Assembly (NCBI GenBank): GCA_900318565.1
Contig: ONLD01000008.1
Coordinates: 1-50,292, forward strand
Source of the DNA: an uncultured Bacteroidales bacterium
GTDB taxonomy: Bacteria > Bacteroidota > Bacteroidia > Bacteroidales > UBA932
Length of the DNA stretch: 50,292 bases
Reading direction: 5' to 3'
Shown piece after piece: positions 1 to 50,292 of this stretch. The first letter of the stretch is position 1. Each line of letters begins with the position of its first letter. A program made the translations under genes and the position numbers. The notes below the pieces were generated by a model. The model was given only the letters and a program-made list of their open reading frames with translations. It did not search any database and was not told the origin of the DNA.

Positions 1-126
1 CTAAAAAATAGTTCATCCGTACCACCCATCTCACATCAAAAGCAAATATAAAAAAGAACACCGCAACCCCATATTGGAATCACGGTGCAAATCTAAAAGA
101 CTAAAAAGGGTCGGCCTCATTTTTTT
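1..126. other. Left-edge non-coding stretch with terminator-like end
   Basis: No credible gene is visible. The first ~85 bases are AT-rich and featureless. Positions 99-126 hold GACTAAAAAGGGTC followed by GGCCTC and a run of T on the plus strand. This resembles the minus-strand terminator region at 8121-8165, which also combines GACTAAAAAGTC, GCCTCTC and a T run. In both places the motif lies just outside a copy of the hairpin repeat. It could end a gene lying left of the window, or mark the outer edge of the repeat. Confidence 0.4.
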
Positions 127-327
127 GTGCGCAAGGCACCTCTGCGGTCGGCAGTTGCCCCTGAGAGGACTCCGTTCCGCTTCGCTCCACTCCGGCCCCT
201 CCCATCGTCATCTGCGTCATCGCTGCGCGATAACTTGCTGCCGACGGGCCCCTCCCCCTGCCCGTGTCCGGGGGTGGACACGCCTCTCAGAGGCAACTGC
301 CGGCCGCCAAGCTGTGCCCTGGCGCAC
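127..327. repeat. Left hairpin unit of the insertion sequence
   Basis: Positions 127-168 pair imperfectly with 283-327; the core 149-168 against 283-302 matches at 19 of 20 bases. Inside lie a G/C-rich block (194-262) and the terminal palindrome CGTGTCCGGGGGTGGACACG (263-282). On the reverse strand the middle contains a small hairpin, ATCGC-gca-GCGAT. The last ~13 codons of the transposase gene, including its stop at 287-289, lie inside the inner arm. Positions 194-262 are identical to 7912-7980. Confidence 0.8.
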
Positions 328-1846
328 CAAGGGCGATGTATTTCCTCAGATTGTGAGCGAGGGCTACAAGCCCGAACTCAACGCTGACTTTTGCGTTGGA
401 TTTGAGCCTGAACCGCTTGAAGCCGTGGTTGAACTTGATATCACCGAAGACGGCCTCGGGCTCGATGGGACGCATACTCCTGTGATACAGCCCCTTCTCG
501 CTCGTAAGCAGTCTCTTTGCTTCAGCACGGAACGCATTGTTCTGATGATTTACTTCAATGGTTCTCTGCCTGGCCGTTCCCTTATAGCACATACATCTCA
601 AAGGACACCCCGTACAGTCCTGCGCTCTGTATTTGCTGATGGTAGACACATATCCCAGGTCCGACTTGGTTCTCTCGTCTCCGATATGCTCAATATGCTG
701 CCCCATCGGACACACATAATAGTTCTCTTCAGCATTGTAGTACAGATTATGAACGAGGAACGGATTTTTCCGGCGATACCTCTTGTCATCGGCGTGGAAC
801 ATGTTGTATTTCACATATGGAGTGACCCCTATGCCAAAGAGATGCGCATAGTTCTGCTCACTGCCGTATCCTGAGTCGGCACATATCTCGTCACTCTGGA
901 AGCCGTATCTGTCACTGAACGATGTGATATATGGGATAAGCGTTCCCTGGTCGGTTGGCCTCCAGAAGATGCCGTAGTTGGTGATGAACTGGTTCTCGGT
1001 TGATATCTGCACGTTATAGCCCGGCTTTGTCTGACCGTTGTTCATCGCATCCTCCTTCATACGCATGAACGTGGCATCGGGATCTGTCTTGCTGTAACTG
1101 TTCCGGTCTCCCAGTGTATCAAGTTTGTCCTCATACTCCTTCATCTTGGGTGCATTCTCGCTTTTTACTTTCTCGACGGCCTTGCGTAGTTTCTTGTCGC
1201 TGATGCCGTCCTCGTCCATCTTGTTCAGTATCCGATCAGCCCGTGCGGCCATCTCCTCGGCCGTCAGCTCCTGCTGATCTTCCGCACTTTCAATGGCGAG
1301 AGCCCTCTCGGCGGCTTCCAGCACAGTTTTTACATTCGCTTCCAGCTTTGCCTTGTTCTTCTCGGTGCTGCCTTTCCAGACAAAGGTATATTTGTTGGCA
1401 ACGGATTCGATTTTCGTCCCGTCTATATATTGAACCTTGAGGGATACCAGTCCCTCATCGCTTAGTAGTAGCACAACCTGCGTGAAGAGTTTGTCAAAGA
1501 CACCTGCCAGACGCTTGCTCCGGAAGATGTTGATTGTTCTGAAGTCCGGAGCCTGCATGCCGCTGAGCCACATGTAAGCGATATTCTCGACCAAGAGCCT
1601 CTCCATATGGCGTCCGGAGTAGACATTGTTCAGATACGCATAGACTATCACCTTGAGCAGCATCCTGGGATTGTAGCTGCTGGTGCCGCCCCCTTTGTAA
1701 CCGGCTTCTATCTCGGAGATATCAAGCCTGTCGATGATTGCGCTGACCACGCGGGAGGGATGATTCTGAGGCAAATAATCGCCCAGACACGGCGGAAGAA
1801 GCAGATTATCGTTGGGATTGTAAGATTTATAGACTACCTTTGTCAT
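287..1846 (-). CDS. IS1182-family DDE transposase
   Basis: 519 residues. The N-terminal part (about 1-115) has the DUF772-type look of IS1182 transposases, and the catalytic part follows. Likely DDE residues are D142 (in YIDGTK), D324 (in CADSGYGS) and a Glu near 464 (in EPEAVFG). A charged helical insertion occupies about 155-250. A cysteine cluster (C379, C411, C414, C418, C420) may bind metal. I chose the ATG at 1846 because the longer upstream reading frame runs through the repeat arm and is not protein-like. No frameshift or internal stop is seen, so the enzyme may be active. The C-terminal residues are encoded by the inner repeat arm. CATG occurs four times here, unlike in the chromosome core. 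Confidence 0.9.
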   Translation of the reverse strand: MTKVVYKSYNPNDNLLLPPCLGDYLPQNHPSRVVSAIIDRLDISEIEAGYKGGGTSSYNPRMLLKVIVYAYLNNVYSGRHMERLLVENIAYMWLSGMQAPDFRTINIFRSKRLAGVFDKLFTQVVLLLSDEGLVSLKVQYIDGTKIESVANKYTFVWKGSTEKNKAKLEANVKTVLEAAERALAIESAEDQQELTAEEMAARADRILNKMDEDGISDKKLRKAVEKVKSENAPKMKEYEDKLDTLGDRNSYSKTDPDATFMRMKEDAMNNGQTKPGYNVQISTENQFITNYGIFWRPTDQGTLIPYITSFSDRYGFQSDEICADSGYGSEQNYAHLFGIGVTPYVKYNMFHADDKRYRRKNPFLVHNLYYNAEENYYVCPMGQHIEHIGDERTKSDLGYVSTISKYRAQDCTGCPLRCMCYKGTARQRTIEVNHQNNAFRAEAKRLLTSEKGLYHRSMRPIEPEAVFGDIKFNHGFKRFRLKSNAKVSVEFGLVALAHNLRKYIALGAPGHSLAAGSCL

Positions 1847-1959
1847 TGCTGATGTCAATGTTTTGTTTTTTTTCGCAATACAAATATGATCAAAAAGATT
1901 GACAAAAGCAATAGCTATTCCTTTGAATATCAAAAGAATAGCTATTTTCTTTAATGCTT

Positions 1960-2155
1960 TAGGCAAGGCGTAGATGCCGCTCAGGCAGCAACCGCCGGCG
2001 GACGTGTCCACCCCCGGACACGGGCAGGGGAGGGGCCCGCAAGATACGAGTTCCGCGCCAGCGGGACGAAGGAGATTGTGGGAGGGGCCGGAGTGAGCGA
2101 AGCGAACGGAGTTCCGCCAGCGGTTGGCTGACTGGCGGCTCGGAGCCTTGACCAA
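1960..2155. repeat. Right hairpin unit of the insertion sequence
   Basis: Inverted relative to the left unit. Arm 1976-1998 pairs imperfectly with 2117-2139, and the pairing extends weakly to about 1960 and 2155. The terminal palindrome lies at 2003-2022. The middle holds the hairpin TTCCGC-gcca-GCGGGA, different in sequence from the left unit but at the same place. Positions 2020-2146 match 7981-8107 at roughly 95 percent. Confidence 0.8.
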
Positions 2156-2196
2156 GGGAAGCTGGCGTAAGGGCAAATTCCTTAATTATAATTGGC

Positions 2197-2227
2197 TCAC
2201 CCCGCCGGAATAATACTGGCGGGGTGA
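2197..2227 (-). terminator. Perfect 10-bp hairpin downstream of lipoprotein genes
   Basis: TCACCCCGCC and GGCGGGGTGA form a perfect 10-bp stem with an 11-base loop, 41 bases beyond the stop of the minus-strand lipoprotein gene. On that strand it is followed by AT-rich sequence rather than a clean T run. A close relative, with the same flanking CTTAATTAT, lies at 5002-5038. It is either a terminator family of this genome or a repeat flanking the lipoprotein pair. Confidence 0.55.
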
Positions 2228-2268
2228 ATTATACACAGAGATAAGAAATAACTCGTTAATAATTGACC

Positions 2269-2892
2269 TTACTGTCTATTCTCAGATGATATTCGATTAT
2301 ATACTAATGTCATATCACCGCCGAACCATCCATCTCTTGATAAATCATAAAAGTTGGTAATAGCACGAATAATGATTTGATTTGACTCTGGGACAATCGC
2401 TACTTTAATATTGTGGAGCGAAATACCATTCATTAAGATTTCGTCCTCCAAGTAATCTATCACCAAATCTCCATCATTATTAATGCAGTAATGAAATTGG
2501 TAGCAGCCTAAGCCAACACTGCATCTATTATCATCTGGGAGATAATGTGGATGTACAGGATAAGGAACGTAAAAATTAGCTTGCCCTATTTCATTGATAG
2601 TTAAAACCGGGAATAAAACATTACAATCCATAGGATTGTCACCATCAATGCAATAATCACCATACCACCATCCGTGGCTTTTCATCTGGCCAAGTATATC
2701 TGTGGAGATTATTCCATTTCCATATAAGTCTACTGGTTCGGTAATAGTTGCCGATGATAGTGAATAAGAGCCTTCTATTAATCCCACGACACCTGCAATG
2801 TTAACTTTATTATCAAGTTGACTAATGTCACAGGATGTTATAACACAACTCATTATTAAGAGTATCAACCAAGTAATAGTGTGTTTTTTCAT
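2269..2892 (-). CDS. Hypothetical lipoprotein, 207 residues
   Basis: No family recognised. The start at 2892 gives a textbook lipoprotein signal (Lys-Lys, hydrophobic stretch, lipobox ITSC with Cys21); a longer in-frame start at 2937 would bury this signal. The mature protein is rich in aromatic residues and Asp/Asn, with several Cys (in DYCIDG, MDCNV, RCSVGLGCYQF, HYCINN). The C-terminal third alternates hydrophobic and polar residues as in beta-sandwich surface proteins. It lies 51 bases downstream of the larger lipoprotein gene and is probably cotranscribed with it. Both are much more AT-rich than the chromosome core, suggesting transfer. Function unknown; attachment to a membrane through lipid is the only safe inference. 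Confidence 0.75.
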   Translation of the reverse strand: MKKHTITWLILLIMSCVITSCDISQLDNKVNIAGVVGLIEGSYSLSSATITEPVDLYGNGIISTDILGQMKSHGWWYGDYCIDGDNPMDCNVLFPVLTINEIGQANFYVPYPVHPHYLPDDNRCSVGLGCYQFHYCINNDGDLVIDYLEDEILMNGISLHNIKVAIVPESNQIIIRAITNFYDLSRDGWFGGDMTLVYNRISSENRQ

Positions 2893-2943
2893 AAGCACAT
2901 AAGAATCATTTATAACAAAGCACAAATATGGTGTCACTCCAGA

Positions 2944-4668
2944 TCAATGGTGGGTAGAAAGGTAATTGGTTACAGCAAATTCGTTTTTCAAATCTACTGG
3001 AATTAACGAGAAGAAAAATTTGCCCGTACCATATCTCTTAAGATAATAATTATCAGCTTGCTTGTTAGTAACAATATTATCCACATATTCCACACTACGC
3101 GCACCTAGTTCATCCGAGTTTTGCGTTAAAGTAATTGTTATACCATCCGTTGTCGTTTTCTCTGTGCCATAAGTACCCGATGCGCCAAATCCTTTTTTTA
3201 ATTCAAGGGCGTCTTTGAGAGTAGCACCAATATCATTCTGGTTAGTAGTCGTTACTGAGAAGGACTGTTTAAATGTAGTACTACTCTGTTTCTGAATTGT
3301 TGTACTTTGATCAATTTCCGAGATAACAAAATATATATTATCGGACGATGTTGCCAAGTTCCAATTGTTTTTAATTTCCGTCAATGATTCCTTACACGGA
3401 TAATACCATTTTGGTTCTACATATGCTGTTTCAAGGGAATATGTATTCCATGACTGATTAAAAAGAGCCCACTTATAGTGTCTATCACATTTTGTTACAT
3501 ACATTAACTCAGAAGGATCTATACTGAAAGCAAATGAATCAATTATTCCTGCAGCACCTCCTATTGTTTTTTGGAACACTTCGATTTTAAGCTCGTATTT
3601 ACCGTTCGCCCACATCCTACGCACAGCATCGGCGCAATTCGGAAGATCAGCGTCCCTTAACTCCATCTTCGATTTCATTCCGGTAGGGTCCTCACCATCA
3701 GCATCAGCATCAGCCACGGAAAATAATGCTGATGCATTAAGTGCAAATCTATATAAAATATCTCTTTCACGTTTATAAAGCACTCCATTATCAGGATTGT
3801 TCTTAGACATCCCATAGTAAATATAGTCTCGCTGGCATGCGTTATTCCACCCTGTTCCAAATTCGTTATATGCGTTTATTGTCTCTGGGCTGATAGCAGA
3901 CAACTCTGCGGCAGATATTTTATCTCCGACTTCACTTATAAGGTTTGGTCCTGCGGCTTCTGTATTATTAAGGACCTCATCAATGTCTCCCCAGAGTCCA
4001 TAATTGCCTTTTGTCGCCAGATTTTTGTTCGTCCCATCAAATGCAGGGCTAACAAATGAATACTGAACATTTCCAGACTTCGTAGCGGCGGAAGTACTAA
4101 TTCTTTCATTATCTTTTACAATTATGACGGGGAACTCTGGGAATACCTCTGCCGGTATTCTTCCAACTTCTTCTCCTGCATAATACATAAAGTGCTCATC
4201 CTGCATGTCGTCAAATCCCACAATAACTATATCAGATGCAGTATCCCAGTAATTTACACTAAAACAATTTTCATTTACCCAAGAATAGTCAGGGACCAGG
4301 ATTGTGAGCTTTGGCAAACTTGCTTCTATTAAGGATAGTTGCTCAGCGTTGTCAGAATAACTAATAAGAATCTCTCTAAAAGTGCAAGACGTTCCGGGGA
4401 TTATATAATCTTTAACGTATGGATAAAAAACATCGTAATCATTATCAAATTGCTGCAATGCTTGTTCTTTGAGAAATGAGCGCAGACTCTCATTTGCGGC
4501 AACAGCTCTAGAAAGGATGATGGCGAACTGCTGTTCTGCCTCCAAAGCATCTATTGTCTCAACATTAGTGCCCGGTGCGTTCTCAATATACAGATTATTG
4601 TCCTTTTGACATGAGGCGATAAATAGCATAATGGCGATTATAGCCTGTAGTTTAATAAAATGTTTCAT
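2944..4668 (-). CDS. Hypothetical lipoprotein, 574 residues
   Basis: The signal peptide ends in lipobox FIASC (Cys20). Residues ~40-115 resemble a segment I recall from other Bacteroidota surface lipoproteins (FAIILSRAV, FDNDYDVFYPYVKD, TFREILISY), usually followed by variable modules. The C-terminal ~130 residues carry long Ser/Thr-rich alternating stretches (around STTIQKQSSTTFKQSFSVTT and GTEKTTTDGITITLTQNS). Such patterns also occur in amphipathic hairpins of aerolysin-like pore formers, but I cannot confirm that fold. AT-rich and containing four CATG sites, so compositionally foreign. It is the first gene of a two-gene unit. Not recognised by name; function unknown. Confidence 0.8.
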   Translation of the reverse strand: MKHFIKLQAIIAIMLFIASCQKDNNLYIENAPGTNVETIDALEAEQQFAIILSRAVAANESLRSFLKEQALQQFDNDYDVFYPYVKDYIIPGTSCTFREILISYSDNAEQLSLIEASLPKLTILVPDYSWVNENCFSVNYWDTASDIVIVGFDDMQDEHFMYYAGEEVGRIPAEVFPEFPVIIVKDNERISTSAATKSGNVQYSFVSPAFDGTNKNLATKGNYGLWGDIDEVLNNTEAAGPNLISEVGDKISAAELSAISPETINAYNEFGTGWNNACQRDYIYYGMSKNNPDNGVLYKRERDILYRFALNASALFSVADADADGEDPTGMKSKMELRDADLPNCADAVRRMWANGKYELKIEVFQKTIGGAAGIIDSFAFSIDPSELMYVTKCDRHYKWALFNQSWNTYSLETAYVEPKWYYPCKESLTEIKNNWNLATSSDNIYFVISEIDQSTTIQKQSSTTFKQSFSVTTTNQNDIGATLKDALELKKGFGASGTYGTEKTTTDGITITLTQNSDELGARSVEYVDNIVTNKQADNYYLKRYGTGKFFFSLIPVDLKNEFAVTNYLSTHH

Positions 4669-4721
4669 TTGTTGTTTTTTTTATTAGAGTTGTTATTATT
4701 ATTCTCTATGGATTAATATTG

Positions 4722-4729
4722 CAAAGTTA
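4722..4729 (-). promoter_or_regulatory. -7 box TAACTTTG for lipoprotein pair
   Basis: Reads TAACTTTG on the minus strand, fitting the Bacteroidota -7 consensus TAnnTTTG, ~54 bases before the start at 4668. No convincing -33 TTG was found at the right distance. Confidence 0.45.
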
Positions 4730-5001
4730 GGCTCAGTGTTTTTCTTCTCATAATTAAAAAATATGAACCCTTCATTTTTGACCATGAACCCGTCATTTTG
4801 AGGGTTGAGCAAAAAACGACCATATCATTTAGTTATTTGCAACAACATTTTTACCAGCACTATTACTTTATTATGTTGCATATGTATCCGTTCTTAAAGA
4901 TGAAGCATACAATCAAATCCACCTTCCATTGAGATGATGAAAGATGGGCGTTCACAACTATAAAGAGGCTAATCTATGTAGGAAAGATCTCTTAATTATT
5001 A

Positions 5002-5038
5002 ATTCACCCCGCCAGATAACTATCCAGGCAGGGTGAAT
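5002..5038. repeat. Second copy of the CACCCCGCC hairpin
   Basis: ATTCACCCCGCC pairs with GGCAGGGTGAAT (one mismatch) around a 13-base loop. It is preceded by CTTAATTATTAA, as the copy at 2197-2227 is preceded by CTTAATTATAATT. The two copies are direct repeats bracketing the two lipoprotein genes. It could also be the terminator of the two-component operon ending at 5235. Confidence 0.6.
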
Positions 5039-5178
5039 AATATAAATAATTGTTATTCTTTTTTTTTATATAGCGAATCATTAGTGTCCACTAAAAATGT
5101 ATATATAGATCTTTGAAAGTATTGATAGTTAGATAGTAAGGAGGCGTTTGAGGGGCGAACGGTTTTCAATCGTAACTT

Positions 5179-5195
5179 TGTCTGTAAATCAGACA
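5179..5195. terminator. Short hairpin after response-regulator gene
   Basis: TGTCTG-taaat-CAGACA forms a perfect 6-bp stem 40 bases downstream of the minus-strand response-regulator stop, without a good T run. A weak terminator at best. Confidence 0.3.
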
Positions 5196-5234
5196 GTTAT
5201 GCATAATCAGTCGTTCGTTTTTGCTCAATTAGCT

Positions 5235-5993
5235 TCAATACAATTCTTCGTACAACTCTTTCCGCTTAGGAATGGTAATGTGTATTTCAACACCGCCGTA
5301 AGGGTTTTGCAGCACCAAGGCACACTCCCTCTTGGCCGGAAGGTCATCGAAGGCCTCAATTGCATCAAGGGCAACGATGAACTGACGGTTCACCCGGGTA
5401 AAGTGTTCCGGATTCAATTCGCCCTCAAGCTGGGAAAGCGAACCGCCGACGTAGCCGTATGTGCCGTCTTTCAGGAAGACCTTGGTGCCGCCGGTATCGG
5501 CTGCTATGTGGCTCACTTTCTCTACTGGCGTCACCAGTGTCCTGGTTCCTTGCTCCAGCATCAGGCGTTTGCGGTAATTCACCTTTCGCTGCAGGATGTC
5601 GCTTGACATATCTTTCAGCATAGACGGGCTAAGTCGCAGGAAGCGCTTCTCGCAACGCTGCAGGGCTTTTTCAAGGTCGGCTTTCTGCACCGGCTTCATC
5701 AGGTAGTCGGCGCAATTGTAATCGAATGCGCGGAGGGCGTATTCGTCGTAGCCGGTCACGAACACCACCGCAGCCTTGGTCTCCACCTTGTCGAAGATAG
5801 CGAACGACAAGCCATCGTCCAGGCGAATGTCAGAGAAGATAATGTCCAGATCCTGGTGCTCGGCAAGGAAGCGCAGAGACGCCTCGATGCTGGTAGTCTT
5901 TCCGGTCACTTCCCAATCAGGACGCAAGGCTTTTAGAGTGCGTTCAAGCGCCTGAGCACTTAGGGCTTCGTCTTCAATTATCAGAACTTTCAT
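5235..5993 (-). CDS. LytTR-family response regulator
   Basis: 252 residues. N-terminal receiver domain (~1-120): acidic pocket in IIEDEA, phospho-acceptor D55 in FSDIRLDD, switch Thr/Lys region in VFVTGYDEYAL and LMKPV. The C-terminal LytTR DNA-binding domain (~145-250) contains the typical HFTRVNRQFIVAL-like stretch. Activation would follow phosphorylation by the kinase encoded just upstream, whose 3' end it overlaps by 20 bases. The start MKVLII at 5993 fits the family better than the ATG at 6005. Target genes are unknown; such pairs usually act on nearby or cell-envelope genes. The gene stands in the accessory region, and its neighbour the kinase carries CATG sites. Confidence 0.92.
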   Translation of the reverse strand: MKVLIIEDEALSAQALERTLKALRPDWEVTGKTTSIEASLRFLAEHQDLDIIFSDIRLDDGLSFAIFDKVETKAAVVFVTGYDEYALRAFDYNCADYLMKPVQKADLEKALQRCEKRFLRLSPSMLKDMSSDILQRKVNYRKRLMLEQGTRTLVTPVEKVSHIAADTGGTKVFLKDGTYGYVGGSLSQLEGELNPEHFTRVNRQFIVALDAIEAFDDLPAKRECALVLQNPYGGVEIHITIPKRKELYEELY

Positions 5994-7083
5994 AACGGAT
6001 GTCATTTGAATTAAGTAAAGGGAGGCCTACCCGGAAAGTCATACCGTCGTTATCTATTGTAAGTTGTTTCCCGCTCAACAGCTCATAGCGGTTGCTCAGG
6101 TTCTTTAATCCGTGTCCGCTCTTTTGGGGGCTGTCGAATCGGGGAAGGATATTGTTCTCTACCACTATCCTGTCCCCGTCTTTGTAGATTCGGATAGTCA
6201 GGCTTGCTTCAGCCCCATGGCGGTTGTGCTTCAGGGCATTCTCCACCATCATCTGTACCGAAACAGGCACCACATAGGCGCTCACTCCGTCCAGGTTCCC
6301 GGCTATCTCGGCGCTCACTCCGCTGTAGCGGTAATTAATCAGCTTCAGATACTCTCTCGTAAATGCAAGCTCATTTCCGACAGGGACTATATGGGTACTG
6401 GCATTCATCATCAGATAACGGTAGATATTGGAAAGGCTCAAGGTAAAGGTCCTTGCATCTTCCGCTCCCTCAGGAATCAGGTAATAGAGCGTACTGAAAC
6501 TGTTGAAAACGAAATGGTTGTCGGCCTGCAGGGCCAGGGCATCCAATTTAGATTGCAATGCAGCCAGTTCTTCTTCTTTCGCCTGTACTTCGGCTACGGC
6601 CTTGGCCTCCTCCTCATCGCGGTGCCGGCTTATAAGGAAAGATATCAGGCAAGCCGTAGAGAGCACCGAGGTCATTGCCGAATCGGTGTAAAAGACACGC
6701 CAGAACACAGTGGTGTTTTCCGGATACACCGCCCTGTAGAAAGCGGCCACCCCATAGGCACAGAGGACATTGAAAAGCGCTACTATGAGCACCATCAGCA
6801 ACATTCTCACGAAAGTCTTTTCCTGCTTCCAGAATATCCGGGCTACGGCAGCGCAAAAGAGAAGCGACAACTCAATGAGTACCGTTGTCTCTATCATGTG
6901 TTCGGCCAAGTCAACACCCACTTCGCCAAGAAGTGCAAGTCCGCTGAAATCCTTGTAATATGGAATGCTCACCACGCACCATAGCGCCCAGCTGACGGCA
7001 ATGGCCAGCAGCACGACTGTCAGATGACGGTGCCGGCGTTCCTCTTTGGTAGTATTGTATGTATCGAAAATGCTGAAGTACAT
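5974..7083 (-). CDS. LytS/YehU-type sensor histidine kinase
   Basis: 369 residues. About four membrane segments occupy the first ~150 residues, with no large extracellular sensor. A short coiled region (~155-185) rich in Glu/Ala follows, then the His_kinase domain. The phospho-acceptor is H190 in DNHFVFNSF; the family norm is NPHFLFN, so the Pro before His is replaced. The ATPase domain has N282 in VENALKHN and a glycine motif in GHGLKNL. The start at 7083 (MYFSIFD) was preferred over 7128. It forms a two-gene operon with the response regulator. The ligand is unknown, and the short loops suggest sensing within the membrane. CATG at 6216 and 6895 separates it from the core genome. Confidence 0.9.
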   Translation of the reverse strand: MYFSIFDTYNTTKEERRHRHLTVVLLAIAVSWALWCVVSIPYYKDFSGLALLGEVGVDLAEHMIETTVLIELSLLFCAAVARIFWKQEKTFVRMLLMVLIVALFNVLCAYGVAAFYRAVYPENTTVFWRVFYTDSAMTSVLSTACLISFLISRHRDEEEAKAVAEVQAKEEELAALQSKLDALALQADNHFVFNSFSTLYYLIPEGAEDARTFTLSLSNIYRYLMMNASTHIVPVGNELAFTREYLKLINYRYSGVSAEIAGNLDGVSAYVVPVSVQMMVENALKHNRHGAEASLTIRIYKDGDRIVVENNILPRFDSPQKSGHGLKNLSNRYELLSGKQLTIDNDGMTFRVGLPLLNSNDIRYESSDN

Positions 7084-7173
7084 CGCTGCGGTATTTTGCC
7101 GAAAGATACGCCATTTAATCCTGCACACAAAATAAAACTTGGTGAAAACTGCATTTTCGACCGTGAAGGTGCA

Positions 7174-7911
7174 TTATTTACCTATGAACAAATAATTATT
7201 ATCGTAATACTCTTTGATATATTTCAAGAATTGTTCGCTTTCCACCACCTCAATCTCGTGCATTAACCCCACATAGAACCTGCAGGCGCCGGCATAGTTG
7301 CAGATGTCAGTGTCCAGGATCCAGGGACCGCCTGAGTATTTGACAGCCTTCTCCGCCATCGGGAACTCTTCAACGAGCAGGTTCTTTGCCATAGTGCTCA
7401 TTTTCCACTTGATGTGGCCGGTGTAGTTGCCGGTCATCCTGAAGATGTCCATTCCTGGTTTCTTGTTATGGCATTCAGCACTCCAGCCCTCGTCCAGAAT
7501 ATCAACTATTCCTATCCGGGGAATCTTGAAGATCTTGTTCTTTCCTGCCTCCAGGTCATACGCGAACACATCGATGAACTCAGCCGTGAATCCGAAGGGT
7601 TCGACCAGCCGGTCCCGGATGGTGTGTGAGTTGCCGGATTCATAGTTCCGGAGAATTACCTTCTTTTTATCCCTGGCCGCCAGCTTGAGGGCCCGGACAT
7701 GAGCGCTGTTGCAGGTTTTGGTTTCGTAGTTCTCGATGCCGGTGGATTCGTAGATGACCGACAGCCTCTCCTTGATGGCCTTCCTCATCGAGTTAATCGG
7801 AACCCTGGAGTCAATCATCTGGTATATCACATAACACTCCTCCTCGGAGAAATACATAAGGTTCTCGTATTCCGGCACTATTTCCGGCATCTTCTCCAGC
7901 TTATACGTGTT
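7174..7911 (-). pseudogene. WYL-domain regulator, 5'-truncated
   Basis: The surviving ~245 codons cover the middle and end of a WYL-type transcriptional regulator: a linker from NTYKLEK, the WYL beta-barrel region (about IRDRLVEPFG onward) and a C-terminal WCX-like part ending LFIGK. The N-terminal winged helix-turn-helix (~70-80 residues) is absent. At 7911/7912 the sequence passes into the hairpin repeat, and the reading frame continues through it to an ATG at 8109, so a 311-residue fusion could in principle be made. ATGs at 7938, 7929 and 7923 inside the repeat could also serve. Without the DNA-binding part it is unlikely to work as a normal regulator; it might act as a ligand-binding remnant. 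Confidence 0.75.
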
Positions 7912-8107
7912 GGCCCCTCCCATCGTCATCTGCGTCATCGCTGCGCGATAACTTGCTGCCGACGGGCCCCTCCCCCTGCCACGGGCAGGGGGAGGGCCCG
8001 CAAGATACGAGTTCCGCACCAGCGGAACGAAGGAGATTGTGGGAGGGGCCGGAGTGAGCGAAGCGAACGGAGTTCCGCCGGCGATTGGCTGCCTGGCGGC
8101 TCGGAGC
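7912..8107. repeat. Transposase-less copy of the hairpin repeat
   Basis: Positions 7912-7980 are identical (69 of 69) to 194-262, left of the insertion sequence. Positions 7981-8107 match 2020-2146 (roughly 95 percent). The 1,757 bases between 262 and 2020 are absent. The centre is a strong palindrome of CCCTGCC-acg-GGCAGGG type. The middle hairpin is TTCCGC-acca-GCGGAA, with changes compensating those at 2020-2146. The outer half of the left arm is missing where the repeat meets the WYL gene. Confidence 0.85.
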
Positions 8108-8120
8108 ATTGGCCGGGGGA

Positions 8121-8149
8121 CAAAAAGAGAGGCTGGCTATCAGTCTCTC
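8121..8149 (-). terminator. Rho-independent terminator of the GNAT-like gene
   Basis: On the minus strand GAGAGACTG-atagc-CAGCCTCTC is followed by TTTTTG. The 9-bp stem (one G-T pair) lies about 40 bases beyond the stop at 8190. A second small palindrome, GACTAAAAAGTC, lies between it and the gene. Confidence 0.75.
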
Positions 8150-8189
8150 GACTTTTTAGTCTCTTTTTATCTATTCGCCTTCATAGCAC

Positions 8190-9275
8190 CTACAGCGCCT
8201 TGACATAACTGCGGCGGCGCTGGTAGGGGTGGACGTCGTAGCCGCTGAAGAGGCTCTGGACTTTGTGGTTGTCTTCGAGCTGGGGGTTCAGCAGGAGGCG
8301 CTTGATTCCGAGGCGGAGGTAGTTCTCGTGGAGGTACTTGAACATCAGCAGCGCCGCGCCCTTGGCCTGGTATTCCGGCAGCACGCCGATGAGAAGCCCT
8401 TCGGCGACGTGGTTGCGGCGCGGATTGAGCAGCGGCAGGATGTGGATCCATCCGAACGGGAGGATGCGGCCCTTGGCTTTGCGCACGCCCGCCGAGATAT
8501 GAGGCATAGTCACAGTGAAGGCTACGAGCTTGTCTTCTTCGTTGACGACGAACGCCACGAGGTCCTTGTTCAGCACCGGTACATACTGTTTGACGTAGCC
8601 GTCAATCTGCTCCTCGGAGAGCTTGCTGTATTCATACAGCGGAGCGAACGCATCGTTGAGCACGTGGAACATCTCGCGGCCGCGGCGGGCCATCTGCGAG
8701 AGGCTGCTTGCCCTGTATATTTTCAGGCCGTAGCGCTTCTCCACAAGCTCCGCATACTGCATCATCGGAGGCAGCTGGTCGTCGAAATTGACGTACCTCT
8801 GGGTCCAGTCGGCATCCTTTGCAAAGCCCATACGCTCCAGGAACTCTCCATAATAGGGGTAGTTGTAAAGGACGGTAAAAGGGCTCTCGTTCTCGAAACC
8901 TTCGACCAGAAGGCCTTCGCGGTCCATATCGGTAAATCCGAGAGGTCCTTTGATCTTCTCCGGGTTCCATTTCCTTCCCCACTCCACGACCTTGTCCACA
9001 AGGGCCTTGGCCACTTCGAAATCTTCGATTACGTCGAACCATCCGAAGCGCACGGTCTTCTCATTCCATTTTTCATTGGCCTTGTGGTTGATAATCGCAG
9101 CTATGCGGCCGGCGATGCGGCCGTCCTTGTAAGCCAGGAACAATTCCCTGTCGCAGAATGCGAGCGACGGATTTTCACGTCCCAGGGACTTATATTCATC
9201 ATCCTCAAAAGAAGGAACCCATTTGTCACAGTCCTTGTACAACTCAATCGGGAAATTGATGAACTGCTTCAGCAT
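8190..9275 (-). CDS. GNAT-fold acyltransferase-like protein
   Basis: 361 residues. The N-terminal part resembles FPxxLYKD-type proteins that carry a degenerate GNAT domain. It has GPLGFTDMDREGLLVEGFE and YNYPYYGEF, both shared with a paralogue at 45594-46715. The C-terminal half has a second GNAT-like core (LIGVLPEYQAKGAALLMFKY, an acetyl-CoA pyrophosphate-loop-like stretch) and ends in a basic tail. The substrate is unknown, and the protein may acylate an amine. The start is the only ATG before an upstream stop; coding-like residues precede it (YVVEGKK), so a non-ATG start is possible. It stands alone, divergent from PFK, with its own -7 box and terminator. It is the first gene of the CATG-free core. 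Confidence 0.75.
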   Translation of the reverse strand: MLKQFINFPIELYKDCDKWVPSFEDDEYKSLGRENPSLAFCDRELFLAYKDGRIAGRIAAIINHKANEKWNEKTVRFGWFDVIEDFEVAKALVDKVVEWGRKWNPEKIKGPLGFTDMDREGLLVEGFENESPFTVLYNYPYYGEFLERMGFAKDADWTQRYVNFDDQLPPMMQYAELVEKRYGLKIYRASSLSQMARRGREMFHVLNDAFAPLYEYSKLSEEQIDGYVKQYVPVLNKDLVAFVVNEEDKLVAFTVTMPHISAGVRKAKGRILPFGWIHILPLLNPRRNHVAEGLLIGVLPEYQAKGAALLMFKYLHENYLRLGIKRLLLNPQLEDNHKVQSLFSGYDVHPYQRRRSYVKAL

Positions 9276-9314
9276 CTTTTTCCCTTCAACAACATATATG
9301 CGGTTTAGCGGCTA

Positions 9315-9322
9315 CAAATATA
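9315..9322 (-). promoter_or_regulatory. -7 box TATATTTG for GNAT-like gene
   Basis: Minus-strand TATATTTG, ~40 bases before the start at 9275. It fits TAnnTTTG and is back to back with the PFK promoter. Confidence 0.55.
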
Positions 9323-9358
9323 GCTATTTTTTGACTTGGTGTATTGCTCAATTTTTAT

Positions 9359-9366
9359 TAATTTTG
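9359..9366 (+). promoter_or_regulatory. Promoter of phosphofructokinase gene
   Basis: TAATTTTG (-7) with TTGG at 9336-9339 (-33) and a 19-base spacer, 38 bases before the ATG at 9404. Confidence 0.6.
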
Positions 9367-9403
9367 CGGGATTTTCGGATTAGGTTATTTATTTAGATAT
9401 AGT

Positions 9404-10633
9404 ATGAAAGATTCCATTATCATTCTTTGCGGCGGCGGCCCGGCTCCGGGTATGAATACCGTCGTGTGCTCCGTCGCCAAGACTTTCCTTTCCAATGGCT
9501 ATCGCGTAATCGGCCTCCACGGCGGTTACAGCGGGCTTTTCAGCAAGAATCCCCGTATCGAGGACATCGACTTCTTCAAAGCCGACGCTTATTTCAACAG
9601 AGGCGGTTCCTATCTGCAGATGAGCCGTTTCAAGCCCACTGACGAAGATTTCGAGCAGCGCTTCAACCTTGAGCTGTTCCAGCAGAACGGCATCAAGCTC
9701 CTGGTGACCGTGGGCGGCGACGACACCGCTTCGACCGCCAACCGCATTGCCAAGTTCCTCGAGGCAAAGAAATATCCTATCGCCAACATCCACGTGCCGA
9801 AGACAATCGACAACGACCTTCCCCTGCCGAACAACACTCCGACCTTCGGATTCAATTCCGCAAAACAGGAAGGCGCCCACATCGCCCGCACCATCTATGA
9901 AGATGCCCGCACCTCCGGCAACTGGCTCCTCATTTCCGCAATGGGACGCAGCGCCGGCCATCTCGCGCTCGGTATCGGCGAGGCTACGCACTGCCCTATG
10001 ACCATCATCCCCGAGATGTTCAACAAAACATCCATCACCATCGACAAAATCATCAAGCTGACCCTTTCCGCCATTATCAAGCGCAAGATTCTCGGCATAG
10101 ATTACGGTACCGTGGTCGTGGCTGAAGGCGTGTTCCACGATCTCGCAGCCGAAGACATCAAGGCCGCTGGCGTGCATATGACCTACGACGAGCACGGCCA
10201 CCCCGAGCTTGGCAAGATCAGCAAGGCCGTCCTCTTCAACGAACTGCTCGAAAAGGAGTTCAAGAAAGTCGGTATGAAGGTTAAGACCCGTCCCGTGGAG
10301 ATCGGTTACGACGTGCGCTGCCAGGATCCTATCGCATATGACCTGAGCTATTGCTCCGAGCTTGCGATGGGCGTGTACGAGCTCTTCCGTAAGGGTGAGA
10401 CCGGCTGTATGGTCTATGTGGACGCATTCGGCAATCCATCTCCCCTGTATCTGCACGACCTGCAGAACGAGGAAGGCAAGATTCCTCCCCGCCGCGTCGA
10501 GATTGCCGGAGGCATCGCCCAGAACTACTACAACCATATCTGCCACTACATTACTCCCGCCGATTATGAGGCTGCGAAGAAGTATGTGGCCGACCCTGAG
10601 GCCTACGATTTCAAGAAAATCCTGAACTGGTAA
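9404..10633 (+). CDS. 6-phosphofructokinase, likely pyrophosphate-dependent
   Basis: 409 residues. Phosphorylates fructose 6-phosphate to the 1,6-bisphosphate in glycolysis. The phosphate-donor loop is GGGPAPGMN (~10-18). GGDDT (104-108) and PKTIDND (132-138) carry the pattern of pyrophosphate-using enzymes; ATP users normally have GGDG in the first motif. MGRSAGH (180-186) binds the sugar phosphate. Length fits the medium-size PPi clade. A PPi enzyme can run the step in both directions and spare ATP, common in anaerobic Bacteroidota. Monocistronic, with a clear promoter and a hairpin downstream. The donor is inferred from motifs, not proven. Confidence 0.92.
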   Translation: MKDSIIILCGGGPAPGMNTVVCSVAKTFLSNGYRVIGLHGGYSGLFSKNPRIEDIDFFKADAYFNRGGSYLQMSRFKPTDEDFEQRFNLELFQQNGIKLLVTVGGDDTASTANRIAKFLEAKKYPIANIHVPKTIDNDLPLPNNTPTFGFNSAKQEGAHIARTIYEDARTSGNWLLISAMGRSAGHLALGIGEATHCPMTIIPEMFNKTSITIDKIIKLTLSAIIKRKILGIDYGTVVVAEGVFHDLAAEDIKAAGVHMTYDEHGHPELGKISKAVLFNELLEKEFKKVGMKVKTRPVEIGYDVRCQDPIAYDLSYCSELAMGVYELFRKGETGCMVYVDAFGNPSPLYLHDLQNEEGKIPPRRVEIAGGIAQNYYNHICHYITPADYEAAKKYVADPEAYDFKKILNW

Positions 10634-10653
10634 TCCCAGGTCCCGAAATAAAG

Positions 10654-10679
10654 CAGCCCGCCGGAATCCCGACGGGCTG
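10654..10679. terminator. Hairpin between convergent PFK and ACP genes
   Basis: CAGCCCG and CGGGCTG form a 7-bp stem, with extra inner CGG/CCG pairing, centred between the stops at 10633 (plus) and 10704 (minus). No strong T run on either side; probably serves both directions. Confidence 0.55.
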
Positions 10680-10703
10680 ATTCGTTTACTGCTGACCGAC
10701 GCA

Positions 10704-10946
10704 TTATTTCAATGCGCGGAGCACGGAGTCGCAGACTTCCCCGACAGTGGTGGGAGCAGCCTCCCCCACCGGGAAACGCATATTGAACTTCTCTTCAACT
10801 GCAAGCGAGAGCAGCATCATCGACAGGGAGTCGATGCCCAGCTCGCGCACGAGTTCCGTGTTGAAATCCACACCGGTAAGGTCCGTATTCGGGCGAATCA
10901 CCGAGATGACCTCCTTGAGGCCTTCGAAAACTTCTTCCCTGCTCAT
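10704..10946 (-). CDS. Acyl carrier protein (specialised)
   Basis: 80 residues. A four-helix carrier protein with the phosphopantetheine attachment Ser40 in ELGIDSLSMM. It differs from the second ACP at 47740 (GADSLD), which sits in the usual phospholipid and fatty acid context. Its start overlaps the ligase stop by 4 bases, so the ligase is translated first and the two are coupled. The pair suggests a free acid is activated and loaded onto this ACP. The downstream pathway is not visible here. Confidence 0.92.
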   Translation of the reverse strand: MSREEVFEGLKEVISVIRPNTDLTGVDFNTELVRELGIDSLSMMLLSLAVEEKFNMRFPVGEAAPTTVGEVCDSVLRALK

Positions 10947-12433
10947 ACTCTCGACACCTTCATACTGCCCGTGCGCTTGAAATCTTCGGTGCGTACAGTC
11001 ACTTTACGGATCTGGTGGGTGGAGGGCAGAGTGCCGTTGATCTTGTCCACCAGTGCATTCATATATGCGGTAACCTCTTCCCAGCTCTTGCCGTCGAATG
11101 CCGGCATAAACGGAAGAATCTCCACTGCAATGACGTTCTGACCGTTGAGATCATCCTCCTTGACCATCGCGTCACGCACGCAAGGATCGGCATAGAAAGG
11201 CTCCTCGAGGCTCTCTGGGCTCACATTCTCGCCATTGGAAAGGATAATCAGGTTCTTGATGCGGCCCGTGATGTACAGGAAGCCGTCTTCGTCGAAGCGC
11301 ACCAGGTCGCCGGTACGGAACCATCCGTCCTCGGAGAAAGCCTCGGCGGTCTTCTCGGGATCCTTGTAGTAGCCTGAGAATACGTTGTCGCCCTTGATCC
11401 AGAGCTCGCCGTCCACGACCTTGGTCTCCTGGCCGGGATAGATTTTGCCGATGGAAGTAGGATGAGTCACGGCGTCGGCGTTGGCGGAGGTCAGGTTGGC
11501 GGTCTCGGTCAGGCCGTAGCCGAAGCAGAACTCCACTCCGAGCTTGGTGAATATGCTCACAAGGCGGGGAGGCACGTTGGCAGCGCCGGAGATGATGAGG
11601 CGCAGGTTGCCGCCCAGGAACTGAGGGCCGTACATCTTCACGAGTCCTGAAAGGATGTCGCAGATACCGGGCACGATGACCAGCAATGTGGGTTTGAGCA
11701 CGGGCAGCTTGCCGATGGTGGCCTTCATATCTTCGCAAGTGAAGATGAGGTTGCCGGTGTAGAAGCATCCCATAGTGCCTGCGATGAGACCGAAGACGTG
11801 GCTCAGAGGCAGGATGGCGATGTAGCGGTGCACGCCGATGACCTTGCCGGGCTTGAAGATGGCGTTGTAGTTGCCGCGCATAAGGGCCCTGTGGCTCAGC
11901 ACGGCACCCTTGGGCATACCGGTAGTACCGCCGGTGAAGAAAATGGCGGCAGGAGAATCGGGATCTATCTTAGCGGAAGGAACGCCCTGCTCTGCAATGC
12001 TTGAAGCAGGAAGCACCTTGACTCCCTGGAGCTTTTCGGTGAGGGGTTTGAACTCATCACGCACGAACATTGCTGCGATGTCGAACTTTGCGCAGGAGCC
12101 TATGACTGCAGGCTCTACGAGGGTGGGAGGGAAATTCATTGCCACGTATCCGGCAGACGTCACGGCCAGGAAAAGTTCGATGGCATCCTGGCTGTTGCGG
12201 TCGAAAATAGCGATGTGGCTGCCCTTCGGAAGGCCGAGACCCTCGATGAAAGCGCGCCTGCGTGCGATTCTGTCTCCAAGTTCTTTGTAAGTGATTGTGT
12301 TGACCTGGTCGGAGAGTGCGGGGCTGTCCGCATATTCCTTGGTGAACCAGTCAGTGAATTCGCTCATTGTAGGAAGATAGGGAATCCTTTCGAACTCTTC
12401 CTTGGGGAGCATCTGGTAAAAATAGTTTGACAT
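10943..12433 (-). CDS. AMP-forming acyl-CoA/acyl-ACP synthetase
   Basis: 496 residues, ANL superfamily. P-loop-like A3 motif TGGTTGMPKG (167-176), A5 GYGLTET (305-311), A7 WFRTGDL (371-377), the hinge following near 390, and a C-terminal lysine in TGSMKVSR near 493. It activates a carboxylic acid as acyl-AMP and passes it to CoA or, given the coupled ACP gene, probably to ACP. The N-terminus starts directly with the adenylation domain and has no signal peptide, so it is cytoplasmic. Substrate chain length cannot be read from the sequence. A divergent promoter region separates it from ligA. Confidence 0.9.
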   Translation of the reverse strand: MSNYFYQMLPKEEFERIPYLPTMSEFTDWFTKEYADSPALSDQVNTITYKELGDRIARRRAFIEGLGLPKGSHIAIFDRNSQDAIELFLAVTSAGYVAMNFPPTLVEPAVIGSCAKFDIAAMFVRDEFKPLTEKLQGVKVLPASSIAEQGVPSAKIDPDSPAAIFFTGGTTGMPKGAVLSHRALMRGNYNAIFKPGKVIGVHRYIAILPLSHVFGLIAGTMGCFYTGNLIFTCEDMKATIGKLPVLKPTLLVIVPGICDILSGLVKMYGPQFLGGNLRLIISGAANVPPRLVSIFTKLGVEFCFGYGLTETANLTSANADAVTHPTSIGKIYPGQETKVVDGELWIKGDNVFSGYYKDPEKTAEAFSEDGWFRTGDLVRFDEDGFLYITGRIKNLIILSNGENVSPESLEEPFYADPCVRDAMVKEDDLNGQNVIAVEILPFMPAFDGKSWEEVTAYMNALVDKINGTLPSTHQIRKVTVRTEDFKRTGSMKVSRV

Positions 12434-12465
12434 TATTATTAGGTTTGGTTATTAAAATAATTCTG

Positions 12466-12473
12466 CAAATGTA
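12466..12473 (-). promoter_or_regulatory. -7 box TACATTTG for ligase-ACP operon
   Basis: Minus-strand TACATTTG, 32 bases before the start at 12433. Fits TAnnTTTG. Confidence 0.5.
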
Positions 12474-12556
12474 ATAATTTATCTTGAAACACCATCAACC
12501 TGAAAAACAGCACATTTCTCATACATATAAATATAGGGAAAAATCAGGAAAATGCT

Positions 12557-12564
12557 TATATTTG
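12557..12564 (+). promoter_or_regulatory. -7 box TATATTTG directly before ligA
   Basis: Ends 6 bases before the ATG at 12571, so transcription would begin at or within a few bases of the start codon (leaderless or nearly so). No clear -33 element. Confidence 0.55.
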
Positions 12565-12567
12565 TAA

Positions 12568-14643
<2,076 letters not shown>

Positions 14644-14647
14644 GAAG

Positions 14648-15583
14648 ATGAGCAGACTCAGCAACCTCTTCACCGACCGTATCTGGTCCATCGACACCGA
14701 GAAAGTATCGCTGGTCTCGAAAGGCTACGCCCGTCTCGTCAATTTTGTGAAGCTGATACGCATCACCATCGACACCTTCGCCGAGAACCGTATGGGTTTC
14801 CAGTGCGTTGCGCTCAGCTACTTTATGACCCTCGCCCTCATCCCGCTTACCGCTTTCATCTTCGCCGTCACCGGCGGTCTGGGCCTGAACGACTTCGTGG
14901 ACACTATCCTGATGGCCATTGCGCAGGATGTGGATCCAGACCTGCTTATGATGATCAAGGAAAAGGCAGTCAACATAATCGACAGCGCCAAGAGCGGCGG
15001 CGTGGGAGTGATTTCCGCGCTGATGTTCCTATGGACCATACTCTGGATGATGTTCCAGGTCGAAAGGGTGTTCAACAACGTGTGGGGCATACGCAAGATT
15101 CCCCGCAAGTTGTACAAGCGTTTCGGATTCTACTTCCTCGTGCTGCTGCTGACGCCTTTCATCGCCATCATCTTCAGCGCCGGTATCGCCTACTACTCCA
15201 ACTTTTCGAAGTTCCTCGGCCTGGACCTTTCGGAGCTCCGCTTCCTGCCCAAGCTCCTGGGCTACCTGGGATTCTACGTAATCGCGACCTTGACCTTAAG
15301 CGCGATGTACAAGTTCATACCCGCCACCGAAGTCAAGTATCGCAACGCGATACGCGCAGCGGCGATAGGCGGCGCCGTCTTCGTGATTTTCCAGTATCTG
15401 TACCTCGAGACGCAGGTCTTCGTGGCCCGTCTCAACACGGTGTACGGAGTGCTCGCAGCCATTCCCCTGTTCCTTATCTGGCTGAATTTCAGCTGGCAGA
15501 TAATCATTTACGGGGCCGAGCTTACTTATAGTTTCCAGAACATTAAGAATTATGGCCTTCAGGAGGAGGTCGGAAAGAAATGA
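14648..15583 (+). CDS. YihY/BrkB-family inner membrane protein
   Basis: 311 residues with about six membrane segments. The family features CVALSYFMTLALIPL near the start and IYGAELTYSF near the end are visible. Once annotated as RNase BN, the family is now regarded as membrane proteins of unclear role; some members are needed for envelope integrity. Lies 4 bases after ligA and overlaps the Rel gene by 4 bases, so the three are probably translated together. No catalytic residues are evident. Confidence 0.88.
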   Translation: MSRLSNLFTDRIWSIDTEKVSLVSKGYARLVNFVKLIRITIDTFAENRMGFQCVALSYFMTLALIPLTAFIFAVTGGLGLNDFVDTILMAIAQDVDPDLLMMIKEKAVNIIDSAKSGGVGVISALMFLWTILWMMFQVERVFNNVWGIRKIPRKLYKRFGFYFLVLLLTPFIAIIFSAGIAYYSNFSKFLGLDLSELRFLPKLLGYLGFYVIATLTLSAMYKFIPATEVKYRNAIRAAAIGGAVFVIFQYLYLETQVFVARLNTVYGVLAAIPLFLIWLNFSWQIIIYGAELTYSFQNIKNYGLQEEVGKK

Positions 15584-17283
15584 CATCCGGCGCGTTCACT
15601 GAAAAAGACAACCTTGCGGTCCGTTCAAGTTTTGAGAGACTGCTGACCCTTGCCCGCGGGAGGTGCCGCGGAGAGGAGCAGATCGCGCTGATAAAAAAAG
15701 CCTTCGAGCTCGCCTGCGAGGGCCACAGAGGGGTGCGTCTGCATTCGGGAGAGCCTTATATTCTTCATCCGCTGGCAGTCGCGGAAATCGTAGTGTCGAA
15801 GGTCGGTCTGGGATACCACTCAATCTGCGCCGCCCTCCTGCACGACGTACCCGGCAATACGCAATATACGGTCGATAACATCCGCACCCTGTTCGACGAC
15901 AAGATAGCGCGGCTTGTGGAAGGCCTTGTGAATCTCGAAAAGATACTCCGCACCAGCCCTGCAGCCGCATCGGAAAGCGAGCAGGCGGAGAACTTCAAGA
16001 GAGTGCTCCTGACAATGGGAGACGACGTGCGCGTGGTGCTGATAAAACTCGCCGACCAGCTGCAGAACTGCCGCAACCTTGACGACAAGACCGAGAGCGA
16101 CAGGGAAAGGCTGCTGGGCGAGACGATGTTCATCTTCATCCCGCTGGCGCACCGTCTCGGACTCTACAGCATCAAGTCCGAGCTGGAAAACATCTGGCTG
16201 CGCTACACGCACCCTTCGGAGTATTCCGACATAGAAAGCCGCATCGACAAAGACGTGGCGCAGAGGACCAGGGATATGGACGAATTCATCGCCCCCATAA
16301 GCAAAGCCCTGGAAGATAAAGGCTATACCTTCAGCATCAAGAAGCGCATAAAGACCCCGTATTCAATATGGTACAAGATGCGCAACAAGCACGTGCCCTT
16401 CGAGCAGATTTACGACCTGTATGCCGTACGCATCATCTTCGACCCGCTTACTGACGACCCGGCGGCAGAGCGTGAGCAGGCGTATATCATCTACAGTATC
16501 GTGGGCCAGCTGTACAGGGACAAGCCCAGCCGTATGCGCGACTGGATACGCCAGCCCAAGTCCAACGGCTACGAGGCCCTGCACTGCACGCTGATGAGCA
16601 AGGCCGGCATCTGGGTGGAAGTGCAGATACGCTCCCGCCGTATGGATGACATAGCGGAGAAAGGTATTGCGGCGCACTGGACATACAAGAACGACGGCTA
16701 CCTCTCCGAGAGCGACAGCCAGGTGGACCGCTGGCTGGCCAAGGTCCAGGATATCCTCAGCAGCAACGACATCGACTCGCTCGAGCTGCTGGACATCATC
16801 CAGGACGACATCGTGACCAACGAGATAGTGGTATTCACCCCCAAGGGGGACCAGTGCAGCATTCCCAAGGGCTCTACGGCCCTCGACTTCGCCTATCAGG
16901 TCCATACCAACGTGGGCAACAGGGCCATTGCGGCCAAGGTGAATATGAAGCTCTCCCCCCTTTCGCACCAGCTCAAGGCCGGAGACCAGGTGGAAATCCT
17001 TACTGCCCGCAACGCCCGTCCCAATCCGGAATGGCTGCGCTTCCTGCATACCCGCAACGCCCGGCGCAAGCTGATGGACTTCATAAGGGAGTATGCTCCC
17101 GACCAGCTCGCCCAGGCCGAGGAAATACTTCGCGAGAAGTCGGAATCCGGCTCACGCGAAATGGAGGAGATACCTGTACGCATAGTCCTTCACGGCATCA
17201 ACCGTCCCGGGCTTACAAATGAAATAGAAAACGCACTCAAACGAATCGACGGCATACAAAGCGTCGAAATCAGCGACTTATGA
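15580..17283 (+). CDS. RelA/SpoT-type (p)ppGpp synthetase with altered hydrolase site
   Basis: 567 residues. HD-domain remnant (~40-170): H63 and HD at 88-89 are kept, but the usual Glu-Asp that follows (HDxxED) is Gly92-Asn93. D159 and N163 remain in KLADQLQN. Synthetase domain (~230-365): RMRD (318-321, close to the SpoT-type RxKD), NGYEALH, and the catalytic-type Glu347 in EVQIRS. TGS domain (~415-475). A short ACT-like tail (~530-567) ends the protein, ~150 residues shorter than standard Rel/SpoT. Synthesis looks possible; hydrolysis is doubtful. It overlaps its neighbours by 4 bases on both sides. The usual Bacteroidales Rel position next to mltD is empty in this window. Confidence 0.9.
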   Translation: MTSGAFTEKDNLAVRSSFERLLTLARGRCRGEEQIALIKKAFELACEGHRGVRLHSGEPYILHPLAVAEIVVSKVGLGYHSICAALLHDVPGNTQYTVDNIRTLFDDKIARLVEGLVNLEKILRTSPAAASESEQAENFKRVLLTMGDDVRVVLIKLADQLQNCRNLDDKTESDRERLLGETMFIFIPLAHRLGLYSIKSELENIWLRYTHPSEYSDIESRIDKDVAQRTRDMDEFIAPISKALEDKGYTFSIKKRIKTPYSIWYKMRNKHVPFEQIYDLYAVRIIFDPLTDDPAAEREQAYIIYSIVGQLYRDKPSRMRDWIRQPKSNGYEALHCTLMSKAGIWVEVQIRSRRMDDIAEKGIAAHWTYKNDGYLSESDSQVDRWLAKVQDILSSNDIDSLELLDIIQDDIVTNEIVVFTPKGDQCSIPKGSTALDFAYQVHTNVGNRAIAAKVNMKLSPLSHQLKAGDQVEILTARNARPNPEWLRFLHTRNARRKLMDFIREYAPDQLAQAEEILREKSESGSREMEEIPVRIVLHGINRPGLTNEIENALKRIDGIQSVEISDL

Positions 17284-19073
17284 CAAGGTTCAAGAAGTTC
17301 ATACCAGTAATAATCTCGGCGGCCATTTTCCTGCCGATGATCTTCGTTCATTCCTGCGCCAACACCACGCAGGCTCCGACCGGAGGCCTCAAAGACACCA
17401 TACCGCCGCTCATCATCGGCATCAATCCCCTGCCGGGAAGCGTCAACGTGCCGGTGAACACCAAGCTGGTGTTCCGCTTCGACGAGTACGTGACCATCAA
17501 GAACCCGAAAAACATTTTCCTGTCCCCGCCCCAGGCAAAGGCACCGAAGGCCCGGATCAAGGACAAGTTCCTGATCGTGCAGTTCGAGGAGCCGCTGGAT
17601 TCCAACACCACCTACACTCTCAACTTCTCCGACGCCCTTGCCGACAACAACGAAGGCAATATGTTTCCGGGCTACACTTATGTCTTCTCCACAGGGCCCG
17701 GCATTGACTCGCTGCTCGTAACCGGCGTCGTACAGGACTGCAACACGCTGAGGCCCGTCAAGGGCGCAACGGTCCTGCTCTACAAGGACCTCGCCGATTC
17801 GGCAGTCTTCCTCCACAGGCCCGACGCCGCCGTCAAGACCGACGACTGGGGTTACTTCTGCCTCCCCTACCTTGCCGACACGCCCTACCGCCTCTACGCG
17901 ATCAAGGACGAGAACGACAACAAGATCTACGACCCTGACACCGACCTCGTGGGCTTCGTGGATTCCCTCATACGCCCCAAGGTCCAGGTCAACGACACCC
18001 TGCCCGAAATGCTGAAGTACGATATGACCGACACGCTGATGTGCGAAGCTCGCCGGGTGGACTACAAGATGAGGCTTTTCCGCGAAAGACCCACCAAACA
18101 GTTCCTGGTCAACAAGGTGCGCACCGCCGACCGTTCGGCCTACGTGACCTTTATGGCCCCCTACGTGTGGATAGATTCACTCTGGGTGCGTGGCTACAAG
18201 GCCGACCAGCTGATTACCCAGTTCAACGTGCTGCAGGACAGCCTCGAAATCTGGGTCAACAGCCGCAAGCCGGCCCCCGATACGCTGCACGTTTTCGTGA
18301 ACTACCGCAAGACCGACAGTCTCGGGGTGCTGCAGTCTTCCCTCGAGCACGTCAAGCTCACTATGCCCGAAGGCCGCCGCGTACTCCAGAGGATGAAGCG
18401 CAAGGACATCAAGCACGAAGACACGACCTGCGTGCTCAAGCTTGAGGCAAAGCCGGAGACCGTGGAGCAGAATGGCTTCGAGCTGGAATTCGCGCAGCCT
18501 ATTGTCTATGAGAACTTCGACTCACTCGTATTCAAATACCGCAACCCCAAGCAGAAGGAATTCGTCGGAGAGTACACTGTGGAGAGGGATTCGACCAACA
18601 TCAGGCGCTACACTATCCGGCCGAAGGAGAAAATGCTTTCGGGCTACGAATACACCCTCAAACTCCCCTACAAGGCCTTCCGCGACATAGGCGGTTTCTA
18701 CTCCGACAGCACCGAGGTCAAGGTGAGCCTGCCTACTGACGAAAAGCTCAGCCTGCTGAAGGCCACGCTTAAAGGAGTGGACCGGAAGGTCATAGTGGAC
18801 CTGCTGGACGAGAAACGCAAGGACGTGCTGCGTTCGTACATCATAGACAAAGACTGCACGCTCGAGTTCCCTTACCTCAAGGAAGGCCGCTACACCATCC
18901 GCTTCACGGACGACGGCAACCGCAATTCCATTGTGGATACCGGCTCGCTTCTCGAGCACAGGCAGCCCGAAGCCGTGCTTTACCTCTCCATCGAAGACAA
19001 GGACTACATCGAAATCCCGCAAAGCTCCGAGATCGAGCAGGAAATCGACGTCAAAACCCTATTCGCGCAATGA
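17280..19073 (+). CDS. Ig-like domain lipoprotein
   Basis: 597 residues. The lipoprotein signal ends at FVHSC (Cys near 26). Residues ~35-140 form an SbsA/Big_5-type Ig-like domain (TIPPLIIGINPLPGSVNVPV, then FRFDEYV and YTLNFSDALADN). A carboxypeptidase-regulatory-like fold (~150-220: VTGVVQDCNTL, GATVLLYK) and further beta-rich domains follow. This architecture is widespread and conserved in Bacteroidota, often with C-terminal domains of unknown role. Probably periplasmic or outer-membrane attached. It overlaps the Rel gene and the barrel gene by 4 bases each; the pairing with an outer-membrane barrel suggests a shared envelope function. Confidence 0.85.
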   Translation: MTRFKKFIPVIISAAIFLPMIFVHSCANTTQAPTGGLKDTIPPLIIGINPLPGSVNVPVNTKLVFRFDEYVTIKNPKNIFLSPPQAKAPKARIKDKFLIVQFEEPLDSNTTYTLNFSDALADNNEGNMFPGYTYVFSTGPGIDSLLVTGVVQDCNTLRPVKGATVLLYKDLADSAVFLHRPDAAVKTDDWGYFCLPYLADTPYRLYAIKDENDNKIYDPDTDLVGFVDSLIRPKVQVNDTLPEMLKYDMTDTLMCEARRVDYKMRLFRERPTKQFLVNKVRTADRSAYVTFMAPYVWIDSLWVRGYKADQLITQFNVLQDSLEIWVNSRKPAPDTLHVFVNYRKTDSLGVLQSSLEHVKLTMPEGRRVLQRMKRKDIKHEDTTCVLKLEAKPETVEQNGFELEFAQPIVYENFDSLVFKYRNPKQKEFVGEYTVERDSTNIRRYTIRPKEKMLSGYEYTLKLPYKAFRDIGGFYSDSTEVKVSLPTDEKLSLLKATLKGVDRKVIVDLLDEKRKDVLRSYIIDKDCTLEFPYLKEGRYTIRFTDDGNRNSIVDTGSLLEHRQPEAVLYLSIEDKDYIEIPQSSEIEQEIDVKTLFAQ

Positions 19074-19912
19074 AGAAACTGATACTCCCGGTCGTTCTGC
19101 TCTTCTGCGCCTTCCTTCCGGGAAAGGCCCAGAACGATTCGATTATGTATACCGCCGAATACCTCGACACCGTAGTGCTGAAGTCGGCCAGGCAGATCAA
19201 CGACTACTCGCTGATAGGCGTAAATTACGGAGTGACCTTCTCCACTATGTATTTCAACCCGGACAAGATGGGCACCGACTTCCGTTTCAATCCCGTCTAT
19301 TTCTCGGTGATGTACACGCATTACGAGAAGATGTTCGGCTATCTCCCCTATTTCGGCATCACCGCCGGCTTCTCCTACTCCCACTCCGGCTGTACTTTCC
19401 GGAACAATCCCGAGACCGGCTTCCCGCTAGGCTACATTGACGGCGCCACCAATGTCTCCTACACGACCGTCGAGATGCCGGCTATGATGCAGATGCACAT
19501 AGACAGCGCCCCGATGAAGTTCCTGATCAATCTCGGCGGTTTCGTGGGCTACAGGCTTTCCGTCGAGAGGAGCGGCGAATGGATGGACCAGGATTACACC
19601 AACAAATTCCACGATTACGAGTACCGTTTCGACTACGGAATAGTCGGAGGAGCGGGAATCGGATTTATGCTGGATCCCATCGAGATACATCTTAACCTGC
19701 TGGCCCGCTGGAGTATGCAGAGTCTCTACGAGCCGGACTACTTCAACGAAACCTTCCACCCCAACAATACCTACTACTACCGCTACGCGAACCCGATCGA
19801 CATTTCGGCCACAGTGGGCGTCTATTTCCAGCTCACGAAGCGCAGCGGCAAGACCAACAAACAACTGAAGAAACAGGCAAGAGACATAGTGTATGGAACG
19901 TCTGAAAACTAA
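19070..19912 (+). CDS. Outer-membrane beta-barrel protein
   Basis: 280 residues. Signal peptide (~1-20, ending GKAQ), then repeated alternating strands with aromatic girdles (VNYGVTFSTMYF, FNPVYFSVMYTHYEKM, YFGITAGFSYSHSG, FLINLGGFVGYRL, DYGIVGGAGIGFML), as in small porin-family barrels of the Bacteroidota. No specific family name can be given. Translationally coupled to the Ig-like lipoprotein upstream, and it overlaps ispG by 20 bases downstream. Role unknown. Confidence 0.8.
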   Translation: MKKLILPVVLLFCAFLPGKAQNDSIMYTAEYLDTVVLKSARQINDYSLIGVNYGVTFSTMYFNPDKMGTDFRFNPVYFSVMYTHYEKMFGYLPYFGITAGFSYSHSGCTFRNNPETGFPLGYIDGATNVSYTTVEMPAMMQMHIDSAPMKFLINLGGFVGYRLSVERSGEWMDQDYTNKFHDYEYRFDYGIVGGAGIGFMLDPIEIHLNLLARWSMQSLYEPDYFNETFHPNNTYYYRYANPIDISATVGVYFQLTKRSGKTNKQLKKQARDIVYGTSEN

Positions 19913-21131
19913 GCAAGTACGGGTCGGAGACGACCTGCTGATTGGCGGCGGCGCCCCCATAGTGGTGCAGACAATGTGCAACACGCACACTTCCGACGTG
20001 CAGGCAAGCCTCGCGCAATGCCGCAGGCTCGCGGCGGCCGGGGCGCAGATGATACGACTGACCGTGCCAGGGCTGCAGGACGTGCCCGCGCTGAAGGAAA
20101 TCCACAGGAGCCTCCGCGAGGAAGGCTGCAAGGTACCGCTTGTCGCTGACATACACTTCTCTTCCGATACCGCAATCGAGTGTGCCAAGGTAGTGGAGAA
20201 GGTGCGCATCAATCCAGGCAACTTCCATCCGGACCACGAGACGGCACGGCGCAAATTCGCCGAATTCCTCCGCGTCTGCAAGGAGCACGGCACCGCCGTC
20301 AGGGTCGGGCTCAACCACGGCTCGCTCGGAAAATACATCACGGAACTTTACGGCAATACCCCTTTTGCGATGGCAAAGGCCGCTATGGAGTGGCTCGATA
20401 TGTGCGTGGAAGAGGATTTCTTCAATGTCGTGGTGTCCCTCAAGGCTTCCAATACCGTCGTGATGGTGCAGGCCTACAGGGAGCTGGTGAAGATGATGCA
20501 GGAGAGCGGTAATGTATTTCCCCTCCACGTCGGAGTCACGGAAGCCGGCAACGGAGATGCCGGACGCATAAAATCCTGCGTGGGAATAGCCTCGCTGCTG
20601 CGGGAAGGCATAGGCGACACCATCAGGGTATCGCTTACCGAAGATCCTGAAAAAGAGATTCCTGTGGCCGCTTACCTCGCTAAATACTTCAGCACTGAGA
20701 CTATCGCCGAGCGCAATCCCCTGCTGGATGCGGCGATTGAATGGGGCCCCAGACTCCTCGACCGGGAAATCGACGAGATTCCCGAATCCGCCGGACTTGG
20801 AGAATATCTCCGGGATGAGATTATGCAGGCGGCCAGAAGGCGTTTCTACCGCCCCGAGTATATCGCCTGCCCCGGATGCGGACGCACTATGTACCGTCTG
20901 GAAGACACCTTCGAGGAGGTCAAGCGCCGCACCTCGCACCTGAAAGGTATGGTCATAGCAGTGATGGGCTGCATCGTAAACGGGCCGGGCGAGATGGCAG
21001 ATGCCGACTGGGGATATGTGGGCGAAGGCGGAGGCCGCGTGTCCATTTACCGCCGCGGCGAGCCGGTGCTGCGCCACGTACCTGATTCCGAGGCGATTGA
21101 CAAGCTGCTGGAACTGATAGAAGCCGGTTAA
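19893..21131 (+). CDS. ispG: (E)-4-hydroxy-3-methylbut-2-enyl-diphosphate synthase IspG
   Basis: 412 residues. Penultimate step of the MEP isoprenoid pathway: reductive dehydration of MEcPP to HMBPP with an Fe4S4 cluster. TIM-barrel start GGGAPIVVQTMCNTHTSD, substrate region VPLVADIHF and VRINPGN. Cluster ligands are C326 and C329 (ACPGC), C360 and E367 (MGCIVNGPGE). Bacteroidota forms I recall have a large insertion of over 200 residues between the barrel and the cluster domain; here only ~50 residues stand in its place, near the compact form of E. coli. The start lies within the previous gene. Confidence 0.95.
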   Translation: MERLKTKQVRVGDDLLIGGGAPIVVQTMCNTHTSDVQASLAQCRRLAAAGAQMIRLTVPGLQDVPALKEIHRSLREEGCKVPLVADIHFSSDTAIECAKVVEKVRINPGNFHPDHETARRKFAEFLRVCKEHGTAVRVGLNHGSLGKYITELYGNTPFAMAKAAMEWLDMCVEEDFFNVVVSLKASNTVVMVQAYRELVKMMQESGNVFPLHVGVTEAGNGDAGRIKSCVGIASLLREGIGDTIRVSLTEDPEKEIPVAAYLAKYFSTETIAERNPLLDAAIEWGPRLLDREIDEIPESAGLGEYLRDEIMQAARRRFYRPEYIACPGCGRTMYRLEDTFEEVKRRTSHLKGMVIAVMGCIVNGPGEMADADWGYVGEGGGRVSIYRRGEPVLRHVPDSEAIDKLLELIEAG

Positions 21132-21134
21132 AGG

Positions 21135-22322
21135 CTATTCCACGTACAGCAGCAAGCCCTTAAGATACTCTCCTTCCGGGTGATAGATGCTGACAGGATG
21201 GTCTCCGCCCTGGCAGAGCCTGTCTATGATCCGCACGCTGCGTCCGGTCTGGGCGGCAGCACTGAACACGAGCTCGGCAAAAGCGATTTTGTCCACAACC
21301 TGCGAGCAGCTGAAGGTAAACACCAGCCCTCCGGGAGCCACTTTCGATATTGCAGCGGCATTCAGCCTCTGGTATGCGCGCAAGGCATTCTTCAGGACGC
21401 CGCGGTGCTTTGCGAATGCTGGCGGATCCACGATAATCATATCGTACTTCCCTTCCGGCACGGCGCCCAGGTATTCAATCGCATCCTGGCAGAGGCCGCA
21501 GTGCTTGTCAGCTTTGCCCGTCAGGGCCACGTTCTTTTCCACGAGAGCCATAGCCCTTGCGGAAGAATCAACGCTGTCCACCAGGGAGGCGCCGCCGTCG
21601 AGGGCATAGACGCTGAAGCCGCCTGTATAGCAGAAAAGATTGAGCACCTTGCGGGATGCGGCAAGCTTGCCCACGAGGAAGCGGTTGTCCCTCTGGTCGA
21701 GGAAGAAGCCGGTTTTCTGCCCTTCCACCCAATTGACTTCAAAACGGTGGCCGTTTTCCTGCACGGTGAGGCTGGAAGAGTCAAAACCGGGGGCCTTATA
21801 CAGGTAGCCGTCAATCAGATCCAGGCCGGCCTTGAAAGGTGCGGTCCCCGAGCTCTTGTCATATACCGCCTTGAGCTCGTCCCCGAAGACTTCCTTCAGG
21901 GCCTCGGCAATGCGGCTCCTCGCACGGAACATTCCCACGCTGTGGGCCTGCATCACGCACACGCCGTCGTACCAGTCTATGATAAGGCCGGGCAATCCGT
22001 CCCCCTCGCCGTGGACCAGGCGGAAACAGTTGGTGCTCGCGGACGGGAGGCCTATGGCAGCCCTTTCCGCCTTTGCACGGGCAATGCACACGGTCAAGAA
22101 ATCCGGAGCAAGAGGGTCTGCGGTGAAACTCAGCACACGCACCGCTATGGAGCCTATCTGGTAATGTCCGCAGGCCAGGTAACGGCCCTCGCAATCGTGG
22201 ACCGCCACCAAGTCGCCTTCTTTCGGGTTGCCCTGGATCTGGGCTATCGCGCCGGAGAACACCCAGGGGTGATAGCGCAGGAGAGACTCATCCCTCCCTT
22301 TTTTCAGTATCAGTTTGATCAT
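21135..22322 (-). CDS. Class I SAM-dependent rRNA methyltransferase, RlmI-like
   Basis: 395 residues. N-terminal PUA domain (~1-75: HPWVFSGAI, EGDLVAVHD), a central EEHEE-like region, and a C-terminal Rossmann methyltransferase. Motifs: NLFCYTGGFSVYA (SAM loop), SVDSS (acidic residue), IVDPPAFAK and FTFSCSQ. The SCS Cys and PPAF fit RlmI-type m5C methylation of 23S rRNA, though the exact base is not provable here. I chose the ATG at 22322, inside the exonuclease gene, over a longer upstream frame that is a shadow of that gene's basic tail. Stops convergently with ispG, three bases apart. Confidence 0.88.
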   Translation of the reverse strand: MIKLILKKGRDESLLRYHPWVFSGAIAQIQGNPKEGDLVAVHDCEGRYLACGHYQIGSIAVRVLSFTADPLAPDFLTVCIARAKAERAAIGLPSASTNCFRLVHGEGDGLPGLIIDWYDGVCVMQAHSVGMFRARSRIAEALKEVFGDELKAVYDKSSGTAPFKAGLDLIDGYLYKAPGFDSSSLTVQENGHRFEVNWVEGQKTGFFLDQRDNRFLVGKLAASRKVLNLFCYTGGFSVYALDGGASLVDSVDSSARAMALVEKNVALTGKADKHCGLCQDAIEYLGAVPEGKYDMIIVDPPAFAKHRGVLKNALRAYQRLNAAAISKVAPGGLVFTFSCSQVVDKIAFAELVFSAAAQTGRSVRIIDRLCQGGDHPVSIYHPEGEYLKGLLLYVE

Positions 22323-23058
22323 TGGATTTCTTCTTGCGTCTGCGTTTCTTTCTTCTGGAGCGGGCCTCTTCCATACGCTTCTTCTCTTCCAGGAGATTGG
22401 CCTCCTTGCGCGCTTCTTTCTGCTCGTGCGCAAGCCGGTCCTGCGGTGAAAGCATCTCCTCGGGGGTGAGAGGATGCTTTTCTGTCTCGAGAAGCTTCAG
22501 GTACATCTCCCTGCACACCCAGGCGTCAGTAGCAGCATAGCGGCACTGCGAGGGGCTCAGCTCGGCGGCTTCCCAGTTGGACAGTTGCTGGGCCTTGGAG
22601 ATGCGGCAACCGAGGATGTTGGCCGCAAGCTTCTTCACGCTCTTGTCCCGAATTCCCCATTCCCAGGCTATTTTCTGCAGGTCCACAAAGCCGCCGGCCT
22701 CGAATCCGCGCAACCTCTGAAGCCCGTGCACGTCATCGCCGGAAGCGGCTCCGACTTTGACTATTTTCTTGTTGGCCAGCAGATTGCACAGGCTCCTGCG
22801 CATACCCAGGGTCTGCACCCTGAAGAGGTAAGCCTTTTTGGGGCCGGAGAGCTGCAGGAGAGCTACGCCGTTGTTGTGCTGGCCCGGAGAAAAGACCGGA
22901 CGGCTTTCGGTGTCGAACCCAAGCACCTTCTGGCGCCGCAGGTAGAAAACCGCCCGCTCGTAATCGAGCCCTGGTTTGTCTATAACAATAATCTCACCGG
23001 GAAAGTACCCAAGGGGCATCTTGTCTATCTCTCCCGCTTCTATGCTAATTTTGAACAT
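22288..23058 (-). CDS. DEDD-type 3'-5' exonuclease (WRN/RNase D-like)
   Basis: 256 residues. Exonuclease core ~20-190: acidic residues in GFDTES (~49-51), Asp in GAASGDDVHGLQ, and YAATDAW (Tyr and Asp near 177-181), giving a DEDDy site. Then a Lys/Arg/Glu-rich tail of ~55 residues (KEARKEANLLEEKK, RRKKRRRKKK) that probably binds nucleic acid. It overlaps the methyltransferase start by 35 bases and the upstream lipoprotein gene by 14, so the three form one operon. RNA or DNA substrate cannot be told; pairing with an rRNA methyltransferase hints at RNA processing. Confidence 0.88.
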   Translation of the reverse strand: MFKISIEAGEIDKMPLGYFPGEIIVIDKPGLDYERAVFYLRRQKVLGFDTESRPVFSPGQHNNGVALLQLSGPKKAYLFRVQTLGMRRSLCNLLANKKIVKVGAASGDDVHGLQRLRGFEAGGFVDLQKIAWEWGIRDKSVKKLAANILGCRISKAQQLSNWEAAELSPSQCRYAATDAWVCREMYLKLLETEKHPLTPEEMLSPQDRLAHEQKEARKEANLLEEKKRMEEARSRRKKRRRKKKSNDQTDTEKREG

Positions 23059-24160
23059 TCTCGGATGGAATCGTCAGGAACGGAGCATCTATGCCACGGA
23101 GATGCGGCGCAACCGTATATTGTTTAAGCTGTGGCTGTATGATACGATGGGTGAAGAGGCTGGTCCGCCGGAGCAGGTCGTAGCAGGTGCGCATCGTGAT
23201 ATCCGACGAGGACAGCAGCACGAAGTCCGGGGAAATCAACTTGCCGTAGAGCATCGATTCTTCCTTGGTATAGTCGCGAATTACGGCGAGTTCTTCGGCA
23301 AGGCGCCCGCCCGAAATGCTCCAGTCGTCCACAAGAAGCGCCTCCAGAGGAGCGGAAGCGCCGGACTCTGCGTAACGTGCGAGGAAGTCGCCAAGCAGGC
23401 TCGGGGCCTCCTTGTCAACGGCCGATTCGAAAAGGTGCGCACCGACTATGCCGTGCTCGCGGGCTTTCGAATCGAAAATCTTGGGATATACGCCTTTACC
23501 CACATAACTGGAATCACAGAGCACGCCCACCGTAAAATACTTCTTGTCCCCCGCGAAGATGCTGCTGAGCATCAGGTCCTGGGGTGAGAGCACCGGCACG
23601 GCGCAGGAGGTCAAGGAGAACAGGGTGTCAACATCAAACTTGCCGCAGCACAGCAGCCAGGGGTCGGAAAGGATTATGGTCTTCGCGGGAGTCTTGGCCT
23701 GATTGCCTTCGAGGTCGTAGATGCTTACGTTGCATTTGTCAGAAAGGGCGGAAAGGGAAAGCCTCACGCAGGCCTCCCTGAGGGCTTCCGTCCCCTCCTC
23801 GGCGGCATAATCGGAATATGGGGTAAATGCCTTGTCGCACATCAGCGAGAAGGTCTCGCCTGCAAAATCCTTGAGTCCGTCGCTCCAGTCCCTGCCGCGG
23901 GCGTTTTCAAACACGTCGCATCCGGCAAACGCTTCTCCAAGCCGCTGACAGGATTCCTCCCCGCCGATGATGTAGATGTCTCCGGAAGAAGGCACCTTCG
24001 CGAACGAAGCCAGGCTGAGGAACTGGGGCGACGTTTCATCTCCGGCTATTGCCTTGACATAGGGTATGGTGTCCCGCGAATGGCTTTGGGGCCGCGAGCA
24101 AGAGGCTGCAAAGAGCAATATGGGAAGCAAGGCACAAAAGAATCTGCGCATATTTTTCAT
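23045..24160 (-). CDS. Hypothetical lipoprotein, possible periplasmic-binding fold
   Basis: 371 residues. The lipoprotein signal ends at FAASC (Cys near 21). The body alternates beta strands and helices (IYIIGGEES, FTVGVLCDSS, PLEALLVDDWS, PDFVLLSSSD), faintly like type I periplasmic binding proteins, but no family is recognised. Several Cys lie in the mature part. First gene of a three-gene operon with the exonuclease and the rRNA methyltransferase, an odd mix of surface and RNA functions that may only reflect shared transcription. Function unknown. Confidence 0.78.
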   Translation of the reverse strand: MKNMRRFFCALLPILLFAASCSRPQSHSRDTIPYVKAIAGDETSPQFLSLASFAKVPSSGDIYIIGGEESCQRLGEAFAGCDVFENARGRDWSDGLKDFAGETFSLMCDKAFTPYSDYAAEEGTEALREACVRLSLSALSDKCNVSIYDLEGNQAKTPAKTIILSDPWLLCCGKFDVDTLFSLTSCAVPVLSPQDLMLSSIFAGDKKYFTVGVLCDSSYVGKGVYPKIFDSKAREHGIVGAHLFESAVDKEAPSLLGDFLARYAESGASAPLEALLVDDWSISGGRLAEELAVIRDYTKEESMLYGKLISPDFVLLSSSDITMRTCYDLLRRTSLFTHRIIQPQLKQYTVAPHLRGIDAPFLTIPSENVQN

Positions 24161-24169
24161 TTTAATTTA

Positions 24170-24177
24170 CAAAAATA
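24170..24177 (-). promoter_or_regulatory. -7 box TATTTTTG for lipoprotein operon
   Basis: Minus-strand TATTTTTG, 9 bases before the start at 24160. Back to back with the CDF promoter. Confidence 0.5.
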
Positions 24178-24188
24178 CAAAAAATCCA

Positions 24189-24196
24189 TATCTTTG
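24189..24196 (+). promoter_or_regulatory. -7 box TATCTTTG for CDF transporter
   Basis: TATCTTTG, 22 bases before the ATG at 24219. Fits TAnnTTTG. Confidence 0.55.
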
Positions 24197-24218
24197 CACA
24201 CCTTGATACGATTTACTT

Positions 24219-25106
24219 ATGGAACACAACCATCATCACCACCACCATCACGGTGAAACCATCACTGCAGATCTCAAGAAAATATACATCGGCGCAATTA
24301 TACTCAATGCCCTCTTCGTGGCTTTCGAGGCCTGGATGGGCTTCAGGTCCGACTCCCTGTCGCTGGTATCCGACGCTGGCCACAAACTGATTGACGTACT
24401 GTCTCTCGGGCTTACCCTTATGGCCTTCATCCTCTCCACCAGCCGTCCCGGCAAGAAGTTCACCTTCGGCTACCGCAAGCTCACGGTCATCATCGCCTTG
24501 GTCAACGCCGTCTTCGTCGTCATCGTGGCGGGCAGCATACTTTACGAGAGCATCGAGAAGCTGCTGGATCCTGCCTCCCTTACCCCCGACGGCGACATAA
24601 TCAGCCTGACAGCGGGAGTGGGAATCATAGTCAACGGCCTTTCAGTCGCCCTGCTCTCCTTCAAGCGCAAGCACGACGTCAACACCCGCGGCGCCTTCCT
24701 GCATATGCTTACCGACTGCCTTCTCTCCATCGGAGTCGTGATTGCAGGCTTCGTCATCAAGTGGACGGGATTCGTGCAGCTCGACCCCATCGTGAGCCTG
24801 ATTATCTCCGGATTCATCATCGCCAACATCTGGGGCGTGCTGGTCGAAAGCTTCAAGATGAGCATCGATGCCGTGCCTGACGCCATCGACCCTTCGAAGA
24901 TTGAAGATTCTATGCTCAAAGTGGAGGGCGTGCAGGAAATCAAGCGCCTGCACATCTGGCCCGTGAGCACCACCGAGACGGCACTCACCGCCGAGGTGCT
25001 CGTGGCTCCCGGCGCCGACCGTGATGCCCTTACAGAGACGCTCAAGGCCAAAATAAAAGAGGGCGGAATCGATGAATCCACCCTCGAAATCAAATCCCTG
25101 GCCTGA
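24219..25106 (+). CDS. Cation diffusion facilitator (Zn/Cd-type efflux)
   Basis: 295 residues. Six membrane segments and a C-terminal cytoplasmic ferredoxin-like domain (~205-295). It exports divalent metal, typically Zn, against a proton. Metal-site residues are kept: the two Asp of SDAGHKLID in segment 2, and His/Asp of HMLTDC in segment 5. The position after AGH, commonly Met or Asn, is Lys here. The N-terminus is MEHN followed by seven His, a natural metal-binding tail. Monocistronic with its own promoter; stops convergently next to the C10 peptidase. Metal specificity is inferred from the family. Confidence 0.93.
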   Translation: MEHNHHHHHHHGETITADLKKIYIGAIILNALFVAFEAWMGFRSDSLSLVSDAGHKLIDVLSLGLTLMAFILSTSRPGKKFTFGYRKLTVIIALVNAVFVVIVAGSILYESIEKLLDPASLTPDGDIISLTAGVGIIVNGLSVALLSFKRKHDVNTRGAFLHMLTDCLLSIGVVIAGFVIKWTGFVQLDPIVSLIISGFIIANIWGVLVESFKMSIDAVPDAIDPSKIEDSMLKVEGVQEIKRLHIWPVSTTETALTAEVLVAPGADRDALTETLKAKIKEGGIDESTLEIKSLA

Positions 25107-26951
25107 TTACTCCTGGACCAGTAATTCTACTGTGCCGTCCTTGTACTCCACGCGAAGCATTCCGGGAGTACCTGCCACCTCACTGACTCCGGACACGATT
25201 CCGCCGGCATTGAGGACCTCGGTCCCGCCGCCGTGGATGGGAAGGGGAATCATAGGCATTTCGCCCACGGTTTCCCAGCCTTCCTCCCAGCCGACCAGCT
25301 GATAGTCGCCGTTCTGGCTCTTGCTGGTGTAGAGCTGGACCTTGTCTCCAAGCCGCACTTCATCCCTTGCCGTGCAGGAGATGTCGTACACGTAATAGTA
25401 GGCTTTTTTATCGACATAGGCGCTCGATGACCTCGAGCCGAGAGTCCCTATGTATTTGCCGGAGAAATCCACCTGGTCAAAACGGAAGTAGCCGGTGTAT
25501 TTTTTGGTCGTGGGATTTTGGATGAGGCCTGCGTTAAGAAGGAAGGTGTCCCCTTTCGAGATACGGGACACGGTGCCGTCGTTGCGTGTGATTCCGTAGT
25601 AAGGATGGCCCTTGTGGGTGCCGGCCTTGAGATACAGGTCGGAGCCGCTCACGCTGTCGGACGGATAATCCGAAGCCTGGGGAGAATACTGCGCCGGCTC
25701 ATCCATCTGGACAGGAGCGGGAGTGGTGCTGCGGTCGGGTTCGAGACCGATGAGGGCATCGATGTCGGTATCGAATTTATCGGCCTTGAGCTCATCTATT
25801 TCAGCCTGCGTATATCCATACTCCAGCAGATAGCTCAGGTCTTGATCGGCATAGGGAGCGAAGTTATCGACGTTGAAATAGCCGTTGCAGGCGCCTCCCC
25901 AGCCCCAGTTGACATAAAGCTTGTCATCCGAATCGTATCCGCAGACCAGGAACTGATGGCCTCCGTCGCCGGATGTGCCGCCGTAGATTACGGGACGGTC
26001 TTCGTCTATCTCCTTCTTCACTGCGGAAAGCCACTCGGAAGTGCTGTAGTTGTTTTTATATATTATTTTCGAGGTGTTCTTGTAGTACATATACTTGCTG
26101 ATGCGGCCCGGAATGTCTTCAGTGTAGGCTCCGGTGCCATCGTAGCTGTAGGTCGCCTTCAGCATAATGCCCAGATCGTACATCAGCCAGGCCACCTGCT
26201 TGTGAGCTTCGGAAGGAGTGCTGACTGTCTCGGAATAAATGTCCTCCATCGGCATAATGTTCCACTTGTACTCGTGGCCGAGCTCGTGGCCGTGTATCTT
26301 GATGGTTATGTAGTTGTCGCTCTCGGCATCCGGCCAGAAACGCATATCGTAGTCGGGAAGGACGCCGGTGCCGCAGGGAGGCCACTGATAGTAGCGCATC
26401 ACCATCGCACAGGCCGTGGCGACGCAGCCGGTCACGGCCCTGCCTTCTTCGTATTTGGAGAGATACGGGCAGTACCAGTTGTACGGATTCTCCTGGGACC
26501 AGGAGGGAAGTTCCAGAAGCTTTCCGCCTGCTTCACCCGGGGCGGCCGATGACTTCCACATTTCAGCTATATCCTCGCGCACGGGCAGGGAATGCTTGCT
26601 GAAAAAGGCTGCGGTCTTCCCAACCCTGTCCAGCCAGAACTGCATATTGGCGGGAATGCGGTCCGCATCGATATGTCCGCTTTCGGAATAGCCGAGCACG
26701 GGTATAAGGCAGTCTTCGCCTGAAACAATGACATAGCCGCCACCGTCGCGGTTGAAAATATAATATGCCGGGGAGCCCTGTGAAGCGGCGTTGATGGCGT
26801 TTCTGCCGCTTAAGACCTGACGGGCCCGGGACTGTTCTATACCAAGGAATTCGGCAGCCTTGGCAGCCGCCTTGCTGCGCCCCACGGGTGCCGCCTGGCA
26901 GAATGATGCGGCAAGTGCCGACAGAGCGAGTGCAGTTATTATCTTTTTCAT
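25107..26951 (-). CDS. Secreted C10-family (streptopain-like) cysteine peptidase
   Basis: 614 residues. Signal peptide (~1-20, ending QAAP), inhibitory propeptide (~25-145: AKAAEFLGI, YYIFNRDGGGYVIVSGED), mature peptidase (~146-390) with catalytic C176 in TGCVATACAM and H332 in GGHQFLVCGY, then the family WGWGG stretch. A ~200-residue beta-rich C-terminal extension follows; no type IX sorting signal is recognised. Members of this family degrade host proteins and are made as zymogens. The fimbrillin-like lipoprotein gene lies upstream and overlaps by ATGA, so they are coexpressed and coupled. Confidence 0.92.
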   Translation of the reverse strand: MKKIITALALSALAASFCQAAPVGRSKAAAKAAEFLGIEQSRARQVLSGRNAINAASQGSPAYYIFNRDGGGYVIVSGEDCLIPVLGYSESGHIDADRIPANMQFWLDRVGKTAAFFSKHSLPVREDIAEMWKSSAAPGEAGGKLLELPSWSQENPYNWYCPYLSKYEEGRAVTGCVATACAMVMRYYQWPPCGTGVLPDYDMRFWPDAESDNYITIKIHGHELGHEYKWNIMPMEDIYSETVSTPSEAHKQVAWLMYDLGIMLKATYSYDGTGAYTEDIPGRISKYMYYKNTSKIIYKNNYSTSEWLSAVKKEIDEDRPVIYGGTSGDGGHQFLVCGYDSDDKLYVNWGWGGACNGYFNVDNFAPYADQDLSYLLEYGYTQAEIDELKADKFDTDIDALIGLEPDRSTTPAPVQMDEPAQYSPQASDYPSDSVSGSDLYLKAGTHKGHPYYGITRNDGTVSRISKGDTFLLNAGLIQNPTTKKYTGYFRFDQVDFSGKYIGTLGSRSSSAYVDKKAYYYVYDISCTARDEVRLGDKVQLYTSKSQNGDYQLVGWEEGWETVGEMPMIPLPIHGGGTEVLNAGGIVSGVSEVAGTPGMLRVEYKDGTVELLVQE

Positions 26952-28126
26952 TGTACCGTGGTTTCAAAAACAATATAACCCCTCTGATTCTCAAAGTCCT
27001 GGAACCAGTCGGTCGTACCTTCGCGTTTCACGAGAGTGGCCTTTACCGTGCAGTCGTCAACGCCGGTCTCCCCTATTGAGGAGATGGTCAGCTGGCATTC
27101 GCTGCCGACTTCGAGTCCGGCGGGATACTCCACGAACAAGGCGAAAGCCTGGTCCGGATTCTGGAAACGGAAGCTGTATTTCTGAGCGCTGAGAGCGTGC
27201 AAGGCATACTGATCGTCTCCCTTCACATAAGACTTGACGGCAACGGGAGTACCGCTGCCGAGGTCGTACACGCCGAAGACAGTCTCCGACAGGAATGCGG
27301 AGCCGGTGGGCACGAACTGTATGGGAGCCAGTCTCTTGACTACGGCCCTTTCGCTGACAAGCCCCTTATTCCCGCTGCTCTTGATCATTTCGTTTCCTGC
27401 TGTGTCGCAGACCTTTACGCTGATTCCGCCGGCGAGAGTCCCGACGGGCACGACAAAGTTGAACACGGCAGGACCGGCACCGAGAGCCACGCCTTCTCCG
27501 CAATCAAGCACGAGCGAGCTGCAGCTTTCATTCTTTTCCATCACCAGCGCCGGAGCATCTTTCCAGTTCATATCGACGCTGCCCTTGCCCCAGAGCGCCT
27601 CGCCGGCGGTACTGGTCAAGGTGATTGACGCCACGCTTACGCCCTCGCCGCTTATCTGCAGCGACAAGATGCCGCACAAATTCTTGAAAGTGAACTTATC
27701 GGTACTGCTGGCGGCAACCATAGGATTCACGCCGTCGGCAAAGCCGTTTGGAGAATACTTCTGGATGCCGGGCAGGCCAACTGTCAGCACGCCATCCGAA
27801 AGAGAGGCGGCATCGTCGGCAGGATACAGGGCATACCAGGGGGCGGTCCCGACGGAGTTGCCGGAGAACTTGGCCTCGGCCTTGCCGGCGCCGCCTTCAA
27901 GTATGGTATAGGTCTCTCCCGCTGCAGCAGAAGAGCTGAATACTGAAATCTTGTCTTCGGAACTCCAGAGCACGCTGGCTCCTTCAAGGCTTGTCTTGGA
28001 CAGGGCCCCGTCTTCACGGGAGGCGCTGAATGTCATCTGCGGGATATCCTTTGCCTGTTCACCAGGCGCGCAGGAAGCCACTAAAAGCGAGGCCGAAAGA
28101 AAAAATAAACAGAGTCTATTGGTCAT
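26948..28126 (-). CDS. Fimbrillin-like lipoprotein
   Basis: 392 residues. The start at 28126 gives a clear signal with lipobox LVASC (Cys ~19). The mature part has the hallmarks of FimA/Mfa-type fimbrillins and their relatives: WSSEDKISVFSS, an ALYPADDAASLSDG block, and FKNLCGILSLQISGEG. These build two transthyretin-like domains. It may be a surface adhesin, a pilus subunit or, given its coupling to the C10 peptidase, a partner or inhibitor of that enzyme. Known C10 inhibitors are much smaller, so that role is speculative. The first gene of the pair; the two share the start/stop overlap at 26948-26951. Confidence 0.75.
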   Translation of the reverse strand: MTNRLCLFFLSASLLVASCAPGEQAKDIPQMTFSASREDGALSKTSLEGASVLWSSEDKISVFSSSAAAGETYTILEGGAGKAEAKFSGNSVGTAPWYALYPADDAASLSDGVLTVGLPGIQKYSPNGFADGVNPMVAASSTDKFTFKNLCGILSLQISGEGVSVASITLTSTAGEALWGKGSVDMNWKDAPALVMEKNESCSSLVLDCGEGVALGAGPAVFNFVVPVGTLAGGISVKVCDTAGNEMIKSSGNKGLVSERAVVKRLAPIQFVPTGSAFLSETVFGVYDLGSGTPVAVKSYVKGDDQYALHALSAQKYSFRFQNPDQAFALFVEYPAGLEVGSECQLTISSIGETGVDDCTVKATLVKREGTTDWFQDFENQRGYIVFETTVQ

Positions 28127-28182
28127 AAAGCGTAGTTTGGTCAAAAAGTTCGGCAAGGTAGCGATTTTTTTCCTTTTTTCCT

Positions 28183-28190
28183 TATATTTG
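28183..28190 (+). promoter_or_regulatory. -7 box TATATTTG for C1B peptidase
   Basis: TATATTTG, 21 bases before the ATG at 28212. Lies between divergent protease genes. Confidence 0.55.
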
Positions 28191-28211
28191 TAGCCATTAG
28201 AACGCACTCAA

Positions 28212-29402
28212 ATGAAGAAGTTATTGATTTTCCTTGCGCTCGGTATCAGCGCTGTGAGCGTGTCGGCTCAGCCGAGGCCCACTCCCAAGATGCCTGACTA
28301 TCAGTTCACTACTGTAAAAGCCAATCCCATTACTTCTATCAAGAACCAGAACCGCAGCGGCACCTGCTGGGCTTATTCCGCGATTTCATTTTTTGAGTCC
28401 GAAGCCATCCGTCTCGGCAAAATCACCGACACCCTTAAGTACCCCGATTTCTCCGAGTTCTTCGTGGTCAGCAACTCCTATTATGAAAGAGGTATCAAGT
28501 ACGTGCGGCTGGACGGCAACCTGACCTTCGGAGCCGGTTCCGAGGCTGACGACGTGCTGGATGTCATCCGCGACCACGGCATAGTGCCCAACGCCGCAAT
28601 GACCGGAATGAACTACGGCACCGAGCTTCCCGTGCAGGGCGAGCTTGACGCCGTGCTGAAGTCTTTCGTCGAGGCTATAGTGAAGAATCCCAACAGGACC
28701 CTCAGCACCGCCTGGAGGCGCGCATACAAGGCCGTCATCGACGAATATCTTGGCAAGTGCCCCGAGACCTTCACCGTGGACGGAAAGGAATACACCCCCA
28801 AGTCCTACCGCGACGCCCTCAAGATCAACCCCGCGGACTACGTCTCCCTGACGAGTTTCACGCACCACCCGTTCTACACCAAGTTCGCCGTGGAGGTGTG
28901 CGACAACTGGCGCGGCGATATGTCCTGGAACCTCCCTATCGACGAGCTGATGACCGTGCTTGACAACGCCATCAACAACGGCTACACCGCCGCCTGGGGC
29001 GCAGACGTGAGCACCGTCGGATTCACCCGCAACGGTATCGCCATCAACTTCGACACCAAGGCCGCCGTGACCACCGGTTCCGACCAGGAGCATTGGGTCG
29101 GCAAGGAAGAAGGCAAGCCCGCCCCCATCCAGGTCAAGGAAATCGAACCCACCCAGGAGAGCCGCCAGATAGACTTCGACAACAAGACTATGACCGATGA
29201 CCACGGTATGCACATCTACGGCATCGCCAAGGACCAGGACGGCAAGAAATACTATATGGTAAAGAACTCCTGGGGCGAGACCGGCAAGCACAAGGGCATC
29301 TGGTACGCGACCGAGTCTTTCGTGAAGGGGCAGACCCTCGACATTATGGTCCACAAAGACGCTATCCCCAAGGATATCAAGGCCAAGCTCGGCATCAAAT
29401 AA
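28212..29402 (+). CDS. Secreted C1B aminopeptidase (bleomycin hydrolase-like)
   Basis: 396 residues. Signal peptide (~1-19, ending VSAQ), then a papain-fold peptidase of the PepC/BleH type. Catalytic residues: Q46 in KNQNRSG, C52 in GTCWAYS, H334 in HGMHIYG and N352 in VKNSWGE. The usual BleH is cytoplasmic; this form is exported, as in several Bacteroidota. It probably trims peptides in the periplasm. It faces the C10 peptidase operon head to head, so two exported cysteine peptidases are neighbours. pssA follows after 7 bases and may be cotranscribed. Confidence 0.92.
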   Translation: MKKLLIFLALGISAVSVSAQPRPTPKMPDYQFTTVKANPITSIKNQNRSGTCWAYSAISFFESEAIRLGKITDTLKYPDFSEFFVVSNSYYERGIKYVRLDGNLTFGAGSEADDVLDVIRDHGIVPNAAMTGMNYGTELPVQGELDAVLKSFVEAIVKNPNRTLSTAWRRAYKAVIDEYLGKCPETFTVDGKEYTPKSYRDALKINPADYVSLTSFTHHPFYTKFAVEVCDNWRGDMSWNLPIDELMTVLDNAINNGYTAAWGADVSTVGFTRNGIAINFDTKAAVTTGSDQEHWVGKEEGKPAPIQVKEIEPTQESRQIDFDNKTMTDDHGMHIYGIAKDQDGKKYYMVKNSWGETGKHKGIWYATESFVKGQTLDIMVHKDAIPKDIKAKLGIK

Positions 29403-29409
29403 TCTACGG

Positions 29410-30126
29410 ATGAAAAAATACATTCCCGACTGCATAACCTCGATGAATCTCTGCTTCGGAGTCATCGGGGTTGTGTTTGCTTTCAAAGGGCGGCTCGACA
29501 TCGCCTTTATCCTTATGCTCGCCGCGGGTGCCGCGGATTTTCTGGACGGTTTTGCAGCGCGCCTTCTCGGGGCGTATTCCGACCTGGGCAAGGAGCTCGA
29601 TTCCCTCTCTGACCTGGTCTCTTTCGGAGTGCTGCCCGGCGTGATGCTCTATACGCTTTCGCGTAACTGTATGTTCGGCGAGAGCTGGACAGCCTGGGTG
29701 CCGCTGGTGGCTTTGAGCCTCGCCAGCGCCCTGAGGCTTGCGAAATTCAATGTGGATACCCGCCAGAGTGCCGGGTTCCTCGGACTTCCTACGCCCGCCT
29801 CCGCATTGATTGCCGGCTCACTGTGTTATTTCGTGGCCGTGGCGCCCGGCAGTTTCCTTGCCACCTGGTGTGCCGGCCCCGTGTTCCTTCCCGTCCTTTC
29901 CGTCTGCCTTGCGGCGCTTATGCTCAGCGAGATTCCGATGTTCTCGTTCAAGTTCCACAAGGACGACCCCAAGATACTTAAAAACAAGAGGATGGCTTTT
30001 GCAATCCTGGTGATTGCCGCCACCCTCCTGTGTATTCTGCTTCGTCTGGACTGGTCAGCCGGAGTGCTGACAGTTATGACGGGTTATGTGCTGAAGAACC
30101 TGATTTACGCTATCGCGAAGATTTAG
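29410..30126 (+). CDS. pssA: CDP-diacylglycerol-serine O-phosphatidyltransferase
   Basis: 238 residues. Makes phosphatidylserine, the precursor of phosphatidylethanolamine. The CDP-alcohol phosphatidyltransferase motif is complete: D43, D46, G47, A50, R51, G60, D64, D68 (within DFLDGFAARL and GKELDSLSD). About six to eight membrane helices. Seven bases after the C1B peptidase gene; its 3' end overlaps the convergent M48 gene by 17 bases. Confidence 0.94.
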   Translation: MKKYIPDCITSMNLCFGVIGVVFAFKGRLDIAFILMLAAGAADFLDGFAARLLGAYSDLGKELDSLSDLVSFGVLPGVMLYTLSRNCMFGESWTAWVPLVALSLASALRLAKFNVDTRQSAGFLGLPTPASALIAGSLCYFVAVAPGSFLATWCAGPVFLPVLSVCLAALMLSEIPMFSFKFHKDDPKILKNKRMAFAILVIAATLLCILLRLDWSAGVLTVMTGYVLKNLIYAIAKI

Positions 30127-30886
30127 CCTCGTATTCCTCGGCCATCTTCTTCATCTTCTCCGCCCGCTTCTCCGTCTTCGGATGATCGGCGAACATATGA
30201 GCGATAATCGAACTGTTGGTGTCCTGCGAAAGTGTCAGAAGCTTTTGCAGGGCATTGTACATACTGTAGGGGCTCTTCCCCCGCTGGATTGCGAATTCGC
30301 ATCCGTGCTCGTCAGCCTTGTACTCCTGGGCCTGAGAGAACTGCGCGCCGCAGAGGGCTTCGCCGAGGTCTCCGAGGAGGTATGAAGCCATAGCGCCGTA
30401 TGTGCCTGCGGAGGCCACCACGTCACGGGCGGCGGAAGCCAGATAGGCGCTCTTCATAGCCCTTTTGGTGTCCTGATGACGCACGTGGCCGAGCTCGTGG
30501 CCGATAATGGCGGTCAGCTCTTCGTCGTCCATCACGTCCATAAGGCCGGAATAAACACGGATGGAGCCGTCGCCGCACGCGAATGCATTGACCTCGTTGG
30601 TGCGGTACACCTTGAAGTTCAGCGGCAGGCCGTCCAGGTCAGTCAGTCCGGAGAGCACCCTCCCGAGACGCTTGGCATAGGCGCCGTTGTCGATGACGTT
30701 CTGCTGGTCGAGCTGGAGGATAGTCTGGCGGCTCAGCGCCACTATCTGCTCGTCAGAGATGTTTGCGGCTGTAATCGCCTTCCCCGCCGCGCTGGCGAGG
30801 CCTTCGGAATTCCAGTTGATGCCCGAAAGAATCGAGCAGCTGCACAGCGAAAGGAGCGCTGCGGCATAGATGATCAGTTTCTTCAT
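30110..30886 (-). CDS. M48-family metalloprotease lipoprotein
   Basis: 258 residues. The lipoprotein signal ends at CSC (Cys17). Zinc site HELGH (130-134) and the third ligand Glu188 in EYKADEHG; these are the marks of Oma1/HtpX/LoiP-type peptidases. Being lipid-anchored and without membrane helices, it resembles the periplasmic LoiP/YcaL class that acts in outer-membrane quality control. Coupled by a 4-base overlap to lpxB, which fits an envelope role. Confidence 0.93.
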   Translation of the reverse strand: MKKLIIYAAALLSLCSCSILSGINWNSEGLASAAGKAITAANISDEQIVALSRQTILQLDQQNVIDNGAYAKRLGRVLSGLTDLDGLPLNFKVYRTNEVNAFACGDGSIRVYSGLMDVMDDEELTAIIGHELGHVRHQDTKRAMKSAYLASAARDVVASAGTYGAMASYLLGDLGEALCGAQFSQAQEYKADEHGCEFAIQRGKSPYSMYNALQKLLTLSQDTNSSIIAHMFADHPKTEKRAEKMKKMAEEYEAKSSR

Positions 30887-31992
30887 ATCGTTGATTTTAT
30901 TTCGTCTATCATTGCGCGGGCTACGGCCCGCGAAGCCCCGCTTCCGCCAAGGGATTCACGTATTTCGGCGTAGTCGGAGAGCATTTTCTCCCTGTAGCCG
31001 GCATCATCCAGCAGGCGCCTGACCTCTGCCTCGAGTGCCGCAGGGGTGAATTCATCCTGCACCAGCTCCCTGAATGCCTGACGTCCTATGCAGAGGTTGC
31101 CCAAAGAGATGAATCTCACGCGCTTTCGCACCTTGAGAATGTACTCTGCGACTAAGAATGTCAGCCGGCTCGTGCTCCAGCCCACTACCTGGGGCGTACC
31201 TATCAGGGCCGCCTCCAGCGAAGCGGTGCCGGAATTGATGACAGCCGCATCGGCATACTTAAGTATATCGTAGGTCCTGTCGAAAAGCACCTCCACATTT
31301 TGCCGTCCGCCGATGTAGGGACTATAATCCTCGCGGCTGCGGGAAGGAGCGCCGGCAATCAGGACCTTCATTCCCAGCGAGTCGGCGACCTGCATACATA
31401 CGGGCATCATACGGGATATCTCCCCTTTCCTCGAGCCCGGAAGCACCGCAAGATAGCGGCCTTCGCAGGGACGGCGGTATTCGTGGCCATCCACCGCATC
31501 CAGAAGCGGATTGCCCCTGTATGTAAACGGAAGGCCCTGCGCCGTGAAGTAAGGCACCTCGAAAGGGAAAATGATGAAGAGGCGGTCCACCCACTCCTTG
31601 AGATGCTTGTTGCGGGACGGCCTTGACGCCCAGGTCTTGGGCGCTATATAATAAAACACCCGGATGCCGGAGTCGTGGCAGTAACGGGCTATCTTGAGGT
31701 TGAAACCCGGATAGTCGATAAGTATAACCACGTCAGGGCGGAAGCCGGCGATATCCTCCTTGCAGCGCCGCAGGTTGCCGAGCAGCTGAGGGCCCTTGCG
31801 AAGCACGTCCGTAATGCCCATCACCGCGCCGTCTTTGTAATGCACCACCGGCGGCTCTCCGCAGGCTTCCTGCATAAGGCCGCCGCCCCAATAGCGTATG
31901 CGGGCATCCGAATCCTCGGCAAGCAAGCCCTTGATGAGATTGCTGCCGTGAAGGTCGCCGGATGCCTCCCCCGCTATCAGATAATATCGCAT
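30883..31992 (-). CDS. lpxB: Lipid-A-disaccharide synthase
   Basis: 369 residues. Joins UDP-2,3-diacylglucosamine and lipid X to form the lipid A disaccharide at the inner membrane. GT-B glycosyltransferase of family 19: the N-terminal GEASGDLHGSNL, IDYPGFNLKIA, and the sugar-nucleotide part with LPGSRKGEI and NSGTASLEAAL. Normal length. Starts inside the end of surE (16-base overlap) and overlaps the M48 gene by 4. Confidence 0.96.
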   Translation of the reverse strand: MRYYLIAGEASGDLHGSNLIKGLLAEDSDARIRYWGGGLMQEACGEPPVVHYKDGAVMGITDVLRKGPQLLGNLRRCKEDIAGFRPDVVILIDYPGFNLKIARYCHDSGIRVFYYIAPKTWASRPSRNKHLKEWVDRLFIIFPFEVPYFTAQGLPFTYRGNPLLDAVDGHEYRRPCEGRYLAVLPGSRKGEISRMMPVCMQVADSLGMKVLIAGAPSRSREDYSPYIGGRQNVEVLFDRTYDILKYADAAVINSGTASLEAALIGTPQVVGWSTSRLTFLVAEYILKVRKRVRFISLGNLCIGRQAFRELVQDEFTPAALEAEVRRLLDDAGYREKMLSDYAEIRESLGGSGASRAVARAMIDEIKSTI

Positions 31993-32804
31993 AGGCGCTT
32001 CAGTTCCGCTGTGTCAGTATGGTCAAGGTTCAGGGGCGTGATGACAATATAGCCCTGGTCCATCAGCAGGTGGTCTGCGTCAGGCAGGTTGTTTCCATTG
32101 TCCACGAAATCGCCCGCCATCACTACAAGCTCATCGTCCGGGTGCTTGTTTTCCACATACTCGACATCGGCCCTGGAGGGCACGTGGCCACGCTCATAAA
32201 GGAATTCCGGACCGTAAGGGAGATACTCGTGCTCCCAATGAGCCATACCCATACGGGTGGGGCGGATGCCCACTATCTGGGAAGCCGGGAGGTCCGGGAA
32301 ATTGATGTTGTAAATTGTGCCGTAGCGGCTGCTGAAAGAGCCCAGCAACTTCTTCAGTATGCCGGGCAGCAAGGTCTCAATCGCCGAAAAATCAGCGTCC
32401 GAGGAGAAACAGTCGAGGCTCACGGCAATGGACTGCACTCCGTTGAGGGCGCCTTCCATAGCAGCGCCCACCGTGCCGGAATAGACGGCGGCCGTGGCGG
32501 CATTGCTGCCGTGGTTCACCCCGCTCAGCACCAGGTCGGGCTTCTCGGGATAGAAAACATTGTCGATGCCGAACTTTACGCAGCTTGCAGGCGTGCCGTC
32601 CAGATACCACCACTCCTCCCCGGGAAGGCTCTTTATCTTGCGGGCTGCAATGGGCTTATACCCCATAGTCACGGCCATAGACATTCCGCTCTGCACTGAT
32701 TTTGGGGCAATTACAGTTATGTCGCCGAACGCGCGGGCCACATTGACAAGGGCTTGGATGCCCTTGGATGAGTACCCGTCGTCGTTTGTTATCAGAATCC
32801 TCAT
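31977..32804 (-). CDS. surE: 5'/3'-nucleotidase SurE
   Basis: 275 residues. Metal-dependent nucleoside monophosphate phosphatase linked to stationary-phase survival. Motifs: TNDDGYSSKG at the N-terminus (metal Asp8 and Asp9), SGVNHGSNAA and YSGTVGAAMEG. The ATG at 32804 gives the canonical MRILITNDDG start; a longer frame upstream is AT-rich and non-coding in character. First gene of surE-lpxB-M48, a grouping I recall from Bacteroidota. Confidence 0.96.
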   Translation of the reverse strand: MRILITNDDGYSSKGIQALVNVARAFGDITVIAPKSVQSGMSMAVTMGYKPIAARKIKSLPGEEWWYLDGTPASCVKFGIDNVFYPEKPDLVLSGVNHGSNAATAAVYSGTVGAAMEGALNGVQSIAVSLDCFSSDADFSAIETLLPGILKKLLGSFSSRYGTIYNINFPDLPASQIVGIRPTRMGMAHWEHEYLPYGPEFLYERGHVPSRADVEYVENKHPDDELVVMAGDFVDNGNNLPDADHLLMDQGYIVITPLNLDHTDTAELKRLCDII

Positions 32805-32814
32805 CTTTTTTCTG

Positions 32815-32822
32815 CAAATATA
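32815..32822 (-). promoter_or_regulatory. -7 box TATATTTG for surE operon
   Basis: Minus-strand TATATTTG ending 10 bases before the ATG at 32804; a very short leader is predicted. Confidence 0.55.
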
Positions 32823-32823
32823 A

Positions 32824-33900
<1,077 letters not shown>

Positions 33901-33920
33901 TTTGTCGCTCCTGTATTTTT

Positions 33921-33950
33921 AAAACCAGCCTTCCCCGGCTGGTTTTTTTT
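33921..33950 (+). terminator. Strong rho-independent terminator after gapA
   Basis: AACCAGCC-ttcccc-GGCTGGTT followed by a T run, 20 bases after the gapA stop. The best terminator in the window. Confidence 0.9.
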
Positions 33951-34097
33951 GTCCCCTTGTTTAAAATATTATTACATATTAAAAAAACATATACACCATT
34001 TTTTAAGGAAAGAGGCGAAACTATAAAAATCGTAAAATCGTCCATATGATTTTTTCGGTTTCTTGGAATCAAGGCTGCCGGAAGGCAACTTTGCATT

Positions 34098-36053
34098 ATG
34101 AAAAGTTCAAGATTCATAGGACTGTGCGGCATCCTGATACTTGCCGCAGCCGCCTGCGGCACACACAAGAAAATCGAGCAAATCAGATTGGTGGAAATGC
34201 AGGCCAGGCTCGCCTTGCCTTCCGATTCGCAGAAGACGCTGCGCGAAATCAAGATTCCCCGAAAAACGCGGGACACCTTGCAGATCGTGGATTTCGAAGG
34301 CCACGAGATGCTGATAATGAACGCAATCCGCGACGAAGACGGTGAAATGGTGGCCACCGAGCGGCTGGACGCGGCGGTTGTCACCGCGAGGTTCCGCAAT
34401 GTTGCCGAGCGCCGGGGGCGCGTGGACCTGGAGTTTCAAGTAATCGTGCCCCGGGATATGCAGGACAGCCGCTGGCAGCTGCGGCTCGACCCCGATATGT
34501 ATATACTGGGCGATTCCCTCCGGCTCGATCCGGTGATAATAACCGGACGCGACTACCGCAAGGCTCAGCTGAGGGGCTACGAGCAGTACAGACGCTTCCT
34601 GAATTCCATAATCACGGACACCACGAGATTCATCAACCTCGGCGCCCTGGAGATCTTCATAGAGCGCAACATACCAGAGGTCTATGCCTTCCGCAACGAT
34701 ACCACCTACGTCTCCGACGAGCAGTTCGCCTCCGCATACGGCGTCACGGAGCGCCAGGCCGTAGAGCACTACACCTGGAAGCTGTGGAAGCGCTGGAACA
34801 AGCGGCGCGCCGGCCGCAAGAACCTGATGTACAGACGATTCGTAAAGGCTCCCATCGTCACGGAAGGCATACGCCTCGACACCGTCATCCAGAATGACAA
34901 CGGAGACTTCATCTACAATTACGTCCAGACCATCAACACCAGGCCGAAGCTCAGGAAGGTGGAGATAGTGCTCTCCGGCGACATCCGCGAGCAAGGCAAG
35001 CGCATCTATACCATCCCCCGCAGCGAGCCGCTCACATTTTACATTTCCTCGATCTCAGGGCTGGCCGACGGCAGCGAGCGCTACCTGAAGAAGATAATCG
35101 AACGCAAGGTGGAGGCCAACACGGCCTGCTACATCGAATTCCCTCAAGGGAAGGCTGGCATTGACCCGCAGCTGGGCAACAACCCCGGAGAGATAGACCG
35201 GATCAAAGGCAATTTCAGGGAGCTGCTTGTCAATGAGACTTTCGACCTGGACTCGATTTGCGTCGAGGCCTACGCCTCGCCTGAAGGTGCGGCGAAAAGC
35301 AATGAGGCCCTTTCCGAAAGGCGCGCGAGGGCCGCTTCAGACTACTTTTCTCATTTCGCGGCGCAGCTCAGCGATTCACTTTCGAGAGAGGCCGGACTCG
35401 TCCTTGCCCTCGGCGACGAGGTCATAGAGACTCTCAAGCCTGCACCCATCTCGTTCAACAGCCGGAGCGGAGGCGAAAACTGGCAGATGCTCGACGTCCT
35501 GATTGAATCGGACGAGCATCTGAAAGATGCGGCCAAACAAGAATACAAGCAGCTCGCGGCCCTGTACAAAGACCCGGACATACGGGAAAAGCAGCTCTCG
35601 CGCTCGCCGCATTACCGCTACCTCAGGGAAAAAATATATCCCCGCCTGCGGGTGGTCAAATTCAACTTCTTCCTCCATCGCAAGGGTATGCTGAAAGACA
35701 CGGTCCACACTACCGAGCTGGACACTGTCTATATGCGCGGCGTGCAGTACCTGCGCGACCACGACTACGAGGAAGCCCTGAAAAGGCTGCAACCCTACAA
35801 GGATTTCAACACCGCAGTCGCATACGTGGCCCTGGACCGAAATTCCTCCGCGATGGAGATACTCAGGCGGCTTGAGCCCGACGGGCCCGTGAATTACCTG
35901 CTGGCCATCCTGTACTCCCGCGAAGGTGACGAGCAGAGGGCCGTACAATGCTATGTCCACGCCTGCGCCCAGGAGCCGTCCTACGTGCACCGGGGCAACC
36001 TCGACCCCGAGATCAGCGCGCTGATAAAAAAATATGATCTCAATAACCTGTAA
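34098..36053 (+). CDS. OmpA-like and TPR-containing lipoprotein
   Basis: 651 residues. The lipoprotein signal ends AAAACG (Cys ~20). The N-terminal ~150 residues are beta-rich and the middle is charged (KLWKRWNKRRAGRKNL). An OmpA-type peptidoglycan-binding-like segment lies at ~385-430 (CVEAYASPEGAAKSNEAL, then SERRARAASDYF). The C-terminal ~120 residues look like TPR helices (YEEALKRLQPYKDFNTAVAY). Probably an outer-membrane-attached periplasmic protein that senses or holds the cell wall. I do not know a named family. Monocistronic, between the gapA terminator and the CoA-transferase promoter. The box before it (CAACTTTG) is a poor -7 match. Confidence 0.78.
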   Translation: MKSSRFIGLCGILILAAAACGTHKKIEQIRLVEMQARLALPSDSQKTLREIKIPRKTRDTLQIVDFEGHEMLIMNAIRDEDGEMVATERLDAAVVTARFRNVAERRGRVDLEFQVIVPRDMQDSRWQLRLDPDMYILGDSLRLDPVIITGRDYRKAQLRGYEQYRRFLNSIITDTTRFINLGALEIFIERNIPEVYAFRNDTTYVSDEQFASAYGVTERQAVEHYTWKLWKRWNKRRAGRKNLMYRRFVKAPIVTEGIRLDTVIQNDNGDFIYNYVQTINTRPKLRKVEIVLSGDIREQGKRIYTIPRSEPLTFYISSISGLADGSERYLKKIIERKVEANTACYIEFPQGKAGIDPQLGNNPGEIDRIKGNFRELLVNETFDLDSICVEAYASPEGAAKSNEALSERRARAASDYFSHFAAQLSDSLSREAGLVLALGDEVIETLKPAPISFNSRSGGENWQMLDVLIESDEHLKDAAKQEYKQLAALYKDPDIREKQLSRSPHYRYLREKIYPRLRVVKFNFFLHRKGMLKDTVHTTELDTVYMRGVQYLRDHDYEEALKRLQPYKDFNTAVAYVALDRNSSAMEILRRLEPDGPVNYLLAILYSREGDEQRAVQCYVHACAQEPSYVHRGNLDPEISALIKKYDLNNL

Positions 36054-36079
36054 ATGTCCGTAAATTGCAAATGATTCCC

Positions 36080-36087
36080 TATCTTTG
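36080..36087 (+). promoter_or_regulatory. -7 box TATCTTTG for CoA transferase
   Basis: Ends 8 bases before the ATG at 36096, predicting an almost leaderless transcript. Confidence 0.55.
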
Positions 36088-36095
36088 CATCCGTT

Positions 36096-37394
36096 ATGAA
36101 AGAGATCCGATTCGTCAGCCCCGATGAGGCGGTAAGCCACATCCCCTCCCACAGCCACATACACTTAAGCAGCGTCGCAAGTGTCCCCCATTGTCTGATC
36201 CAGGCCCTCGTACGCAGGGCAGATGCAGGCGATGTCACTGACCTGCACTTCCACCACTTCCACACCGAAGGTCCCGCCCCGTACAGCGAGCCCAAGTACG
36301 AAGGCATCTTCTTCGAGCAGGGCTTCTTCGTGGGGCCCAATGTGCGCGCCAATGTCAATGCCGGCTATGCCGACTACACTCCCGTCCACCTCGGCGAGAC
36401 TCCCCGCCTCTACAAGAGCGGAGCCATCAAGCTCGGCGCCGCACTGGTAAACGTATCGCTGCCCGATGCGGAAGGCCGAGTGTCGCTCGGCACGTCCGTG
36501 GACTGCTCAGTGGCTGCCATCCAGACCGCTGACCTCGTGATAGGCGTCATAAATCCCAACGTGCCGTTCGCCCTCGGCGACCTCATCCCGCTGGAAGCTT
36601 TTGACTATCTGGTGCAGGACGACACGCCCCTGGTGACCGCCAACTTCGCCGAACCCACGCCCACCGAAATGCAGATTGGCAAGAACTGCGCGGCCCTCGT
36701 GGACGACGGCGACTGCCTGCAGATGGGCATCGGAGCCCTTCCCAACGCACTCGCCTCGCAGCTGGGAGACCACAAGAATCTCGGCCTGCACACGGAAATG
36801 TTTGCCGACGGCCTGCTGCGTCTCATCAAGAAAGGCGTCATCAACGGTTCCTGCAAACAGATTGACAAGGGCAAGGTCGTTGCATCCTTCCTGCTCGGCT
36901 CTCAGGAGGTCTATTCCTTCATCGACCACAATCCCGACGTGCTGATGCGCGACATCACCTACACCAACGACCCCTGGATCATCTCGCGCAACCACCGTAT
37001 GAAGGCCATCAACAGCGCCACGGAAGTCGACCTTACCGGCCAGATCAGCGCCGACTCTATAGGTATGCGCATTTTCAGCGGCACCGGCGGCCAGGTGGAA
37101 TTCGTGCGCGGCGCCTCTATGTCTGAGGGCGGCAAGAGCATTACGGCTTTCGCATCCCGCACCAACAAAGGCAAGAACAAGATAGTCAGCACGATAAATC
37201 CCGGCGGCGGCATCGTCACGCCCCGCGCTGACGCACACTGGATCGTGACTGAATACGGCGCCGTCGACCTTTACGGCCGCAGCCTGCAGGAGCGCGCCCG
37301 TCTGCTGATCAGCATCGCGCATCCCGACGACCGCGAGATGCTGGAGCGCGAAGCTTTCGAGCGCTTCGGTCCCCATTTCCTCAAAGTCGCCTGA
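36096..37394 (+). CDS. Acetyl-CoA hydrolase/transferase family CoA transferase
   Basis: 432 residues, family of 4-hydroxybutyrate and butyrate:acetate CoA transferases. N-terminal half with AALVNVSLPDAEGRVSLGTS. C-terminal half with GIGALPNALASQLGDHKNLG, a Glu in LHTEMFADG (likely the CoA-thioester carrier), and the glycine motif FSGTGGQVEFVRG. It would move CoA between short-chain acids, as in acetate, propionate, succinate or butyrate production. The acid cannot be told. Monocistronic; not next to other fermentation genes. Confidence 0.92.
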   Translation: MKEIRFVSPDEAVSHIPSHSHIHLSSVASVPHCLIQALVRRADAGDVTDLHFHHFHTEGPAPYSEPKYEGIFFEQGFFVGPNVRANVNAGYADYTPVHLGETPRLYKSGAIKLGAALVNVSLPDAEGRVSLGTSVDCSVAAIQTADLVIGVINPNVPFALGDLIPLEAFDYLVQDDTPLVTANFAEPTPTEMQIGKNCAALVDDGDCLQMGIGALPNALASQLGDHKNLGLHTEMFADGLLRLIKKGVINGSCKQIDKGKVVASFLLGSQEVYSFIDHNPDVLMRDITYTNDPWIISRNHRMKAINSATEVDLTGQISADSIGMRIFSGTGGQVEFVRGASMSEGGKSITAFASRTNKGKNKIVSTINPGGGIVTPRADAHWIVTEYGAVDLYGRSLQERARLLISIAHPDDREMLEREAFERFGPHFLKVA

Positions 37395-37430
37395 CGGAGG
37401 ACTTCCCCTATAGGCCCCCGGGGCCGGATA

Positions 37431-38825
37431 CTAATAGATGTAGATTTTCTGACCGATGCTAAGCCGGTCGGAACGAAGATGGTTCCAACTCATCAGCTGC
37501 TTTACGCTGGTGTGGTAGCGACGGGCTATATGGCTGAGGGTGTCGCCGCTGCGTACGGTATGGCAGATTCTGGCTCCCCCGCCGCTCTTGCCGCCCTTTC
37601 CTGACTCGATTTCCTTGAGCACCTGTTCGGAAAGATAAAGCGAGGCGTTGTGCGTGTACAGCGAATCCTGGTCGGCTGCAATCCAGGCCGCGGACCAGTC
37701 GTAAGGGACGCGTACGACACACTTTCCCCCGCTGCCGGGCACGATATCGTTGTAATACTCCGGATTCAGATACTGCAACTCGTCAAGAGGCACGCCGACC
37801 ACTTCCTGAATCTGTTTGAAGTGAAGGTTACGGCGCACCTCGAAGGTGTCCACCTGTCCCGGAGCCCCGACGGCTTCAGGAGTGAGGCCGTAGTCGCCGC
37901 TGTAGGCAAATGCGTACATAACGCCCACGAAAGCAGGCATATAGCCCCTCGTCTCACGGGGCAGATACGGATATACGGACCAGAAATCCCGCTTGCCGCC
38001 TGCCCTGCGTATCGCCTTGTTGACATTGCCGGCGCCGCAGTTGTAAGCACTCACGGCAAGGGTCCAGTCCCCAAGCATATCATAGAGATTGCCAAGATAG
38101 CGGACGGCCGCCTGGGTGGCCTTCTCCACGTCCATACGCTCGTCCACGAAAGAATCGATGCGCAGCCCGTACGAACGGGCCGTCCGGTACATAAACTGCC
38201 AGATACCCTTGGCACCGGCGCGGGATGTGGCGGTGGGCTTCAGCATAGACTCCACCACGGCAAGATATTTCAGTTCCAGAGGCAGGCCGTGTCTGCGCAG
38301 AGCCTCTTCGAAAATGGGGAAATAATAGCTGCTCAGCCCCATTGCCTGACGCATAGCCACTCCCTTCTTCTCGGCGTAAAGCACCATATAATTCTTCACG
38401 ACCTCATTGAAAGGAAGGGTGAAATACGGATTAAGCGCCAGCAGACGCTTCATCATAACGGTGTCGCTCACCGAGGAGGACAGGTGTACCGTGTCCATAT
38501 CGAAGCCGGGGCCGTCGCCGTCCCTGTTGAAATTGCTTCTGTACCAGAGAGTAAGCAGGCTGTCCGTCACCTCCGGCGTATAGTCCATCGGACGCGAGGC
38601 CGACGCAGGCACGTCATTGCCTTCCTCAAGCACGCTGACACGGTCGGAAGACTTCTCCACAGCCCTCAGACTGTCCACCAGGGCCTTAAGCGAATCCAGC
38701 TGCCGCTTCAGGGCCGCATTCTCGCTTTCCAGCTTCCTGTCGCGCAACGTCCGCACCTGCGCTTCCGCCGGCAGCGGCAGAAGGAACAGCGCAAGCGCAA
38801 AGACTATGGGAAGGCTGCGGCTCAT
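37431..38825 (-). CDS. Membrane-exported lytic transglycosylase with LysM (MltD-like)
   Basis: 464 residues. Signal peptide (~1-22, ending PAEA), a short coiled coil (~25-60: KLESENAALKRQLDSLKALV), an SLT domain (~150-300) with catalytic Glu in LAVVESML and the family stretch AGAKGIWQFM, and a C-terminal LysM (~418-464: YTVRSGDTL-like HTVRSGDTLSHIARRYH). Cleaves peptidoglycan glycan strands. I chose the ATG at 38825; a GTG two codons earlier is also possible. Last gene of the parA-parB-DUF5683-mltD run; in related genomes I recall a Rel gene following, but here it is absent. Confidence 0.92.
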   Translation of the reverse strand: MSRSLPIVFALALFLLPLPAEAQVRTLRDRKLESENAALKRQLDSLKALVDSLRAVEKSSDRVSVLEEGNDVPASASRPMDYTPEVTDSLLTLWYRSNFNRDGDGPGFDMDTVHLSSSVSDTVMMKRLLALNPYFTLPFNEVVKNYMVLYAEKKGVAMRQAMGLSSYYFPIFEEALRRHGLPLELKYLAVVESMLKPTATSRAGAKGIWQFMYRTARSYGLRIDSFVDERMDVEKATQAAVRYLGNLYDMLGDWTLAVSAYNCGAGNVNKAIRRAGGKRDFWSVYPYLPRETRGYMPAFVGVMYAFAYSGDYGLTPEAVGAPGQVDTFEVRRNLHFKQIQEVVGVPLDELQYLNPEYYNDIVPGSGGKCVVRVPYDWSAAWIAADQDSLYTHNASLYLSEQVLKEIESGKGGKSGGGARICHTVRSGDTLSHIARRYHTSVKQLMSWNHLRSDRLSIGQKIYIY

Positions 38826-38831
38826 AGGCAC

Positions 38832-39698
38832 TCAGAACTTCAGGCCGACGCTCAGTCCGAAAGCGGGCTGGGGATTGAATGCCAGTTGGGTATTGGGCGT
38901 AATCACGGAAGGACGCACGTCGAGTGCCATATCGTCGGCAATTTCGAAATCGTGCATATACGAGAACACGTTGGCATCGATGACCTGCAGCAGGTACACC
39001 AGCGCCATAGCCAATATGGAATAGTCCCTGTAACGGCGGAACACATCGCGGTAGTACAAAGCCTGCTCGGCAGTAATGGGACCGGTATAAGCGACCTCCG
39101 TGTTCGTGGCTTCCTTGTAGATGCGGCGGTAGCGCTGATAGTTTATCTCGTTGGTGTTGTAGAAGTAGTATGCAGCACCGAGGCCGCCGATATAGATAGG
39201 AATCTTCCAGAATTCTCCGTTGTATGCCTGCCCGAGGCCGGGAAGCAGCAGAGAGTACAAGGTCGCCTTGCCAGGCAGCGGGTACTGGTTGGTGCGGTAG
39301 CTCACTACGCCGTCCATCAGCGTGCCCCAGTACGCCAGCCCGGCGCCTATGAAGCAATACTTCGCGGCATCGTGGTTGCCCTGCGTGTTCAGGTAAATGC
39401 CTGCCCCCAGGGGCGCAAGTATCCCGGTGTACACGATGGGCAGCTTCCAGTACTGGCGGTTGTAGATCTGCTCGCCGCCGACGACCAGCATCGAACCGGC
39501 GAACATCGTGCCTATCTTGATTTCCTGGCGATGTCCCAGGCCCGCGAAATACTCCTTGAAGGAGAACATCACGTCCACGGAATCGGTCGGAGAGGACTTG
39601 TCGTCGTTGTACTGTTGCTGAAACGCTTCGGAACGGAATTGCGCCGAAGCGATAATCGCAGAGAGCGACAGTACTATGCACGCAAGGACTTTCTTCAT
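38832..39698 (-). CDS. DUF5683 membrane protein
   Basis: 288 residues. Signal peptide (~1-20, ending ASAQ) and several hydrophobic stretches (KIGTMFAGSMLVVGG, LYSLLLPGLGQAYNGEFWK, IYIGGLGAAYYFY). The GLGQAYNGEFWK segment is typical of this Bacteroidota family, nearly always next to parB and mltD. Function unknown; a role linking segregation or the cell wall has been proposed only from gene order. The true start (39698) overlaps the parB stop by one base; the longer upstream frame is a shadow of parB. Confidence 0.88.
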   Translation of the reverse strand: MKKVLACIVLSLSAIIASAQFRSEAFQQQYNDDKSSPTDSVDVMFSFKEYFAGLGHRQEIKIGTMFAGSMLVVGGEQIYNRQYWKLPIVYTGILAPLGAGIYLNTQGNHDAAKYCFIGAGLAYWGTLMDGVVSYRTNQYPLPGKATLYSLLLPGLGQAYNGEFWKIPIYIGGLGAAYYFYNTNEINYQRYRRIYKEATNTEVAYTGPITAEQALYYRDVFRRYRDYSILAMALVYLLQVIDANVFSYMHDFEIADDMALDVRPSVITPNTQLAFNPQPAFGLSVGLKF

Positions 39699-40633
39699 CA
39701 GATGCGTGCTTCTTCTAGCGCCTTCAGGAAAGCCTCCACCTCGGAGTCGGAACTGAAGCGTATGGTCATTGTACCGGACCCAGCGGCGTTGCGGCGGAGC
39801 GAAATGTCTTTCTTGAAGAACTTGCCCACGCAACCGAGGAGACGGTCGTATGATTCGGGAAGCGGGAGCTGCTGCGCGGCGGGGGCTGCGACGGGAGCCG
39901 TGCCGTTTTCACGGGTACGGCGCACCAGCGACTCGAGCTCGCGCACCGAAAGCCCCTGTGTAATCACGAGGTCGCAGAGCTTTTCCTGCAGCGAGGCGTC
40001 CTCCAGCCCGAGCAGCGCCTTGGCGTGTCCTGATGAGATCAGGCCCACCTTAAGATCGTGCTGAACCTTCACGGGCAGCCGCAGCAGGCGGAGCGTATTG
40101 GTCACGGTGACGCGCTTCTTGCCGACGCGGTCGGCCATCTGTTCCTGCGTTAGCGAGCATTCGTCGATAAGGCGCTGGTAGCTCATAGCCACCTCGATGG
40201 GGTCAAGGTCCTGGCGCTGAATGTTTTCCACAATCGCCATCTCGAGCATACCCTGGTCCGTGGTGTCGCGTACATATGCGGGAATCATAGTCATCCCGGC
40301 GATGCGGCAGGCCCTGTAACGGCGCTCGCCGCTGATTATCTGGTAGCGTCCGGGAGCCGAGTGGCGTACGGTAATAGGCTGGATCAGACCGAGTACGCGG
40401 ATGGAAGCAGCCAGTTCGTCGAGAGCTTCCTGGTCAAAATTGATACGGGGCTGGAAAGGATTTGCCTCGATCATATCCATAGGGATGCGGAGTATGTCCG
40501 CCTCGGAGACGGTCCTCGCACCGGCGATTTCTTTGTTGATGTAGCCGACAGGCTTCCGTAGCTGGTCGGCGGCGGGGACAGACCCCATAAGGGCACTCAG
40601 GCCCTTGCCTAAACCTCTCTGCTTTGTGCTCAT
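39698..40633 (-). CDS. parB: Chromosome-partitioning protein ParB
   Basis: 311 residues. CTPase/ParB domain (~45-135) with ISGERRYRAC, a helix-turn-helix (~165-190: TQEQMADRVGKKRVTVTN) that reads parS, and a C-terminal dimer domain. The N-terminus has GLGKGLSALMG, the ParA-contacting motif. Clamps on parS sites near the origin and spreads by CTP. I found no clear parS inside the window. Overlaps parA by 4 bases. Confidence 0.96.
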   Translation of the reverse strand: MSTKQRGLGKGLSALMGSVPAADQLRKPVGYINKEIAGARTVSEADILRIPMDMIEANPFQPRINFDQEALDELAASIRVLGLIQPITVRHSAPGRYQIISGERRYRACRIAGMTMIPAYVRDTTDQGMLEMAIVENIQRQDLDPIEVAMSYQRLIDECSLTQEQMADRVGKKRVTVTNTLRLLRLPVKVQHDLKVGLISSGHAKALLGLEDASLQEKLCDLVITQGLSVRELESLVRRTRENGTAPVAAPAAQQLPLPESYDRLLGCVGKFFKKDISLRRNAAGSGTMTIRFSSDSEVEAFLKALEEARI

Positions 40634-41415
40634 TGCTGTACCGTTTTGTCTCCGTTGCGCTCGAGCACTTCCGAAGCCAGGTTAAGATAGTTCGTGGAAC
40701 CGGAGCAGGAAATCTCATACAGCAGTACGGGCTTGCCGTGCGAGGGAGCCTCGCTGAGGCGGATGTTGCGCTGTATGACCGTCTTGAACACGAGGTCCTT
40801 GAAATGCTCGCGAAGCTCTGCCAGGACCTGCTGGTGCACCTTGGTGCGGCCGTCGAACATAGTCACCACAAAGCCTTCGATGGTCAGCGAAGGGTTCAGG
40901 CCGTTCTGGATGATGCGGATGGTCTGGAGCAGCTTGCCGAGGCCTTCCAAGGCGAAAAACTCGGGCTGCACGGGAATTATCACGGAATCGGCTGCCGTCA
41001 AGGTGTTGACTGTGATCAATCCCAGCGAGGGCGAACAGTCGATTATGATGTAGTCGTAGGAATCGCGGATGGGGGCGATGGCGTTCTTCAGCACGGACTC
41101 GCGGTTCTCCTCGCCTATCATTTCTATGTCGATACCCACAAGGTTGATGTGCGAAGGTATCATATGCAGTCCGGACATCTCAGTCTGGATAAGCGCGTCT
41201 TCCACGGAAATCGCGCCCTCCATAAGCTCGTACAGGCTGCGGTGTCTGTCATCGTCGGGAGAGAAATTGAGACCGGAAGTCGTGTTGGCCTGGGGATCGG
41301 CGTCGATGATCAGCACTTTCTTTTCCAAAGCAGCGAGAGAGGCGGCGAGGTTGATGGCTGTAGTGGTCTTTCCCACGCCTCCTTTCTGGTTTGCTATAGC
41401 TATTACTTTTCCCAT
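40630..41415 (-). CDS. parA: Chromosome-partitioning ATPase ParA
   Basis: 261 residues. Deviant Walker A KGGVGKTT (11-18), Walker A' in IIDADPQANTTSGL, Walker B in YIIIDCSPSLG. Drives segregation of origin regions by binding DNA as an ATP dimer. I chose the ATG at 41415; the longer frame is AT-rich promoter sequence. The first gene of its operon, with a -7 box six bases before the start. Confidence 0.96.
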   Translation of the reverse strand: MGKVIAIANQKGGVGKTTTAINLAASLAALEKKVLIIDADPQANTTSGLNFSPDDDRHRSLYELMEGAISVEDALIQTEMSGLHMIPSHINLVGIDIEMIGEENRESVLKNAIAPIRDSYDYIIIDCSPSLGLITVNTLTAADSVIIPVQPEFFALEGLGKLLQTIRIIQNGLNPSLTIEGFVVTMFDGRTKVHQQVLAELREHFKDLVFKTVIQRNIRLSEAPSHGKPVLLYEISCSGSTNYLNLASEVLERNGDKTVQQ

Positions 41416-41421
41416 AATATG

Positions 41422-41429
41422 CAAAAATA
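41422..41429 (-). promoter_or_regulatory. -7 box TATTTTTG for parA operon
   Basis: Minus-strand TATTTTTG ending 6 bases before the ATG at 41415; a leaderless or nearly leaderless transcript is predicted. Confidence 0.55.
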
Positions 41430-41475
41430 CGAAATAATTCTCACTTTTCAATATCCCCCTTTCTAAATTAGGTTT

Positions 41476-43014
41476 TCACAGCGAAAGCTGATACTGAAGC
41501 TTGACTTCAAATTTAGAAGCTTTATACGTTGTGTTCCAAGGATATTCGACATACGATACTCTACAATCGAGACGGTGCCTCCGGGACGGTTTCCAGCTGC
41601 CTGCGAAGGACAGTGCCCAGCCCCTTCCGTAATAGGCCGGGACATTGAACGACCCCGGGACATCCCGTTCATATACATATATCCTGTCATCCCACTGGTC
41701 TATGCAAAAAAGGGTCCAGCGCAGCCACGCCTTCGCTTTTTCTCCCACGGCTCCGCCCTCGACGTTGAAGAGCCACGCCGGTCCGCGGCCGTGCACCACA
41801 TCCAACCTGGAGCGCAGCACGAAAGGCTCCAGCGACACTTCAGCCTCGCCCCGCCCCTCCAGGCGCCAGAAGTCTTTGTGGCGGGCCGCCAGCCGCAGCG
41901 AAGGGGCAATCCGGAAAGGTCCCGCCTGCCAGGAAGGAGCAAAGCGCGCAAAACTCCGGAACTGGGCGGGACTGCCGTACACGAGGGCTTCAAAAGTCTT
42001 CCCTGACGCCCCCAGCGCTATGTCGGGAGTGCCCGAGAGGTAACGCAGGAGCGCACCCGCCTTGTATCCGTACGACGGAATCCACAGCGTGCCGAGCACG
42101 GCCGCAGGCTCCCCTTTCCAGGCGGCTTCTCCAAACACCACGCCTCCGGGGTAGCCCAGCTTGAAGTCCGCGCCGACGCTCCGTCCTGCCACGCTGAGGC
42201 CCAGTGAAAAACGCTTGCCTACATAGCCGAGAGCACCCATAGGCAGCTTGTCTGTAAACGAATACGCAATCGAGGCGCTCCAGGCCCCAAGTCCGAAGTC
42301 GGCGGCCGCCCCGCACCTGCCGGGGCTGAAAGAGCCGGTCGGCGAGAAGCCAGTGCCGCTCCGGCGGAAAGTCCCCACTCCGCTCCACGGAGTTGCGGAA
42401 AAGCCGTCCCAAAGCACGAGCCCCTGGCCGAGGCGGGCGTTGAAATGGCCCAGCACCAGTTTGCCGAGGTACTTCCGGCCATAGACGGCGGCGCTGACCG
42501 TGCCAAGCCTCGGAGCCGTCTCGGAGTAGGTCGTTCGCGAGCTCCAGTTCACTTCCGCCCACTCCCCCGCCGAAAAGCGGTACCGGAACCCGCCGGCCGG
42601 AGTCCAGCCTTCGCTCTCCCTGGCAGAGCCCCTGAGCATCAAGTCGTTATGTACGGCTCGCAAGGGCCGCTGCCCTGGAGGCGAGCTGACGCCGAGCACG
42701 GTAAACGGGCGCAGCGCCTCGGCATAAGCGGGAGTAAAACCATCCACCAGGCCAAGCTCCGTATAAGACAGGATTTCGCCGCTCTCGAGCCTGTACTCTA
42801 TGAGGGAGGCGGCCTGGAAGGCGCTCACCAAACCGCTCGCCACGAGACGGCGGCTTCCGGCGGCATTAAGGTCAAGCGGCCGCTGCTCCAGAGCGCGGAA
42901 ACGCTCGAGAGTGCTTTCGTCAAGGTCTTCAATACAGGACGCGCCGGTAAGGAACAATACGGCCCCTTCGAAACCGGGGCAAAGTGCCAGCAACACTAAC
43001 ATCATCAGTTTCAT
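41476..43014 (-). CDS. Helix-hairpin-helix plus outer-membrane barrel protein
   Basis: 512 residues. A short hydrophobic N-terminus may act as signal. Residues ~45-110 form two ComEA-like helix-hairpin-helix units (PLDLNAAGSRRLVASGLVSA, then LSYTELGLVDGFTPAYAEAL). The remaining ~390 residues are alternating beta strands with aromatic ends (FRYRFSAGEWAEVNWSSR, SASIAYSFTDKLP), finishing in KFEVKLQYQLSL, a good outer-membrane barrel C-terminus. HhH units bind DNA in ComEA, so an outer-membrane DNA-uptake or DNA-contact role is conceivable, but this is inference. Monocistronic, divergent from fakA. Very GC-rich. Confidence 0.75.
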   Translation of the reverse strand: MKLMMLVLLALCPGFEGAVLFLTGASCIEDLDESTLERFRALEQRPLDLNAAGSRRLVASGLVSAFQAASLIEYRLESGEILSYTELGLVDGFTPAYAEALRPFTVLGVSSPPGQRPLRAVHNDLMLRGSARESEGWTPAGGFRYRFSAGEWAEVNWSSRTTYSETAPRLGTVSAAVYGRKYLGKLVLGHFNARLGQGLVLWDGFSATPWSGVGTFRRSGTGFSPTGSFSPGRCGAAADFGLGAWSASIAYSFTDKLPMGALGYVGKRFSLGLSVAGRSVGADFKLGYPGGVVFGEAAWKGEPAAVLGTLWIPSYGYKAGALLRYLSGTPDIALGASGKTFEALVYGSPAQFRSFARFAPSWQAGPFRIAPSLRLAARHKDFWRLEGRGEAEVSLEPFVLRSRLDVVHGRGPAWLFNVEGGAVGEKAKAWLRWTLFCIDQWDDRIYVYERDVPGSFNVPAYYGRGWALSFAGSWKPSRRHRLDCRVSYVEYPWNTTYKASKFEVKLQYQLSL

Positions 43015-43053
43015 AGTCTTAAGTTTTGGGGGACAATATACGAATATTTTATT

Positions 43054-43061
43054 TATCTTTG
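43054..43061 (+). promoter_or_regulatory. -7 box TATCTTTG for fakA operon
   Basis: Ends 9 bases before the ATG at 43071. Likely drives the eight-gene run to holA. Confidence 0.55.
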
Positions 43062-43070
43062 CAAACTATT

Positions 43071-44723
43071 ATGCATACTGAAAACCAGAAAACCTATGAG
43101 CTTGGCGGCGTGCTTTATCTGAAGATGCTTCAGCAAGGCTGCGCGCGCCTTGGGAACAACCGTCAGGCCGTCAACGACCTCAATGTTTTCCCGATACCAG
43201 ATGGCGATACCGGCGACAATATGACCCTCACTATAGAATCCGGCCTGTCCCAGGCTTCACAGTTAAAAGGTGCTGCCCTGGGCGAAATAGCAGGAGCCGC
43301 ATCCTCCGGGATGCTTATGGGAGCGAGAGGCAATTCCGGCGTCATCCTGTCCAGAATCTTCGCCGGCCTCGCCAAATCTCTGGCCGGCAAAGAATATACT
43401 GATACACAAGGTTTTGCAGCCGCTATGCAGGCAGCTGTCGAAGAAGCCTACGGGGCTGTCTCAAAGCCCGTGGAAGGCACCATCCTGACCGTTGTCCGCG
43501 AAGGTACGCAAGACGCTCTTCCCCTTGCCGGCGGCCCGCTCGAATCCTACATCGGCGCCCTGCTGCACGGAATGGAGTATTCTCTCGAAAAGACCCCGGA
43601 GAAGCTTCAGGTGCTCAAGGACGCAGGCGTGGTGGACAGCGGCGGAGCCGGACTGCTGCAGATTTTCTACGGCTTCCAGGATGCCCTCCTGGGCATCACC
43701 ACAGACTACGACTCCCCTGCCGCGGCCTCTCATTCTATGCCTCCGGTGGATTTCTCCCTTTTCAGCGAGGACACCGAACTAAAATTCGGCTACTGCACAG
43801 AATTCCTCCTGCGCCTGCAGCGTTCAAAGGTTGACCTTGACAGCTTCGACGAGAAAGAAATCGAGGACTACATCCTCGGAGCGGGCGATTCCGTGGTATT
43901 CTTCCGTGAAGGGTCCATCATAAAGGTGCACGTACACACCAAGACTCCCGGAGACATCCTCAGCCACTGCCAGCGCTGGGGCGAATTCCTGACCGTGAAG
44001 ATCGAGAATATGACCCTCCAGCACAACCACAGCGCATTCGCCGAGCCGAAGGAGAGCAAGCGCAAGGACTGGGGCCTGGTCACGGTAGCCTCCGGCGCCG
44101 GGCTTGCAGATGCGTTCAGGCAGGCGGGAGCCGATTACGTGGTGGAAGGCGGCCAGACGATGAACCCATCAGTGTCCGACTTCGTCGAAGCCTTCGACAA
44201 GGTCGCGGCCGATACCATTTTCGTTTTCCCAAACAATTCCAATATCATTATGACCGCCCGTCAGGCCGCCGAAGTCTATTCCGCCGCCGACGTGCGCGTG
44301 ATTCCGACAAAAGATATCGGAGCCGGCTACGTGGCCCTCGCATCCTTCGACCCTTCGGCAGGTGAAGCCGGAGCCATTGAAGAAGCACTCTCCCAGGCCG
44401 CTTCCGGCGTAGTGTGCGGAATGGTTTCCACCGCCATACGCGACACCGTGAAAGACGGCATCTCCGTCAGCCGCGGCTCGTTCATAGGATTCCGTGGCGA
44501 CGAGATACTTTCCAGCGCACAGACCCGCAACGATGCCGCCTGCAGCCTTCTCGACTCCCTGCGGGCCGGAGAGCACGACGTCGTGGTGGTCTTCTCCGGC
44601 GCCGACGCCGCCGAAGACGCTCCCGCGCTCCAGGCCGCACTTGGCAGCGCCTATCCCAATACCGAATTCATTTTCCACGAAGGCGGGCAAGCCGTCTTCG
44701 ACTATATTTTTGTATTATGCTGA
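43071..44723 (+). CDS. fakA: DAK2-domain fatty acid kinase, FakA-like
   Basis: 550 residues. N-terminal DhaL-type ATP domain (~10-205) with PDGDTGDN (43-50) for Mg-ATP and GARGNSGVILS; a middle domain (~225-320); and a C-terminal FakA domain (~330-550). In Firmicutes FakA phosphorylates fatty acids held by a DegV-type FakB to give acyl-phosphate. Here the DegV gene follows directly with a 7-base overlap, and plsX, the acyl-phosphate/acyl-ACP enzyme, lies two genes later. The start at 43071 is preferred over 43026, which would place the promoter inside the gene. Confidence 0.9.
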   Translation: MHTENQKTYELGGVLYLKMLQQGCARLGNNRQAVNDLNVFPIPDGDTGDNMTLTIESGLSQASQLKGAALGEIAGAASSGMLMGARGNSGVILSRIFAGLAKSLAGKEYTDTQGFAAAMQAAVEEAYGAVSKPVEGTILTVVREGTQDALPLAGGPLESYIGALLHGMEYSLEKTPEKLQVLKDAGVVDSGGAGLLQIFYGFQDALLGITTDYDSPAAASHSMPPVDFSLFSEDTELKFGYCTEFLLRLQRSKVDLDSFDEKEIEDYILGAGDSVVFFREGSIIKVHVHTKTPGDILSHCQRWGEFLTVKIENMTLQHNHSAFAEPKESKRKDWGLVTVASGAGLADAFRQAGADYVVEGGQTMNPSVSDFVEAFDKVAADTIFVFPNNSNIIMTARQAAEVYSAADVRVIPTKDIGAGYVALASFDPSAGEAGAIEEALSQAASGVVCGMVSTAIRDTVKDGISVSRGSFIGFRGDEILSSAQTRNDAACSLLDSLRAGEHDVVVVFSGADAAEDAPALQAALGSAYPNTEFIFHEGGQAVFDYIFVLC

Positions 44724-45586
44724 CACTTTTTTCTGATACTGACTGCGACGTGACTCCCGCCATCGCGAAGGAGTACGGTTTTAAAATCATACCTATGCCC
44801 TATGCCGTCGACGGCAAGCTCTACCACCCCTACGTGGAGAGCCAGGACTACGACCACAAAGCATTCTACGACCTGCTGCGCCAAGGCACCATCCCGACCA
44901 CCAGCGCCATATCCGATGCCGTGTACGTGAAATACTTCGAGCCCGAATTCGCGGCCGGCAACGACATCTTCTACGTCCATTTCTCCTCCGGTATGTCCAA
45001 TACCTTCGAGAATATGAACAGGGCCGTCAAGGAACTCCTCGAAAAGTATCCTGAGCGAAAGTTCTGGACCGTCGACACGCTCGGCATTTCTGCCCAGTCG
45101 CTCAATATAGTGTTCGAAATCGGAGACCTGTTCAAGGCAGGCAAGACTCCCGAGGAGGTCATCGAATGGGCCAAAGTCGAAGTCCAGAAATTCCCCCTGT
45201 ACTTCATTGCAGACGACCTCAAGTTCTTCCGCCGCAGCGGACGCGTCAGCGGACTCGCCGCCACGATGGGCAACTTCATCGGCATCCGCCCCGTCATCTA
45301 CGTCAACGAACAGGGCAAAATGGTGCAGATCGGCAAGGAAGTCGGCCGCAACAAGGCCATCGACCGTATGGTCCAGTACGTCGAGGAACTCGGCGAGAAT
45401 GTCAAGGACCACCGCGTGGTCATCGGTCACGCCGACTGTCAGGAACTGGTCGATATTCTCGTGGGCAAGCTTCGCGAGAAGTTCGGCGACGACCTGCGCA
45501 TTTACGTGACTATGGTCAACCCCACAATCGGCAGCCACTGCGGTCCCAACGGTATGGGCGTCTGCTTCCACGGCAAACACAGATAA
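44717..45586 (+). CDS. fakB: DegV-family fatty-acid-binding protein, FakB-like
   Basis: 289 residues. DegV fold: N-terminal FSDTDCDVTP, then PTTSAISD and FSSGMSNTFEN, which line the fatty-acid carboxylate and phosphate pocket; FFRRSGRVSG and IGSHCGPNGMGV near the end. It presents a bound fatty acid to FakA. The real start is the ATG at 44717; a longer frame upstream is an Arg-rich shadow of fakA. Overlap with fakA implies coupled translation. Chain preference cannot be read. Confidence 0.92.
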   Translation: MLTLFSDTDCDVTPAIAKEYGFKIIPMPYAVDGKLYHPYVESQDYDHKAFYDLLRQGTIPTTSAISDAVYVKYFEPEFAAGNDIFYVHFSSGMSNTFENMNRAVKELLEKYPERKFWTVDTLGISAQSLNIVFEIGDLFKAGKTPEEVIEWAKVEVQKFPLYFIADDLKFFRRSGRVSGLAATMGNFIGIRPVIYVNEQGKMVQIGKEVGRNKAIDRMVQYVEELGENVKDHRVVIGHADCQELVDILVGKLREKFGDDLRIYVTMVNPTIGSHCGPNGMGVCFHGKHR

Positions 45587-45593
45587 AAGTCTT

Positions 45594-46715
45594 ATGCTGG
45601 AAGTCAGGGAAATTAAGACGCGACGCGAGCGGAAGGATTTCATAGAGTTCCCTCTCAGGCTCTACAAAGACTGCCCGTACTTTTGTCCGCCGCTGTATAT
45701 GGACGAGCGCAACCTGTTCGGCAGCAAGAACATATACAACGACTGCTGCGACACCGTCTATTACGGCGCCTATCGTAACGACCGTATGGTAGGGCGCATA
45801 ATGGGCATCATCCAGAAAGCCGCCAACGAAAAGAACGGCGAAAAGCGGGTACGATTCGGGCGCTTCGATTCCATCGACGACCAGGCCGTATCCGATGCGC
45901 TGTTCAAGGCTGTCGAGGGCTGGGCCGTCTCCAAAGGGATGGATACCGCCCACGGCCCCCTGGGCTTCTCCGACCTGGAACGCGAAGGACTGCTTATCGA
46001 GGGTTTCGACCAGATGTCCACCTACGAAGAGCAGTACAACTATCCTTATTATCAGAAGCTGATCGAAGCGAACGGCTATGTCAAGGAGGTTGACTGGACT
46101 GAAAGCAAGCTGACCGTGCCCGAAGACTACGACGGCGGCCTCGAAAAGCTCGGGGACTTCGTGATGAAGCGCTACAAGCTCCACATCGGGCCCGCCAAGG
46201 ACGTCTCAGATTTCATCAAGAAATACGGAGACGGGCTCTTCGACCTCATCGACAAATCCTACGACAAGCTCTACGGCACCGTGCCCTTCACGACCGCGAT
46301 GAAGCGGCAGATGATTTCCGGTTTCAAGTTCATCGTGGACCTCCGCTACGTGGCCGTGGTCCAGGACGAGCACGACCGCATCGTGTGCTTCGGAATCTGC
46401 TTCCCCAGCATCGTGGAGGCCCTGCGTTGCTCCGACGGGCACATTACGCCCCGTATGCTCCTGAAGTTCCTCAAGGCGAAGAAGCACCCGCGCGTCCTTG
46501 ACCTCGGACTGGTGGGAGTGGACCCGGAATTCGCCAATATGGGCATCAGCGCCATATTCTCGGCCGCCCTTATGCGTATGCTCCGCGAAGACGGTATCGA
46601 ATACGCCGAGACCAATCTCAACCTGGAAGACAACTACGATATTCAGAACCTCTGGAAACGTTTCGGCCGGCAGGTCCACAAGAGACGCCGCGCCTTTGTA
46701 AAGAAACTGGTATGA
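45594..46715 (+). CDS. GNAT-fold acyltransferase-like protein (paralogue)
   Basis: 373 residues, same family as the 8190-9275 gene: IEFPLRLYKDCPYF, GPLGFSDLEREGLLIEGFD, YNYPYYQKL. The C-terminal GNAT core has GLVGVDPEFANMGISAIFSA (acyl-CoA loop region) and a basic tail. Unlike the other copy, the N-terminus is complete (MLEVREIKTRRERKDFI). It lies 7 bases after fakB and overlaps plsX by 4 bases, inside an acyl-phosphate/acyl-ACP operon. The donor may therefore be an acyl-ACP or acyl-CoA; the acceptor is unknown. Confidence 0.8.
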   Translation: MLEVREIKTRRERKDFIEFPLRLYKDCPYFCPPLYMDERNLFGSKNIYNDCCDTVYYGAYRNDRMVGRIMGIIQKAANEKNGEKRVRFGRFDSIDDQAVSDALFKAVEGWAVSKGMDTAHGPLGFSDLEREGLLIEGFDQMSTYEEQYNYPYYQKLIEANGYVKEVDWTESKLTVPEDYDGGLEKLGDFVMKRYKLHIGPAKDVSDFIKKYGDGLFDLIDKSYDKLYGTVPFTTAMKRQMISGFKFIVDLRYVAVVQDEHDRIVCFGICFPSIVEALRCSDGHITPRMLLKFLKAKKHPRVLDLGLVGVDPEFANMGISAIFSAALMRMLREDGIEYAETNLNLEDNYDIQNLWKRFGRQVHKRRRAFVKKLV

Positions 46716-47731
46716 TAAAGATTATTGTTGATTGCTTCGGCGGCGACCACAGCCCGGAAGCCAATGTGGACGGCGCAATCGCCTCCCTGAAGTCTCTGAG
46801 TGACCTGCATCTCATACTCAGCGGAGACGAAGCCGCCCTGCAGCGCTGCCTGGAAGGCAAGGACTACGACCGCAGCCGCGTGGAGATTCTCCACGCCCCG
46901 CAGGTCATAGGCTGCGACGAGCGCCCTACCGACGTTATACGCCTCAAGCGCGAAAGCTCTATGATCAAGGCCATACGCCTGCTGCGCGACGATGACTCTG
47001 TCGCGGCTATGGTAAGCACCGGATCCACAGGAGCCTTGGTTGCCGGAGCCCTGACGCGCCTGGGCCGTCTCCGCGGCGTGATCCGCCCCGCCTTTTGCCC
47101 CATCCTCCCGACAATGAACGGAGGCATCGTGGGCGTGTGCGACAGCGGCGCCAACGTGGAAGTGACGCCCGAGCACCTGCGGCAGTTTGCGATAATGGCG
47201 AGCCTGTATATGGAAAACGTGTACGGCATCTCCAGGCCGCGCGTCGCCCTGCTCAACGTGGGCAAGGAAGCCGAGAAAGGCGACGAACTCCGCCAGACGG
47301 CATACCGCCTGCTCGAACAGACCGCGGAAATCAATTTCGTGGGCAATATGGAGAGCAGGGACCTGCTGAGCGGCAGCTACGACGTGGTCGTGGCCGACGG
47401 CTTCTCCGGCAACGTGCTCATCAAGTCCACGGAAGGGGCGGCCATCGAACTGCTGGGCAAGCTCAAGAAAGACATCTACTCCAAGTTCATCTATAAGGTG
47501 GGCGCGGCCCTGATGAGCCGTATGTTCAAGCAGGAGAAGGAGTTTATGAACTACCAGAATTATGGCGGCAGCGTGCTGCTCGGCACATCCAAGGTAGTGG
47601 TCAAAGGCCACGGCAGCAGCAAGGCGGTAGCGGTGCAGAAATGCATCGAGCAGGCTTACAAGATGCAGGTCAGCGCCCTCGCCGGCAAGATGGAAGATGT
47701 AATCTGCAGATACGAACACTACGAACAATAA
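46712..47731 (+). CDS. plsX: Phosphate acyltransferase PlsX
   Basis: 339 residues. Interconverts acyl-ACP and acyl-phosphate, feeding PlsY for lysophosphatidate synthesis. Family motifs: IIVDCFGGDHSPEANVDGA, MVSTGSTGALVAGALTRLG, and VVADGFSGNVLIKSTEG. Peripheral inner-membrane enzyme. Its neighbour acpP follows by 8 bases. With fakA and fakB upstream, both ways of making acyl-phosphate are encoded in one operon. Confidence 0.96.
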   Translation: MIKIIVDCFGGDHSPEANVDGAIASLKSLSDLHLILSGDEAALQRCLEGKDYDRSRVEILHAPQVIGCDERPTDVIRLKRESSMIKAIRLLRDDDSVAAMVSTGSTGALVAGALTRLGRLRGVIRPAFCPILPTMNGGIVGVCDSGANVEVTPEHLRQFAIMASLYMENVYGISRPRVALLNVGKEAEKGDELRQTAYRLLEQTAEINFVGNMESRDLLSGSYDVVVADGFSGNVLIKSTEGAAIELLGKLKKDIYSKFIYKVGAALMSRMFKQEKEFMNYQNYGGSVLLGTSKVVVKGHGSSKAVAVQKCIEQAYKMQVSALAGKMEDVICRYEHYEQ

Positions 47732-47739
47732 AGTTAACT

Positions 47740-47967
47740 ATGTTTGAAGAAGTCAAAACCATTCTCGCCCGCCAGCTGAGGCGGGACCCCGAGACCATCA
47801 CACTTCAGTCCGACATCAAGAAGGACCTTGGTGCCGACTCCCTGGACATCCTCCAGCTGCTTATGCGCGTGGAAGATGAATACGGCATCGTGATTCCCGA
47901 CCAGGAACTTGCCGGTTTCCGGACAGTTGCCGACGTGGTCGAATTCCTGGACAAACAAAAGCAATAA
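47740..47967 (+). CDS. acpP: Acyl carrier protein
   Basis: 75 residues. Phosphopantetheine Ser34 in DLGADSLDIL, acidic helix II (LLMRVEDEYGI). The start at 47740 is the natural one; a longer frame extends into plsX. Gene position plsX-acpP is widespread. It is distinct in sequence from the ACP at 10704. Confidence 0.95.
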   Translation: MFEEVKTILARQLRRDPETITLQSDIKKDLGADSLDILQLLMRVEDEYGIVIPDQELAGFRTVADVVEFLDKQKQ

Positions 47968-47970
47968 GCT

Positions 47971-48513
47971 ATGGACACCATCAAGCTGCACGACAAGACT
48001 TTCCGTCCCTTCATCCCCCACGACCGCATAGAGTCGGCAATCGACGCCGTGGCCGAGAAAATCAACCTTGATTTCGAAGGCTGCGAAGACGTGCCCGTGA
48101 TTATCTGCACACTGACCGGAGCCATTATGTTCACGTCCGAACTGCTCCAGCGCCTCCGCTTCACGGTCGAAGTGAACTGCATCAAGCTCAGCTCCTACCA
48201 GGGCACGCGCAGCACCGGCACCGTGCTTACTATGCTCGGTCTGACCGGCGATGTGAAAGGCCGCCGCGTCATCATCTGCGAAGACATCGTGGACACAGGC
48301 AACACCATCCTGGCCCTCCAGGAAATGCTCCTCGCGCAGGGCGCCGCCGAAGTGCGCATCTGCACGATGCTCCTCAAGCCCGACGTGTATGACAAGGACG
48401 TCAAGCTTGACTATGTGGCTATGGAGATTCCGAACGCATTTATCGTCGGCTTCGGACTCGATTACGACGAGCTCGGACGCCAGTATAAAGACATCTATGT
48501 TTTAGACCAATGA
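47971..48513 (+). CDS. hpt: Hypoxanthine phosphoribosyltransferase
   Basis: 180 residues. Purine salvage: transfers ribose-5-phosphate from PRPP to hypoxanthine or guanine. The PRPP loop is ICEDIVDTGNTI (~96-107); ITLTGA-like CTLTGAIMF binds pyrophosphate; FIVGFGLDYDELGR is the C-terminal base site. Three bases after acpP; overlaps adk by 4 bases. Confidence 0.95.
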   Translation: MDTIKLHDKTFRPFIPHDRIESAIDAVAEKINLDFEGCEDVPVIICTLTGAIMFTSELLQRLRFTVEVNCIKLSSYQGTRSTGTVLTMLGLTGDVKGRRVIICEDIVDTGNTILALQEMLLAQGAAEVRICTMLLKPDVYDKDVKLDYVAMEIPNAFIVGFGLDYDELGRQYKDIYVLDQ

Positions 48514-49085
48514 AATACTACATTCTTTTCGGCCCTCCCGGTGCAGGAAAAGGCACCCACGCTGGGGCAATCGCACAAAAGTACAACCTCAAGCACATCT
48601 CCACCGGCGAGTTGCTTCGGGCCCAGATTGCAGCCGGCACCCCCCTCGGCATCAAGGCCAAGGCTCTAATCGACAATGGCAGCCTCGTCCCCGACGAAGT
48701 CGTGGAAGGGATGATTCAGGACGTGTTCAATTCAGTCAAGGACGTGGACGGCTTCCTGCTGGACGGCTATCCCCGCACCATCCCCCAGGCCGAGGTGCTT
48801 GACGAGATTGTCGCCGCCCGCGGAGAGACCGTGACCGGCGTCATCTCCATTATGATTCCCGATTCAGAAGTCCACGCCCGTATCGCCCGCAGGGCGGCCA
48901 TCGAAGGTCGTGCCGACGACGCCTCGGACGCTACCATCACCCACCGCATCGAGACCTATCACGCCCAGACGGAGCCCCTTATCGATTTCTATAAGAAGGA
49001 AGGCAAGTACCACGAAGTCTGCGGCTATCCCGGAAGCATTGACGAGGTGCGCGAAAGGGTACTCGCCCTGGTAGAAACCATCTAG
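48510..49085 (+). CDS. adk: Adenylate kinase
   Basis: 191 residues. P-loop GPPGAGKGT (8-16), AMP-binding region STGELLRAQI, and LLDGYPRT. Short-lid form typical of Bacteroidota, without the zinc lid. Coupled to hpt by a 4-base overlap, together serving purine nucleotide balance. Confidence 0.96.
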   Translation: MKYYILFGPPGAGKGTHAGAIAQKYNLKHISTGELLRAQIAAGTPLGIKAKALIDNGSLVPDEVVEGMIQDVFNSVKDVDGFLLDGYPRTIPQAEVLDEIVAARGETVTGVISIMIPDSEVHARIARRAAIEGRADDASDATITHRIETYHAQTEPLIDFYKKEGKYHEVCGYPGSIDEVRERVLALVETI

Positions 49086-49088
49086 ACT

Positions 49089-50132
49089 ATGGCAGCCCGC
49101 AAGGAAGACATATCCGTGCTCAGCAACCAGCTGATTGAAGAGGCCAGGCAAGGCGTTTTCAGGCCGGTGTACGTCCTTATGGGCGACGAACCGTACTACC
49201 CCGAACTGGTCTGCCAGGCCATTCTCGACAACTGCATCGACGAGTTCGGGAAAGATTTCAACGAGACAGTCTGCTTCGGCGCCGACGTGACGCCGGAGCA
49301 GATTATTACCGCTGCGAGGCGCTTCCCTATGATGGCGGACAGGCAGCTGGTCGTGGTGAAAGAAGCCCAGATGATGAAGGGCATAGATGAAATCGCAATC
49401 TACTGCAACGAGCCGCTTGACTCCACCGTGCTGGTGCTGCTGCTTCGCGGAGCGTCGCTGGACAAGCGCAAGGCCCTTTACAAAGCCGCCCAGAAAGCCG
49501 GCGTAGTGCTGGAAAGCCCGGCCCTGAGGGATTATGAGATTCCGGGCTGGATTTCCCGTTTCTACGGCGAGCGCGGACTCCAGATAGAGCCGGAAGCCGC
49601 CAACCTCCTGGCCGAGTCCGTCGGCACCGACCTTTCCACCATTGCCGTCGAGACCGACAAACTGCTGAAGAACCTGCCTGAAGGCAGTACCTCAGTATCT
49701 GTAGCGGACATTGAGAAGAACGTCGGTATCTCACGCCAGTTCAGCATATTCGAGCTTACTAAAGAGCTTTCTTATCGCAATGCCCCAAAGGCCCTCAGGA
49801 TCGCCGCAAGCATTGGCAATGCAGCCCGGTTCAATATGCCGCAGGCCGTGAGCGCCCTGTATATGCATTTCTACCGCATTCTCAAGTACGGAGCCCTGCT
49901 GTCCCGCGGCGGCTACCCTTCCGCAGAAGACAAGGCCTCCGCTCTCGCGGGCGTGAACCCATATTTCTATAAAGAGTACGACGCCGCGGTGCGCAACTAT
50001 CCCCTGCCCACCGCTATGGCAGTGATGTCCCTGCTCTGCGAGTACGACTACCTCGGGAAAGGCGGGGACGGAGGAGCGGCAACTCCCCCGGAATTAATGG
50101 TCGAACTCATTTCCAGGATTCTTAACAGCTGA
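49089..50132 (+). CDS. holA: DNA polymerase III delta subunit
   Basis: 347 residues. Clamp-loader delta subunit that opens the beta clamp. N-terminal AAA-like domain without a functional Walker A (PVYVLMGDEPYYPELV), a middle helical region (SVGTDLSTIAVETDKLL), and a C-terminal collar domain. Last gene of the fakA operon, 3 bases after adk. Confidence 0.93.
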   Translation: MAARKEDISVLSNQLIEEARQGVFRPVYVLMGDEPYYPELVCQAILDNCIDEFGKDFNETVCFGADVTPEQIITAARRFPMMADRQLVVVKEAQMMKGIDEIAIYCNEPLDSTVLVLLLRGASLDKRKALYKAAQKAGVVLESPALRDYEIPGWISRFYGERGLQIEPEAANLLAESVGTDLSTIAVETDKLLKNLPEGSTSVSVADIEKNVGISRQFSIFELTKELSYRNAPKALRIAASIGNAARFNMPQAVSALYMHFYRILKYGALLSRGGYPSAEDKASALAGVNPYFYKEYDAAVRNYPLPTAMAVMSLLCEYDYLGKGGDGGAATPPELMVELISRILNS

Positions 50133-50162
50133 TTTTTTATTGGAAACTGCAAAGAACTTATG

Positions 50163-50170
50163 TATCTTTG
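50163..50170 (+). promoter_or_regulatory. -7 box TATCTTTG for transporter gene
   Basis: Ends 8 bases before the ATG at 50179. Confidence 0.55.
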
Positions 50171-50178
50171 CGGCCGCT

Positions 50179-50292
50179 ATGCTAAAATTCATTACTTCTG
50201 GAAGCACCGCAGGTGCAATTTTCATTCTGGCGCTGGTCATAGCATCGGGACTGTACCTCGGCCGGTTCAAGGTCAAAGGCATTTCCCTCGGC
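50179..50292 (+). CDS. Putative AspT/YidE-family transporter (partial)
   Basis: Only the first 38 codons are present; the gene runs off the right edge. The start MLKFITSGS is followed by a hydrophobic helix (GAIFILALVIASGLYLG) and RFKVKGISLG. The GxYLGxxKVxGxSLG pattern is typical of the N-terminus of the aspartate:alanine exchanger/YidE duplication family. Substrate unknown. The call rests on this short pattern. Confidence 0.65.
   Translation, partial: MLKFITSGSTAGAIFILALVIASGLYLGRFKVKGISLG

Follow-up and report, generated by a model that had tools for sequence, protein, structure and literature searches.

The four-base word CATG has been almost completely purged from the chromosome of an uncultured Bacteroidales bacterium (assembly GCA_900318565.1), and it is selected against as a word rather than removed by one mutational bias. 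The stretch of DNA analysed here, called the window, is the 50,292 nucleotides of contig ONLD01000008.1. Its purged part holds a single CATG, while 148.1 copies are expected (o/e 0.007; second-order Markov, both strands). We consider it probable that selection cleared the chromosome of CATG because a cellular enzyme cut DNA there.

Extent of the CATG loss

An exact recount of the window returned the 13 CATG positions of the first-pass annotation, all correct and none missed. Its rough expectation of a hundred or more copies after the repeat is borne out by the Markov value and by shuffling of synonymous codons in the 35 genes of positions 8108-50292 (41,016 bases), which gave 156.3 +/- 8.3 CATG, the lowest of 1000 shuffles being 125. 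The next-rarest tetranucleotides of this part are CTAG (o/e 0.065) and CTAA/TTAG (0.32); GATC stands at 0.44. The left 8.1 kb, with a CATG cluster at 800-7701 (o/e 0.44), is read as recently arrived DNA (Table 1). It is one among several CATG-bearing stretches in the genome.

Table 1. Positions of features in the window
Feature	Position	Strand	Remarks
CATG-bearing stretch	1..8107		12 sites, o/e 0.38; GC 46% vs 57% in purged part
Transposase	287..2176	-	DDE_Tnp_1_6 1.9e-29, DUF772 1e-18; listed ORF start is TTG
152-nt direct repeat, copy 1	2008..2159		91% identical to copy 2
LytTR-type response regulator (5235-6005) and histidine kinase (5974-7128)	5235..7128	-	within CATG-bearing stretch
152-nt direct repeat, copy 2	7969..8120		at boundary with purged part
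CATG-purged housekeeping chromosome, 42.2 kb	8108..50292		Markov and codon shuffle
NAD-dependent DNA ligase-like gene (presumed)	12571..14643	+	no CATG; query that fetched 80 relatives
Sole CATG of purged part	33033..33036		xxC-ATG frame (TAC-ATG), inside a presumably glyceraldehyde-3-phosphate dehydrogenase-like gene

Normal CATG outside the window would have spoken against the annotation, and the depletion proved to be genome-wide. Over 101 stretches (1.457 Mb including the window) there are 205 CATG against 4791 expected, o/e 0.043. When 158 stretches are taken (2.259 Mb of the 2.309-Mb assembly), 273 copies are counted. About 197 of these sit in clusters, mostly in DNA of newly arrived look but also in 16S genes; the 76 unclustered copies amount to about 1% of the number expected at the rate of the 1.457-Mb set. 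A partial 16S gene retains five CATG and 3 of 41 tRNAs retain the word, which thus persists where no neutral change exists. This retention is compatible with a DNA-level as well as an RNA-level reading.

Relatives and candidate enzymes

Strong depletion (CATG ratio below 0.3) was found in 50 of the 400 genomes examined from the genus, in 6 of 138 from the rest of the family and in 2 of 243 from the rest of the order; ratios in the latter two sets were judged by eye, and a completeness filter (at least 85%) was applied in the order-wide set only. The purge is therefore lineage-specific, unlike a general compositional habit. Among the 80 relatives' loci fetched with the ligase-like gene, 11 have CATG o/e below 0.3. 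In a comparison that took in 24 of the 80, sister species contrast sharply (L145 is purged, L144 near normal), and the tree neighbours of the window locus, L145 and L146 are less purged than these three. Genome sets overlap between our analyses; G540 represents the same places as G510, so that genomes derived from loci may repeat others.

Eight of the 80 loci were shorter than 8 kb and were excluded from a survey of words, in which scoring required an expectation of at least 12 copies. In the remaining 72 loci and the window, the only four-base palindromes below 0.3 were CTAG (61 of 66 scorable loci), CATG (11/73), GATC (6/73) and ACGT (1/73); the non-palindromes CTAA/TTAG (17/54) and CTTA (1/69) also fell below this value. 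CATG resembles CTAG, rare in bacterial genomes, in being a palindromic tetranucleotide far below expectation, but the two differ in how widely the loss is spread. GATC is likewise lost in a lineage of the purged type, for example in G191.

Four of the 400 genomes from the genus (G506, G313, G250 and G467) carry loci of the M1-ICEA-M2 type, complete or partial. The ICEA nuclease domain is of full length in the first three (E 6.4e-120 to 3.4e-114) and ends at the contig end in G467 (E 1.3e-52). At most 300 bases from it lies, in all four loci, M2, a D12-class adenine methyltransferase, the copy of G250 being cut by the locus end; the Pfam D12 match for G313 has E 2.6e-50, and whole-genome D12 matches were obtained in G313 and G467. 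M1, a second methyltransferase, is present in three loci. By family name and by analogy with Helicobacter, these systems of close relatives are putatively CATG-specific. Three of the four carriers have a CATG ratio below 0.3 (Fisher p 0.007; at stricter ratios p is 0.019 at 0.15 and 0.14 at 0.10), and G506 has 0.74. An NlaIII-like D12 gene was found in 3 of 25 purged versus 0 of 25 unpurged genomes, and ICEA in 0 of 27 genomes of another purged and control set, possibly overlapping the 400. Searches for ICEA elsewhere gave one distant match among 72,556 plasmid records (35% identity, E 4e-20), one viral contig in IMG/VR and none among 50,697 phage records.

The search for a CATG methyltransferase or nuclease in the window genome, proposed by the annotation, came back empty. 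Family searches (D12, N6_N4, N6_Mtase, C5, Eco57I, ICEA) of the 96.5%-complete assembly turned up nothing beyond a DpnII system, an EcoRII-like system and a PrmC-like match below cut-off; there is no ICEA and no NlaIII-like D12 or M1. Profiles from the relatives' proteins, run over 2.26 Mb, left M2 and R unmatched, and the M1 profile had a single weak match (8.8e-5), on the methyltransferase of the DpnII system. The best tblastn matches of R (E 0.003 in L047, 0.018 in L070) lie opposite ordinary genes and were dismissed; a regular expression of the nuclease motif matched 24 times in 8040 stop-to-stop ORFs, with no usable candidate. The DpnII and EcoRII-like systems were rejected as the cause. 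Their targets are presumably other than CATG, and they are sited on CATG-bearing stretches and are therefore taken as later arrivals.

We suggest that restriction pressure, exerted by a system that is now unassembled or just lost, most likely explains the purge. The simplest agent would be a Type II restriction-modification system specific for CATG, acting through its restriction enzyme. Every unmethylated or half-methylated CATG would be a risk of a break, and mutations that remove the site would be favoured irrespective of the base changed. Remaining sites would be mainly those that cannot be removed (rRNA, some tRNAs) or have just arrived (islands). In other species of the group the same process would have run independently, against CATG, GATC and, in one case, ACGT. 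We infer such a CATG enzyme to have been active until very recently, because the sites have not regrown; its genes would now either lie on DNA missing from the assembly, which has 104 contigs and does not cover unbinned plasmids, or have just been lost.

Several observations stand against this explanation, beginning with the empty search of the window genome. ICEA can account for at most 3 of the 50 genomes of the genus that are depleted, and G506 carries it at a CATG ratio of 0.74. Some stretches of the window genome carry near-normal CATG. When 14 purged genomes were screened for D12, N6_N4, N6_Mtase and C5, eight showed no DNA methyltransferase above cut-off; the 14 include G510, which has a D12 match. 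All five unpurged controls have a methyltransferase of these families, a contrast confounded by completeness (67-99% in the eight, 98-100% in the controls), though one of the eight, G228, is 99% complete. The target of M.HpyI is CATG, and Helicobacter pylori has a universal CATG methyltransferase and a facultative cutting enzyme, with CATG outnumbering every other motif studied there (9036 per Mb; PMC10423294). The word is abundant in that species and purged in ours. The likeness to NlaIII and IceA1-HpyI consists in the word itself and in the four genomes of the genus with ICEA near a D12 methyltransferase, three of them with M1 too; the difference is that no such system was found in the window genome.

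A literature search over titles and abstract beginnings found no CATG purge in Bacteroidales. Restriction-site (palindrome) avoidance as such is already known, reportedly from Gelfand and Koonin in 1997; what is unusual here is the completeness, the speed and the missing enzyme. According to Rusinov et al. 2015 (PMC4687349), target palindromes of Type II systems are under-represented, with a threshold of 0.78, and a host may be without the enzyme that its relatives carry. The present case is alike in its under-represented 4-bp palindrome and in an enzyme absent from the host and present in relatives. It is unlike in degree (o/e 0.04 across the genome and about 0.01 once clusters are set aside, far below the threshold, as is the purged part of the window), in the near-complete loss in a species whose sister is near normal, and in that eight purged genomes show no recognised DNA methyltransferase of the four families.

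One branch of the preferred explanation, that the genome was purged by a CATG restriction-modification system which later disappeared, is a possibility that we hold tentatively. It would agree with the lack of any enzyme in 2.26 of 2.31 Mb and in the whole-assembly family searches. In G532 (ratio 0.04) there is no ICEA, and a lone D12 methyltransferase adjoins LptF-like and IlvE-like genes, the same neighbours as those of the G313 system, as if the system of G532 were decaying. Traces of lost systems are also described by Rusinov et al. 2015 (PMC4687349). Against it speaks the small number of unclustered CATG; at about 1% of expectation, the loss must have been very recent, no more than about 0.01 synonymous changes per site ago by rough estimate.

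Rather improbable, in our opinion, is upkeep of the purge without a methyltransferase, by a CATG-directed nuclease or other DNA-targeting system of no known restriction-modification type that is active in the clade. Hosts would then be immune through absence of CATG and not through modification, and the rRNA and tRNA sites and the new islands would need other shielding. The window genome and the eight purged genomes without recognised methyltransferase form a candidate first set for this reading.

Codon frames and the remaining alternatives

The annotation had stated that codons before ATG avoid ending in C. Genome-wide, four-fold codons have C as third base in 0.2% of cases before ATG and in 55% before ATA, ATC or ATT, so the avoidance is real; the replacements are not T only, as its examples implied, but T (46%) and G (41%). 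The histidine codon CAT is used 18 times in 3889 ahead of G and in 40-44% ahead of other bases. In matched ortholog codons, the window genome kept 0 of 25 xxC-ATG versus 61 of 76 xxC-ATH, and 0 of 6 CAT-G versus 11 of 15 CAT-H. Purged L145, compared with its sister L144, kept 0/19 xxC-ATG and 0/5 CAT-G, with controls at 71/89 (xxC-ATH) and 13/14 (CAT-H). The unpurged control L135 kept 15/24 xxC-ATG versus 43/71 xxC-ATH. A point against restriction pressure is that the unpurged pair L140/L139 is also short of xxC-ATG (5/11 kept versus 28/37 xxC-ATH). With tetranucleotides of at least 15 ancestral sites considered, ancestral CATG was kept in 0 of 40 cases in the window genome (tetranucleotide median 0.47), 0 of 27 in L145 (0.63) and 21 of 48 in L135 (0.40).

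The word is lost by different synonymous changes in its two main frames. CAT-G lost T to C throughout (6/6 in the window genome, 5/5 in L145), and xxC-ATG in the window genome changed C to T in 16, to G in 6 and to A in 3 of 25 cases. In the xCA-TG frame all three sites changed A to C, a sample too small, and with a control too unsteady, to be used as evidence. Depletion extends over every codon frame and noncoding DNA, the main frames were purged differently and the matched non-CATG codons of these two frames were mostly kept; CATG is therefore selected against as a word.

These changes bear on the alternative that methylated C (or A) of CATG mutates quickly and the word decays without selection. 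C to T is indeed the commonest loss in xxC-ATG, also in L145 (15/19). Yet CAT-G, where no synonymous C to T is available, is lost completely through T to C, and in four-fold codons before ATG both G and T are raised. No one hypermutable base can account for losses that differ by frame and spare most of the same codons where they lie outside CATG, and methylation-driven decay, with one dominant change at the modified base, was rejected; we regard it as very unlikely. Of the causes that the annotation had offered, long CATG-directed restriction-like pressure is thus retained, as word-specific, acting on coding and noncoding DNA, lineage-specific, recurrent and accompanied by NlaIII/IceA-type genes in a few relatives, and methylation-linked mutation bias falls by the frame test.

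Selection could also act on RNA, if CAUG in transcripts were cut by an mRNA interferase or disturbed translation starts. The strong effect in codon contexts would fit, and strands are indistinguishable for a palindrome; but noncoding DNA is depleted too (18 CATG versus 316 GTAC in 162.5 kb, transcribed and untranscribed pooled) and the GATC and ACGT purges in kin point to DNA enzymes, so we give this idea very little credence. An artefact of assembly or binning, or of a GC-rich composition, might be suspected from the many contigs and from the 42 of 76 unclustered CATG at most 1.5 kb from the end of a stretch, but it is practically negligible given the Markov and codon-shuffle controls, the 25 CATG flanked by two G/C on each side versus 631 for the reversed word in the whole genome, and the same depletion in other species' assemblies from several studies.

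Meaning of the purge

Sister species of one genus that differ by the near-total removal of a four-base word represent a natural experiment. Codon-matched controls therefore make it possible to measure what each restriction site costs, how fast a word is purged and how the life cycle of restriction-modification systems runs. CATG-poor species should suffer little from cutting of the NlaIII type, and in their genomes CATG content can help to flag newly arrived DNA. If purged species have no methyltransferase, then their defence would recognise self by the absence of a word and not by its methylation.

Depletion of CATG across the genome

The first-pass annotation listed 13 CATG positions in the window; an exact count confirms all of them and adds none. 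The near-absence it described in 8108-50292 is equally real: this part holds 1 CATG against 148.1 expected (second-order Markov), and 1000 codon shuffles of its 35 genes gave 156.3 +/- 8.3, with a minimum of 125. The 8.1 kb that do carry CATG have GC-rich direct repeats inside them and at their edge (194-283 with 7912-8001, and 2008-2159 with 7969-8120); a search of the other fetched stretches of this genome with two core pieces of the repeat gave no match.

The assembly, of which the window is contig 73, has 104 contigs totalling 2,309,176 bases and a completeness of 96.5%. Relatives retrieved with the ligase gene of the window belong to assemblies of Bacteroidales or Bacteroidia, many of them of ruminant origin and one named Candidatus Cryptobacteroides. 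The depletion also holds in the genome-wide count that the annotation had proposed: the first 101 stretches of this genome (G000) contain 205 CATG against 4791 expected (observed/expected, o/e, 0.043), the lowest value among all tetranucleotides, and 61 of the 101 have none. All 158 stretches (2,259,149 bases, window included) contain 273 copies. Within 141 stretches, 192 of 263 sites fall into 19 clusters summing to 66.6 kb, with local o/e of 0.35 to 1.27; by our own reading of the sequences and Pfam, several carry transposases or restriction-modification genes. The cluster in stretch L106 corresponds to the 3' portion of a 16S gene, and a further 16S part lies in the later-fetched L255. Unclustered copies number 76 in the 158 stretches, about 1% of expectation by our own arithmetic (expected rate from the first 101), and 42 of them are no more than 1.5 kb from the end of a stretch. 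At the start of contig 65 (L078:1-964), 11 CATG occupy 1 kb of a transporter-like fragment, followed by about 17 kb without the word; such a sharp border would mark foreign DNA or a chimeric end of the contig.

Selection against the word and its recurrence

The avoidance of C before ATG, noticed at first pass, is nearly complete: C is the last base of four-fold codons in 0.2% of cases before ATG versus 55% before ATH (H is A, C or T), with T (46%) and G (41%) replacing it. Histidine is encoded by CAT before G in 18 of 3889 cases and before A, C or T in 40-44%, and the share of xCN codons with final A is 0.4% before TG versus 15% before other codons that start with T. Noncoding DNA with clusters masked (162.5 kb) holds 18 CATG versus 316 GTAC, the other counted words ranging from 505 to 826.

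Of the ancestral CATG in orthologs, G000 retains 0 of 40 (median retention over tetranucleotides 0.47), and the control lineage L135 retains 21 of 48 (median 0.40). When amino acids are held equal between orthologs (hyphens mark codon borders), G000 keeps xxC-ATG in 0/25 versus xxC-ATH in 61/76, and CAT-G in 0/6 versus CAT-H in 11/15; the third frame says little, since xCA-TG is kept in 0/3 and xCA elsewhere in only 9/38. Purged locus L145, compared with its sister L144, gives 0/19 versus 71/89 and 0/5 versus 13/14. The unpurged loci give 15/24 versus 43/71 and 3/8 versus 8/15 (L135 against L138), and 5/11 versus 28/37 and 3/3 versus 2/3 (L140 against L139). The purge is selection against the word CATG itself. 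Structural RNAs, unable to escape it synonymously, keep the word: 5 sites persist in the partial 16S gene of L255, and 3 of 41 tRNAs contain it.

Among 400 genomes of the genus (G000 included, any completeness), the ratio of CATG to control words has a median of 1.32; it is below 0.3 in 50 and below 0.1 in 15, G000 being fifth lowest. Read by eye, ratios below 0.3 occur in 6/138 genomes of the family outside the genus and 2/243 of the order outside the family. CATG depletion is a trait of species, not of the genus. In a ten-gene tree the window clusters with L135 (o/e 0.88) and L141 (0.43), L145 (0.01) and L144 (0.74) are sisters with 55% four-fold-site identity, and L146 (0.14) is placed among unpurged kin; the purge therefore arose several times. 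L141, where xxC-ATG is kept in 7/20 matched codons versus 53/65 for controls, looks like a purge under way.

Candidate agents

Nucleases of the NlaIII/IceA type (Pfam ICEA) occur in 4 of the 400 genomes, with ratios of 0.28 (G250), 0.13 (G313), 0.04 (G467) and 0.74 (G506). In three carriers, ICEA stands between an N6_N4_Mtase-related methyltransferase and a D12 methyltransferase, with the D12 gene of G250 truncated where the locus ends; the G467 locus ends with its contig inside ICEA. ICEA is found in 3/50 depleted versus 1/350 other genomes (p 0.007, cut-off 0.3; p 0.019 at 0.15 and p 0.14 at 0.10). The same family model, which does give matches in the 400-genome set, gives none in 27 other purged and control genomes, some of which may belong to that set as well. 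An NlaIII-like D12 gene is present in 3/25 purged versus 0/25 unpurged genomes. One carrier, G532 (ratio 0.04), has this gene without ICEA, in the same gene neighborhood as G313; despite the missing nuclease it ranks with the most purged genomes, and its lone D12 gene looks like a decaying copy. In CATG-depleted G194 (91 versus 792), L129:679-2019 encodes a 446-aa N6_N4-type methyltransferase (3.7e-15).

Restriction-modification and methyltransferase loci
Feature	Location	Details
DpnII-type R-M system	L045:6170-8828 (G000 contig 32)	DpnII nuclease 2.7e-105, Dam-like and second methyltransferase
EcoRII-like nuclease, C5 methyltransferase and Vsr endonuclease	L247:9020-13381 (G000 contig 66)	EcoRII-C 3.8e-60; CATG-bearing stretch
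NlaIII-like D12 methyltransferase	L008 (G532); L009/L115/L128 (G313)	beside LptF-like/IlvE-like genes

As for the CATG methyltransferase or nuclease whose search the annotation had recommended, family searches of the whole assembly, profiles and tblastn detected in G000 neither ICEA nor any relative of the two NlaIII-side methyltransferases. The whole-assembly family search found two genes of the DpnII system (one D12, one N6_N4), one C5 gene, of the EcoRII-like system, and no N6_Mtase match; a single Eco57I match is PrmC-like and below cut-off. The DpnII-system stretch holds 20 CATG, and GATC has an o/e of 0.365 in G000. The EcoRII-like locus also includes a 409-aa gene without Pfam match. 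Among 14 purged genomes searched for D12, N6_N4, N6_Mtase and C5, eight (G191, G228, G273, G276, G412, G425, G434, G457) have no match over cut-off, versus none of five unpurged genomes (G022, G058, G139, G239, G293), which are more complete than the eight. For Eco57I, three of the eight have no match, three only matches below cut-off, and two (G276, G412) PrmC-like matches of 20-30 residues that reach it.

Known Type II enzymes recognize CATG, GATC and ACGT. In a survey covering the window and 72 loci of 8 kb or more, an o/e below 0.3 was reached by four palindromic tetranucleotides, CTAG (61/66), CATG (11/73), GATC (6/73) and ACGT (1/73), and by the non-palindromes CTAA/TTAG (17/54) and CTTA (1/69). 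The 22-kb L170 represents another purged palindrome pair in the clade (ACGT 0 versus 43 expected, GATC 6 versus 75, CATG o/e 0.73). In G191 (1.5 Mb, 8 kb of it as L273) both GATC and CATG are purged, to 9 and 26 copies in GC context, and family searches of its assembly give no D12, N6_N4, N6_Mtase or C5 match. GATC sites in GC context number 76-540 in the six genomes whose D12 matches are strongest (E up to 4.5e-65) and fall in the group of the Dam-like gene of G000. Visible methyltransferase and purge are therefore not coupled in these assemblies. The missing agent may reside on unbinned plasmids or islands, may have been lost recently, or may be an unknown system.

Probable restriction pressure and its timing

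No title or abstract beginning that we searched dealt with purging of CATG in Bacteroidales. Palindrome avoidance, including traces of lost systems, was described with a threshold of 0.78 by Rusinov et al. 2015 (PMC4687349), the main text of which does not contain the word CATG. Helicobacter pylori has, according to PMC10423294, a universal CATG methyltransferase, M.HpyI, with a facultative endonuclease, and CATG outnumbers every other motif studied there (9036 per Mb); CATG methylation alone is thus not accompanied by purge.

We suggest that restriction pressure is the best account of the purge, because it explains the word-specificity, the palindromes, the speed, the recurrence and the relatives' genes. 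The failure of CATG sites to grow back implies that the agent acted until a very recent time. CATG is present in islands and rRNA, so either protection must have covered those sites or the cutter is gone.
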